A stretch of DNA of 64,000 bases, taken from the NCBI GenBank assembly GCA_026874595.1, contig CM049314.1, positions 76,336,300 to 76,400,299 of the forward strand, in the 5' to 3' direction. The notes under the pieces were generated by a model, which saw only the letters and a program-made list of their open reading frames with translations, had not been told where the DNA came from and did not search any database. Position numbers and translations under genes: made by a program. The stretch is from Sipunculus nudus (taxonomy: Eukaryota; Annelida; Sipuncula; Golfingiida; Sipunculidae). This document shows, one piece after another, positions 1 through 64,000 of this stretch. Within the stretch, counting starts at the first letter, position 1; the number at the start of each line of letters is the position of its first letter.

Positions 1-312
1 TCTCCTTTGAATGTCTCGTAATCTTTGAACCCAACAGTAATTAAATAATAATTAAACATTTACTTCAATATAATCTTTATCGTAGCTGTAGGAGCGGACT
101 TCTTCACCTACGGCGCTCGGGCGCCATCTTTTCATTCTTCAGCGTAGCTTTGGCTAGCCATCGTTCATTACCAAACAATCGAATTTCTACTTTGAAGCTT
201 TTGACTGAATATATATTTACTTTAAAGTGTCATTAATGTATATTTATATTGATTAAATCACACCTCTTCCTTATGTGTGAACAGGTTTAAATGAGATGTG
301 GTTTATTTTTAG
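1..312 (+). other. Intron of gene P upstream of P1 (partial)
   Basis: AT-rich sequence ending in TTTTTAG at 306-312, the acceptor of P1. By analogy with gene M the previous cassette (partner of U1) should lie just left of the window. Nothing else recognised. Confidence 0.6.
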
Positions 313-408
313 CATTGGACTGTAGCAGCGGCTCATTAACACAGACCCAGTGCAATTTGTGTAACACAGCAGGTCTTGGGGCTTACTATAACAGCGGCTC
401 TTGCAACA
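313..408 (+). CDS. P exon 1: four-Cys cassette
   Basis: Phase 1-1, 96 nt, spacing C-x9-C-x2-C-x13-C (LDC...QCNLC...GSCN). AG at 311-312, GTAAGT donor at 409. Partner M1. Confidence 0.85.
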
Positions 409-3400
409 GTAAGTAAACCTTTCAAATTTCTTTAGATTAGTCCCTCCGCCGGGAGGGTATGCGTTCATCCCCGTTCGTGTGTGTTTCTGTCCATAACACA
501 TGCAGTCATGAACGGAACCTCATGAAACTACCAGGGCATTTCGGGAATGGCATACTCTTTGGCATATAGCTATCCAAATTAACACACGTTTGTTGAAATT
601 TAATGTAAAACACGTTTTTTTGTTTCTTTATTCGATATTCATATCAAATAGAAGTTACATGTCATTTAAAAAAAGAATCATTAATTTCTAATATATTAAA
701 ATTTATGCAGAAGGATAAATGATAGATAAGGAATAAAGAAAAACACCTGGACATATTTATATGTATTTTAAATTCATGTAATTGTTAATGCATACTTACC
801 GCCAGGTGTGAGATGTATCGTGTGCTTCATAAAAATGAAAGATGTAAATATATTATTTCAGACGTGAACTGTGCTGACAATAATGCCCTGACCACTCAGG
901 CCGCCTGTGAATCGTGCCGTAATCGCTACTGGGGCCTGGACTGTGACACTACACGTAAAGTATATTTTATATGACTGGTAATTGTGTCAGGTACTAGTTA
1001 TACTTAGACCCTATTAAACTCTTCTTTTTATAGTTTTGTATGCGCACGAAATATTTATAGCAATTAATGGTATAATATTTATTAACTTAAATAAATCCAC
1101 AAATAATTTCAGAGGTATTCAGTCAAGAGGTAATTTTATAGGCTACGATAATTGCATCAGTATAACATGTTTTGTTACCATTCGTAGAATGAGCTATACT
1201 AGTTGATAATACCTCATCAACGAATATAAAGAAACACCTTTGACGATTCAGCAAAAGTACGAAATTAAATATTTATATATATATATATTTTTCTGTATTA
1301 TATAAATATATAACTGTTAATGTTCAGTAACTTTGATTTCATTCAGTTTGTAAGACCGGAAACACATTTTGAGTTGCTCTCACTATTCACGTACAGATCT
1401 CGATTTTGAGCAGCGGTTTAAGGAAAGGAGAATTTAGCACATAATTTATGTATAAGAAGTGAATTTTTTTAAAAAACAGTTCCCATAACTGCCTCTACGC
1501 TTGTCAAGTCTTGGGGAAGCGTTACTGGGGACGCTTTGTGACATTTTCCTGCGTTAGTCGGTATTTCCTACGATATCTTTTTCTTCAGCCGCTGATCTCT
1601 GTACCGGGTCGCTTAACACACCGGAAAAATGCACTCAGTGTCTCTCCCATATGTGGTCATCAGGATCATGCGTCGGTAAGTTTTTTATAGTTCTCGTCCA
1701 CGATTACGTAAACCTTTAGTATGATAATCTTTGTATTTTAAGGCAGTGATTATGAATCTTGTATGTCTCTAAATGAGCACACCAGGGGCCTCCCACACAT
1801 CACTTTATAAATAAGCTCTAATGTCTCAGATTGGTGTCTGTTTTTTAAACAGTAAAATCTTAGAAGAAGTGTAATTATGAGATATAATTTTCCATTATTT
1901 TATTTTTTTTTGTATTAATGGACTATCTTAAAACTCAATGGTTTTATTTTGAGTAAATCAATAATAAAAGGTAGAAATAAAAAACCTCTGAAACGTAGAG
2001 TCAAAGAAAGAACAATATGCATAATCGATTTTAAACAATTTCCCCTCAGCGAGTGTTTTCTTAGTAGTGGCTGCCCCAATAGTATTTATAACTACCAGAA
2101 AAGGTAACAGTATGAAGGATGCCACAACCTTAACATCAGGTGCCTCTAAGCTCATATTTATAATGTTTTTTTTTTTAAATTGTCCTTCAAGACTATCTCT
2201 TCCGATGCTCATCTGTTTGAATCATGATTGAATGCGCCTAAGCATTATTGTCATATAACAATGTTGAATTGATTAAACAGCTTTGGACTGTACCTTTTTT
2301 GTTAGCGGTTGACTGTACGGATCCAAGTTTGGACGAGGCTTCCTGTAAGCGCTGCCGTCCATGGAAGTTCTGGAGCGGAACCGCCTGCCAAGGTAAGTAG
2401 CTTCGGGATCAAGATACATCGCTTATTTCTAATTAACCCTGTCCCCGATAGGGAAGGGAAGCCCCTGTCCCCGATAGGGAAGGGAAGCCCCTGTCCCCGA
2501 TAGGGAAGGGAAGCCCCTGTCCCCGATAGGGATGGGAAGCCCCTACGTATCACAAACTCTACCGTCCTATGTTGTTTATGTATTTCTATGTACTTTCTTG
2601 CACTTGCGTATGTCATTCGTATAATTTCGTACATTTTCGTATGTCATTCGTATAATTTCGTACATTTTCGTATGTCATTCGTATAATTTCGTACATTTTT
2701 GTATTTTTTCTGGATGAAGAAGCAGGTACCGATTAGTTCCTTTAATTTAAAACAATGACACCATCTAGAGTGGGAATATGGAAATAATAGGAATTGCAGG
2801 TTTTGAAAATAAAAGAATAATTTCTGCTCTTAATGCTGCGTATTTTCTGCTTCAGCCAATGACGCCGACTGTGCCAACCCGACAGCCATCACGGACCAGA
2901 ACAAGTGTACCGCCTGTTACCATGCCTACTGGACCGGCACAGCCTGTGCAAGTTAATAATTATTTCATATTATATAACTTGTAAAGTATATTTTATGTAT
3001 TTTTTCGTTTATTCTATTAGTATCACTATATATAATATATTTTGTGCGTTATTAATATTTGTTTGTGGGTTGCATGGATCTTTAGAGTTTTGGTTTAGTA
3101 ATATATCTCAACCCAAATATCAAAGTAACCGTCCCTATTTTGCCTCTATAGTAAATATATAATCTTTTTCTTTTATAGCATTTATCCTGCTTTATTTTAC
3201 TTATCACCTTTCCACCATGCTTGGGTCACTTTTTCTAGTATTGACTGTTCAAAAAATGGTAAAACCATTCTGCTTATATTTCCTCCTCAGCGGTGGACTG
3301 CGATCTTGCTGACAGCCAAGCAAAATGTGAGGCGTGTGACGGGTTCAAGTGGTCAAGCAGCAGCTGTACCCGTGAGTAGCGTATTATAGCAAAATAAACC

Positions 3401-6400
3401 ATCACAGAACACCTACACGGAGCATCAACAATCACAGAACACCTACACGGAGCATCAACAATCACAGAACACCTACACGGAGCATCAACAATCACAGAAC
3501 ACCTACACGGAGCGTCAACAATCACAGAACACCTACACGGAGCGTCAACAATCACAGAACACCTACACGGAGCATCAACAATCACAGAACACCTACACGG
3601 AGCATCAACAATCACAGAACACCTACACGGAGCATCAACAATCACAGAACACCTACACGGAGCATCAACAAACACAGAACACCTACACGGAGCATCAACA
3701 ATCACAGAACACCTACACGGAGCATCAACAATCACAGAACACCTACACGGAGCATCAACAAACACAGAACACCTACACGGAGCATCAACAATCACAGAAC
3801 ACCAACACGGAGCATCAACAATCACAGAACACCTACACGGAGCATCAACAAACACAGAACACCTTCACGGAGCATCAACAAACACAGAACACCTACACGG
3901 AGCATCAACAATCACAGAACACCTACACGGAGCATCAACAATCACAGAACTCCTACACGGAGCATCAACAATCACAGAACACCTACACGGAGCATCAACA
4001 AACACAGAACACCTACACGGAGCATAAACAATCACAGGACACCTACACGGAGCATCAACAAACACAGGACACCTACACGGAGCATCAACAATCACAGAAC
4101 ACCTACACGGAGCATCAACAATCACAGAACACCTACACGGAGCATCAACAATCACAGAACACCTACACGGAGCATCAACAATCACAGAACACCTTCACGG
4201 AGCATCAACAAACACAGAACACCTACACGGAGCATCAACAATCACAGAACACCTACACGGAGCATCAACAATCACAGAACTCCTACACGGAGCATCAACC
4301 ATCACAGAACACCTACACGGAGCATCAACAAACACAGAACACCTACACGGAGCATCAACAATCACAGAACACCTACACGGAGCATCAACAAACACAGAAC
4401 ACCTACACGGAGCATCAACAATCACAGAACGCCTACACGGAGCATCAACAATCACAGAACACCTACACGGAGCATCAACAATCACAGAACACCTACACGG
4501 AGCATCAACAAACACAGAACACCTACACGGAGCATCAACAATCACTGAACACCTACACGGAGCATCAGCAATCACAGAACATCTACACGGAGCATCAAAC
4601 TACAGACGCTACCTACCTTCCACAGTCTTATTCAGTATGGATGTCACTAGATGTAACAAGTCATTCTGAAAACCCCAAACTTAATTGAACCGTTCTTTAA
4701 TCTGTAGGTCCATTTTGTACAAAACTATCAGACAAGAATAGGTACAGGAGAGGTTAATATTCGAGTATAAAATAAGTATATGCAAATAATCGGGGGGGGG
4801 GGCGTATCATGCATGACTCGTACATACCAAGATTACAAACTTAGCCAAGCGACCATGTGGTCTTATTTAAGCATTCGTTTTCTTGCACAACATGAGTCTC
4901 AATTTGTTCCACTAAAGTATGACCATTGAAATTTTGCACAACCATAGCAAATTATTTTATAAATGTAATAAACTCAGAATCTGAATAAGCACTCTTTATT
5001 TTACAACATATTAGTTTAAATGATGAAGCTCGAGGTATCTCGTTCCGTGCAAACCGATTTATATTAAAAAGCTGATTATTGATTTTAGAGCCAAATAAAT
5101 TCTGAATAAAGTGTCACCAACAAGTCGAGGTTATCGACACATGAAAGACGCCGTGTCATCTAACCACAATAACTAGAAGCTTGTAAAATGTAAATGTAGG
5201 GTTTTCTCATGAAGTTTTATAGTAAATGTTAGGCTTTTACTCCCCTTTACTACATTGTCAAACTTTATCTAAATATTCATCTTTCAAAAATTAATCGCCA
5301 ATCTTTCATGGACACGTATCGGTAAAATATACTCTATTTATGTAAAACGACGCAACAGCGCAGCCAACTGAATACAATTCTGAGGACCGTTATCGAATAA
5401 GCATCTAGTATTTTTGCTTCTGATACTATTAAAGAATCGTTTCTATTGTGAACGGAAAGTATATCTTATTTCAGCGGTGGCATGCTTGGGCCAACAACTC
5501 TCCAGCCAGGATACCTGTGAATATTGTAGACACCATATATGGCACGGAACCTCCTGTTCAGGTAAGTGACGTCATCAAGAATGTTAAGTCAGCAGATATG
5601 TGACATCCTCAGGTAAGTTACGTCTCGCCTTGTATGAAAAAAGTGCTTGTGATTGAATGAATCTCCCGATTCCATCCCTTCGAAGTCACAAAGACAACAG
5701 GATAATAAGAATAATTTCTAATAGAGATGGTCAACTTGATATTTTAATTACAGATTATCCTGATTATCCTGCCCACCTGTTTTTTCATACGCCGGGCATA
5801 TGACGGTAGTATAATGGTATAGAGACCGTCCGTCCTTCCGTCCGTTAACTGTTAGTGTCGTTGGATAACTTACCGCGGCTTCGATGGATTTTCAGCACAC
5901 TCTCCATAACTACTTACCAATGTATTATCTCTCCCGAGTTCGATTATGGCCAAAATCCACATATATTAAATTAGGTCTATGGGTCACTGATCCACTCTGT
6001 TGTGTCGCCACGATAACTTTTGAAGAATATGATATGAAGGATTTTGATAAAACTTACCAGAAATGTAAATCAGTAAAATATCTCGCATAAGTTCGATTTC
6101 TAGCAAAATCCATGCATATTTAATGAGGTCGGAGGTCACTACACTTTGGATGCACAGTGGTGACTTAACAAAAATCCTATGGATTTTCATGAAACTCATT
6201 TTACATATTTATCAATGCAGTTCCTCATTATCAATTAAACTCTCAGCAGATTTCACGCATATTTAATGAGGTCAGAGGTCACAAGATACACGACGGGCGA
6301 ATTATGCACGTTTGCGATGTTCCTTTTAGTTTCTTTTATGGTAAGACATAATTTTTGGCACCAAAGGCAAAAAAAAAAAAAAAGTAAAGAAAATGCTTGA

Positions 6401-9177
6401 TTAATCATTGTGAAGTATTAACTTACTTAATGCGATTTTCCAATTCTTTAGCGACATCGTTCGGCGATCCAAAGGGAAAAGAAACAACAGAAAGCAGTAA
6501 CAACGTCATAATAGGTCGCGTGCAAAAGAAATACAGAAACAATGATCAAATGCTACCGACCCTCTTTTTTATAACGATGTTTTTTTCAACAATGCACGAG
6601 CTCTCACTGTTACGTCATTCACGAGTTGTTGATACGAAACAATGGCTACTCACTAGGGATATCTTAATATAAATATTCAAATATAAATATAGAATATAAA
6701 ATACATGCATATTACAGATTAACCATTTTAATAATTTTAACATTTGTTTGTATTAAATTCAAAGTTCACAATATCAGTTTGCGTTTAGTCATATGAATAG
6801 TAACAGCTACATCATGTCAATTATTTCAGAGTATTGGAATGCAAAATGAACGCAAACATAGAAACATGTTCATCGTCTGTACGTTTTTCTTTATGTCATA
6901 TTTGATAATTTATTAATTTTAGCTGCGGAATGTAGCAGCACTGGTCTCACACAAGCCCCGTGTAGTTCTTGCAAAGACATCAAGGTTTGGACAGGCAGCA
7001 CGTGCGCGGACTGTGAGTAAATCTGTAAAGACACTTGTTTTAAAGTTTTTGTTTCAGTTGAAGGCATTTTATAAAACGACATAAAGGTAAATTTAAATAC
7101 TAAATGTCTCACCCGGCCCATTTTAATCTTCAGTTTAATCACATAATACCTTTTGAATTCCTCCAATATGATTTTCATTCCTTGTGATTCTAAATTTCTC
7201 TGCCAGGTGTCTGGCGGAGGTTGGGATATCTATACTCTTCTTTGAAACTATGGCAACGGACACACAACTTACACCGGAACACAAGCTCTCATTGTACTTA
7301 CTCTTGGCCCTATGCCAGAAACAATGAAATCAAACCAACGAGAGCAGGTGTCGCATGTTTAAAATTTTTGCTGGATGCACAATGGTCTGATTACAATTCT
7401 TTGCTCTGTGCGCACCATAGTGTTCCTGCCCGGGTAACCCTTCCATAGAAAGCAGCGGTTACACAAAACGATGTCAGGTACCTCTGCGTCAGGAGCGTAG
7501 TTGAGGTCTTGAACTAAATATATATACAAGATATATAAATATACACACACATACATACATGTGTGTGTAGCTGTCTGTTACTTTATTCATGATAATTTTT
7601 ATTTTTTTTGTTTTAGTAACGACTGGACAGTGCTCCACGAGCGGCACGGCCACAACTTGCCCGGCGTGTCTCGGTAAAGTGTATGACGGGTCTTCGGCGT
7701 GCATAGGTAATGACCGGGCTTCAATTTTCATTTAAAACCAGATGGTATTTTCTTTTTTAGAAAAACAATCCGAGACGACCATAGGTTGATTACACCTATA
7801 ACTATCAATTAAAATTTAAATTGGTGTACGTAAGAATATATATATGTATTGCTGATCATTCTGTCCATGTTTAATAACGATTATTAAAAAAAGAAATAGA
7901 ATTCATGCATTTACGAGACATATATCATTAATATAGTTATATATGAAAATGTTTGTGAAATAACATATATATTAAACTATACTTATTTTACAAACTATCT
8001 TATACTCAGTTATGTATGTATATTGTTTTATATTTTTATATTATATTATATTTTATTATCACAAGTATTACCAACTTGACACATAATATTGGACATGACC
8101 ATACTTAGTATATTCAGCATGTTATACAATATATTATATTTTATTCATTATATGAGTGTATGTTATATTGTATTATCGCAGCTATTACCACAACGACAAC
8201 CCAGGCAACATGTGAAAATAACTATGGATATGTTAGTTTATCCATGACCTGCCGAAGTGAGTAACAAATCAAATGATATATTTTACTTAATCAATATTGT
8301 TACAAAAGCATAGAAGTTATGGTAAGAAGGTGACAACTTATATGGTTAAAGTGTGTATAGGAATTAAAATATTAAATCAGTTAGGTCATTGTTCCAGTTC
8401 TGATTAACTGTGAATCTATAATTAACAGCCCGCAGTTATAGAAACAGATATACATGTAGATAGATACACATGCTTAGTCACGTGGACATTTTGAACACCA
8501 TAAAATATTGTAGGGCCTATCGGGGAAACAAGCCCTATCGGTAGCACACAGGTCCAGCGTTCCACCACTTCGTCAATAAAACAAGCTTCAATGGCGAGAG
8601 AGATATTTCGGCCTTGATATGTTCTAAACTACACCCCTTTGAAATCGTTCTGACAACGGAACGAAGTGAATCAATTGATCATCCCAGGAGTCGCACTTGG
8701 GTAAACTAAGTGGCTGTATGTATTACGAAAATCACCCTTCTTCGGACCTCAAAGGCGGCATCCCGAACGAGCCCCCTTTTTTGCCAAGTAGACATCTTTC
8801 ACAGGTTAGAGTATAGTTTTACCGATCCGGGATGGGAACGCATGTCGGTGGTACACAAGTACAGCTTTTCAACATCTTCAGCTTCAATGGCGAAATATTC
8901 AGGTCCCCCTTTATATGCACCCCATAATAATATAACCATACACGCGTATCCTCAGACACACAATTCTATTCGGCCTCTCAGCAGAGGAAGGTCCGGAGTT
9001 TGTATTATGTATTTATGTGTGCTTTAGTAACCAGTTCTGTCTTCCCACACCAGGTGTCCTTACCGATAACATATGCAGTGGCGCCATCTCCAGCCAGGCG
9101 GCTTGTGGATGGTGTCCTGGCAGGTACTGGAATTCTGGGATCTGTACCAGTAAGTATTTTGGTAAATAGTGATATTA

Positions 9178-9214
<37 letters not shown>

Positions 9215-10252
9215 TGTATGTTTTCAGTATAAGTTAATTCTAAACCAGGATCAGCTAAATAAAATATTTTGTTTTAAACTAAAAATGAAGAAAAAATGGA
9301 ACTTAGGTCCATAATTATTATTAACAATATATAGACATGTTCCCAATATATAGACAGTTTTACAATGAATGTCAACGGATGATTACATCGCATCGCTAAC
9401 TCGTGGGGCAGGGAGGATATATACCTCAGATTTCCCTGTATTACTCTGCTGTACATGTGCAACCAAGTAGGACGCCGGTACAAGAAAAATGAATATAGAA
9501 AGACAACGATCAATAGGAGAGAAATTACAGATGTAACTTCTGCATTATGTGCAATAACACAACATGCACCAGTAGAATGAGCCATCTGTTAATACTGAAC
9601 AGTGAATCTGTTAATACTATTTATAAGGAATCAACCATCATTAACATCTGTCTCAAAGTGACACTACCCGGTGGGAGGGTAGGAGGTATTTTTGTAATCT
9701 GACATTGATTTCGGTATACAGGCGGGTAACCTGAAATGATGCCAGGGGCTGTAGCTTGAGCCCTTAACAATAGGCGGGAGCTGGGGATTATCAATTTCGA
9801 ATCTTCTTATTTATATATAGCTTAACTTGGTCTCTCATGTATTTGAGAAGTATTTTCATTTGTCAAGCTGTCATTCTGTGATGTCGTGTTTTTTCCTTGA
9901 CACAGCTGTGACTTGCACAGCTGCGTCGACAGCTGCCGAGTGCAACGCCTGTTCCGGTAAATACTGGGATGGAGACGGCTGTGAAGGTTAGTGCGTCTCA
10001 GGTGTCCAGTATCAAGTTACGGTAAATTATCAAAACAAATGTCACCCCTCATTATTTTGTTTTACTCTTAATTCTGTGTCAGAATTGAATCAGGAGTTTT
10101 ATTTGTTATATGGAAAATATTGAGAACTCACACAGCCTATATGCGTCAATACTACTGTAGAAATACATATATCCAGAAAGGTAATGTTAATGATATATTC
10201 TACAGATCATACAATATTACATAAATGTTATATGATATCTATACACACACAA

Positions 10253-10330
<78 letters not shown>

Positions 10331-13300
10331 GTAACACCTTAATCTAAGACCCTTTAGTGTGCCGTTTAGTCATTGTTATTGCCTTCGCACGCCTAGAGTG
10401 GGGCTAAGGTATAGACTGTTCAGTGCTTAAACAGCCTGTCTGCCTGTATTGTCTGCACTGGTCTGGTGCTGTTCACATTTAAGGTCTACCTGGTTTGATA
10501 GGCCCGAATTTCTTCACTGAGAATAGGGGTAATTTATTTGCTTCCGATGCGTGGCCACGCAAACTGTTCAAGCGTATACGCACGTGTAGTGCGTCAAAAC
10601 ATGAAAACAGGGATGTGATGCATTGAAACACAGGAATTACGGATATGTTTACATACACATATATAATACAGATTGGAGAGGACTGAACAATCCCCGGAAC
10701 CATGTAAAATCGGCACGAGGGTCAACCTTAATTATCTCTTTAATTTCCTTTCAACCATTTAAAATACATTACAATATACATATTATCAAATTGAAATAGT
10801 CGATTAATTAATCAATCAAATTTATTTTTTACAAATAGGCCCCGATTATTATCCTGTTGATATATATATATACACCGTGCCATTTCCCCATATATCACAC
10901 ATACACACACAGCAGTAACATATGACAGGGAGAATTATAAACTTGATTTTTATATCATATTATGCTCATTGAATGTGTGATGAATCTCTTAACGGAGCTT
11001 GCTAAATATAAATATTTAACACAAATATGAACGTTCTCCCTCTTTCAGATGTCAGTGCACTGACGTGCTCAGGAACCGTATACACACAAGATGAATGCGA
11101 GTCTGGATGTTCAAAGAGCGACAACAGTGCCCGGGAATGGTCAAGCAACACAGGACAATGCATCGGTAAGGTGTATTTAATAAAATCTTTGTGTGGACGT
11201 AACCACATTTTTTAAATGATTTCTCAGCTTATCTATTAATAAGAACGCCTGCAAAATTCGATTTCGCTTTGTGAGTGCTAGTATATGCAAGTGGAAGCAC
11301 TGTCATTTTAGGAATTTGACATTATTTGGCGAAAGGTCTATCACATTGCCACCAATGAGACACCTTGTGTATCCACAGTGACATACCCGTACCCAACGAG
11401 CCCGGCAAAAAACACAGGCCTGTCCAAAGCGCGAAAGGATACTATGCTGTTACTCAAGTCCAGCGTACAAGTTATAAACTTTGGATACGATATGATACCA
11501 AGCAGGGTACGACAAGAAATCCTGGCCTATGGGCTTCGTATCTTAACGTATATGTACAAATACAATATCGATTCTGCGTCGTATCGAATCCGAATTTTCA
11601 TGATGTTAACGCTGGGTTTAAGTAGCTTTGTACTTATACATGCCTTGTCCTTCGTTATATCTTCTGTTGGTAGCGCATTAGGCTACTGTTTCATGACAAG
11701 ACAAGTAGCTGATCAGTATCAGATAAGGTTATCCCATCCCCTTTTGCACGAGATCCGTATAACGTACGGAAAAACACGATACGAATCTATGGTCTTTACG
11801 ATACGACGTTGCGATTGAAAAATATGAAATGGTATCGAATCGGAAATTCGTAACGTGTACGCTAGGCTTACACAACAAACAATATCCTTTATGCTATATG
11901 CTGAATTACGGATGTCAATGTAATAGCTGAACGTGAACACAAGACGCTCTCTCCCGTATTATTAAAACAAGAAAATCACTTGTGACATTCACTTCTCATC
12001 AAACGGCACATGACATGACGTCATTTTCTGTATCGCGTCATCGCGTTTCATACATGGCCGTAGGATTACAGACCATCGCAGTACATACTATGTATCAAAA
12101 CCTCTAAAGTGTTCTCCTGGGTTATTTATGTATTGATGTATTGAGACCTCACACTCCCGAACTTTCTTCAGAATTTCTATTGAAAAAGTTTTTAAAATTT
12201 ACTGCGGACAAAAAAAACACACATACACGTAACATCACACGCAGGATCGACAAAAGCCCTTACCCACTGCACCCGGTAGAGTTAATTATGCTATGCAGGT
12301 CTTGTGTAATTCGTGCTCTTTTCTGTGACGCAGGATTTATAAGTGACGTATATACAGAGTTTGCCTTTTTGTCTACATGTGTTACAATGAAACGCCTGCG
12401 GTTTGTTTATAGAAGACACTCTATAGAGCCATAGAACCAAGTTGTATATGTTAATATTTCATATTTTTATGCGTATGTATAGTTTATAATTGGTTGGTGC
12501 TCCTAGCACTCCACTTTAGTAATATTCGATGCCTCTGTAATAATTTTGTTAGTTAACGCTGAAGACTTTATTTTTCTGATTAATTTGAGTTTACTAAATA
12601 ACAAAATCAAGTGGAATATTAAATGTGTCAGGATTGATTAGTCAAGCCTTATACCACTGTGTACACTTTGGAAATTTTTTTTATTGTTCACGAACGCTTG
12701 TCAAGTATTGGATTTTCAAAGTATGAATAAATCAGGGTAAATATTTGACTTTAATTTTACCTTGATTACTTTAAGCTTGTGCCCAGCACTGTCTGACTTG
12801 TCACGTGGTGAACTCCGCTTCAACAGCGCCATCTGTCGAGTGTCTAACTTGTGAAGATGGCTACGTCCTTGACTCCGGTGCTTGCGTCTGTAAGTAACTG
12901 CAGTGTAATCTTTAAATACGCGCACCAGCCATCACAACCACCCCGTTAAGATGACCACTCTCTGTTAGTCCTTGTCAAATCTAACGTAAATTACCATAAA
13001 AATATTCCCACTTACAGGGCCATCCCGATATGACGACCACCGATGCCTTGGTAGACATCCGGTCTTAGAGAATGAACTTCTAGAGTTCAATAAAACCGTG
13101 ACCAACATTAATTTATTGACTTAGCAGGTCCAAATTGTCCGGCGTGTTCGTTCCGCATACTGAAACAATTTGTCAATATTATATCACGGTGTCTTCTTGA
13201 TTAATATCTTCGTCAATAAACATATAAGTTACATGCTAATGTAATAAACTTTATTAATTAATGATACAATGTGAAATATAATTTGTAAACTATTCACTTT

Positions 13301-14138
13301 ATCGCCGGGTTGGAAATAATTTGTGTACCATGACCCGCTAACTACCCGAAACGACTACATTGGCCGGTCCCTCAGATGGTCGTGTTAGAGAGATTTTACT
13401 TTGTTTATACAATACATTTACAGTTAATTGTGAGCTGACGAGCATTATCAATCTTAGATTAAAAGTAACGATTTTTCATCAAAGGCTACTCTTAATATGG
13501 TAAACTGCAAATCATTTTGTCGGTGCACACTGTAAAGTCCACACATTTACTGATGATGTATACTTTATGAGCTAACACTGGAAGTCCACACAGATCAGTC
13601 ATTGTAATATTAATTGTTGGTATACTAAAATTACTCATAAAAAGGAAACGCCGTTGATATAACTTTTTTTTGTTAATAATTAATATCTTAATATTTTTTA
13701 ACATAATATGTATATTGTACATAATATTTACATATTATTGTGCTTCTAGGGCGGAAAATCCTTAATATGCAGTTAAATTACAATATATGCTCTATTTTCT
13801 AAATATTAAATTATATATATTAATATTGAACTATATTCTAAATATTGAATTATTTGTATTAAATATTGAATTATGTATATTAAATAAATATATATATATA
13901 TTTGTATATATATTTATTCATGGGTTTAAATAAAAAGCGAAACTTGTGCAAAATATTTCTTTATTCATGGTCAAATGATACATGTAAGTACATATAAATC
14001 AAACCTACAACGCAATCACTGTGTTTCCATCCCAAAAAATCAAACTTCACTTTTTGAAGAGGGTACTCAGCGTGGTTAATTGGTCTTTTTTGTGCAGGTG
14101 ATCCTATTAGTGGAGTGATCAGGGGTTTTAAGGCAGGG

Positions 14139-14179
<41 letters not shown>

Positions 14180-15878
14180 AGAAGAAAACAGTTATTTCTA
14201 AAGTTGTATGATTTCAGCGTGTACCGCCGCCACACTTAACACCCAGATTAAATGTAACACCTGTAAACGGCCATGGAGCAGCGGAACGTGTGGAAGTAAG
14301 TACAGCATGTCATAGTCTCGTGTGCTTGACTTCATGTAACAAAATACAGTATCAAATTTTACGTTAGACTATACTGAAAGTATTCATTCCACGTAAAGGT
14401 TCTGAATGAGTGTGTTTTTTAATTTAATAATATATAAAAAATTAAATTAGGTTGTCTTTGATTAACTGGTAAATTTTCCTTATCTCTTGTTTTGGCGATC
14501 TCGAGAGTATGTTTTATCAGATATTAAATATCCCTGGAATTGCTGGAGTTATGAGCACCAGATTTTAAGGACATATTGATATGGTGATTGGTATTTCAGT
14601 ATAAGCTGCAGACAGTGCAGCTTAAAAGTAAAGCTTGGGTCTCTTGTCGAGAATGACAGACTACAGATATCAGTCTGATACTTAGCAGAACACAAATAGT
14701 TACCATAAGATTAAGAATGTTAAAAAGTAAAAATAAACAGACACCTTCCTGAACGCTTCTTGCAAATGCCATATAAGTTCATTTGTGACATTCATTGATG
14801 TGCTACGGGCCTTAGTATTGCGTCAGTTTCAGCTGAGTATCATGGTCCATGGGCCACTTTTGTGACAAATAGATAAACAAGACTATTTTAAGGTGTTGAA
14901 AACTGCACTCTAAATAACTCTTATGAAGTAGGCAGCCTTTGGCAGTGTGGGGGTATAGCACATGCTACATTCGCTACCAGTTAGTTCAGAATATATTCGT
15001 TTTGTTTAAGATCTAAGTATTGTCTGAAAATCATATAATGTTCATTTTTGTCAGAAAACGGGACATTGTTTTATCAATCTTGATACGTGTTATACTTGAC
15101 AACACGGTTTCAATAGAAAAGGGAATTTTCATTGACATATCAGTCTAACGTGATTTGTATACGAAATCACCCTCTCTCTCTCTCCCCACCCCACCCAACC
15201 CCACCCCAGAGAACCAACACACCTTACAGTTCACACATTGGTCAACAAATGCAGGTACTATTGTTGAAAGACGTCTGGTACTCAGGCCAACAGAACCAGG
15301 TTTAACGAGCTCAAGCCCTTCTTATTTGATCTGCTGGGAATAGCTTATTTACACCGATTTGTGCAAGCCTGGACGGACTGGTTGAGGACTCCTATTTTCT
15401 ATATTTTCTTATTTTTTTCCTATTGTCTCCCATATTTTCCAGCATTTAGATCATAGTCTCCTATATTTTCCTTTATTTTAATGTGCACATTTTTGTTTCT
15501 GACCCAATTATTATTATTCAATAATTAATGACATAAGAATCTATTTTATAAAAAAATCAGCTTTTTTTAAAGAACTCTCCTGTTAATAGATGCAGCTATG
15601 CAAGTTAAGCCATCTAAATAAATTAAACAGACATTTGGGATCTGCCTAGAGAATTGATGGACATGTTAAGCTACTGTGTAACCCATGATGGTACAGTGGA
15701 AATTCCTTTATGTTCCATTTTTTCTTTGCAGTAATTTCCTATAAACTCCTATATCTTTATCTGAAGTGATGCTATAAAAATCCTATGTTTTTTTTTTTGT
15801 GGGAGACTTGCTTGTGACCCGATGACTATTCAAGAAAAGGACCATCTCCAGGCATAGATGTATATCTAAGAACGGTAA

Positions 15879-15938
<60 letters not shown>

Positions 15939-18900
15939 CCAGATACAAGACCTTGTTCCTAACAGATCAGTTATTGTAAGTGACTTGTCTTTGTTAATTG
16001 TCTTTCGTTTACAGCATGCCCGGCTGATTGCGTTGACTGCAGCACTGCTGGGGCGTCCGGTTGTGATCAGTGCGTAACGGGCAAAATCTTCAACTCTGGA
16101 ACCCAAACATGCGAAGGTAAACACACACAATCTATACTATTCCGGTTTGATTAGAAGGATTGCGACGACACAAAATATCAGCAAATAAAGTAAATAACAC
16201 TGAATTGAATTTATTCGATTTTTTCTTAGAATTATGACATCTGGTTCCTGTATGAAGTTTATCTACCAAGACAGATAGTATGAGAGGTGTTTAAACAGAT
16301 TTTGCAATGGGCTTTAGTATAATTAAAACATACCTTAATATTCCATCTTTCACTTTATAGAGCTGCCCATATGTAAATTGGTAAATTAAAACTTCAATTA
16401 AAATTCCTGGAGTTAAACGTCTATCAAAATTATTGACCTGTTTAATCATTTCATGATTCCAAATTGTATACTAGTATGTTGGACAGGCTCAACTTTCGGA
16501 AACTGGTGGTATTAGATAAAACTAATTAAAACTCCAACCATTGGCCTGTCGGAACTAGTTCAGGGGTTCGCGACTCATTTACGTTTCTCTCAGCATGGGA
16601 TTACGTTATATTTACCATATTTGTAGTGACAAATGAAACTACTGACAGGTTTAGGTCGGTTGTTCATGATTATTTGCATGGGAGCACTTTATATTATCTA
16701 AATATGTTATTTTATGTCATGAATGTCAACTTGTTTTATTATGAGCCTCAAGCAGTTTGGGCGACGGGTCTTATTTGTGAAGGTGGTCCTATTAGTGGGG
16801 TTGTCTTAAGGCCCATATTATATTTTAAAATTACTGCGATCAGCAATATCGCATATACAGTATAACCCCTTTAATTCACCATTCGTTTTCTCACCAGCCT
16901 CAACCACGGAGGTCCCGTTGTGTTGTCTGCTAATTCACTTTAAGAAGTGCTCCTTATCCTTATCTTCAAAATGAACACTCCTGACATAGCGGTTAAGCAC
17001 TACAGCCGTTCCATATCTCCTCTGCTTTAACCGCTGCTTTATTTAGCAAGTATTTAGTTGTTCCAACACCAAGGCGGACACATGGCCAAGGATCAGACAA
17101 GCGAGAGCGGAGCTTAGTTGGTTTAAATACTTGGAGTTGGATGCACAATGCGATACCATGATCTTATTAGTCTGATCACAATTTTTTGCTCTGTCCCAGC
17201 CCTGGCTGTGAAACCAGTAGAACCTTGCTTTCAGAGCAGGGGGTAAATGCGTGTCATGAAACGACTGCAGTGTCTATTTAGAACCAAGGGAGTGTAACAA
17301 CAAAAGAAACCCGAATCCGCCATCTTCAGTTTACCTCAATTCATCTCAACTGAGGTGGTCCCGCTGTTTGCAAGAAAACGAGGGTTTACGGTAATTATTC
17401 TTAACCATTCTTTTACAGACTGTGCTCTGAACACCGAGGCCCGATGTGAGGGCTGTGGCGCGAATTATTTTCTATCATCGGATTCAAGCTGCAACGGTAA
17501 TTACATGACTGTCGAGGTTCAATTTCTAGGGTATAACATTCTTTGTAACCTTTTATCATTGGGTTTAATAACATGAACTGAGTGTGTCACGGAAATTTGG
17601 ATTTGACTGAATTATATTCTGCGTTTAAATAAAACACATGACATTTATCTCATTTTCTAATCCCTTATCACCTATAAATGTCAAAAAGATATTTCCCAAA
17701 TAATGGGATTATTTAAAAATATTTTACCAAACATTTCAGCCTATATGGCTGTTTCAGTATGGTAATCCTTTATAGAATTTATTTACAAACGTTTTTAGAG
17801 ACAAAAATGGAGATTATTATTATTTATACTAAAAAAAATAATAAAATTAATTATTATAATAAATGTAAATATCAGTGTTAATGAAAAGTAATGCAAAAAT
17901 GATGATGCATATTCATATAAACATGACGTAAAAAATTATTTGAATAAAATACAAACACAAAAAATGGGTTCTGTGGCTATGGCCTGCGACATGATACAAC
18001 CTATGACATGAAATGACCTGCGACATGATTTGACCAACATTTCCTACAACATGACATGGCCTACAAAATGATATGACCTAAAATGATATGACCTAAACAT
18101 GATACGACCTATAATAAACTGTTGTAGAATTACTTACATTTACTCCAGCTTGTCCATCAGGATGTTCCACCTGTTCCCATAGCAGCGGTACCACCACGTG
18201 CACAGCTTGCAACGAGAATTATTACCTGGAGAATGGAGGATGTACAAGTAAGTGTAAAGCACATTTTTCAGTGTAGTCGTGATGCCTCTTGATATGTAAC
18301 TAAATGTGAAAACAATTTAAGGATAAATTCACAAAACTAGGAAAACTATCGAACACTAACCCTTATTTTACCACCTTATAGTTAAAGCTTTCTGTTGAAT
18401 ATGACGATGTCAGCTCCCGACCAGTTCACTACTGTGTATATTTCGACCAAAGAGAGTTTCAGGTACTTTTGTTTAAATGGATAACAATTATTCCACTACA
18501 TAATTAAACAGATGAGTACAATGTTAAATACTCTCTCTGTCTTTCCTTATTTTGTTCATTAATCCTCTGTTTTCTCCCTTTATAGGTTGCCCGGGCTCCC
18601 TCGGCTCTATGAATACTCAAACTGTCTGCGACCAATGCGGTGGCACCACAACCAGGGGGGTGTACTTTGACTCCTCAGCAAACACATGCAACCGTAAGTG
18701 CCACCCTTTTGTTGAAAATATATGCTCCAGTATGTGTTTCGTAAAATAACCATAAGAATTTATAATTCGGTACATCAAGTATATCATCATAGTTCTTCAC
18801 TTTGTCATTTTATTTGGATGAGACACTGATGCTGCCTTTGGATCACAATAACGGTACAACTTGGTCTATTTTCAATGTATGGAGGAGATATCTGTTAAAA

Positions 18901-21900
18901 CGTTTGTACTATTATCATGCTTAGTCTGCATAAGTGACGTTCATTTCACCGATAATTTACAGAATGTATTGCAAACTGCGCCAGTTGTACTTCTGCGACA
19001 ACTTGCACCACCTGTTCTGGAGCGAGAGTGTTTGTCTCAAGCAGTACCTCTTGCGAAGGTAATAAAGAACTTTAATAATAAATATCAGTCTTGGCATGTA
19101 AATTTATGTCATATATTCTACACTGAATAAAAGTTTTTAATTAAAAAAAGCACCATATTTTACTTGAAAATAATTTTAAAAAATGAATTATAGGTCATAT
19201 TATACGGCATAAAGAATATATGTTATATCATAGAGTTGAACTAGAGACAATTGTTTAAATTGCCTTTTTAGCCTGTGTGAGAGTTAAGGGAAAGACTGAT
19301 TTCTTTGTTGTTTCCATCGCGCATCCCATTTGAACATTTTTTTTTCGGAATATTCAGATATGTCTCTTCCCGTTTGTCTGTTACAAAAATACCAACTATA
19401 TTTGCTTCACAGTTCAAGGTAACCTTTTCTACAGTTATGGTTCCATCACCAGTTAAAGGGAAATCATTCCTTCACCCCCATACTCAAACTTTATCCATTT
19501 GTTTGCGGTTGTCTTTTCTTTTTAACGTCATTACCTGAATCCCACACCTGTTCAACAGACTGTCCTGCAAATTGCCAGGCCTGCTCCAGCACCACTTCTT
19601 GCAGCCAGTGTGATGCAAATCGTTACTTTGAATCTGCCAGCAACACGTGCAAAGGTGAGGATCTCTTCATTAAACGCTACCGCTACCTAAAAAACCGTAA
19701 CTGGAGTCATCCATATTCTTCCTTATTCAAAGCCTTGGTCTGCAGAGTGTGATCTTTTATTTTTCAACACCTTTGGTGTGGATGGTTGTCTTCTTATTCT
19801 ATATTTTCTATCCGTTGGTTTACCAATGGAGCTTTGGTGGCAGATTGCGCCATTTTTATGTAGGTAGCTAAAACTTGCATTAGTTTTGTAATTTCGTTCC
19901 TGATTTAGGAAGGATATGGCACAATTTTGAAATATAAAACACACTATTCCGTTGAATACAAAATATTTCACTAAATCCAGAAAACATAGACCTGTCATTA
20001 AAAGCGTATTCAGGCATTTGTTAAGAAATCGAGAGTATGAGACCAAGGTGAAGATCCATATTTTCTAATTCGGTTTTCACTCTGGATGAAATTTATATAT
20101 GCTAATCAAGGAGGTGGTCTTCTGTAACATCAACGTTATAATCACCATTTATACATGTACATATGATTTCAACATACCGTTCGCATGGGCTTTACAGGTG
20201 TATGTGTGTATAAGCATTAAGAGGAATGTTCTTTTTAGAAAGACTGCATAATGTTTCTTATTCATTTCAGCTTGCACCACCATCGACGCTCAGTGCGCCA
20301 CCTGCCAGACTGCCGTCAGTACTTCCTGTGTTTGTAATTCAGGATATTTCTGGGATGCATCGGCAACTCCTCCACAGTGCACAGGTAGAAACGTTCACTT
20401 GTTTTCTCACTCAATAATATTTTTGAGATTTTGCATGTTTTTTTTCAGTTAAAGTTGAAAGTAAGAGTTAACCAAGACTCTTCTCAATGCCAAACAGCAA
20501 TATCAGTTAAAAACATTTGATACTGACATATTAATACAATTTATAAAGGTCAAGTTCGTAAGTACTGAACATATTTATTGAGCATTTATAACCGTAATGG
20601 CACATAATAATGCAATGCACTCAATAGTTAAACGATTGTTCTAATTTTCAAAACATCACATAATAAGCTGACTATTTCAACTTAACCTTTTAAACCTTTA
20701 AATTTAAAGGTATGATTGCTTCTTAATTTAAGGGGACATAACTCTGCGTAAACATTATTCAGTTTTCAGTTCTCGTCCCTAACGTTGGTGTTTGTTTCAG
20801 CCTGTGTCTCCGGTTGTGCCGTATGCACTGATGCAACAACCTGTCAACAATGCAAGTCAACCCACTGTTTTAATACAGCAGACAGTACCTGTGTCGGTGA
20901 GTATTTCATAGTTTCTATGCACCGGCCTTGTTTATTCCATCCATTGGCCTGATCATCTGCACGATCGTAAACGATTCCATGCTTGATTTACGATACATAG
21001 GTAGGTATATAGTGTATCAATAAATTTTTGTGTGTTTCATGTACAGCCTCCGCCAGCTGCCATACCTGCGCACAATCCACTGATGGTGTAGTTACATGTA
21101 GCTCCTGCAAGGCAGACTACACTCTGGAAGTGTGTGTTGGTATGTATCAAGACCAGACAGTGTATTTTTTATTGCAAGTAACTTGAACAATAGAATACCA
21201 TTATGTTTATAAGGGAAACGTTCATTACCTTCCTTATTTCAGTCTCAAGAGGCCCCAGAATTCTCGGTGAAAAACCTTTAATCCTGATAATAATAAAGTG
21301 TTTAAAATCCAATTTATTTTATTTATTATGCTTTGGAACTAAAGAATAACTCCCTTCTTCTCCTTTCACAATCATAATAAAGTATTATCGCATTTTTAGC
21401 TTGCACAGACAGCAACTGCCTTACTTGCAACGCGGACAAAGCTGTTTGTGAGACATGCAAAGCTGGATATTACGTCTCTGATGGAGCTTGCACCCGTAAG
21501 TATCACTTAGATGTGTGAAGTTATAAAATGTTTATCGCGATGGATTAACATCACACAGAACCGATGATAGCTCGTTCATTTGGAATTTCCGTATTCATGT
21601 AGAACTGTTCTTAATAATTACATTGATTAAAAGTGAGAAAAATATTCAAAAAAATATAATTTATATTTATTCAAATGTCCAGAATGTCCAGGAGGCGCTG
21701 AATGTTTAGCATGCACTGACGGGACTTCCTGTAGCAACTGCGGCGCCGGAAAATATTTTGATTCAGCAGCTTCAAGCTGTACCTGTAAGTATTATGTTCA
21801 TATGACGGTCATGGAAACTGAATACAAAATAAAGAACCTTTTTGTTATCAGAAACAATTTATTTCTTTAAATATAATGATAGAAGAACTTCCATTTGCTT

Positions 21901-24900
21901 CCGGTTATTAGCAAAAAGGCCATGCATTAAACTTATTCGATGACACTGTAGGCAAAGCGATGTTTAATCGAAAAGAAATAAAATCATATTTCTAGTGTTG
22001 CCCGTTCATGTTAAAGACATGAATAGACATGGCGATTATAATCTGTGGTAGGATCTTTGTTACAAGTGAATTGTATTAAGATATGTTCCCTGACAGCGTG
22101 CGGAGCTGGCTGCAGTGCCTGCTCTCGTGGTACAGCCTGCGACACTTGCGCAGCAACGAACATGCACAAAGTGCCAGGGACGAACACATGCAACAGTAAG
22201 TTACATCAAATCATGCTCATGATGTTCAACTTGTTTAAGAAGTCTTGCTTTACCCAAAATACAACAATCGGTGTATCACTGCATATTTCTGACTGTTGAA
22301 CTCTTCAGTTTTTTAGGAGGAGTTTTTTTATATGACTCAACCCCATAAGGACCAAGCTAAATTGCTAATTCATTATGACGTACAACGTATAAAGAATAAC
22401 CGATAGAACATGCCCAGTTTCCTCTAGATTTTCATCTCACGAGAATTTAGACATTTACATTATTTAGGGGATATGCAAACCTTAGTGATTCTTGTATCAC
22501 CGTTCGTACCTTTTCAGCAAAATGTACAGATAAAACGAGATGTTTCAGTGAGACCCCTTTAATGTCGATATATTTTATCAACGTGTCACACTAATTTCCT
22601 GATGTAGTGAGTTATATTGTAGACTGCCCTAGTCAATGTGCCCAATGTACCAGTGACACACAATGCAGCCTGTGTAACCCTGGATACGCATTAGACTCAA
22701 ACGGAGCCTGTGTTTGTATGTCTCATTACTTTCCCTACGTCTGCTTGACGGTGACTTCATATATAATTATCCATTAATTTTCAATATTCAGAGTAATGAA
22801 AACTGGTTTTTAATGGAGAAATTATCTATTAAGACCGCATAGTCTGTGTTCCGTGTTACTTTGCTGCTTCTATAAAACGATCTGTTGAGACCTCATAGTC
22901 TGTTTTCTTTGTTATTATGCTGTTACTATAAAACGCATGCACTCAGAGCGTTATGGTTGTTGTAATGAACCGAGGTAAAGATCCAAGAAAATAATTATGA
23001 TTTGAGAATTTATCAAATTTGTTATTATTAAATAATATTAAATACCTGATAATGTTAAATTTTATTTACAGACACCGTTTCTGTTTTGAGTGGTAAATGG
23101 ACAATAAATCACAGGTATGATTTTGATGAGGTTACATCTGTGTTAGTCATTTGTATAAACATGCTTTCAGCCTGTTTGTCCGGGTGCACTGTATGTTTGA
23201 ATTCCACGATCTGCTCAGACTGCGGCCCTGGAAAGCACCTCTCGGAAACCGGCGGGACACAGGCCTGCAATGGTAAGTTTTATCATTTTATAGTGCACCA
23301 GTGTCCATAATTACGGAAAGGCATCCAGACATTAAAAAAAAATATTATTAAATGTAAAAACTTTGAATGCATGTGGTGTGTGCCTAAAAATACTTGTGCT
23401 CTTCCATTAATTATCAATTCTAAAAAACATGCTTTTTTTGGTAAAAAGTTCATAAACAGCTCGACGCGATGGTGGTCAGGGCCGTTCTTTTTTTACGCTA
23501 TATGATTTAATTCTAGAACCACACGTATATTTTAGTGGAACACAAACTGTGACAAAATTTTATCAAATCGGTTGATGGGTCCTCTCAATTCTACAGCATG
23601 TCCAGCCGGATGCTCTGCCTGCTCAGCTGCTGCTGACGGTACCGTCACCTGCTCCGCCTGTAACGTTGGCTTCTACATGGATTCAACAAGTCTCTGCTCA
23701 TGTAGGTAAACCTATACTCCTTTTTACGACCTCCATTCCAGACTTGCAGCTTTATTGAATCAATATCACTAATAAATGAACAATAAAACAATAAACTTTT
23801 TAAACTTCCTATTGTGCACATTTATGAAATGGTTAAGGAGAGGCAAGAACCTATTTTTATGCCCTCGGCACAAAGTGGCCGGGGCTTATAGTTTTACCCA
23901 TGTCCGTCATTCCGTCATTCCGTCATTCCGAAATCAAACAGTTGTACGGACTTTTTTTCGCAATGCCTGCCCGATATTGGCCTGAATTTTGGTGTTTGGG
24001 CAGATAATGACCAGTTACAGATCGAGTTCGCGTTTCGTCCCGGTTGACCTACTTTTGACCGTTTTACGGCTCCTAAACTAAGAAAATTCCATGAAAAATA
24101 GAAATTTTCATGACAAATACACATGTACGGACTTTTTTTTCGCAATGCTTGCAGATATTGGCCTGATTTTTGGTGTGTGGGCAGAAAATGACCAGTTACA
24201 GATCGAGTTTGCGTTTCGTCCCGGTTGACCTTCTTTTGACCGTTTTACGGCTCCTAAACTTAGACAAATTCATGAAAAATAGAAATTTCATGACAAATAC
24301 ACATGTACAGCCGTTTTTAGCCCTCAGCTCATAGGCTGATGGGCTATTGTCGTCACCCAAGCTGTCCGTTTGTCCATCTGTCTGTCCGGTGTCTGTCCGT
24401 CCGTCCGTTCCGCATCTGTTAACTTTTACCATGTGAGCGGGATATCTCTAAAAGGATTCAGCGTTGGAATTTCATTTTATCAGTGAAGATGTATATCGAT
24501 AAAATCTCGGTCAAGTTCGAAGATGGGTGACCTTGACCCATTTTTATACATTTTAGAGCTGATTATAGAAAAACACTCAGACGTTTATATCTCAGGAACC
24601 ATTGTGTGGATTTTCACAAAACTTACTATGATCATTGGGACTGATGGTCTGTATGTGCTGCACAATTTTGGTGGCGCCACCTGCAATTTCTGATTTTTTA
24701 ATGAAATTTTATCGGATTTATTTCAATTTTGGCCTTTTGTGCAGGATATCTCCAAAGGTATTCAACACAGGAACTCCATTTCTTCAGTGCTATTGCATTA
24801 TATTTACAAACTCTTGGTCAAGTTCAAAGATGGGTGATATTGACCTACTTTTTAAGGTCACAGAGCTTTGTATAGAAAAAAACTTAGGAGCCTATTTCTC

Positions 24901-27836
24901 AGGAAGCATTTGGTGGATTGTTATAAAACATTTATATACCTCTCCAATTTAAATTTATAAATGATTATCAACTTTTGCTAATATTCTAGTTTCGCAATGC
25001 AATGCTTACAGATACTGGCCTAATGTTTGGTCTGTGGGCGCATAATGACCACTTACAGATCGAGTTCGCGTTTCGTCCCAGTTAACCTATTTTTCACCAT
25101 ATGACAGATCCTGAACATAGAAAATTTCATGAAAGACAGAAATTTTCATGAAAAATGCACATATATGAACTTTTTTTCACAATGCCTGCAGATACTGGCC
25201 TGATTTTTGGTGTGTTGCTTGATAATGACCCTTTACAGATCGAGTTTGCATTTTGCCTTTGTTGACCTACTTTTGACCATACAACACTTCCTGAACTTAA
25301 AAATTTTTACAAAATTTAACAAATGTTTCTAATTTGCCCCAGGCGGGGGCATTCGTGTCGTTCCGACACATCTAGTTTTCATTTTACATGGTAAAAACAA
25401 ATTAATCATAATCCATATGTTCAAATAATAATGAGAATGACATAATCCCTGCATGAATTATATATTGTTTCCTTTAAAGTGAAAGTGTTAAAGCTAGGCT
25501 TTATTTTTAATTTATTGCATTTAAGGTATGTCCCATTTATCATGGACCTTTCTTTGTGTATTTCCTAAAATGTTTTACTTTGTTCTGTATTTTTCTTTGG
25601 TAGCCTGCAGCAGTGTGACTGCTAATTGTGCCGCCTGTTCGAGTGCGAGTGTCTGCACCGCCTGCAGTGGAAACAACATGATCAATGACGTCGGAACCAC
25701 ATGCCTTCGTAAGTTATTCCGTGGTTTAACAGTCCTATCCCTGACCTCTAGCAATTGGTATATAATGTGTTTGAAACTTACCCATCAATAAAAGGAGAAT
25801 AGCATGGCGTGATGTTTCTCTTATAAAATAACATTCAAATGGCCTTTAACGTGCTCTTTTATTGCATTAAAACTAAATATGCACGTATATGCGTGTAAAA
25901 TGAGTATACACTAATGTTCTTGTATATTTCTGAACAATCAGAATTGCGTATATGCGTGTAAAATGAGTATATATTAATGTTCTTGTATATTCCTGAACAA
26001 TCAGAATTGCGTATATGTCTGTACAATGAGTATATACTAATGTTCTTGTATATTCATGAACAATCAGAATTGCGTACATGTCTATAAAATAAGTATTTAC
26101 TAATGTTCTTGTATATTCCTGAACAATCAGAATTGCGTATATGTCTGTAAGATGAGTATATACTAATGTTCTTGAATATTCCTGAACAATCAGAATTGCG
26201 TATATGTCTGTAAAATGAGAGAATACTAATGTTCTTGTATATTCCTGAACAATCAGAATTGCGTATATGTCTGTACAATGAGTATATACTAATGTTCTTG
26301 TATATTCCTGAACAATCAGAATTGCGTATATGTCTGTACAATGAGTATATACTAATGTTCTTGTATATTCCTGAACAATCAGAATTGCGTATACGTCTGT
26401 AAAATGAGTATATACAAATGTTCTTGTATATTCCTGAACAATCAGAATTGCGTGTATGCGTGTAAAATTTGTATATACTAATGTTCTTGTATATTCCTGA
26501 ACAATCTGAATTGCGTATATGCGTGTAAAATGAGTATATACTAATGTTCTTGTATATTCCTGAACAATCAGAATTGCGTATATGCGTGTGAAATTTGTAT
26601 ATACTGTTCTTGTATATTCCTGAACAATCTGAATTGCGTATATGCGTGTAAAATGAGTATATACTAATGTTCTTGTATATTCCTGAACAATCAGAATTGC
26701 GTATATGCGTGTAAAATTTGTATATACTAATGTTCTTGTATATTCCTGAACAATCTGAATTGCGTATATGCGTGTAAAATGAGTATATACTAATGTTCTT
26801 GTATATTCCTGAACAATCAAAATTGCGTATATGCGTGTAAAATTTGTATATACTAATGTTCTTGTATATTCCTGAACAATCTGAATTGCGTATATGCGTG
26901 TAAAATGAGTATATACTAATGTTCTTGTATATTCCTGAACAATCAGAATTGCGTATATGCGTGTAAAATATGTATATACTAATGTTCTTGTATATTCCTG
27001 AACAATCTGAATTGCGTATATGCGTGTAAAATGAGTATATACTAATGTTCTTGTATATTCCTGAACAATCAGAATTGCGTATATGCGTGTAAAATTTGTA
27101 TATACTAATGTTCTTGTATATTCCTGAACAATCTGAATTGCGTATATGCGTGTAAAATGAGTATATACTAATGTTCTTGTATTTTCCAGAACAATCAGAA
27201 TTGCGTATATGCGTGTAAAATGAGTACATACTAATGTTCTTGTATATTCTTGAACAATCAGAATCAGTGGTACGGTGATAAGCTTAATTTAGTAGTCCTC
27301 TCTGAAAAGGACGTTGGACAAAAAAGGCGCTGTCATATGCTTGAAAAGGTTATTGTCCACACACAAAAGGTGTACCTGTGGCGCTATTCTCTCTCCCTGT
27401 CACACACATTCCATAGTGTGTTTCTTCAGGTTCCATATACACCTTCATCTGGCCTTGAAAATACTTGGCATGAGTTTTACGCCTGATTTCCCTTTAAATC
27501 TTACTTATGAATTATACATTTTAATGTTGTATTTTTTTTATTCATTATAGTCGTGCAGCTTTTTTTTTCATTATATTGTAGTATAAATACTTACAAATTC
27601 TTTTCAATTTGCAGCTCTCAACATTCAAGGTTGTCTGTCATACTACGATCGTCCAAACTATTGTATCAATTGTGGCCAATTCTATACCCAAGACAAGAAT
27701 GGTACCACGTGCGAAAGTAAGAAACCATATGCCATCACTTGTGATGTTTGGTTAACTTTTTCTAGAATAAGTTTATTAATCTTGGTCGATGTTTTAGTAG
27801 ATCTAATGGTTGTCAGGCAGGACTGTGATGAGTTTA

Positions 27837-27873
<37 letters not shown>

Positions 27874-30800
27874 TATATATATATAAATAAACGTTTTTGT
27901 ATTTATATTAGTGATTTATTATAAAAACGTCTAATTTTTAGAGAGTTTATCAATGCACTTTCAGTGCTCAAATGTTTTCTGATGTGAAGAATGGTCAGTG
28001 TGGACATGGATAAGGACAGATTTTATATACAGATATAATCATGTGTTTAAATCATATCATCTTATACATTTCTATTGTACTCTACATATATTCGATATTT
28101 GCTCGTAAGGGTGTAAAGAACAGGGTAAATAAGAACATTTGATAAGTTTATCATTTTTCGCCAGAGGCTTGTTACCATTGCATCGGAATTGACTGTCAGG
28201 CCCCTGACAACACCACGGCATTGGTTCCATGCAATGGACTCGGAACCACACATAGTTGCATGGTAGGAATTTATAGATGCAAAAAATAACAAAAGTAAAA
28301 CACTGTCTGTATATGCCAGGCTGCCAAGCGATCTTACTCTTTCTATTGATTTGGTGTCGGTCCTGTTTTAATCCCTTTCTTTAATTTACTCCTTTTTCTC
28401 TCTATCTGCTTTCAGCCGTAATATGCAAAATGTCGTGTATTCCTACGAAATTGTCTTTGTGAATGAATGATTGAATGAATGAATATTTTATTCAGAAATA
28501 TGAGGCCTCGGGCCCATAGTTCCATATGTGCATATATCACATGTAGAAAAACAAAATAGACAATGTTTTCAAACTTGAAAAACAACATCACAAAGATAAA
28601 AGAAATGAAATAATAAACAAATGATAATATATGATATATGCATTCCAAAATATTAACAAAAAAAAAATCATCATGTAGAGGTCATTTCACCCATATATAT
28701 ATAAATATACATAAATTTACGGTTCTCATAAGATTAATAAATATACAAGTTAATAATTACAAATATATGCTTGTGTATACACATATTCTCAATACATATA
28801 CATGCATAACTACATATTAAGCCATATTTAATCATAAAATATATTTTATAAATACAAATATATCTATATTAATACAATTTTAAATGAAACTTTAAATATT
28901 GAACTCTCTTAATGTGGACAATTTACTTAAATTTTAATATGCATATATAATAATATCTAAAAGTTTTACTACTCAGCTACCCAAGGACTTGTTTTGAGCA
29001 CAGCTTCCAATACATAGTATTGTACCTCAATTGTTTTTATCCATATATATATATAATACACATACATACATATATATACACACATATTTTTTATTTTTTT
29101 TATTTTTACTTGATCAAAGTTGACATAGTTTTATTCATATATTAATATTTATAACCAGAGTAAACAAGTGACCATTCAACTATTTCATATGGATAATCTG
29201 TTTAATTTAGTTATTAACTAATGAATTATTTCTCTTTTTGACGGCATAGTGTACAAATGCTGCTAAACTATAAATAACATCAGTATTTTTACTTGACATA
29301 AGAGATATAATATCTCTTAGTTCATTGTATAAAGGACATTTTATTATGAAATGATATTCATTTTCACCTATCGATTCTCCAAGTTTCAAACAATAATTAC
29401 AGATTCTTTGTGTCCAGTGTATACTTTCATGTCTTCCTTTCTCAATTTGTAAATTATGTGAAGAGCAAGTTAACCTAGCTAAAATAATCTTGTGACTATT
29501 ATTTCTAACAACATTCAAATATATTTCGACAGAAAGAAGTGATTTAAATACAGAGTATGTTTCCAAACGCCTGTTATTTGAAATGTTACTTATCCATTCT
29601 TGTAAACATATGTATTTGAGTCTCTGCTGCAACTGAAAGAGAAACAATTTTGTATCTCCTACATCTTGATGTATCCAAACATAACCAAATCCAAGTGAAA
29701 ACAGTATATTTTTAATTTTTGTTGCCCATGTTTTTCTCCCTAATTCATCAAGATGATGTAATCTAACATATAACTGTTTTAGGTATCTATGCTGTGTCAT
29801 TCTTAATAATTTTGTCCAATATGTAATACATTTCAATAAATAAATTTCTTCAGAATGCAGTGTAAAATATAATTCATTCATAAAAAATGTAAATAATAAA
29901 GGACTAATCATACAACTCTGTCTTGTTCTACAGTACATGTAAAATAATCAGTTAAACCATTACTAGTTAACACACAAGACTTCAATTTGGAATACATAGA
30001 TTTTAATATGTTATAAATTTTACCTCTAATGCCTATTTTATGAAGAACATGAAATAATAATGTCTTTGTATAAAAATGTATAAAATGAACTTGGAAATTT
30101 CAAGCACCATGTGATATCAAATCTACAAGTATAACTGAGCACCATATTTTGTTTAAATGTTTACTCCTATTGTCCTATTCGTCACCCAAGAATCAGCATG
30201 AAATTATAATGTTGTTACGTATTGTTAGGTCCTTATCTTGTTCTTCCTTTTTCCGTCTGTTTCCTACTTTTGTCCTACTCTTTCAATACTTACAGTCGGC
30301 CTGTTATCTTTCTTTACGCAATGTGTTCTTGGCAGCCTGTTGTTAGAGCACGCATAACATTACAAGTAGATACATAGCTGTGTATTATATATTTAACGAG
30401 TGTATATGTTAAATAGACATTTGTTGATTATAAGGATAACATGTATCGCAGAAACGGAAAATGGAAAGCGACACACATTGATAACACATTTTGTTGTTGT
30501 CATAGTTACGAATATCATTGAAACCTGAACTTATGGTGATTATAGTCCGTTTCATCCCCTCATGTCCACCTGTTTTTTGCTATGAAAATTTTTATTATTT
30601 ACATTTCAAGGGAAACAATTATAGTGTAGAGCAGAGGATTAAAGAACCTAATTTTCAACAAGGTAACTAAATACCTAACTTACGCCTTATTTGAGAAACA
30701 GAATTTTCTGAAAATATGAGAAATCAGTCTACATTTTACAACATATCAGACCCATTTATGGCGGTCAAGGTCACTGGTCACATGCAAAATCAACCTCAAC

Positions 30801-32290
30801 TGAAACTGCTGATTGGATGATCTCATGTAAACACTCTAAAAAATATAACCAGCTAAAACAAAGATGGCTGCTTATGGAGGGACACATAATATCTGCCAGA
30901 TCATGATAAAGAGACTAAAATGTTGTGAAACATAAACGGGGGATTTAAAGTAAAATTCTTAATTGCCATATTAGGTTGTCACTTCCATATACTGTTTTCT
31001 TGGAAATTATTGAAAAATATAAACTTATAAGCAAATCATCTACAAAAAACAGGTGGACAGCAGGTGGTGAAATGGACTATAATGCCCACTCTTTTAGTAA
31101 AAAGACCTAAAGCTTTATATTAGCGACGCCTGTCGGCCACAGTTTACACTAAATGTACCGGGCCTTTATTTCAGGAAAATCTCTGATGATTCATTATAAC
31201 AAAGAGTTATCTTTTGAGTTTGACTTAATTTGACAAAACTCGTGATTCTAGGCAATCTGTCACCAACCCAGCATGCGCATATAAATGGAAAAATTCGATA
31301 AATAAAATAGGACTAGTCTGAACAATAACATACAATTTGCAGGTATTCTCATTGTTTAACTTAAAAAACCAGAAAATTACTTCTTCGGCATTAAGTAGTA
31401 TGTTATACAGATGATATGCAAGTTAAACAATTATAAGAATATACATAGATGAAAAAGGGTTTTCATATTTCATTTAGGGTCTGAAAACCACGGACAGTGG
31501 CGTTACGTACTACACGTACAGCTGTTACAACATCACAGAAAAACCCTGTGGAATCTGCGAGACAGCGGGAACCACTACCGTACGTACAAATGTTCTCTTA
31601 TAGATTTAATGCACCGTCCTCCTTTTTCAACCTTTCTTTTTTAATACAAAGGTGGTGTTTCGGGGGCTACCTTGTGTTGTCTGGCGCGTTCCTGTTAGGA
31701 CTGCCGATATATTGATACATTGGCAAAATCAAGAGGTCAGATAGATAAGTAAGACAGATAATTTTAAAATTTATTTGTTAATGACATTTTTTGTGTAAAC
31801 TTCTGTATCCAAAATTCACATGGTAATGCTGGTTTATGCCCTTTCTCGGTCCAATGGCAAATGAATTTAGTATATGCCCATTTTGGTTCATAGAGAAATA
31901 ACCTTTATCTATATCCTTTCTTGATCCAGTGCGTAGTGACACTGGTCATTCCTTGACAATTTCTTCAATCAAAATGTTACTCTTAAACTTACTTTATACG
32001 GTGTCAGTAGTTTTAGAGAAAATATGCACCTGTTTGAAATCAACATTTATAGCAAGTTTTAGTTCAGTTCAACTGTTTGCTGAATACTTCAGACCGTTTT
32101 ACAGAAGCAGGGTTGGAATTTCGTAAAGGTTATTGAAATTGATAAATGTCAACACCAGGGCGGGGTTACGTATGGATTCCCGGCCATGGTGCTGCAAATG
32201 TTCTTAATTCGAATGGTGCCTTTATGAAATTCCATACAGGGTACATTGAAATAAATAACATTTTCACTGAACTGATAACATAAGGTTTAT

Positions 32291-32329
<39 letters not shown>

Positions 32330-32929
32330 TTTATATATTATGATATATCTGATATTTGGAAAGCAACCCCTATATCTATGGTTATTGCATTGATTTGCTC
32401 TTAGACCATTTAATAGAAATAATAAACAAAAAAGGGGGTTCAGGTTCTTCATGTATTGGGAATGGGCATGGAATTATTTATGATATATGAAATGTCTAGG
32501 TCCTAAAAATACATATACATATTTGCCAATTATGCACGATAATGGTATGTTGTCATTGAGCCGTCCAAGATAATCCCAATAGTCGTATATGATAAACAAA
32601 CTCTGTTGATTAGATTTGCCAAATATCAGAACATAACTTTGAAGGATCAATACCAGATCAATACTAGACCCAAAATGCAGCACCTTGTTAGTAACTGACG
32701 GGTAATGTTTTAAAAATTAATCCGTTTTTGTGAATACAAATTGAAAATCATGTACGAAATGTAAAGCACATTAATCTGTATGCATTTGTTGTTGTAGGAA
32801 TGTCGCCAGTGCTGCAACACTGCCATGTGTAACAGCCTCCCCTACGGAAGTGAGGCATCGTCGATCATCGTTGGTGGCGCCCCCATATTTATACTGGTTG
32901 CATTACAATGCTTGCTGACTTTAAGTTAA
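313..32929 (+). CDS. Gene P: multi-exon Cys-rich (furin-like) cassette protein with C-terminal Ly6/uPAR domain and GPI signal, 5' partial
   Basis: Thirty-five exons (P1-P35, listed separately) join into one open frame of 1,127 codons plus stop; the 5' part lies left of the window. Each exon P1-P32 starts and ends in phase 1 and encodes one cassette of 24-38 residues: four-Cys units in the N-terminal half, six-Cys furin-like units (C-x3-C-x2-C-x5-9-C-x2-C-x10-14-C) mostly in the C-terminal half. Exons 33-35 form an LU domain with 12 Cys ending CCNTAMCN, then a short Ser-rich spacer and a hydrophobic C-terminus ending LVALQCLLTLS, as in GPI-anchor signals. Known of the families: FU repeats occur in furin/PCSK5 and growth-factor receptors, LU domains in CD59, Ly6 and uPAR. 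Inference: a large GPI-linked surface protein, perhaps adhesive or a receptor. The convergent paralogue M confirms the exon model. Many automated pipelines would call this PCSK5-like, but no protease domain is seen. Confidence 0.85.
862..954 (+). CDS. P exon 2: four-Cys cassette
   Basis: Phase 1-1, 93 nt, C-x11-C-x2-C-x8-C with the Trp-containing motif CRNRYWGLDC. Donor GTAAAG. Partner M2 has the same length and keeps NRYWG. Confidence 0.85.
1589..1675 (+). CDS. P exon 3: four-Cys cassette
   Basis: Phase 1-1, 87 nt, C-x9-C-x2-C-x9-C, ending HMWSSGSCV. M3 keeps WSSGSCV. Acceptor TTCTTCAG, donor GTAAGT. Confidence 0.85.
2306..2392 (+). CDS. P exon 4: four-Cys cassette
   Basis: Phase 1-1, 87 nt, C-x9-C-x2-C-x10-C (VDCTDPSLDEASCKRC...WSGTACQ). 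M4 is VDCTAQSLDQASCNRC. Two minus/plus-strand open frames over this exon are shadows. Confidence 0.85.
2437..2544. repeat. 26-bp tandem repeat, 4 copies
   Basis: GC-rich unit containing CTGTCCCCGATAGGGAAGGG, repeated with exact 26-bp period from positions 2441, 2467, 2493 and 2519, starting about 45 bp inside intron 4 of gene P. The CCC...GGG arms could form hairpins. Confidence 0.9.
2607..2699. repeat. 31-bp tandem repeat, 3 copies
   Basis: Unit beginning CGTATGTCATTCGTATAATT with period 31 from 2607, 2638 and 2669, almost perfect. Lies about 60 bp after the 26-bp array in the same intron. Confidence 0.9.
2856..2951 (+). CDS. P exon 5: four-Cys cassette
   Basis: Phase 1-1, 96 nt, C-x11-C-x2-C-x9-C (NDADCANP...ITDQNKCTAC). 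M5 shares ITDQNKCTAC. The donor is the weak GTTAAT; the phase and the paralogue support it. Confidence 0.8.
3291..3371 (+). CDS. P exon 6: four-Cys cassette
   Basis: Phase 1-1, 81 nt, C-x8-C-x2-C-x9-C (VDCDLADSQAKCEAC). Donor GTGAGT. Partner M6 is 15 nt longer, with an insertion before the last Cys. Confidence 0.85.
3401..4600. repeat. 30-bp minisatellite, about 40 copies
   Basis: Tandem unit of the form ATCACAGAACACCTACACGG + AGCATCAACA, exact 30-bp period through the whole block in intron 6 of gene P. Variants are single substitutions (A/T at one position, TCC for ACC, GCGTC for GCATC) with no length change. Because 30 is a multiple of 3, the minus strand stays open as a repeating VDAPCRCSVI peptide; this is taken as chance, not a gene. 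The homologous intron of gene M lacks the array. Confidence 0.95.
4601..5474 (+). other. Remainder of intron 6 of gene P
   Basis: AT-rich unique-looking sequence with a G10 run near 4793-4802. No coding or repeat signal recognised. Confidence 0.5.
5475..5561 (+). CDS. P exon 7: four-Cys cassette
   Basis: Phase 1-1, 87 nt, C-x10-C-x2-C-x9-C (LSSQDTCEYCRHHIWHG). M7 keeps QDNCEYCMHHYW. Acceptor ATTTCAG, donor GTAAGT. Confidence 0.85.
5785..6330. repeat. Dispersed repeat with CCGTCCGT signature (approximate bounds)
   Basis: Contains ACCGTCCGTCCTTCCGTCCG followed by two diverged copies of a segment with 'GATTTT/ATTTC..GC..AT..TTAATGAGGTC.GAGGTCAC' near 6120-6150 and 6245-6285. The style matches interspersed repeats of mollusc genomes (inference). 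Small open frames within it are not supported. Confidence 0.5.
6923..7012 (+). CDS. P exon 8: four-Cys cassette
   Basis: Phase 1-1, 90 nt, C-x9-C-x2-C-x10-C (AECSSTGLTQAPCSSC). Donor GTGAGT. M8 is two codons longer. Confidence 0.82.
7617..7706 (+). CDS. P exon 9: four-Cys cassette
   Basis: Phase 1-1, 90 nt, C-x8-C-x2-C-x10-C (GQCSTSGTATTCPACLGKVY). M9 has the same length and GKVYDGSS. Donor GTAATG. Confidence 0.85.
8182..8256 (+). CDS. P exon 10: Thr-rich short cassette with two Cys
   Basis: Phase 1-1, only 75 nt: ITTTTTQATCENNYGY... with just two Cys (C-x12-C). The CxxC pair of the other cassettes is missing. M10 is likewise short (72 nt, TSTTTQANCDNNYGY). It may act as an O-glycosylated hinge (inference). 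Confidence 0.78.
8515..8960. repeat. Two diverged copies of a repeat in intron 10
   Basis: Segments near 8535-8600 and 8848-8905 share 'GGTRGYACACARGTMCAGC...GCTTCAATGGCGA'. They look like two decayed copies of one interspersed element. An open frame over this stretch has no other support. Confidence 0.4.
9054..9149 (+). CDS. P exon 11: four-Cys cassette
   Basis: Phase 1-1, 96 nt, C-x9-C-x2-C-x9-C (CGWCPGRYWNSGICT). Acceptor CACACCAG. M11 is three codons longer before the second Cys but keeps VVTDNLCSG and YWNSGTC. Confidence 0.85.
9181..9209. repeat. (TA)n microsatellite
   Basis: Pure TA dinucleotide run just after the P11 donor. Confidence 0.95.
9906..9986 (+). CDS. P exon 12: four-Cys cassette
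   Basis: Phase 1-1, 81 nt, C-x8-C-x2-C-x9-C (AECNACSGKYWDGDGCE). M12 is AECNACTGKYWDGDSCQ. Donor GTTAGT. Confidence 0.85.
10261..10327. repeat. (CT)n followed by (AT)n compound microsatellite
   Basis: About 19 CT units run directly into about 14 AT units in intron 12. Confidence 0.95.
11049..11165 (+). CDS. P exon 13: long four-Cys cassette
   Basis: Phase 1-1, 117 nt, irregular spacing C-x9-C-x3-C-x16-C (DECESGCSKSDNSAREW). M13 keeps DECESGCSKSDGSAREF and the same length. The loop is longer than in neighbours. Confidence 0.85.
11166..12775 (+). other. Intron 13 of gene P (1.6 kb)
   Basis: Holds an open stretch at 11378-11818 without recognisable domain, splice or codon support, and several ATACGATACGA-like words near 11480-11860. 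The homologous M intron is much shorter (51,251-side 1.1 kb). I see no gene here. Confidence 0.45.
12776..12889 (+). CDS. P exon 14: first six-Cys furin-like cassette
   Basis: Phase 1-1, 114 nt, C-x3-C-x2-C-x13-C-x2-C-x10-C (CAQHCLTC...ECLTCEDGYVLDSGACV), a classic FU pattern with an expanded third loop. M14 matches in length. Donor GTAAGT. Confidence 0.87.
12890..14217 (+). other. Intron 14 of gene P (1.3 kb)
   Basis: Very AT-rich, with imperfect AATATTGAATTAT repeats at about 13795-13880 and an (AT)n run at about 14144-14177. A roughly 45-bp word around 14075-14120 (TGCAGGTGATCCTATTAGTGG) recurs near 16775-16800, so both are parts of one dispersed repeat family. Confidence 0.5.
14218..14295 (+). 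CDS. P exon 15: four-Cys cassette
   Basis: Phase 1-1, 78 nt, C-x10-C-x2-C-x8-C (KCNTCKRPWSSGTCG). M15 is KCNGCKRPWSSGTCG. A short-type unit embedded among six-Cys units. Confidence 0.87.
14296..16014 (+). other. Intron 15 of gene P (1.7 kb)
   Basis: Contains a CT/CCCCA-rich patch at about 15170-15210 and a long (AT)n run at 15881-15936. Otherwise no recognised element or gene. Confidence 0.5.
15881..15936. repeat. (AT)n microsatellite, about 28 units
   Basis: Longest uninterrupted AT run in the window, about 80 bp before P exon 16. Confidence 0.95.
16015..16116 (+). CDS. P exon 16: six-Cys furin-like cassette
   Basis: Phase 1-1, 102 nt, C-x3-C-x2-C-x7-C-x2-C-x12-C (CPADCVDCSTAGASGCDQC). 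M16 is nearly identical at its start (CPTDCVDCSTAGASGCDTC). Confidence 0.87.
16117..17418 (+). other. Intron 16 of gene P (1.3 kb)
   Basis: Around 17140-17250 it shares words with 7360-7450 (GGATGCACAATG..., CTGATYACAATTYTTTGCTCTGT), so both introns carry a piece of the same dispersed repeat. No gene seen. Confidence 0.45.
17419..17496 (+). CDS. P exon 17: four-Cys cassette
   Basis: Phase 1-1, 78 nt, C-x7-C-x2-C-x11-C (CEGCGANYFLSSDSSCN). M17 is CTNCGANYFLASDSSCN. Donor GTAATT. Confidence 0.87.
17985..18118. repeat. Imperfect 'ACATGATATGACCT' repeat
   Basis: About seven to eight degenerate copies of a 14-20-bp word (CATGATNNNACCT) in intron 17 just upstream of P18. Decayed minisatellite. 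Confidence 0.75.
18149..18247 (+). CDS. P exon 18: six-Cys furin-like cassette
   Basis: Phase 1-1, 99 nt, C-x3-C-x2-C-x8-C-x2-C-x10-C (CPSGCSTCSHSSGTTTCTAC). M18 has CPTGCSACSHSSGTTTCTAC and the same length. Start of the block of highest similarity between the two genes. Confidence 0.88.
18586..18693 (+). CDS. P exon 19: long four-Cys cassette
   Basis: Phase 1-1, 108 nt, C-x12-C-x2-C-x16-C (CPGSLGSMNTQTVCDQCGGT). M19 is almost the same protein. The FU second and third Cys are missing. Confidence 0.88.
18963..19058 (+). CDS. P exon 20: six-Cys furin-like cassette
   Basis: Phase 1-1, 96 nt, C-x3-C-x2-C-x5-C-x2-C-x12-C (CIANCASCTSATTCTTC). M20 is near-identical, and the flanking introns also align closely with M. 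The open frames spanning 18861-19130 and 46489-46794 read a wrong frame. Confidence 0.9.
19559..19654 (+). CDS. P exon 21: six-Cys furin-like cassette
   Basis: Phase 1-1, 96 nt, C-x3-C-x2-C-x5-C-x2-C-x12-C (CPANCQACSSTTSCSQC). M21 differs at about three residues. Confidence 0.9.
20271..20384 (+). CDS. P exon 22: six-Cys cassette with CVC variant
   Basis: Phase 1-1, 114 nt, C-x6-C-x2-C-x7-C-x1-C-x14-C; the usual CxxC is shortened to CVC. M22 differs by a single visible residue (Q to K near the end). Confidence 0.9.
20801..20896 (+). CDS. P exon 23: furin-like cassette with seven Cys
   Basis: Phase 1-1, 96 nt: CVSGCAVCTDATTCQQC then STHC before the last Cys, giving seven Cys. The extra Cys is also present in M23, so it is not an assembly error. 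Confidence 0.9.
21047..21139 (+). CDS. P exon 24: furin-like cassette with five Cys
   Basis: Phase 1-1, 93 nt, SASCHTC...VTCSSCKADYTLEVCV. The first FU Cys is replaced by Ser/Ala, leaving five; same in M24. Only 150 bp of intron separates it from exon 23. Confidence 0.9.
21400..21495 (+). CDS. P exon 25: six-Cys furin-like cassette
   Basis: Phase 1-1, 96 nt, C-x4-C-x2-C-x6-C-x2-C-x10-C (CETCKAGYYVSDGACT), the most textbook FU repeat here. M25 keeps CKAGYYVSNGACT. Confidence 0.9.
21683..21784 (+). CDS. P exon 26: six-Cys furin-like cassette
   Basis: Phase 1-1, 102 nt, C-x5-C-x2-C-x5-C-x2-C-x12-C (CLACTDGTSCSNCGAGKYFD). M26 nearly identical; the intron before it also aligns between the copies. 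Confidence 0.9.
22097..22195 (+). CDS. P exon 27: six-Cys furin-like cassette
   Basis: Phase 1-1, 99 nt, C-x3-C-x2-C-x5-C-x2-C-x13-C (CGAGCSACSRGTACDTC). M27 has CGSGCSACTSGTACDTC. Confidence 0.9.
22623..22715 (+). CDS. P exon 28: six-Cys furin-like cassette
   Basis: Phase 1-1, 93 nt, C-x3-C-x2-C-x5-C-x2-C-x11-C (CPSQCAQCTSDTQCSLC). M28 has CPSNCAQCTSDTQCSQC. Donor GTATGT in both. Confidence 0.9.
23171..23272 (+). CDS. P exon 29: six-Cys furin-like cassette
   Basis: Phase 1-1, 102 nt, C-x3-C-x2-C-x5-C-x2-C-x14-C (CLSGCTVCLNSTICSDC), with NST as a possible N-glycosylation site. Donor GTAAGT, whereas M29 has GCAAGT. Confidence 0.9.
23597..23701 (+). CDS. P exon 30: six-Cys furin-like cassette
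   Basis: Phase 1-1, 105 nt, C-x3-C-x2-C-x9-C-x2-C-x11-C (CPAGCSACSAAADGTVTC). M30 has one extra codon in the last loop. Confidence 0.9.
23857..25378. repeat. Large dispersed repeat element in intron 30 (approximate bounds)
   Basis: Begins near TGCCCTCGGCACAAAGTGGC and ends near TTCCGACACATCTAG. Inside, a roughly 150-190-bp module (ACAGATCGAGTTYGCGTTTCG ... TTGACC..CTTTTGACC) recurs four times at about 23990, 24175, 25025 and 25205, split by a different segment with CTGTCCGTCCGTCC. Such elements are common in bivalve genomes (inference). Absent from the paired M intron. No protein-coding capacity seen. Confidence 0.65.
25604..25708 (+). CDS. P exon 31: six-Cys furin-like cassette
   Basis: Phase 1-1, 105 nt, C-x6-C-x2-C-x5-C-x2-C-x12-C (CAACSSASVCTACSGNNMIN). 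M31 has the same length and GNNMINDIGTTC. Donor GTAAGT. Confidence 0.9.
25880..27265. repeat. 63-bp minisatellite, about 22 copies, partly in a 126-bp dimeric pattern
   Basis: Unit includes GCGTATATGCGTGTAAAATG, AGTATATACTAATGTTCTTG and TATATTCCTGAACAATCAGA, with exact 63-bp period in intron 31 of gene P. From about 26445 to 27180 two variants alternate (ATGAGTATATA with CAATCAGAAT, TTTGTATATA with CAATCTGAAT). One copy near 26600 lacks 3 bp. Minus-strand open frames of up to 391 codons follow from the 63-bp period and lack other coding signs. Confidence 0.95.
27615..27716 (+). CDS. P exon 32: four-Cys cassette preceding the LU domain
   Basis: Phase 1-1, 102 nt, C-x9-C-x2-C-x12-C (LNIQGCLSYYDRPNYCINC). 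M32 is LNIQGCLSYYDRPNHCVNC, one of the best kept cassettes. NGT near the end is a possible N-glycosylation site. Confidence 0.9.
27837..27886. repeat. (AT)n microsatellite
   Basis: AT run with one AAAT interruption in intron 32. Confidence 0.95.
28165..28262 (+). CDS. P exon 33: LU domain part 1
   Basis: Starts in phase 1, ends in phase 0 (98 nt). Encodes ACYHCIGIDCQAPDNTTALV... up to SCM: the N-terminal finger of a Ly6/uPAR domain with C-x2-C-x4-C. M33 has CYHCTGNDCQAPDNTTAL and the same length. Confidence 0.88.
28455..30090 (-). mobile_element. Decayed non-LTR retrotransposon (LINE) fragment in intron 33
   Basis: On the minus strand, 30070-29945 encodes a reverse-transcriptase-like stretch (RGKIYNILKSMYSKLKSC). 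After a frameshift, 29938-29207 stays open for 243 codons with TRQSCMISPLLFTFFMNEL, fitting the VRQG..SPLLF.IFINDL motif, and a C-terminal ICNYC...ENEYHFIIKCPLYNELR zinc-knuckle-like region typical of LINE ORF2 ends. The catalytic FADD-type motif is missing, so an internal deletion is likely. The 3' end at about 28460-28490 carries ATTCATTC repeats. Inactive and antisense to gene P. Confidence 0.75.
29207..29938 (-). pseudogene. Reverse transcriptase C-terminal remnant
   Basis: Open stretch of 243 codons inside the LINE fragment. It keeps the SPLLF RT motif at residues 13-17 and a CxxC...H...C cluster at about residues 180-205, but lacks the N-terminal endonuclease and the DD catalytic pair. 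Its upstream RT part continues in another frame, so it is broken. Confidence 0.7.
30091..31477 (+). other. Remainder of intron 33 of gene P
   Basis: AT-rich, no gene or repeat confidently recognised. A short open frame at 30149-30346 lacks support. Confidence 0.4.
31478..31579 (+). CDS. P exon 34: LU domain part 2
   Basis: Phase 0-0, 102 nt: GLKTTDSG...YTYSCYNITEKPCGICE. NIT is a possible N-glycosylation site. The extra CGIC pair gives the domain 12 Cys rather than the usual 8-10. M34 has CYNTTEKPCGMCE and the same length. Confidence 0.88.
32296..32326. repeat. (AT)n microsatellite
   Basis: Pure AT run in intron 34. Confidence 0.95.
32798..32929 (+). CDS. P exon 35: LU domain end, GPI signal and stop
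   Basis: Phase 0 start, 132 nt with TAA. ECRQCCNTAMCNSLPYG closes the three-finger fold (CCxxxxCN), followed by SEASS as a likely omega-site region and IIVGGAPIFILVALQCLLTL as the hydrophobic GPI-transamidase tail. No charged residue follows, so a stable transmembrane anchor is less likely. Confidence 0.88.
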   Translation, partial: ECRQCCNTAMCNSLPYGSEASSIIVGGAPIFILVALQCLLTLS

Positions 32930-32941
32930 TATATCGATGCA

Positions 32942-32947
32942 AATAAA
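32942..32947 (+). terminator. Poly(A) signal of gene P
   Basis: AATAAA 13 nt after the stop codon, implying a very short 3' UTR. Further AATAAA words at about 33071 and 33106 are alternatives. Confidence 0.6.
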
Positions 32948-33540
32948 TGTACTTGATATATGTGTGTGACATTTTGTATGCTAGCATCGCCTGCATGTAC
33001 GGAAAGCGTGGCCTAGCATGATAATTTTAGCAAGAGGGGTTAGAGAAAGAAATGATTTCATCATAAGCGAAAATAAAACCTTTCACTTATTTTGTAATAT
33101 TTGGTAAATAAAACAAAGCAGTAGCATAATTTGGTGGTCCGTTATGTCAGAAATGTTTGCAGTAATGTTGATTACCGTGATTGTACCAAGCTTGCCAATT
33201 GAGTGCACATCTGTTGATATTGCTCATAAAATAAAATAGACAAAGGGTGCAAACAAAGTAAATATTAAGTATCCATTTGTCCACAATGTTCATCTCCTGA
33301 GAGAACTTGAACGGACTCTAGCTCTGACTTTTCCCAGAATCGATTCCAGCTCCGAACGATTTCTTGCTCAATCGTCTGCTTGGACGGAATGTAGTTCCGA
33401 CGTCTGATAGAACGGAGTCTAGCTCCGAGTTTTCAAAGAACGGACACTTGCTAAGACTTTGCGGGAACCGACTCAAGTTCTGAGTTTTTTTAAGAGGACT
33501 CTTCGACTTTTATTCGACATATTTGTATATATGGCGCTAT
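32948..33540. other. Spacer, first part, with TCTAGCTCCGA-type words
   Basis: At about 33310-33490 a loosely repeated word (CGGACTCTAGCTCTGA, GATTCCAGCTCCGA, CGGAGTCTAGCTCCGA, GACTCAAGTTCTGA) recurs every 40-60 bp, a decayed tandem repeat. Nothing else recognised. Confidence 0.45.
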
Positions 33541-35930
33541 ATTAACCTTTCTTCTAGCATAGACCTTCTCAAAAGTTAGTTTACATTAGGGCATAGAATC
33601 TTGGTCATATTTGGAGGCGCATAACTTGAGTAGCCAATATCGCTGAAAACAGTCGAACTGCCGTTGGCAAAGATTTGAATGCCTACGTCGTAACTTGTTT
33701 ATCTGGCACAACAAAGGCAATTATAATCGACACAATGTTAAAAACAGTCACGGCGATAATTCAAGAGTTATGTTTCGAAAACCTAAGAACTCTTCTGTCA
33801 GCCCGTTAAGGGCAAAGCTTGAAAGCAAGATGAGCTTTACACCTCTCTGTGGAAACTAAAAATTAGATCAGCGTGACCTGTAATTTCCAAAATATAGAGA
33901 TACAACTAAGTAAGCTATCATTTGTCAATAACAGGACACATATTGTAACCGAAAGAATAAGGAATCAAAATTATGAAGCGAAAACTCCAGACATCATCTG
34001 CATGCATGTTAACATGGCGCAAATTAGAACTGAAGGACCTATAATCTTCAAACTGCTAACTAACCCAGGAAGGTCCTCTTGTTGGAGCAAAAACTGGGTC
34101 ACCTTGACCCGAATTCCTTGAGTTATGAATCGAAACACTTCAAAAGCAACTGTTCTTCATCAACGGGGCAAAAACTATTACCTTAAAGACCCATGGAGTT
34201 CATACTTGGGAAATGGAACAGTTTTGCAATTACACAAAAAGCGGACAACTAAACGTTAAAATATACTGTGTCTTGTGGTATAAACAACTCAGATTATTTT
34301 TTCATCAGTACATTAACCTATAACTTCGCAGAAACAGCAGGAGCCAGCGCCATCATATTTTATGCAATAATCAGTCACATATCAAATGTTGTCGGACTGA
34401 GCTTTTTGTGGCACCACCTGCATCGACTAGCGTTTTAAGAGGAAAACTTTCAAACCTTCGAAACTCTTCTTCTCCTAAATCATTCAGCCGAATTGTTCAA
34501 TATTTCAAAGAAATGCTCCTAGAGACGAGCCTTCATAAGCTTGTTCAAATGGGTTAGGTTCGAGTTAAAGGAATTTAAATTTAGTCATTTGACCAAATAA
34601 GCGTACTAACATTACAACCTCAGAAACGAAAGGAGCTAGCATCACCAAGTTTCATGCACATATTGGTCACATGAATCATATTTGGAAGTTTGGTTCTTGT
34701 GGCGTCACCTGCACCCACCTGTTTAAAAAAAAACCAAAGACTTTTAATTTTAGCCTCTTTCAGCTTCTACATTAAAAATGCTTTATGATGAAATTGTCGA
34801 GCAGTCTATGGTTTATTGTTTCACTAGATTTTCTCAATTGTATAAGTATAGATTGGGTCAATTGATTTTTGGTAGAGTCATATGAAGCTGAAGTTAGTCT
34901 TGTGGCCAATATAAAACCTATTTCAAATTGAAGGTTGCAATAGTCTTCTTCTACGAAACTGTTGTTTCAATTTCTGTAACAATGTACAAAAATAATTTTA
35001 GGTGGCTTTGTTCAAGTTTACTTCATTGATTTTTGGCAGAATTATTGGACCTTTAACAATTAAAGGACTGTGAAATTCAAAGCTAGTAGATGTATTGTAT
35101 TATTAAACTGAGCTCTTTGGGTATATAAGCAGAGCTTTACAGCTAACATAAATAATCTGTGTCCATTCCAGCTTATGAGTAAGATAAATTCATGAATGAA
35201 ACATGTCTGTATTATGCTTTTGCGTTGAAAAAGCATCTGTTATTATTCTTTACATTCCGATAAACATAAATTTGGCAGCTTGTTAAGAGCATTGTATCTT
35301 TCAGTATGTATAAACAGATTTGGCAAGATGTTAAGATTTAGCCTATCTTTAAATAACTTGGCAGACTGCCAACCATTTCATATACGACGAAAAGTTCAAG
35401 TCTGTATCTATTTAAAGCTTTTGCATTCTGCCAACTGTACCAGATTTTGCAAGAGTTCCCTCAGTGCAGTTGCTGCACCTAGCAAATAGCTTCGCTTTAC
35501 CAGGGACAACTGTGCTCAGCTGAGCTTGTCAGCCCAATGCACCTGACTCTGGAGAAATTTTATGTTTCGGCCTGAAATTTTGGCTTTTCCATGCGTCTTT
35601 AATGGCTTCGTCGTATTCAAGACTGGTAGCGTAACCTACTATAATTCTTTAGTGTATGTCCCTTCTTATTTCTCAGAATTATTGACATATCAGCCTGAAA
35701 TTGTGCATGCCCTTACATTTCGGATCGTTTTGTTGGCGCCACCTTCAATTGTATTTGGGTTTCATGCATCTGCGCACAAACTCAAAAGTGGTTTGCAGTA
35801 TTTGCCTGAAATTTTACATTTGCATACATCATCGATGGCTTTCTCTGACACAAGACTGTTAGCGCCACATACAATCATTTTTGTGTTGCGTACATACACG
35901 CCAGTATTTCAGGAGTAACGTTTGCATAAT
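33540..35930. repeat. Decayed dispersed repeats in the spacer between the two genes
   Basis: Repeated words such as TGTGGCACCACCTGCA (about 34407), TGTGGCGTCACCTGCACC (about 34698) and TTGGCGCCACCTTCAATT (about 35734) resemble GGTGGCGCCACCTGCAATTT at about 24670 in the intron-30 element. They look like old copies of the same family. Open frames here have no support. Confidence 0.45.
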
Positions 35931-38590
35931 CGTTGCTTATACTCGGGTTCAAACCGTTTAGTACTTACAATGATCATACGTATTTGATATACATGGCTGT
36001 ACAAATGTACTTGAAATCTGTTCATATGTACACATGTACTTGAAAAGTAATGGTAAAGCATGTTAGCATGGACATATTATTTATGTATATCCCATTGCAC
36101 AGGTTCGTATTTGGCCAGAAGGTTTATTTTAAAAGCTAGACCAAACAGAGGTAATAATCATGAACGGATAAATAACAGGAATGTTTTCATTCTATTTTAG
36201 TCATGACGTTTCTTTATCAGTTATATAGTACAATATTAAAGTTTCATTTTCACCTCGATACAGTAGTGCGATATAAATATCTAAATTTTTTTCTGATACA
36301 CTGAAACTCATTTATTTTCGTTTTCTTCTTTTTTTGTGCTATTAAGAATAATCATTTAACAAAATGACAGGACCAGATGTGTTTAAAGGATGTGGAGATC
36401 CAGGAACTTAGGAAGGGAGTGATGTTGTGTTACACTAACTTACTAACCCCATTAAGTCCATGGCTCTCGGAAAGGGAAACCGATTCTGAAAAAGGGAATT
36501 TCCCTCTGCAAGGGGAGTTTTAACCCAATTGTGCCCTAACCGCCCCGTGAAGATATCATTTACTAACGCTTCAACACAAACAGCGCCCGAAATGACGATT
36601 TCAGTCACATATAAATAATTCTATATCTATCACATAAGATATTACACACTAACTCTTTATGAAAAAAATGTGTCCTCGTCGAAGGGAAATTAAGATTTCC
36701 AGTATGAGCAGTTTGCATTGGAAAACTTTGATATTTGCAATTTTGAAAGTACTCTCGTTTTAGTACTCTCTAATAAAACAAATCTGAACTGAGAAAGAGA
36801 TAAGAACAAACCGGTGTCAGGAAAGGACTTAAGAAAGTATTAAGAAAATGTTTAATTAACTGTACCATATTTTCAGTTTTGGTAATTTCCAGCATAAGAA
36901 AATACTTTGGAAAATAACAAGAACTAAAGGCACAGTGGTTGACAAAACAAAAGCACTCGTTGACTCAAATAAGAATTGTCTATGTCCCCATTACATGGGC
37001 TTTATTTTCACATTCCTTTTAATTTCATTTCCATAGGATATTAGGTGTTTGGTAATTCATGTTTATATTGTAATGCATCACATATCGTACATAATAAATT
37101 ATCTCATTTTGAAGACCGATGGTTGGGTAAGTTAAGATAACATCTGTGCAGTAAATTGTCGATGAATAGCATCTTGTGAATAATATCAGTCAATGTACCT
37201 AATGTTGATTCCAGGAATTTTTAAAGGTAATATGTTAAAAGAATTAAATGTATATCACTATGGGTATATTTTATTATTGCCATATATTTGTTTACTTGTT
37301 TGCAAATGAATGGCTGGAGAAAGTTACTTGCACGTCCCAATAAGTGTATAAATGAATTGCATTTAGTTGACAAATTGGAAGACACCAAAGGATATATGAA
37401 ACCATTCCACCTAGCCACAACTCGCACGCGGGTAACCTTCTTCAAGATGCAAGAACCCGCACGCAGGTAACTTTCTTCCACAAACCAACAACTCCTGGGC
37501 GGGAGCCTCTCTTGAAAATGCTCTCATTCGAAGGCCATTTTGCACGAATAACAAAACAAGTAACTGCACTATAACCTTTTATTTAAAACCTCATAGGAGA
37601 CTATACAACAGAGTTTATATACGGGGTATATTCAAATCAAATATAAGCACTGACGGTAGTTTATAACAAAGGGTGTAAGGAACCTTTAAAACATGTCTCA
37701 AATTTTTTTTAAACCAATTATTCTGGTTATTTATTTTAAGGCATATATCCAACTGCTGTAGGACTAAAATTCCCAGTTGCATTATGATGCATTTTAATTA
37801 ATCTGTTGTTAAACTATTGTTCGTGACTCTGTTTGTCTCCATTCAGCAAAACAAAAGGGTCCACTGTCAATGAGACTGATATCACTCAACACGATTTAGC
37901 AATTATTCCAGATGTCTCACCAATCTATGTTAAGCTTACTCCAACTCATTCCACACAATTTCTGTTGGAGTTAGGCTTACCCCTTAACAATAAACATACC
38001 AGGGTCTACCTCGACTTTAAAATCATGGTTAATATCAGGCTGAGGACAGGGGAAGTGCAATTTTGAAACTTAAATGAACACCTAAACACAAAATTGTGTA
38101 TCGGGTGACACTAAGGTAAATAGCTCATCAGAGAAGTGTATAGAGTGTCAGTAAAATATTAACCTCAGCACGAAATGTGTAAAGGGTACCAATAAATAAA
38201 TGTATCATCACACTAGGTGAAGAGGGTAGCAGCACAAAAGTCCAAACAAAATTCTTATCGACCGGCCGGCGGCGATAACGATTATATATTATTTGAAAAT
38301 ATAAAAAATTGAGTAATTGTGGAAATGTGTTCTTGAATATAAGCATTTTTAAATCTCAACCCAGGGGTAGTTATCGCTGATCTGCTTTGAATAATCATAA
38401 TCTGGGAAAGGCAAACGTTGCCATCTGCAGATTTCTGCATCATCATGCTCGACAATTTCGAAGATTATGGAATTCTAAAAATCCAGATCCGCGACTCCTT
38501 TATGAAAGTTAAACCGGCCCGGAGTAACCAAGCCAGGGAATTACTGGCACTGGGTGACGTTCAAATACACTTTCCATGGTTGTATGTTTG
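35930..38590. other. Spacer, second part
   Basis: AT-rich. A small duplication with CAC(A)CTCGCACGCGGGTAAC / CCCGCACGCAGGTAAC lies at about 37415-37470. An open frame at 37833-38066 matches nothing I recognise. No conserved gene, RNA or promoter seen. Confidence 0.45.
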
Positions 38591-38596
38591 TTTATT
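38591..38596 (-). terminator. Poly(A) signal of gene M
   Basis: AATAAA on the minus strand, one base after the stop codon, so either the 3' UTR is extremely short or a later signal is used. Confidence 0.55.
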
Positions 38597-38597
38597 G

Positions 38598-38723
38598 TTA
38601 AGCCAAGAAACGCTGCAGCGCAACCAGGACACACATGATTGCGCTACATGCGATGATGGACGAAGCGGCACTTCCGTAGGGTAGGCTGTTACACATGGCA
38701 GTTTCACAACATTGGCGGCATTC
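38598..38723 (-). CDS. M exon 35: LU domain end, C-terminal tail and stop
   Basis: Phase 0 start, 126 nt. ECRQCCETAMCNSLPYGS matches P35; the tail then diverges to IIACSAIMCVLVALQRFLA. The tail has two Cys and an Arg and is two codons shorter than in P. Confidence 0.87.
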   Translation of the reverse strand, partial: ECRQCCETAMCNSLPYGSAASSIIACSAIMCVLVALQRFLA

Positions 38724-41700
38724 CTGAAATATAAAGGAACAATTTTTTATTTTTAAACAGTACACTGGTCATGGAAGTATAAGTATTGAAAGCCTTCAGT
38801 TTGAAGTGTTCTCGTTTATCCCTATGTTTAGAAATTCACTGATTTTTTTGCAAGTGGAAAGAAAGCATGGACTTATAACAAAAAAAAAAGATTTTTGACA
38901 ATAACCTGTTTTTTTCAAATTATGTAACAGAAAGCATATAGACAGCCTATTTTGTTGTTTTAGTGTTGATACTGATATATAATAAAAGGAAATTAGCACT
39001 TCGGTAGTATCAACCTGCATACAGCCCTGATAATATAAGGAGGTATTCCTATTTGAAAATATAGAGTGCCTACGGTTTTGATGCCAGAGAGCTGTCAAGG
39101 TTAATTTCTGATTGACGTTAGCACATACACTTTAACATGAATAATGAACATGTATTGGCTATCTGTCATTTTGTTAAGCTGTACTGAATGATTTCTGAAA
39201 ATCCCTCTTTCATATATCTATTGCTACAAGAATTCTTGGTAGGATTTATATGACATTAGGAAGGTAATGGAAATATCCAATTGATTCACATTAAAATAAA
39301 AAAATCCTAAGGTAGACGTTTGGGCATCCTGGTTTACACCGCGTTTATTACTTATGATCCCGAACTCCCTCCTATTAAACTACAGTGTTTCCCACGAAGT
39401 AAGACCACATGGTATGGTGTACTCACGTTGGTTGATCCGACCTGCTCGCACATTCCACATGGTTTCTCAGTGGTGTTGTAACAGCCGTAGGTGTAGGTGG
39501 TGGTGTCACCGCTTGAGGTCTTCAGGGCCTGGTTTATTATACAAATCTCGTGATGGCGGTGATGAAATAATATATATATATCCTAAAACAATCTATATTT
39601 GAGCACAGGATTTAAAGACAACCAGACGAGGAGGCTTTTGTTTAACTCTGTATTACACTTCCGATATTAACATATTTTCTTTCTGTTGCTCTCCTGGACT
39701 TAATTCAGTCCGCCCTTGCATAAATACATCTCGTCCATATAATTTTTGCTGAGGTTCACTTGAACGCACCCGAATGTCTTAACCTGAATTATTTAACAAC
39801 ATAAAATTGGTAAAAAAAAAATATATTCTTACTTCTTCTCAAAATCCGAGAATGTGCAAAAAGTATTACGAACATGACTATTCACTTATGTTTAATTTTC
39901 TCTTACCATACAACTATGTGTTGTTCCGAGTCCAGGGCATGGCGTCAAGGCTGTGGTGTTGTCGGGCGCCTGGCAGTCATTTCCGGTGCAGTGATAACAT
40001 GCCTCTGCAAAGCATGATAATTCCAACTATTAACAAAGCATTGTCATTTAATTTATTTGATTGTTTTAATCCAAGAGTTAAAAGCCAGGTGATTTATTTT
40101 TTATAAGACTGTTTCAACGTTAAATTACTCAGACATAAGTGATAAGAGGAACTGCCACAAGCACGTCAGAACAATGTTATGCTTTGTATAGAGACATCGC
40201 GACTTTACCCACTGAAGACTATTCAATTTCAAGTTTATAAAGTATTGCAAGCAATACTTTGGGTTTCATATAAATTGATTCGTAATGATACGAATAATGG
40301 AAAAAATTATATCAACTGTTGGTCAATTTGCGATAATTTGCTGATTTACATTTTCATGTTAAATATAGCTAACGGATCGCCAGCTAATATGAGGGCTTGA
40401 AGCCTCTTACTTGCACAGGCTGTGCCGTTCTGGTCCTGGGTATACATGTTGGCGCAGTTGACGCAGTGATTTGGACGATCATAATAAGAAAGGCAGCCTT
40501 GTATGTTCAACGCTGTAAAAACCAAAGTAGTAGATATTCAACAAAATTAACTTTTGGCACTTATAATAAAAGATCAAATAAATGATAAAAGCATATATCG
40601 CGAAATATTAAGCATATTAAGCAAATATATCATTGCCATGTAAGAGAATCAACGAATAACAATTGCAACGTTACACAATTTTAATAAAAGGAGCATCGCT
40701 TGAACTCTCATGATAATCCTTGATAACATATAACGCTTTGAACCAATGTAAAATACATCACTGGATTTTTTAAATGAGAGTTTCCAAATATTATACATAG
40801 AAAGTATATGATAAATTCTGAAGACATATTTTACAAAATATAGTTGTATTACTGCCAATTTATGGGCCCATTTTTATAACCATTAGAATTTTTGATTACG
40901 AGTAAAACTCAATGAATGACATACGGAGGCATGTGGTGCCGATGTCATTGATCATGTTGTTCCCACTGCAGGCTGTGCAGACAGTCGCACTGGAACAGGC
41001 GGCACAGTTTGCAGTCACACTACTGCAGGCTTTAATCAGAAAATACAGAGAGCTATCATGTTAAGTAACCCACGAACAAAGGTTGAAGTTAATGGTAAAT
41101 ATATTAAATGTAATAAAGTAAATTAATACCCGACCGAAACATTTTCAATATATATATAAATATTTTACTCGTCTACGTATTATGTCGTTAGATACCAATG
41201 TAAATACTTGTATATCCCCTTTTTATTTAACACAGGGGTTCTAATTAGCTTAAGATAGATAATACAACAGACTCTTGCTTTTTCTTGCCATTTTAAAGTG
41301 TACAACAAATTTAACTAGCAATAATGAGATTGAACTTACAAGTTCGAGCAGATGGAATAAAGGTCTTAGAAACATAAGGCACCTACCTGAGCAGAGATTT
41401 GTTGTAGAATCTAGGTAGAATCCAACGTTACAGGAGGAGCAAGTAACGGTACCATCAGCAGCAGCTGAGCAGGCAGAGCATCCGGTTGGACATGCTGTAG
41501 AATTCAGAACAAACAGTTAATTCACGAGCAATTATTATTTAACTAAAGTTCCAGAATTAACGTATATAGCACATTGGGCATATAGCGTAAATACAAACGG
41601 TCATATGCACTATGAATCTGAACTATTGTTTGTATCCAAAGCCATGGTCACTGGGAACTAATGGAGGGTTGAGGAAACATATTTTACCAGTAGAAACGTA

Positions 41701-43735
41701 ATACACTGGTGAATGTCATTTTTGTAATCATGAAAAATATAGCAATGTAAAATTCTGACTAGGATGATATTTGCCCTGTAGGTCTTCACACCTGTCACGA
41801 TTAAACATGGAGTAAAGAATCACCCAGTAATACACTGGTGAATGTCATTTTTGTAATCATGAAAATTATAGCAATGTAAAACTCTGACTAGGATGATATT
41901 TGCTCTGTAGGTCTTCACACCTGTCACGGTTAAACATCGAGTAAAGAATCACCCAGAAATACCCTGGTGAATGTCATTTTTGTAATCATGAAAAATATAG
42001 CAATGTAAAACTCTGACTAGGATGATATTTGCTCTGTAGGTCTTCACACCTGTCACGGTTAAACATCGAGTAAAGAATCACCCCCTAATACCAATCAATA
42101 TCTTTTTTGAAATAAACGTAATAATGGGAAAGGATCTTCTAAATTAAAATCTGACGCTGGTGGTCGCTATTTCAAAATAAATTTGTTTGAATTGTCGGGA
42201 TTTCCTAACCATACACCGAGTTTCAGCAAAACGTGTTCAAAATAATTTGCGTACATTTGCTGATGGACAAACCGAGTGCCTGTATAATGGTGTAGGTTAA
42301 ATTATTTAACTTGCCATTGCATGCCTGTGTTCCGCTGGTTTCCGAGAGGTACTTTCCAGGTCCGCAGTCTGAACAAACGGTTGAATTTAAGCAAACGGTG
42401 CATCCGGACAGGCAGGCTGAAAGTATATTTATGTATTAAATCATATTTTTTGTTCATATGACTACATGGTCTTTATAACAGGGATTTTGCAAAACAAAAC
42501 TAAGTTATAATTCCTCATATTTAATTTTATCTCTCAACAATATCTGATAAACATATACTAGTATTAAGTCTGTGCACAGCACTACTTCACGTTCATAACC
42601 CTAAATGATTATTAATATTATTATATTGTCTTTCCTTGGATTAATGATCCGTTCAGAAGCCAATACGCCCCGTTGAGGAATGTTGTAATATAGCAACATA
42701 GTAACACATATTATAGACTTTCAGGTCTTAACAGATAATATCTAATCAAACGACATTTCCATTAATGTGAACATTTTTGGATTGATATATATGATGGTAC
42801 CGCTAAGCAATAGTGCCGAAAGTAATGAGACATACAAACACAGGCTCCGTTTGAGTCCAATGCGTATCCAGGGTTACACTGGCTGCATTGTGTGTCACTG
42901 GTACACTGGGCACAGTTGCTAGGGCAGTCTGTAAAATAATTATCTCAATACATCAGGAAATAAGTAGAAGACGTTCATAGAATGTATCAGCTTTATAGGA
43001 GTCACATTGAAACGTCTCGTTTTATCTGTACCTTTTGCTCAAAAGCTACGAAGATTAAAAAACAATCACTAGGGGTTGCATATCTTCCAGGTAATATAAG
43101 GAGATGATCAAATTCTCCTCAGATGGAAATAGGTGTCTAAGTGGTCCTACCAAATCCTAGAGGAAAACTCGTCATATTCTTTTGGCTCATTTGCCATTCT
43201 TTAGAAGTTTTACGTTATAATGAAATAGCAAATTTATCTAAATCATTATACGAATATCTCTGAGATTTATATTATTAACCCTTCCTAAATCATGAAATCT
43301 GAAACCTACAGTGATACACCATGCAGTGTTATACTTAAAAAAAAGATTTCTTGAAGAAATGATTTGAGAATCATGAGAAGGCTTTGATATCACTTACTGT
43401 TGCATGTGTTCGTTCCTGACACTTTATACATGTTTGTGGCTGCGCACGTGTCGCAGGCGGTCCCACTTGTGCAGGCACTGCAGCCAGATCCACAAGCTGT
43501 CGGAAAATATTAGTTAAATAAAATTGACTGGTAAACAATCCTACCAAACAATACAATCAGCAAGTCTATTCTGTCCTATAAAAATATAAAGGGTAACAGA
43601 TCACTTTGCAGATATTTTTTATTTTCCATTGAACAAAAGTTAACTTCATTGGCAAAGAATAAGTAACAGGCATGGCCTTTCTGTAGAGAGCCGATGCAAA
43701 AGTTAAATATACTATCTATCTATCTCTCGCTCCCC

Positions 43736-43778
<43 letters not shown>

Positions 43779-45538
43779 CATATATATGTCTTCCGATAAC
43801 AACAAGTTTTTGACTTATGTTCATTTTTCTGTGGTTGACCATTACCATTGTTAACAACAAAATACTTACTTGCGCAGTTAGACGCGGAAGAATCAAAATA
43901 CTTTCCAGCTCCGCAGTTGCTACATGAAGTTCCATCAGTGCATGCTAAACATGAAGCGCCCCCTGGACATTCTGGATGTTTGAGTAAAGATTAATTGATA
44001 TTTAATTTTTTTTCACTTCCAATATTTTCTTTATCCCGATGGAGGAAAACAAACTCGAAAATATTAAATGGAATTGGCATGAAGAGAGAAAAAATGTAAA
44101 AGGGTAACCTGTAATTATTAGGAATAATCCTAAATGAAGACGGAAATTTCAAATGAACGAGTAATTATCGGTTCTGTGTGATATTAATCCTTCGCGATAA
44201 ACATTTAATAACTTCAAACATCTAAATTATACTTACGGGTGCAAGCTCCATTAGAGACGTAATATCCAGCTTTGCATGTCTCACAAACAGCTCTGTCCGC
44301 GTTACAAGTAAGGCAGTTGCTGTCTGTGCAAGCTGAAAATGCGATTATACACTATGATTGTAAAGGGAAAAGAAGGAAATTATTCTTTAGTTCCAAAGCA
44401 TGAGAAATAAAATAAGTGGTATTTTAAAGACTTTATTATTATTAGGATTTAAGGTTTTCCACAACTGTAATGAACATTTCTCTTATTAACATTATGTATT
44501 CTGTTGTTCAAGTTACTTGATATAGAAATATCCTGTTTGGTTTTGTTACATACCAACACACACTTCCAGAGTGTAGTCTGCCTTGCAGGAGCTACATGTT
44601 ACCACGCCATCAGTGGATTGTGTGCAGGTCTGGCAGCTGGTGGAGGCTGAATATGAAACAAAAAGGAGATTAATACACTATATACCTATATATGTTATGT
44701 CAATTAAACATGGAATCGTGTACAATCGTGCAGTTGATCAGTCCAATGGATTGCATTAACAAGGCCTATTACAAGGAAACTGTGAAATACTCACCGATAC
44801 AGGTACTGTCTGCTGTGTTAAAACAGTGGGTAGACATGCATTGTTGACACGTGGTTGCATCAGTGCATACGGCACATCCGGAAACACAGGCTAAAACAAA
44901 TACCAGCGTTAGGGGAGAGAACTGAAAGGCCAAATAATGTTTACGCTGATGCATGCCCCCTTCAGTTAGGAAGCAATCATACCTAGGGTCGAGATTAAAT
45001 GGTCAGTTTATTATGTGATGTTCTTGAAAATAAAAACAATCATTAAACTATTGAGTGCATTATTATGAGCTTAAACGGTTATAAATACTCAAAAATGTGA
45101 TCTTGACCTATATTAATTGTATTTAAGAGTCAGTATCAAATATTTTAACTGATGTTGCTGTTTGACATTGAGTAGATTCTTGGTTTACTCTTACTTTTAC
45201 CTTCTACTGATAAAGACATGCAAAGTCCAAACATTTATTATTGAGGGAGAATGTAATTGAAAGAGTCTACCTGTGCATTTTGGAGGAGTTGCCGATGCAT
45301 CCCAGAAATATCCTGAATTACAAACACAGGAAGTACTGACAGCAGTCTGGCAGGTGGCGCACTGAGCGTCGATGGTGGTGCAAGCTGGAATGAATAACAA
45401 ATATTATGCAGTCTTTCTAAAATGAACATTCATCATAATACTTATATTACACACACGTAAATCCTGCTTAACTGTATGTTGAAAACGTATGTACATGTAT
45501 AAATGGTGATTATTACGATAGTTTCTTTACCACCTCTT

Positions 45539-45582
<44 letters not shown>

Positions 45583-48500
45583 CAATCATAATCACGATTT
45601 CATAACAAATATCTTAGCTCTAATATTTAACTCTCAATGATCTGTATGATGTTTTCATTATTAGGCGAAATATTTTGTGTTCGACGAGACTGTTTTTTAA
45701 TCATATTTGGAAAAACTACATGGAAAACAAATGCAAATTAGATAGAAAAATAATGCAATGGGTCACAAAAGTTCCATTTGTGTTTTGAAAGGAAAATTCA
45801 CACTATGCATTTAATATATCTTTAGGAAGAAGAACATTTAGTCCAATTGAATAAAATTGAAGATTGAACCACATATCCGATTTTTTATCCATTGTGAATA
45901 AATTCTCACCTTTGCACGTGTTGCTAGCAGAGTCGAAGTAACGATTTGTATCACACTGGCTGCAAGAAGTGGTGCTGGAGCAGGCCTGGCAGTTTGCAGG
46001 GCAGGCTGTCGAATATACGTGACATATATGTAAAGCGGACAACAATAACAGGAATTTAAAGACTGATGATAATTAGTTTTTCAATGTGGGGTTTCATGAC
46101 GGGATGATTTCACCTTAATTGGTGATGGATCCCACGCAACCGATATGTTACCATTAATGTGAGAAATATCAAGTTGATACTTTTTTATAAGATTAAGATG
46201 GCCTCTCTCACACTAGTGTTGAAATGCTCAACCCCAGGGATATCGTTGTCATTTTTGTCATAAAAAAAGGGAGAGAGACACTTCCAAAAATTCTAAAAAA
46301 AACTTAAAAACGCATGCCTGACGGCTGTTTTAATTCTTTACTTGCTTCAACAAAGGTCTCGTTCATTTCCTTAGCTCTAAAACAGGCTTTAAAGGCAATT
46401 CAAACAATTGTCACTAGTTAAACTTCATGATATAACATATATTCTTTATGCGTTAATATGACCTATAATTCATTTTTTAAAATTATTTTCAAATAAAATA
46501 TGGTGCTTTTTTAATTGAAAACTTTTGATCTGTGTAGAATATACGACATAAATTTACACGCCAAGACAAATATTTATTATTAAAGTTCTTTATTACCTTC
46601 GCAAGAGGTACTGCTTGAGACAAACACTCTCGCTCCAGAACAGGTGGTGCAAGTTGTCGCAGAAGTACAACTGGCGCAGTTGGCAATACATTCTGTAAAT
46701 TATCGGTGAAATAAACGTCACTTATGCAGACTAAGCATGATAATTGTACAAATGTTTTAACAGATATTTCCTCCATACATTGAAAGTAGACCAAGTTGTA
46801 CCGTTATTGTGATCCAAAAGCAGCATCAGTGTCTCATCCCAATAAAATGACAAAGTGAAGAATTATGATGATATACTAAATTTACCGAATTATAAATTTA
46901 TAATTTATTTTACGTTAATACTGGAGCATATATTTTCAACAACAGGGTGTGCACTTACGGTTGCAGGTGTTTGCTGAAGAGTCAAAGTAAACCCCCCTGG
47001 TTGCGGTGCCACCGCATTGGTCGCAGACAGTTTGAGTATTCATAGAGCCAAGGGAGCCCGGGCAACCTAGAAGGAAGAAAACAGAAGATTACTCAGCAAA
47101 TTACACAGTTACACAAAGAGTATATATCAATTCATATATTTCAAAGTACACATGCACTCATTATTTTCTCTCTGTAATTAAATCTTGGATGTCGATCTAT
47201 TTAGACGGGGTAACTTTACACTCATTTTGGTGGAAATACCTAATGTGAACTGATGTCATCATGACATCACTGGGTGACATCTCAGTTGACATGAATTAGT
47301 AAACAGCAATTTTAACTGAAGTGTATTTAACTTTTCTACTGTTCAACACTTTCTAAGTTTGGAAGGTGTATTTATCTTCAGATTTGTTCTTCCATGTCAA
47401 GATGCAACGTAAACGGAGTTTCGAAAGAGACAATAATTTTTACACTTACCTGTACATGCTCCATTTTCCAGGTAAAAGTTTGCATTGCAAGCTGTGCACG
47501 TGGTGGTACCGCTACTGTGGGAACAGGCGGAACATCCTGTTGGGCAAGCTGGAATATATATATATATATATATATACATTTTCATGTTATCGCGGAGTAG
47601 ATCCTAACAGGCCACTTTAAATATGTTGATGTGCACATTTCATGTCATATTCATTGTCAGTAGAAACAAAAAGTCCTGTAAATTTTGTTTGTCATTCTGT
47701 AGGCAGGTAGTACGCTAAAGAATAGCGACGCATACAGTTATATCAAATCCAACGAGGGGCTCGAAAAAATGTTTCTGTCTTTACGATCGTCACCCTTCAT
47801 GGAGGCGCTAATTCTATTGTAGCGAAAGGGACCGTTATGTAAGCGCAAAAACACGTATGCACTTTCTATTAATATGAGAAAAACAGAATGCAGGTTTATA
47901 CGTCTAGACATTCACACTTTATATGTTAGATGCTCTTTATATGTGAGATTACCATTGCAGCTTGAATCAGAGGCGAGGAAATAGTTGGCGCCACAGTTCG
48001 TACAACGGGTGTTAGTGTTCAGCTCGCAATCTGAAATGAATTATAAATATATAAAAATTCGTGGAGCTATTTAGTCTATTCCACTGAAAACATTTTTTTC
48101 TACATTTAATTGCGATAATAATACAATGTGCACAAAAACGTATGCGAGTTGTTTTCATATCGGACCAGTTCCAAGAGTTTTGCATTAACGTTGTTTGTGT
48201 AGCCTGTTTGGATTTTATATAAGTAATTTGATGAAATCGAGAAATTACAAATCAAATATACTTGCAAGATTTTTGCAAATTAAGGAAGTTTAATTTTCTT
48301 CATGAAACAGTATGTTTGGAATAATCGTTTTTGGTATACTTACCTTCGCATTTGCTGGTGGCAGAGTTGAACATTTTACCGGATGCGCACGTATCACAAC
48401 CAGACGCTCCAGCGGTGCTACAGTCAACGCAGTCTGTAGGACATGCTGAAAGGACATAAAGCGTAGCGTAAATTCCCATGCCTACACTACCTTACTTTTT

Positions 48501-51500
48501 GGCCTTTTTATTTAATATTACCTCTAAGGGGGCTGTGTTCTAATTATCAGATCGTTTTGCCTATTGTAAATATTAATAATAGGTTTGGTGAGTTATTGAA
48601 GTCGGGATCCTCCTAATAGCGGTCAAACCTTAGATTTAATGTAATTACTTTAAAATATATAAATTCAACGATTTTGTGAATAATGAGAGAAAATGTTAAT
48701 ATATTTAAGAATGTGCTAGTTTATTACATTTTACAATATAACTGAGCATACAAAATGTCGGGGGGGGGGGGGGCCACATAGCGAAGACAGATCATGTTTA
48801 GTTATGTCTTGTTCACACCGATGTTATCTTTGACGACAAGGTCATCTTATTGAAGAGGTTACCAGGAAAGAATATGCCAGCCCTGCCTACTCGAACACGT
48901 CAGTTAAATATGGGCAATGCGCATGCGTGTGGGAAAGATGCAATACTTACTTCCACAGGTGCCACTGCTCCAGGGTCGTTTGCAGCCATTACATTTGGCC
49001 TGCGTGTCCAATGTAGCCGTGGTGCACGCTGAGATAAACAGGTATATAGGTTTAAGTTTGACTTAGGTGTCCCACATACACTGTTAATATAAATACACTA
49101 GTGGCCTATGGACCGTAATGTTTATCTGAATTTTACTAGGGATAATAAGTCAATAATACATAACTATAGGTTAAAGTAGTTAAATTTGTGTTTTCAATAA
49201 CCGTGCTCCAAAACCTGTCTGCGTGTAAACCATTAGAATCCAGGGTCTCATCAATGCCTATCCTACAATTTTTGACCTTTTGAATGTATTTTAACTAAAC
49301 GTTATTCACATCTAAAACATCCTGAAACAAAGCTTCGCTCCATAATGTAAGGAATTAGGGCCACGGGGAATAAACATTGAAGTTGCAAAGTGGAATGGTA
49401 AGCACAATAAGCAAGAACCTCCTAACAACCATCGATAATATGTATGCCCCACCAATGACCAATCTCCAATTTTCAAAGAATTTCTAAGAATTCACGAAGT
49501 AAGGAATTGTACATGGTGCCTACCGGCTTTTCCTGCAGTTAAAATTATTCTAAGTATACAATCAAAATGTCCCGGCAATCTATCCAGCCGCTTTCTTTGT
49601 AGCCGGGCCTTCTTGTAAACATATTTACTGACCGGAGTCTCAGCTTTTGAGGTGCTTCAACACGTGCTTTCAAATTGGAGAACACAAGGTACAGGAATTT
49701 TATTGAGTTTCAAGAGGACCTACCAGAACCCCCACCAGAACCCCTGTTACATGGGAGTTTGAACGTCCCGGGCCTATTGGTTATAATGTGTGCCCTGTTG
49801 ACGAGCTAGTGTTGGACCTACCAGAACCCCTGTCAGCATGGGAAGTTTGAACGTACTGGGCCTAATGGTTAAAATGTGTGTTCTATTGACTAGCATGTGT
49901 TGAGGTTTGATGCTTGTGACAAATATATGTATGATCTAATGGGACTATTCTGTACATATTTGCTCTCCTGATTTTCCCAAGAACTGCTTTCTTTTTATGA
50001 CAACTGTATCAATAGAATAACTGCACTTTTTCTACGTTTTAAAAATATGTTCAATATAAACAAGGGAAACAAAAGTGGTACTTACAGACACATGCCCCGG
50101 AGACGACGGTATAACCATCATCGCATGATAGACATTCAATTGATGGCGCTGTTGAGGCGGTGTTAGCCACCTGGCAGGTTTGACAGTGGGAGGGACAGGC
50201 TTAACATAGAAAAAAAGCAGGTTAATCAAGAAAAGTCGGCACGTTTCTGCCAATTATTTCTCAACTTCTGTTTCAGTCAATCTTAATCTGGATATTAAAA
50301 AGGCTATGTCGTTACATTTAAGATTTTTTCATGGAAAATATGTAAGTTATGTATTCTCAATGTTGAGAATATTACGTTAAAATCTACGCACGGAAAAAAA
50401 GAAGAAATATAAGGGAATCAATAGAAATCCGGGCACAAGTTCATGTGATGCAGGTTCATAGTTCATGAGCAAAGAAAAAGAAATGTTGGTAAATGCTACT
50501 GGTTGTAGTCATCTGAAAGCTCTGCATGAGATTTTTTGAGGTTCATTTTAATTTGACAAAATCAGGAAACAAACAATAAGATTCCAAAAAAGGTATTTCA
50601 TAAGTTTTTTATATTACATGATGAACAATACACCTTATGTGTCTTTATATCTTTTCCATCAAATAGCCCCCTGTATTTATTCATTTCAGGGATAGTGTCG
50701 AACACTGTATAGCATTAGCTAACGGAAATGGCAGATTTCCTTCATTAAACAATCACATACAATTTCCTTTCAGCATCATATTACGTCTTATTTATAGAGC
50801 CTTTAGCAAAGGCAGATAACGCTGAATAACGTTTCTTGTTATTATAAGAAGAATATCGGAGATCCTCTTTATCAGCACACCTATATATTTGACGTGTTTC
50901 CGGTTATCATTAACTAACCAGTCACGATATTATCCACACACATATATTATTCCAAACATGCAAAATGAAATAAGGTGTTTTTTATCGCGGCTATATCGCC
51001 ATGCGCCCTCCCTGAAGCTGTAATGGCGGACATAGGATTAAAGGGCCACCCTTGGACAAAATTGATACGCTTCCTCATAAGTACTTCAGCACTACGTCAC
51101 CTTATTGCACATACTTTCTCATTATAAAATTAAATGCAAGAACATTTAAATAATGATTGACGCCCTATACTTTTAATAAAGATATAATGTAGCTTTTTGG
51201 TTGTACCTCGTGTTAAGTTTTTTGGGTTTAATAGATGAAAACGAAGGTAAATTAAATCAAACGGTTTGAACATAAATGTCAAAACCTACTTATGCATTGT
51301 CCTGCGCTGCTGGAAAATTCCCGGGCACTGCCGTCACTTTTCGAACAACCGCTCTCGCACTCATCCTGATTGTGTACGGTTCCTGAACACGTTAGTGCGC
51401 TCACATCTATAATAAGAAGAGCTCTGTTGAGAGATCTGGCCCATTCATTTAACACCCAATCTTTTTCTCTCCCAAGTGTGCTAAACTTGAAACTGAAGAA

Positions 51501-54500
51501 TGAGGTCAACTCAAATTTTCATTGTGAAAGAATGTATGGTCCTAAAGAAGTATGTCTAGTTCAAATACAAGATTGCTAAATAAGTCTTGCTTCACTTAAA
51601 TAGGGTATGAATGAAACTAAGAAAATGTGAATACCAAATAGAACTTATCATAATATAAAGATAAAGTGATTACACTCTAATTGTTATACTGAGTAAAAGG
51701 TTAAGTAATCACAATATGACTGATCTAGAGTTCATTAAGAATGCTTACTTGAAAGTTCATAACGATGATAACTTCATCAAAAGATTCCATAGCTACCCCA
51801 CTCAAAACTTGAAATATGTACATAAAAAGCTAGGACATTGTAAACACCTACCTTGACAGCTGTCTCCATCCCAGTATTTACCGGTACACGCATTGCATTC
51901 AGCGGACGAGGAAGCGGATGCACATGAGGCAGCTATTTCAGTAAAAAGGTAGAATTTAAGAATGAATCTGTCATAATATAGCCTGATCAATCTTACTCCT
52001 AGCGTGAAATTACACACTAAATTTAAATACACATTTTATATATACATATTATATAACCATGAACATATTTACTGATAGAAGTATTAGTGTTAAAATCCTG
52101 ACTAACTAATACCTCTTTCACACCGAAAAAAAACCCGTATTGAAACCGTTTTTAATGAGAGCAATCACGCGGCAAGCCAAAGCGTTTTAGGAGGGGGTAT
52201 CGATCCGTTTTGAATGATTTTGTCCGCTTTGCTAAAGTGTGTGACAACTTTAGAGCGGTTTGGATCTAGATCTAGATTACAGCGCAAGCGCGAATGTTTG
52301 TGTCAGCATGTGTTACATTGATCCACATGTGAATTGTACACCGGATGCTTCGGTGCTAGATTCCCGTGTGAAGGCAGTAACAGAGATTCAAAATGATTTG
52401 GCCAAACGTTTTGTGTGTGAAAGGGGTATAATATTATGGTCTGATAGGTATCAATAAATATAAAATAATCATGGACAGATTTACTTATACAGGTATTTGT
52501 GTTAAACCCCTTCCTCACCGATTAAGGTCCTAAATGATGGGTATATACAGATGTATGGAGGGCGTGTACTTATGAAAACGTGCTTACCTCTACAGGTACC
52601 GCTATTCCAGTATTTATCAGCGCACCAAGAACACGCAGTTTGGGAGGTGATGGCAGAAGCAGATCCACTGCAAAGGTTGTCCGTGACGACACCTGGTGGG
52701 GAAATTGGGAACAACTTGGTAATTCCATCTTGGGTATCATGTATTCATTTATTATAGTTTAATTATATATATATGAAAGACGTGATGATGATGACGTTGT
52801 AAAATAGATATGTAATATAATCTTTAATTGTTAGGTTAATTATTTTATGATGAACAAAGGAACATTTACTGTATGCAATATCAGACAAAACAAAAAATTA
52901 GATATAATGGTTTGACAGTGTTTGTATTCACTCACTTCGACACGACATGGTCCAAGCATAGCCGTAATTGTTGTCGCAGTTTGCTTGAGTTGTAGTTGAT
53001 GTGATGGCTGTGTTAACAAAATGAGGTATTAAACTTACATTGAAAAGTTAAATTCCTTGACTAGACCTTGAACTACAATTGAAATTCTTTATGATTGCAA
53101 AAGTCTACGTATTTAAAGAGATAATACAACCTTACTGAATAATAATGTGTATACAAGAAAGATGGCCTCCGCTGCTTCTTTTCGTAAAGTTCATTAGCCC
53201 CTGTGGCTGCAAGCATGCATTTTTCTTCTTATGACCCATTTAGTTTGAACGATCATTCACAGCTTTCAGCTTTGAAAGAAGAAATTTAATATTCCTTATA
53301 TATTTTAATTGGTTTATACTTTAGAAATAACATTTATGAAGACAAATACCTGTAGTATATTACGTGTCCATGTTGTCTTAATAATAATCAGGGGGGTTTG
53401 CAGTTTATATATATATATGTTTTCTTTTAACTATTATGCCTATAGAAAGGTTTAAAACAAATGTTCTGCTATTGCTAAGCAGGTACTAATGATGTAGTTA
53501 TAAATTAACGTTTGGTGGGGTCTTAATATGTTTAAATGAGCATTTATTTCAACCTAAGAAGAAGTAATTATACTACCGGTACAAGATGATGACCCATCAT
53601 AAACTTTGCCGAGGCAAGCAGGACATGTAGTGGCTGTTCCGCTGGAGGAGCACTGGCCGGATGTAACTTAAATGAGAATGTGGATTATATTTAATTTTCC
53701 CTCAATGCAACACAAACAGGAAGGCATCAGTATAAACTTTATTTGAACAATCGGAAAGGTTTGCAAATTTCAACCCAAAGCAGAGCTAAGTCCGCCATAA
53801 TACACAGACTGAAATAAGAAATATAGTTGCTTATATAGCTAAGAACATTACCTGGCATTCATTTTGTTATGAAAGTTATACTTTAGTGAAACGATTTTAT
53901 TGTAAGTAGTAACATTATTTACCAGGGGAAGCACTATCCGACCACAGAAACACGAAATCATAATAGAATTATAAGAATTCAGAATAAACTGTATAGTCCA
54001 AAAATAACTAAGTGACAAATTCCATATTTTTGTTTGTACATACAATGTAAATCCATTGAAATATATATTTAAATGAAATAAATCCCACACTTACCTCAAT
54101 AGTGCTTAGTGTAACTAATGCAGCAAAGCGATTTCGAGTGTAATGTATCTTTGGACTATCTTTTGACAGACCTACTATTTTTATTAAAGCACACGCACGA
54201 AAAAATCTTAATGTTAATTTGAGTACTTACGGGTAGCGCAGGCGGAATTTGAATACACCAGTATGTTCTTGCATGCTTCACACGTACCCTGTGTCTGAGA
54301 GTTAGACGCTGCGAGGCAGTCAACAGCTGAAGCAGTGAAAATGATATTTCATTAACGATACATAAGTCAATATTCAGTCGAAGCTGTGAAAACATATTCG
54401 TCGTTACATTATGATTAAGTCTAACTTGTAAAAAAGATCTATACATGAGAAACCACTAGTTTTACTCGTATGCCCGGTGCTCACTTAAAATAATATGATA

Positions 54501-57500
54501 AAAAGTGCAGTAGTTAAGAACAACCATGCGCTTTGAAAATGTTACGTACAAGCAAGAACCACTAGGTTACAGAAGAATCAGATTAACAATAAGCTGATAG
54601 AATAGTACCTTTACAGGAAGAAGAAGCCCAGTAATGGTGCATGCAGTATTCACAGTTATCCTGCGTGCTTAGAGCCTGGTCATGGCAGTTTACCGCTGAA
54701 ATCAAAATATAAATTACTTATGAGTTCTTTGTTTGACGTTCTGGGAAATTACCATTATAATACGAAGCCTAGCTTTTATAAACTTATAATATTGATAGAA
54801 ATGTTGTAATAATGTTTTCCTCAAATATATTGTGGAAACATGACTCCTGCTTTCTTTGTGTTACAATTTCAGAGAAACGGAGAAGCAAACTGTATTGAAA
54901 AACAAACGGAAACACGATCCAAATGTCTGTTACTACCGAATGCCACCAACCGAATGTGATTTTCTGCCTCTCACAAGGCAATGTTCATTTTTGTTCAAGA
55001 TCCTGGCAGATAAGTTCAGGGTTATGTCGTTCATTTGATTAATGTCTGAATATTCTACAGCTATATTAAGGCATGATGTTTAAAATGAATAGGGAGATTT
55101 GTATATCATCTTGTACTTTCTCCGTCTATCAGTTCTGTGATCTTAAATTTCATTCCTTGTCTCTCAGGTTGGTATTTTATAAAATTTGTCGTAGTCTGCC
55201 AGACCTGTCAGGTTTCATTTCCGTCATAATCTGTTAGGCAGATCACCTGATCTAACAATTTCTTCACACTAATTTCATCCAGCCCTACAGAAAACAAATA
55301 ACGGATTGCCACAAACCGAGTTATGAATAATGTTGGTATCGGCTATTATAACTAGTTGTACAATTTATGAAATATAACTAAAGTTTATAGTTATTTGCTG
55401 CCACATTAAACTGAAGATATGTCTTCGATTATACTAAATCCGATTATAGGCAAATAAGTCCCACTTTGTGTGTATGATCTGCTGTTGTTTGGAATATCAT
55501 GCGTATTTCATTTGTAATTTCCTTGTTTTTAAATTCTTCGTGTATGGCAATTGTCACAAGTACTGAAAAGCATAGATCTACTGTTCTTTGGCATTAAGGT
55601 GAGTATTGAATTTTCAATAGCCTTGTAATTGGTTCGCACTATACCTCAGTTATCAAATCCAATACCCTTGTTCTTATTAATATCTTGAAAAGTACGTGGC
55701 AGAAAATCTTTAAGAGAGCTCTTTAACCGCAATAGAATTAACCATTGTGGTAAAAATAAATGTTTCATGTGATTATATTGAATGAAAGATTTTATGTAAA
55801 TCACTCACTTAATGATAATAAAGTTCCAAATGATCTCTTTTCAAAATTAAATAGGTTCTTCCAGATTTACCTGAATCAATAGGGCAGTCTCACCTCTGGA
55901 ATCTTTATGAACGAGACTTAACGTCTTTATATAGTAGATTAAGAGTTTAATTTTAAAAATATATTTTATAAGCAAAGAAAAAATACCATTGGCGATAATA
56001 TGTTTTGCAAAATTAAGTCTCAGCTCTTTATATATACCTCAGAAAAAATGGTTTCAGTTCTTGAGCACATGTTGCAAATTCTTTGACCTTCAGAGGAGAG
56101 ATATTGGTCTATGACTTATCTTCTTTATTTGATTATAATTGCTAAAGGAATATCTGTTCTTGGTCAATGAGACGTGTGTCCCAAAACGAAAACGGATGAA
56201 CGCCGACGAAAGTTAATCACTATAGCTGAGATGACTTACTGAGAGCTTAGCTGAAATGCTGCTACAAGAAACATTTAAAAAACCAACATGTGCCAGTCAA
56301 ACAAAGTTCATGTACCAAAACCCCCAATAACCACATATATTGCCAAGAAAAATTTTCATTGGAGACCTTCACTGGTAGGTTGCTTTTATAAAAGTTATAT
56401 ACCATGCATTTACGTAAGCCCTAAGATGCCCTGATTAAGTACCATTCCTTCAGAATTAGAACCAGTGTTAACAACCATTTTGTTTACAAACAAATTAAAA
56501 AAAATATAACATTAGCACTTGTAACATATTCTTTTTATAGGGGTCAGAAAATGCATTTAATGACATTGTCCTCTACAACATACCCCACATACAAAGTAGA
56601 GCCCTTCTCTGGAAAAGGACATGTCGAAAACCTACGGGTGTCTAGGTACCTGTGTGGTCACCCGGTAGCATTTGACATCGCTCCACCCAAAAAAAAAAAG
56701 ACTAGAACGTGCGGGTATCCTTCTGATTGAACACCCAGTGTCTTTAAGCAACTACATTCGACAAGCGCCTCTCGATTCGACTCGTGTAACTGTTCTTGGT
56801 GTAATATGGATTAGGAATAATTTTATTGTCGTCTCTTTATGACTTAATTAACTACGATGTTTCAAAATGAAAGGCAGTAATGGCTAGCATGAGCGTAGTT
56901 ACTTGATAGTGTCCCATACACCACATAACTGTCTCTTCAAACCATTTCTTACATATTTGGTCGTGTATACAAGACAATCTTATACTTTAATCGTTTGGGA
57001 CGGCTGTACGTCTTATATCAGTCCTTCTTTTTATATGTAGCCGATAATACCTGTTTCAAACCCCTACAAAACAGTCGAATCAAAGAAGAAAGGTATTTCT
57101 AATATTGTACTTACCGACACAGCCTCCGGCGTTTGAATTAGCCGTCGCATCCCATTTATATCCTGAACATGCATCGCATTTTGCTTGACTATCGGCGCTG
57201 GAGCAAGTCACTAAAAAGGACAATTGTTATACTTAAATCCATTGTTTCTGAAATTCTTGAATGTGATGTTTGATTCACTGTCGTTAATTATGCATCAGTT
57301 ATTTTCTATTTAATGCATTATTATCTTAACTATATAAATAATATGAATGATTGATAAATATTTCGCTCTTCTTAGTAGCAAAATCTCATCAATTTCCTTA
57401 GACGTTATACAATTTTTGCATGGAAAATATTCGAAAGCACAGCTTAACCAATCAAACTATAAGAGGATAAGTATAAATATATGTATGAAAATTTACCAGC

Positions 57501-60500
57501 TGCGCAGTTTGATCCGTCCCAGTAGGCCCCAAGACAAGCAGTGCATTTGTTCTGGTCTGTGATTCCCGATGGGTTCGCGCAGTCGGCATCGTTATCTAAT
57601 TAATTAATAATAATAATAATAAGTCGTGAGCAAAAAGAACACACTGTGCATGCACTTCATTGTAGTTGCCTACAAATCAAGAGTGAAAACACGTTTTCAT
57701 ATTGATCAAAATATGATTCGAAATGTCCAGATGGTGTCAAATGGTGAACGTCGATTTTTTTTTTAATTTCTCATTTAATCTAAACAAAAAAAAATCAAGT
57801 AAACATACGTATTTAGAGTCAGGGAGAGCAAGGGTCCGGAGGACAAGATTCTTGACGTATACAGCACATTTTCCTCAAGTCAATGGCTACTTAAACTGTA
57901 TATCCAACTATTTAAGCAGAAGCTATAAATATGTGGGATATTATTTGTCTAGATAAACCTCCTGATAAATGTTGTGGTAATCAAGTACTACCGGCATTTT
58001 ATTATATAGAATATAGAATGAAATTAATTGAAATATCCGATCAACCTTTGAGATACCTCACGATGTCAGACAATATATCTGCAAGGTGATTAGGGTAGCC
58101 GTTGATCTTACCTTGGCATGCACTTCCATCCCAGTATTTATATGGGCGGCAGCGGTTGCATGACGCCTGGTCCAAACTCTGGGCCGTGCAGTCCACAGCT
58201 AAAACCAGTCGAAGAAATGCAACATGTTTTATAATTCATTTCAAATATTTGGTTAATTTTGGATTTTTTTCGCAACCATAAAGGAATTATGTTTTTTTTT
58301 GTGGTATGCCACTATTTTTTACTCCAAAACGATCAAAGGAAAAGTTCAGGTATTTTCAAATTAATATCATAATTATATCTGGTTACATCCATCCAATAAT
58401 TTTATTTCTTGATTTATTTTATTTTATTATTTATTTTATTTCTATATTTCTTAATTTATTTGAAGGCGGCCTTCATCCAGACGCTTTTTCTTTTACGAAG
58501 CAATAGAAAATTGTTGTAAGGTGAATAATATATTAAATTAAATATGTTGGTAGTCGAATACCATCCTTAAAGACCACTTTAGACCAGGAATGGTCAATAT
58601 ATAACTAACACCTGTAGACAGGGACGCACCACTGACAATCCAGTGTCGCATAAGCATTCCGTGTAAACACGGCTCATTAGGTGTAAACAGGGTACGTTTC
58701 GTGTAAACACGACTCATTAGGTGTAAACAGGGTACGTTTCAGTGTGAACAGGACTTATATTTAGGCTGATATGAGTGTGCACATAGAGTATAACACTAGT
58801 ATATGTCATGCCCAGCTTATTGTAAAAAATACACTGAAAAAATTAATAAATAAATAAATTAATAAAATAGTATATAAAGATATTTGTCGACAGATAAGTT
58901 TTCTGCAAGGGATTGGTTTAGTTTCCGGATTGTTGACACTTTTACCCGTTAAATTTCTTTTCGAATAATATGGAACCGGTCGATTTCAATATTTGGAAAA
59001 GATGGTGTGGTCGGTGATTAGAATCATTTACTATAGCATTTGTTTCTGAAGCGATCTCTTATTGTAAATGGATTTAGAAGACGGTACAGAAGTCCCGCCT
59101 ATCTTCCCAGCCGTTCAAATAACCCTATTAAGTAGCTCCCGTTCCTAAGAATTTATGTTTCCTCCCCACACAGTGACAGAAAGAGCGTCAAGACACTCAC
59201 TATAACTGCTCTGTAAACTTTTAGCAGAACCGTTTGGCCTGGACCAAACCCTTTAAGTCTAGTTAAAAAGTACAACCGCTTTTGGGCCCTCTTTATACAA
59301 TTATTTACATATCCCCCCCACTTCAAATATGATGATATGGTGATACCTAAAATTTAAAATAATCCAAAATTTTCACAGCAGAACCATTCATTTCTTTGGG
59401 CAAGACCTCTGATCTTTTACGCCGAAAGTTATTGATCATCTCCTTGATTCCACCAACATCAACTCTAAGTCTTATCTAATTTATTGTATTCAGTTTGAAC
59501 TTCGCTTTCATCAGTGTGAACAGGACTTGCATCAGTGTGCATATTGCTTTTTTTCACATGTGAACAAAGCTAACGTCAGCTTAGACAGGGCTTTCTTCAG
59601 TGTGAACAGTGCTTACTTAAGTTAACAGGGCTTGCTTCAGGGTAAACAAGGCTTGCTTCAGTGTGAACAGTGCTTACTCGGTGGTAATGATGCTTACTTG
59701 CAGAGTGAAGAGAGCCTTTTAATTATTTCACTTCAAAGCCATACATGATGGATTAATGAATATGAATATTATTGCTGCGCTTAAATAAGGCTTAACATCT
59801 ACATTTTCCTATTTGTGTAAACGCATATATCATGTCTGCTGGACAAAGTAAGACACAAATTCATATAAAAGCTAACCCTAACCCTAAACGCATATATCAT
59901 GTCTGCTGGACAAAGTAAGACACAAATTCATATAAAGGTAATAACCTTTTTAATAATAACTGGTCTCTGCCGGTCAGTGGGTTAATTCTAAATGTCGCTA
60001 CATAATTGATTGTAAAGGTTTTGTTGAAGACACAATAGAATACATATGGGTAATATCGAGGCAAACAGACAAAAAACTTACCCACACAGCTTCCACTTGA
60101 CCACTTGTGAGAGAGACATTGTTTGCATTTTGACTCACTGTCAAGTGCTCCAGTACAGAGGGTTGCGGCTGTTAAAGAAGATAAAGTAGTAGAACTAGTA
60201 GGAAGTAGTAGAACTGGTTATAAAATCATATTCGATCAATGAACGAAACAAGAAAAAAGACCGCTGATCAATGATTAATAATTTGATGCACCTCCTACAC
60301 TACCATAAAATATGCTTTAGAGCATTGTGTCTAAAATATACACGGAGTTCAGTCTCACCTTCAATCGGTCTGAAAGGTCACGTTACCGAACAGGTTGTTT
60401 ACACTTGTTCGCTACACAAGATTCAGTTTTAATGCTGATACTCTATATCCCTTCTTTCTTGTATGTCTCATAAGGCTAGAATATAACTTTATAATACAAT

Positions 60501-63500
60501 TCCTGTCGTTTATGATCGATTTTGTCACCTATTTAACTGATTATGAAAAAAAAAACGACAATCATTGATATTATCGATTAATTGGCACTCCGGTCAAGGA
60601 TGTACAACGAAGAAGTTGCAAAAGTGGCCACCCTTTAACAGAACAATCACATGTTAAATAAAAAGTTTATCTCATATTAAATAATTCATTATATTAATTT
60701 TCAATTAAATAAAGTTAGATAAAAAATTACGTTGTGTCTCGCAGTGTCCCCCCCAATAGCGGTTTTTACAAGATTCACATGCACTCTGGGTTGTAAGGGT
60801 GTTTTCAGCTGCACAGTTGACGTCTGAAACGTAAAAATATAAATAAAATATCAGTGGTCTGGTAAATCCAACAAAGCTGTATTGAAATAATACTCATGAT
60901 AATTAACGTAACACGAGTAGCCTTTGATATAGACGTGTGTGAGTTTTAGTCTTATTATGACCTAGTGCCGCGTCGTAGAGGGCCAAGAAGATAATATTCA
61001 GAAAAGCATGGCTCTTAAGGATTAGCTACTGCTGTTTTAATATAATTATTCTTAAACGCATTTACATTATCTTTATATTTTTCTTTTACTATACATTAAA
61101 TGTTTCTATGAGCTAAACTTTACATTTTCTTTTACCTGACTAATTGTTTTACCTGTATGATTTCTTTTAATTTCATGTTAGTCCATAATTTAATTCATAT
61201 CCACTTGAACAATTTTGCTGGATTAAAATTTAACTATAAATAAGCATTTTATTTGAAACTGATAGCCCTTTCACACCGTGTGCATGTGTGTTTCTTTGTC
61301 GACAAATCGGTACACTTAAAATTTGTAAACATGCGGATGTCTTTTTACATTTGAATGCATGAACTGAAGTTTTCCAGTTATGATGCTTTAATGATATAAC
61401 AAACTATATTTTTCTAGAGAACTTTTGATGTATTTAATTTATCCTTCAATTAAACATTTACTTGTAGGACATATAAGATCCTTACGAAAATCTCCTTTTC
61501 CGTTTGAACAATTAACACGCCTGTCAAAAATCTATTAACAAAGGTTACATAAATACATTTCCAATTAGCCATATAATTTAATTTAGAATTTAAGATGGAT
61601 TAAATGTATAAAATGTGCATTTTATATCCTTGGATTAAGACGTCATAAACATATGCCTGTGTTTTGTATCATGAGAGCATGGGAGTTAATAACTCCACGT
61701 TATAATGGTTTAAACGTAAGTTCGGCTTCAGTATTCAGGATGATAATGTAGAAATGCTTGTTCCTTTTTCAAATACTTTTCCTAGCCGCCGCAACTCATT
61801 TGTAAAGATCATTTAGCTTCCCAAATACCCTATGATACTCACTGTTGCATTGGTTATTGGAGTAGGTGGCCCCAAGACCAGCAGCGATGCACAAATTACA
61901 CTGGCTTGAGGTGAAAGAGACTACGTTGCTGCAGTTCAAGGCTAAAACATAATAACATGATATTTCGGAAAAATATAGATTGGTTTAATGAACAAATAAA
62001 ATGCTGCATAAACAGATAAATCTATTTGAAATAAAACTAATAATTATTATAATAATAATGGCAACATTAATAATAACAATAATGGTATATATATACATTT
62101 TCATATCTAAAGAACAACTATATGTATAATACATATATATTAGCTTATATTTTATATGGTATTTAGAATAAAGGTGCGAAATCTAAAATATTGTGTATTT
62201 TCGAATTAAGTATTTGTCTTATCTGTATCTAAGTGTCCATACTTTGGCAGCTGGAGGTCAGATACTTGTTGTTTCCACAGGATTCACAACTAGTCTGCGT
62301 TGTTGCAGCTGAAGCGGCAGGACAGGCTGGAAAAGGATACGCAAGAATTTAAATAAATGTGTTGTTTCTTGTAACGACCGTTACAGTTTTGTTCTTTTAT
62401 AGAAGACAGACACAGGAACTCACAAGTTATAGGAACCAGAAAAAAAATGATGTGTGTTTATACTAGCCACTTGACCATAACCGACCTATTATATATAAAG
62501 GCTGATTCCTATCAATAAATGTACTCCTGTTGCCCCTGCAAGGAATATCCCCTTCATATTTTGCGTATTTTATAGGTAGCAGGTGTCGTCACAAAGTAAG
62601 ATGTTTATGATTCTTTCAGGTTTAGGCTAGGTAAATTTGTATGAAGCAAGCTGATATGATGGTTTATATTTTGTGTCCCACTTGATGCAACTTTTAACAT
62701 TGTATACAATTAACGATTGTGTCGGTACAATAAACCAAATTTTTTTGGGTGTAATGTAAATAAAAATACCCTACCAATTTCAAGTCGGTATCTGTAATGT
62801 ACTGTTTACCTGTTGGTATGTCATTATAACTTACCAGAGCAGGCATTGCTCTCCCAATATACACCAGAACAGGCTTGGCAAGAAGACTGCACATGATTGG
62901 CCAGCGTTATGCTTGAACAGTCTGCCAAGAGAGCATACTTTTATTAATAAAATACAGATATCGCAAAGATGTTGTTGCCCCGTTCAACATACTCAGGTTA
63001 ACATAGATTATTGGTGTCACATTTGATGATTTTTTAAAATGCACATTTTCAGAGGCAACACTAGCAGGCCATGGTTATGAAACCATGAAAAATCATCTGT
63101 AATTGCCTCAAACAAATACGAAAAAAAATCTAAAACATCAAATGGCTCATGGCTTTATTCTACTGCAACTCTTAATGAATTTAATACGGCAGAACAGATG
63201 GGATAAAATCGTAACAGATATTTTGAGTAAAGGATTATTATAAAGCAGCACAGATATATTAACAAGTTAGAGTATGATGGCTATTTACCTGTACAAGCGC
63301 TATTGGAGAAAGCCTTTCCGGAAACACACTGGGAGCATGTCGTTGTACTCGAGCAGGAAAGGCAGTCAGCCATGCAAACTGAAAACAAGGAATTTAACAA
63401 TTGATAATGAAATAATTTATCATTCTAGTATTAATTTACTGTTATCTTCTAATCTCCGATTATATGTCTTTACAGCCGAGCAGGAGTACTGCGCATCTGT

Positions 63501-64000
63501 ATTTTTTGGATTAAAAAAACCGGGATTATAAAAATGAAATCAAACACAAACTCTATGCTGGGACAAGAACCCTGCCGTTGAAGAATTTTACCTTGATTTT
63601 TTTAGTAAATTACGAAAGTTGTGACCATATAAGGGCCCGATCGCTTTTTGTCTGTCCCCGACAACAGATATCGCTATTATAGATGAAAAGGTCATTAAAA
63701 GATGAGCCATTTTTATGAATATGAAATTTTATTCATCCAAAAAAATTATTATTAAAATTTATATAATTAGGCTAAAAATCATCCTGACTGAATGGACTGA
63801 GATTTTTTTAATCCTGAGGGTAATAGGACCACCAAATCTGAAATACTGCTTCAGATAGTATTGTATTTTCCTTATTCATCTGATCTTTTACCTACATCAA
63901 ATACAAGTGCAATCAAGAACTTACGTTTACATGTATTGGTATCCCAGAAGTGCCCCCTGGTTGCTCCAATGCAGGTTGGACAATTCGCGGATGTAAATGA
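38598..64000 (-). CDS. Gene M: inverted paralogue of gene P, furin-like cassettes + Ly6/uPAR domain + C-terminal hydrophobic tail, 5' partial
   Basis: Thirty-nine exons on the minus strand; M1-M35 match P1-P35 one to one in order, phase and nearly always length, and U1-U4 are four further cassettes upstream whose P partners would lie left of the window. About 1,250 codons are visible without an internal stop or frameshift. The cassette layout is as in gene P. The LU domain is kept (CYHC start, CCETAMCN end), but the C-terminal tail differs: it contains two Cys and an Arg (IIACSAIMCVLVALQRFLA) where P has a smoother hydrophobic stretch, so GPI attachment is less certain. One intron uses a GC donor. 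The open frame in all exons argues that both copies are functional. Function is unknown. Confidence 0.85.
39427..39528 (-). CDS. M exon 34: LU domain part 2
   Basis: Phase 0-0, 102 nt like P34 (ALKTSSGD...YTYGCYNTTEKPCGMCE). Donor GTGAGT, acceptor AACCAG. Confidence 0.88.
39907..40004 (-). CDS. M exon 33: LU domain part 1
   Basis: Phase 1 to 0, 98 nt like P33 (ACYHCTGNDCQAPDNTTAL), with the NTT glycosylation site kept. Donor GTAAGA. Confidence 0.88.
40411..40512 (-). CDS. M exon 32: four-Cys cassette
   Basis: Phase 1-1, 102 nt, LNIQGCLSYYDRPNHCVNC, partner of P32. Confidence 0.9.
40925..41029 (-). CDS. M exon 31: six-Cys furin-like cassette
   Basis: Phase 1-1, 105 nt, CAACSSATVCTACSGNNMIN. 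The intron before it is only 357 bp against 1.9 kb in P, where the element of intron 30 sits. Confidence 0.9.
41387..41494 (-). CDS. M exon 30: six-Cys furin-like cassette
   Basis: Phase 1-1, 108 nt, CPTGCSACSAAADGTVTC. One codon longer than P30 (TTNLC for TSLC). Donor GTAGGT in both. Confidence 0.9.
41700..42087. repeat. 129-bp tandem repeat, 3 copies
   Basis: Copies start at about 41701, 41830 and 41959 (ATACACTGGTGAATGTCATT ... AAAGAATCACCC) and are very similar, hence young. Located in the intron between M29 and M30; the paired P intron (324 bp) has none. Confidence 0.93.
42315..42416 (-). CDS. M exon 29: six-Cys furin-like cassette with GC splice donor
   Basis: Phase 1-1, 102 nt, CLSGCTVCLNSTVCSDC. 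After the exon the intron begins GCAAGT instead of GTAAGT, an accepted GC-AG form; no alternative GT keeps the frame and length of P29. Confidence 0.87.
42836..42928 (-). CDS. M exon 28: six-Cys furin-like cassette
   Basis: Phase 1-1, 93 nt, CPSNCAQCTSDTQCSQC; GTATGT donor as in P28. Confidence 0.9.
43398..43496 (-). CDS. M exon 27: six-Cys furin-like cassette
   Basis: Phase 1-1, 99 nt, CGSGCSACTSGTACDTC...KVSGTNTCN; partner of P27. Confidence 0.9.
43715..43788. repeat. (CTAT)n/(CT)n/(AT)n compound microsatellite
   Basis: ATCT repeats pass into CT and then TA repeats in the intron between M26 and M27. Confidence 0.93.
43870..43971 (-). CDS. M exon 26: six-Cys furin-like cassette
   Basis: Phase 1-1, 102 nt, ECPGGASCLACTDGTSCSNC; partner of P26. 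Confidence 0.9.
44237..44332 (-). CDS. M exon 25: six-Cys furin-like cassette
   Basis: Phase 1-1, 96 nt, CETCKAGYYVSNGACT; partner of P25. Confidence 0.9.
44554..44646 (-). CDS. M exon 24: furin-like cassette with five Cys
   Basis: Phase 1-1, 93 nt, STSCQTC...VTCSSCKADYTLEVCV. The first Cys is absent as in P24. Confidence 0.9.
44795..44890 (-). CDS. M exon 23: furin-like cassette with seven Cys
   Basis: Phase 1-1, 96 nt, CVSGCAVCTDATTCQQC then STHC. The extra Cys is kept as in P23. Only 148 bp from M24. Confidence 0.9.
45271..45384 (-). CDS. M exon 22: six-Cys cassette with CVC variant
   Basis: Phase 1-1, 114 nt; protein nearly identical to P22, including SCVCNSGYFWDASATPP. Confidence 0.9.
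45541..45580. repeat. (AT)n microsatellite
   Basis: Twenty AT units between M21 and M22. Confidence 0.95.
45910..46005 (-). CDS. M exon 21: six-Cys furin-like cassette
   Basis: Phase 1-1, 96 nt, CPANCQACSSTTSCSQCDTN; about three differences from P21. Confidence 0.9.
46597..46692 (-). CDS. M exon 20: six-Cys furin-like cassette
   Basis: Phase 1-1, 96 nt, CIANCASCTSATTCTTC. Donor GTAATA as in P20. Introns on both sides remain alignable with P over hundreds of bases. Confidence 0.9.
46959..47066 (-). CDS. M exon 19: long four-Cys cassette
   Basis: Phase 1-1, 108 nt, CPGSLGSMNTQTVCDQCGGT; partner of P19. Confidence 0.9.
47450..47548 (-). CDS. M exon 18: six-Cys furin-like cassette
   Basis: Phase 1-1, 99 nt, CPTGCSACSHSSGTTTCTAC. 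An (AT)n tract (47552-47576) abuts the acceptor and may serve in place of a normal polypyrimidine tract. Confidence 0.87.
47953..48030 (-). CDS. M exon 17: four-Cys cassette
   Basis: Phase 1-1, 78 nt, CELNTNTRCTNCGANYFLAS; partner of P17. Confidence 0.87.
48344..48445 (-). CDS. M exon 16: six-Cys furin-like cassette
   Basis: Phase 1-1, 102 nt, CPTDCVDCSTAGASGCDTC; partner of P16. Confidence 0.87.
48951..49028 (-). CDS. M exon 15: four-Cys cassette
   Basis: Phase 1-1, 78 nt, CTTATLDTQAKCNGCKRPW; partner of P15. Confidence 0.87.
49029..50085 (-). other. Intron between M14 and M15
   Basis: About 1 kb; contains a 98-bp tandem duplication (listed separately) and otherwise no recognised signal. 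Confidence 0.5.
49717..49913. repeat. 98-bp tandem duplication
   Basis: Two copies starting GACCTACCAGAACCCC at 49717 and 49815, sharing GTTTGAACGT..GGGCCTA and ATGTGTG....TTGAC. Moderately diverged. Confidence 0.85.
50086..50199 (-). CDS. M exon 14: six-Cys furin-like cassette
   Basis: Phase 1-1, 114 nt, CPSHCQTC...CLSCDDGYTVVSGACV; partner of P14. Confidence 0.87.
50200..51289 (-). other. Intron between M13 and M14 (1.1 kb)
   Basis: AT-rich; no repeat or gene recognised. Confidence 0.45.
51290..51406 (-). CDS. M exon 13: long four-Cys cassette
   Basis: Phase 1-1, 117 nt, DECESGCSKSDGSAREFSS; same irregular spacing as P13. Confidence 0.87.
51852..51932 (-). CDS. M exon 12: four-Cys cassette
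   Basis: Phase 1-1, 81 nt, AECNACTGKYWDGDSCQ; partner of P12. Confidence 0.87.
52110..52428. mobile_element. Candidate MITE with TA target duplication
   Basis: Terminal inverted repeats CCTCTTTCACAC (52112-52123) and GTGTGAAAGGGG (52415-52426) match at 11 of 12 bases and are flanked by TA on each side, giving a 320-bp element without coding capacity. TA duplication suggests mobilisation by a Tc1/mariner-type transposase (inference). It lies in the intron between M11 and M12; the paired P intron has none. Confidence 0.6.
52588..52692 (-). CDS. M exon 11: four-Cys cassette
   Basis: Phase 1-1, 105 nt, VVTDNLCSGSASAITSQTAC; three codons longer than P11 in the first loop. Confidence 0.85.
52936..53007 (-). 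CDS. M exon 10: Thr-rich short cassette with two Cys
   Basis: Phase 1-1, 72 nt, ITSTTTQANCDNNYGYAWTM. Only two Cys, as in P10. Confidence 0.8.
53577..53666 (-). CDS. M exon 9: four-Cys cassette
   Basis: Phase 1-1, 90 nt, VTSGQCSSSGTATTCPAC; partner of P9. Donor GTAGTA. Confidence 0.84.
54231..54326 (-). CDS. M exon 8: four-Cys cassette
   Basis: Phase 1-1, 96 nt, VDCLAASNSQTQGTCEACKN; weaker match to P8, two codons longer. Confidence 0.82.
54609..54695 (-). CDS. M exon 7: four-Cys cassette
   Basis: Phase 1-1, 87 nt, VNCHDQALSTQDNCEYCMHH; partner of P7. Donor GTACTA. Confidence 0.85.
54696..57114 (-). other. Largest intron of gene M in the window (2.4 kb)
   Basis: Pairs with P intron 6 but lacks the 30-bp minisatellite. 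AT-rich; no gene, RNA or repeat recognised. Confidence 0.5.
57115..57210 (-). CDS. M exon 6: four-Cys cassette
   Basis: Phase 1-1, 96 nt, CSSADSQAKCDACSGYKW, then a five-residue insertion relative to P6 before the last Cys (ANSNAGGCV). Confidence 0.84.
57497..57595 (-). CDS. M exon 5: four-Cys cassette
   Basis: Phase 1-1, 99 nt, NDADCANPSGITDQNKCTAC; one codon longer than P5 at its end. Confidence 0.85.
58112..58198 (-). CDS. M exon 4: four-Cys cassette
   Basis: Phase 1-1, 87 nt, VDCTAQSLDQASCNRCRPYK; partner of P4. Confidence 0.86.
58655..58745. repeat. 40-bp direct repeat (GTGTAAACAC) and related words
   Basis: CGTGTAAACACGRCTCATTA followed by GGTGTAAACAGGGTACGTTT occurs twice in tandem. 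Degenerate relatives (CAGTGTGAACAGGRCTTRC) recur through 59510-59700, giving a loose array of roughly 20-40-bp units in the intron between M3 and M4. Confidence 0.75.
59500..59715. repeat. Degenerate 'TCAGTGTGAACAGGGCTTGCT' repeat
   Basis: About eight imperfect copies of a 20-30-bp word; same family as 58655-58745. Confidence 0.7.
59819..59936. repeat. 51-bp direct duplication flanking a telomere-like motif
   Basis: A 51-bp segment (AAACGCATATATCATGTCTG ...) is present at 59819-59869 and again at 59886-59936. The 16-bp joint is AGCTAACCCTAACCCT, i.e. two to three CCCTAA units. Confidence 0.9.
60082..60168 (-). CDS. M exon 3: four-Cys cassette
   Basis: Phase 1-1, 87 nt, ATLCTGALDSESKCKQCLSH; partner of P3. 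Confidence 0.86.
60731..60823 (-). CDS. M exon 2: four-Cys cassette
   Basis: Phase 1-1, 93 nt, LTTQSACESCKNRYWGGHC; partner of P2. Donor GTAATT. Confidence 0.85.
60824..61842 (-). other. Intron between M1 and M2 (1.0 kb)
   Basis: AT-rich. CCCTTTCACACCG at about 61266 resembles one end of the MITE at 52110, perhaps a remnant. Nothing else seen. Confidence 0.4.
61843..61941 (-). CDS. M exon 1: four-Cys cassette
   Basis: Phase 1-1, 99 nt, SSQCNLCIAAGLGATYSNNQ; partner of P1, one codon longer. Confidence 0.85.
62243..62326 (-). CDS. M exon U1: four-Cys cassette
   Basis: Phase 1-1, 84 nt, C-x12-C-x2-C-x9-C (TSCESCGNNKYLTSSCQ). The P partner lies outside the window. Donor GTATGG is weak but in phase. 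Confidence 0.8.
62835..62921 (-). CDS. M exon U2: four-Cys cassette
   Basis: Phase 1-1, 87 nt, C-x12-C-x2-C-x9-C (SCQACSGVYWESNACS). Confidence 0.83.
63289..63378 (-). CDS. M exon U3: six-Cys furin-like cassette
   Basis: Phase 1-1, 90 nt, CMADCLSCSSTTTCSQC, with spacing like M20-M21. Shows that six-Cys units also occur N-terminally. Confidence 0.84.
63925..64000 (-). CDS. M exon U4: cassette cut by the window end
   Basis: Visible part ends NCPTCIGATRGHFWDTNTCK with a GTAAGT donor. No acceptor AG is seen, so the exon continues beyond 64000. Confidence 0.75.

Follow-up and report, generated by a model that had tools for sequence, protein, structure and literature searches.

The window, i.e., the whole 64,000-nucleotide stretch analyzed here (C9:76336300-76400299, from a 1.43-Gb genome of 153 contigs), contains two genes arranged convergently, tail to tail, both of which extend past its ends. 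With the flanks fetched, and in window coordinates, the plus-strand gene spans positions -11780 to 32929, and the minus-strand gene runs from 69622 down to 38598. For each copy a 45-exon model is predicted, which opens with a signal-peptide exon, continues with 41 cassette exons, and closes with three exons for a C-terminal domain of Ly6/uPAR-like (LU) type. The predicted proteins are 1,437 (plus) and 1,449 (minus) amino acids long with a stop codon at the end alone, the coding lengths being 4,314 and 4,350 bases, and they contain 221 and 222 Cys, respectively; the cassettes measure about 25–40 residues, and their array about 1,309 residues with 208 Cys. The exons that fall in the window are collected in Table 1. 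Plus cassettes 1–10 and their signal-peptide exon lie left of the window, while minus cassettes 1–6 and the corresponding signal-peptide exon lie to its right, up to 69622.

An earlier, sequence-only reading of this DNA had placed a feature with "32+" stacked Cys-rich cassettes at 313..32929. Both borders are those of exons: the stop codon in LU exon C finishes at 32929, and a cassette exon begins at 313, but this exon is cassette 11 and not the start of the gene. Similarly, the cassettes do number in the dozens, 41 in the whole gene, but the present model counts 31 of them (ranks 11–41) in the window. That two intact copies are neighbors is borne out by their open frames, with the second copy located on the minus strand.

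Cassettes were located by scanning for Cys-rich open stretches between splice sites and with profiles of the two cassette types; the remaining ones were recovered by aligning the two copies, and 30 kb of flank was added per side. All 41 cassettes in both copies can be read as phase 1-1 exons bounded by AG and GT, with lengths that, as modeled, are all multiples of three, and the sole exception at the inner borders is a GC donor at minus cassette 38. This pattern is partly by construction, because the search was restricted to phase 1-1 and AG/GT and only such exons were sought; the restriction could not guarantee that borders of this kind would be available for every one of the 41 cassettes in both copies and would keep the frame open. 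Some splice sites score poorly, and for cassettes 1, 33, and 38, in one copy or in both, as well as for plus cassettes 28, 36, and 37, the other copy served as the guide for placing borders by hand. The signal-peptide exon was chosen by eye, on phase and inter-copy likeness, the tblastx comparison being dominated by simple repeats.

Table 1. Exons of the two convergent genes within the window (type A cassettes usually have 6 Cys, type B 4 Cys)
Feature	Type or content	Position	Strand	Basis
plus cassette 11	B	313..408	+	predicted exon
plus cassette 12	B	862..954	+	predicted exon
plus cassette 13	B	1589..1675	+	predicted exon
plus cassette 14	B	2306..2392	+	predicted exon
plus cassette 15	B	2856..2951	+	predicted exon
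plus cassette 16	B	3291..3371	+	predicted exon
plus cassette 17	B	5475..5561	+	predicted exon
plus cassette 18	B	6923..7012	+	predicted exon
plus cassette 19	B	7617..7706	+	predicted exon
plus cassette 20	B	9054..9149	+	predicted exon
plus cassette 21	B	9906..9986	+	predicted exon
plus cassette 22	B	11049..11165	+	predicted exon
plus cassette 23	A	12776..12889	+	predicted exon
plus cassette 24	B	14218..14295	+	predicted exon
plus cassette 25	A	16015..16116	+	predicted exon
plus cassette 26	B	17419..17496	+	predicted exon
plus cassette 27	A	18149..18247	+	predicted exon
plus cassette 28	B	18586..18693	+	donor hand-set from other copy
plus cassette 29	A	18963..19058	+	predicted exon
plus cassette 30	A	19559..19654	+	predicted exon
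plus cassette 31	A	20271..20384	+	predicted exon
plus cassette 32	A, 7 Cys	20801..20896	+	predicted exon
plus cassette 33	A, 5 Cys	21047..21139	+	hand-set
plus cassette 34	A	21400..21495	+	predicted exon
plus cassette 35	A	21683..21784	+	predicted exon
plus cassette 36	A	22097..22195	+	acceptor hand-set
plus cassette 37	A	22623..22715	+	acceptor hand-set
plus cassette 38	A	23171..23272	+	acceptor hand-set
plus cassette 39	A	23597..23701	+	predicted exon
plus cassette 40	A	25604..25708	+	predicted exon
plus cassette 41	B	27615..27716	+	exon model + blastn between copies
plus LU exon A	phase 1-0, first five LU Cys	28165..28262	+	predicted exon
plus LU exon B	phase 0-0	31478..31579	+	predicted exon
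plus LU exon C	CCxxxxCN, GPI-type hydrophobic tail, stop	32798..32929	+	predicted exon
minus cassette 7	B	63925..64000 (cut by window end; full exon to 64008)	-	predicted exon
minus cassette 8	A	63289..63378	-	predicted exon
minus cassette 9	B	62835..62921	-	predicted exon
minus cassette 10	B	62243..62326	-	predicted exon
minus cassette 11	B	61843..61941	-	predicted exon
minus cassette 12	B	60731..60823	-	predicted exon
minus cassette 13	B	60082..60168	-	predicted exon
minus cassette 14	B	58112..58198	-	predicted exon
minus cassette 15	B	57497..57595	-	predicted exon
minus cassette 16	B	57115..57210	-	predicted exon
minus cassette 17	B	54609..54695	-	predicted exon
minus cassette 18	B	54231..54326	-	predicted exon
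minus cassette 19	B	53577..53666	-	predicted exon
minus cassette 20	B	52588..52692	-	predicted exon
minus cassette 21	B	51852..51932	-	predicted exon
minus cassette 22	B	51290..51406	-	predicted exon
minus cassette 23	A	50086..50199	-	predicted exon
minus cassette 24	B	48951..49028	-	predicted exon
minus cassette 25	A	48344..48445	-	predicted exon
minus cassette 26	B	47953..48030	-	predicted exon
minus cassette 27	A	47450..47548	-	predicted exon
minus cassette 28	B	46959..47066	-	predicted exon
minus cassette 29	A	46597..46692	-	predicted exon
minus cassette 30	A	45910..46005	-	predicted exon
minus cassette 31	A	45271..45384	-	predicted exon
minus cassette 32	A	44795..44890	-	predicted exon
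minus cassette 33	A	44554..44646	-	hand-set
minus cassette 34	A	44237..44332	-	predicted exon
minus cassette 35	A	43870..43971	-	predicted exon
minus cassette 36	A	43398..43496	-	predicted exon
minus cassette 37	A	42836..42928	-	predicted exon
minus cassette 38	A, only GC donor	42315..42416	-	donor hand-set
minus cassette 39	A	41387..41494	-	predicted exon
minus cassette 40	A	40925..41029	-	predicted exon
minus cassette 41	B	40411..40512	-	exon model + blastn between copies
minus LU exon A	phase 1-0	39907..40004	-	predicted exon
minus LU exon B	phase 0-0	39427..39528	-	predicted exon
minus LU exon C	CCxxxxCN, GPI-type tail, stop	38598..38723	-	predicted exon

Profile matches of the cassettes and of the C-terminal domain

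Type A cassettes have the spacing C-x3-C-x2-C-x5-C-x2-C-x12-C, which we take to resemble that of FU repeats. Their closest profile is that of the variant-specific surface proteins (VSP) of Giardia, PF03302; against its cut-off of 31.4, a stretch of the minus copy scores 29.4 bits and the whole plus protein 18.1 bits; another type A stretch matches laminin EGF at E = 0.02 and the furin-like PF15913 at E = 0.65 (10.7 bits, cut-off 28). Among solved structures, the type A query finds ELAPOR1 (E = 0.0087) and MST1 (E = 0.0095, over query residues 40–461). Run over the genome exon by exon, PF03302 did not find the C9 cassettes; the last part of this profile matched below cut-off at C5:78791602 and C17:48534152, and the cassette models gave no convincing cassettes within the surrounding 3 kb of these two places.

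The type B stretches submitted on their own (plus cassettes 11–21, and minus cassettes 12–20 in a query with one extra residue) matched no Pfam family at E ≤ 10, the other 4-Cys cassettes having entered this search only as part of the whole plus protein, and a PDB sequence search with 4-Cys cassettes gave one match, at chance level. A PSI identity for these cassettes is rejected on the missing Pfam match of the two stretches, and a clean furin-like label for the array does not hold either, with PF15913 ranking behind Giardia VSP and laminin EGF.

Regarding the C-terminal domain, ten Cys in the LU order, plus two extra Cys, are found in both C9 copies. The LU Cys pattern, which was written after seeing the sequence, is matched by 26 and 24 of 200,000 composition shuffles, and on the whole protein it begins inside the cassettes, so that its first part is not specific. 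The CC-x4-CN end occurs once per protein in both C9 copies and also in a paralog on contig C3, described below, while the Leu of the motif Leu-x-Cys-x-x-Cys is absent, its place before the first Cys being taken by Lys in both C9 copies and by Glu in the C3 copy as joined. The LU part of the C9 copies matched no Pfam family at E ≤ 10, and its PDB sequence search gave three matches, all at chance level. When the LU part of the C3 copy is read with the longer of its possible B exons, the best Pfam match is DUF7631 over a short stretch (17 bits, E = 0.0086, below cut-off), followed by Quiver, PF17064 (15.6 bits, E = 0.034, cut-off 27.3), aligned over profile positions 2–86 of 86; with the shorter exon B, DUF7631 scores 13 bits, PF16975 appears at E = 8.6, and the Quiver match is lost.

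In the tail encoded by LU exon C, small residues precede a hydrophobic stretch that runs to the terminus. Overall, the C-terminal domain is LU-like and probably LU, an identity drawn mainly from its Cys pattern. The single LU domain with a GPI signal announced by the sequence-only reading is hence retained in a weaker form: its Cys order, CxxC start, and CC-x4-CN end are present, but no Pfam LU family rises above cut-off, and the signal is a GPI-type hydrophobic tail as judged by a simplified rule of our own. A separate short gene piece at C4:75588052 also has the LU Cys pattern and a GPI-type tail; it is matched by the LU query at E = 1.16, shows weak Pfam matches to UPAR_LY6, CD59, and toxin-like families, and aligns with the LU profile built here at E = 5e-4 and a probability of 31% (hhalign).

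Divergence and cassette order in the two C9 copies

Across 1,435 aligned codons, the plus and minus proteins are 76.9% identical; dN is 0.156, dS 1.025, and dN/dS 0.152, and the LU part alone gives a dN/dS of 0.154 (83 codons). Nearly all Cys columns of this alignment, 220 of 223, are common to both copies, and three occur in one copy only. The divergence is uneven along the array: identity between the copies is 69.0% for cassettes 1–22 and 87.4% for cassettes 23–41, and dS is 0.498 in the latter and saturated in the former, for which dN/dS is consequently meaningless. Introns as well as exons are alike at 18522–22868 versus 47129–42692, intron likeness being scarce elsewhere. The lower dS and this intron likeness suggest that the 3′ halves probably exchanged sequence more recently, i.e., by gene conversion, and such an exchange may account for the lower divergence of cassettes 23–41.

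At the nucleotide level, blastn between the copies yields 39 blocks, of which 31 are collinear and cover 34 of the 41 cassettes and all three LU exons; the collinear blocks are mostly exon-sized, three of them also spanning introns, and the eight that are out of order resemble simple repeats. Both copies have the identical string of cassette types, with 22 A and 19 B. All plus cassettes but one, 40 of 41, find their best match in the other copy at their own rank, cassette 18 being the exception, whereas the nearest other cassette inside the plus copy is only 24–59% identical. In a tree of all 82 cassettes, 36 of the 41 same-rank pairs are sisters, and adjacent cassettes are seldom each other's nearest relatives. 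Because the same-rank matches across copies exceed the likeness within a copy, the array predates the C9 duplication, and the sequences thus describe a cassette array that is old and frozen in its order. In repeat proteins that devote an exon to each unit, the number of units usually changes by gain and loss; 41 units unchanged in number, order, and type between copies, together with ten ranks whose order persists in the much more diverged C3 paralog described below, offer a test case for the freezing of repeat arrays.

Two introns of the plus gene contain tandem arrays of their own. The first, at 3397–4598 after cassette 16, consists of about 40 copies of a 30-nt unit (96% matches) and leaves long, gene-like open frames, among them a minus-strand frame rich in Cys, that are in fact repeats and stay open because 30 is a multiple of three. 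The second, at 25884–27264 between cassettes 40 and 41, consists of 22 copies of a 63-nt unit with minus-strand open frames of 471 and 409 residues.

The C3 paralog and the junction of cassettes and LU exons

Among the matches listed, the cassettes have few relatives in this genome. A query made of cassettes 25–40 matched at least 34 places, and among the matches listed 32 belong to the C9 locus, one to C3 (46% over 67 residues, E = 2.8e-12), and one, weak, to C11 (E = 7e-4); with cassettes 1–22 there were at least 39 places, all in the C9 locus among the matches listed. On C11, a Cys-rich stretch at 38055147–38055722 is 32% identical to cassettes 25–40 over 190 residues and has two internal stops, and it could be another cassette protein or a relic.

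The C3 paralog has 14 cassette units on the plus strand of the 110 kb read, and a phase 1-1 exon, the only phase tried, can be placed on 12 of 13 cassette cores. The single best rank of each unit shows no order with position (Kendall tau -0.05). A chain test with centered scores, adopted after this plain test, gave a best ordered chain through ranks 4, 5, then 30–39 and 41, which skips one unit between ranks 30 and 31; its score is 352, against a permutation mean of 249.9 (sd 22.3) with none of 5,000 permutations equaling it, and five of the 14 units, those of ranks 33 and 34 included, have their single best rank where the chain puts them. The counterparts of these two cassettes share one exon at C3:12770340-12770528, so that the intron between them would have been either lost in C3 or gained in the C9 line.

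After the last C3 cassette, on the same strand, come LU-A, LU-B, and LU-C exons that can be read in the C9 phases: exon A in phase 1-0 with nearly the C9 Cys spacing, exon B in phase 0-0 with three possible donors and hence an uncertain end, and exon C with the CC-x4-CN motif and a hydrophobic terminus. For cassette 41, the C3 sequence gave no counterpart. Patterns for the three LU exons occur once each on the C3 plus strand and once on each strand of the window, and have no match in the C3 minus strand, in four C9 flank pieces, or in 20 shuffles of the C3 sequence; having been fitted to known exons, they show by these counts rarity and not discovery. The joined layout of cassettes and LU exons is thus probably older than the two C9 genes, and we infer that the LU end, along with ten cassettes or more, was already present when the C3 paralog split off.

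It might be objected that the cassettes are a degraded or non-coding repeat array misread as exons by chance, and meaningless long open frames do occur here, in the intronic 30-nt and 63-nt repeats. A chance array would hardly be free of internal stops over 1,437 and 1,449 codons with AG/GT at all inner borders but one, nor would it be under purifying selection as strong as that measured, with no excess of disabling changes seen in either copy, and we regard its probability as negligible. More serious is the reading of each copy as two adjacent genes, one for a secreted Cys-rich cassette protein and the other for a small Ly6-type GPI protein, which would have been duplicated as a pair. The collinearity of the C9 copies cannot separate the two readings, because an inverted duplication carries neighbors along, and about 55 nt upstream of LU exon A the last plus intron does contain a frame that resembles a signal peptide and has a phase-1 donor. 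This frame is missing from the minus copy and is taken as chance because the last intron is not conserved. That intron is merely 448 nt (plus) and 406 nt (minus) long, and it has no start codon or signal peptide for LU exon A common to both C9 copies; moreover, in the model of both copies, the junction between cassette 41 and LU exon A is phase 1 on either side, i.e., in frame. The far more diverged paralog on another contig also keeps the same neighbors in the same order, on the same strand, and in readable phases, as the sequence-only reading would have it when it assigned the LU exons to the cassette gene. Two separate genes are therefore highly unlikely, and the single joined gene, with its predicted junctions, is a model in which we place high confidence.

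A putative tethered rod and its relation to known proteins

On the single-gene model, the signal-peptide exon, the 41 cassettes, and the LU-like end would yield one secreted, GPI-tethered surface protein per gene, and a protein of this kind built as a disulfide rod is, taken as a whole, the explanation we find most probable. How the rod would work is argued by analogy and is a proposal that we favor only slightly: each cassette would form a small disulfide knot, and the knots would be stacked end to end in a single long rod, about 50 nm in length if scaled by residues from the Cys-rich domain of MST1, and the 208 Cys of the cassettes could make the cross-linking tighter than in MST1. The LU domain would be the foot at the membrane, the first, amino-terminal cassettes the tip held off the cell, and the whole might act as a spacer, a coat, or an adhesion filament. 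As for its history, phase-1 cassette exons may have multiplied inside a phase-1 intron between the signal-peptide and LU exons of a Ly6-type gene, which they perhaps entered by exon shuffling. Tentatively, and at somewhat less than even odds, we picture an old animal family in which a Ly6-type gene multiplied a cassette, up to 41 order-frozen units in C9, as an unnamed class of GPI-tethered disulfide rods where the place of each cassette matters in the long term.

Two other functions deserve consideration. The sequence-only reading suggested a role in recognition or immunity, with the cassettes as diversified binding surfaces. The probable surface anchoring, the repeats, the several relatives, and the lower likeness of cassettes 1–22 than of 23–41 between copies agree with this suggestion. 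Diversifying families, however, usually show many copies and repeat turnover, and here dN/dS is 0.15, the number, order, and type of the cassettes are the same in both C9 copies, and among the matches listed the cassette queries reach no further than the C9 locus, a single place on C3, and a weak one on C11. A low dN/dS between two copies is still compatible with recognition. We found no evidence for such a role and consider it unlikely; the fixed order, the purifying selection, and the few copies fit a structural role better. The cassettes might also be skipped in frame, giving rods of varied length or content by splicing, as every cassette exon is, in the model, divisible by three in both copies. 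Phase 1-1 symmetry is, however, also left by exon shuffling and is partly imposed by the model, and adjacent cassettes are rarely nearest relatives, unlike mutually exclusive duplicates, so that a splice-variable protein appears improbable. The tethered structural rod remains our preferred reading.

Among the matches listed in the open-access literature, there is no description of a cassette array joined to an LU domain. This layout, in which a long rod rich in Cys would stand on a GPI foot of Ly6-like type, would be an addition to those of animal surface proteins, and its relatives may hide under other names or none, because its parts fall below or at Pfam cut-offs.

Several known systems resemble one or another part of it. 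Like the Giardia VSP, the C9 proteins are predicted to be secreted, are Cys-rich, and are dense in CxxC, with 90 such motifs each, i.e., 20.9 and 20.7 per kb, compared with a mean of 12.6 per kb stated for the VSP in an excerpt of PMC2996952. Here there is mostly one exon per repeat, an LU domain, and few copies instead of hundreds; membership of the VSP fails on the CRGKA tail, absent from the C9 proteins, and on the PF03302 cut-off. With the furin-like repeats of PF15913, type A cassettes share a similar Cys spacing, and their match to the profile is far below cut-off.

The model for the rod is MST1 of the mastigoneme (PDB 8tx1), with a Cys-rich chain of growth-factor-receptor type, whose residues 1,176–1,853 form one 26-nm domain with 26 disulfides according to passages of PMC11015965. 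MST1 is algal and has Ig-like domains and a polyproline helix, and in those passages no LU part is described. The match to it is weak, and ELAPOR1 matches as well; it is a likeness of working that we propose, not kinship.

Closest to the foot of the rod is the Ly6/uPAR family, for which the text available from PMC4839075 gives as hallmarks a signal-peptide exon first, a CxxC start, a CC-x4-CN end, and a GPI-type tail in the last exon, with one to four LU domains in the human and mouse members. The C9 genes share the first three of these hallmarks, and by the simplified rule their last exon would also encode a GPI-type tail. They differ from the family, as that text presents it, in the two extra Cys, in having no Leu before the first Cys, in an LU domain spread over three exons instead of two, and in the 41 cassettes that stand between the signal peptide and the LU domain.
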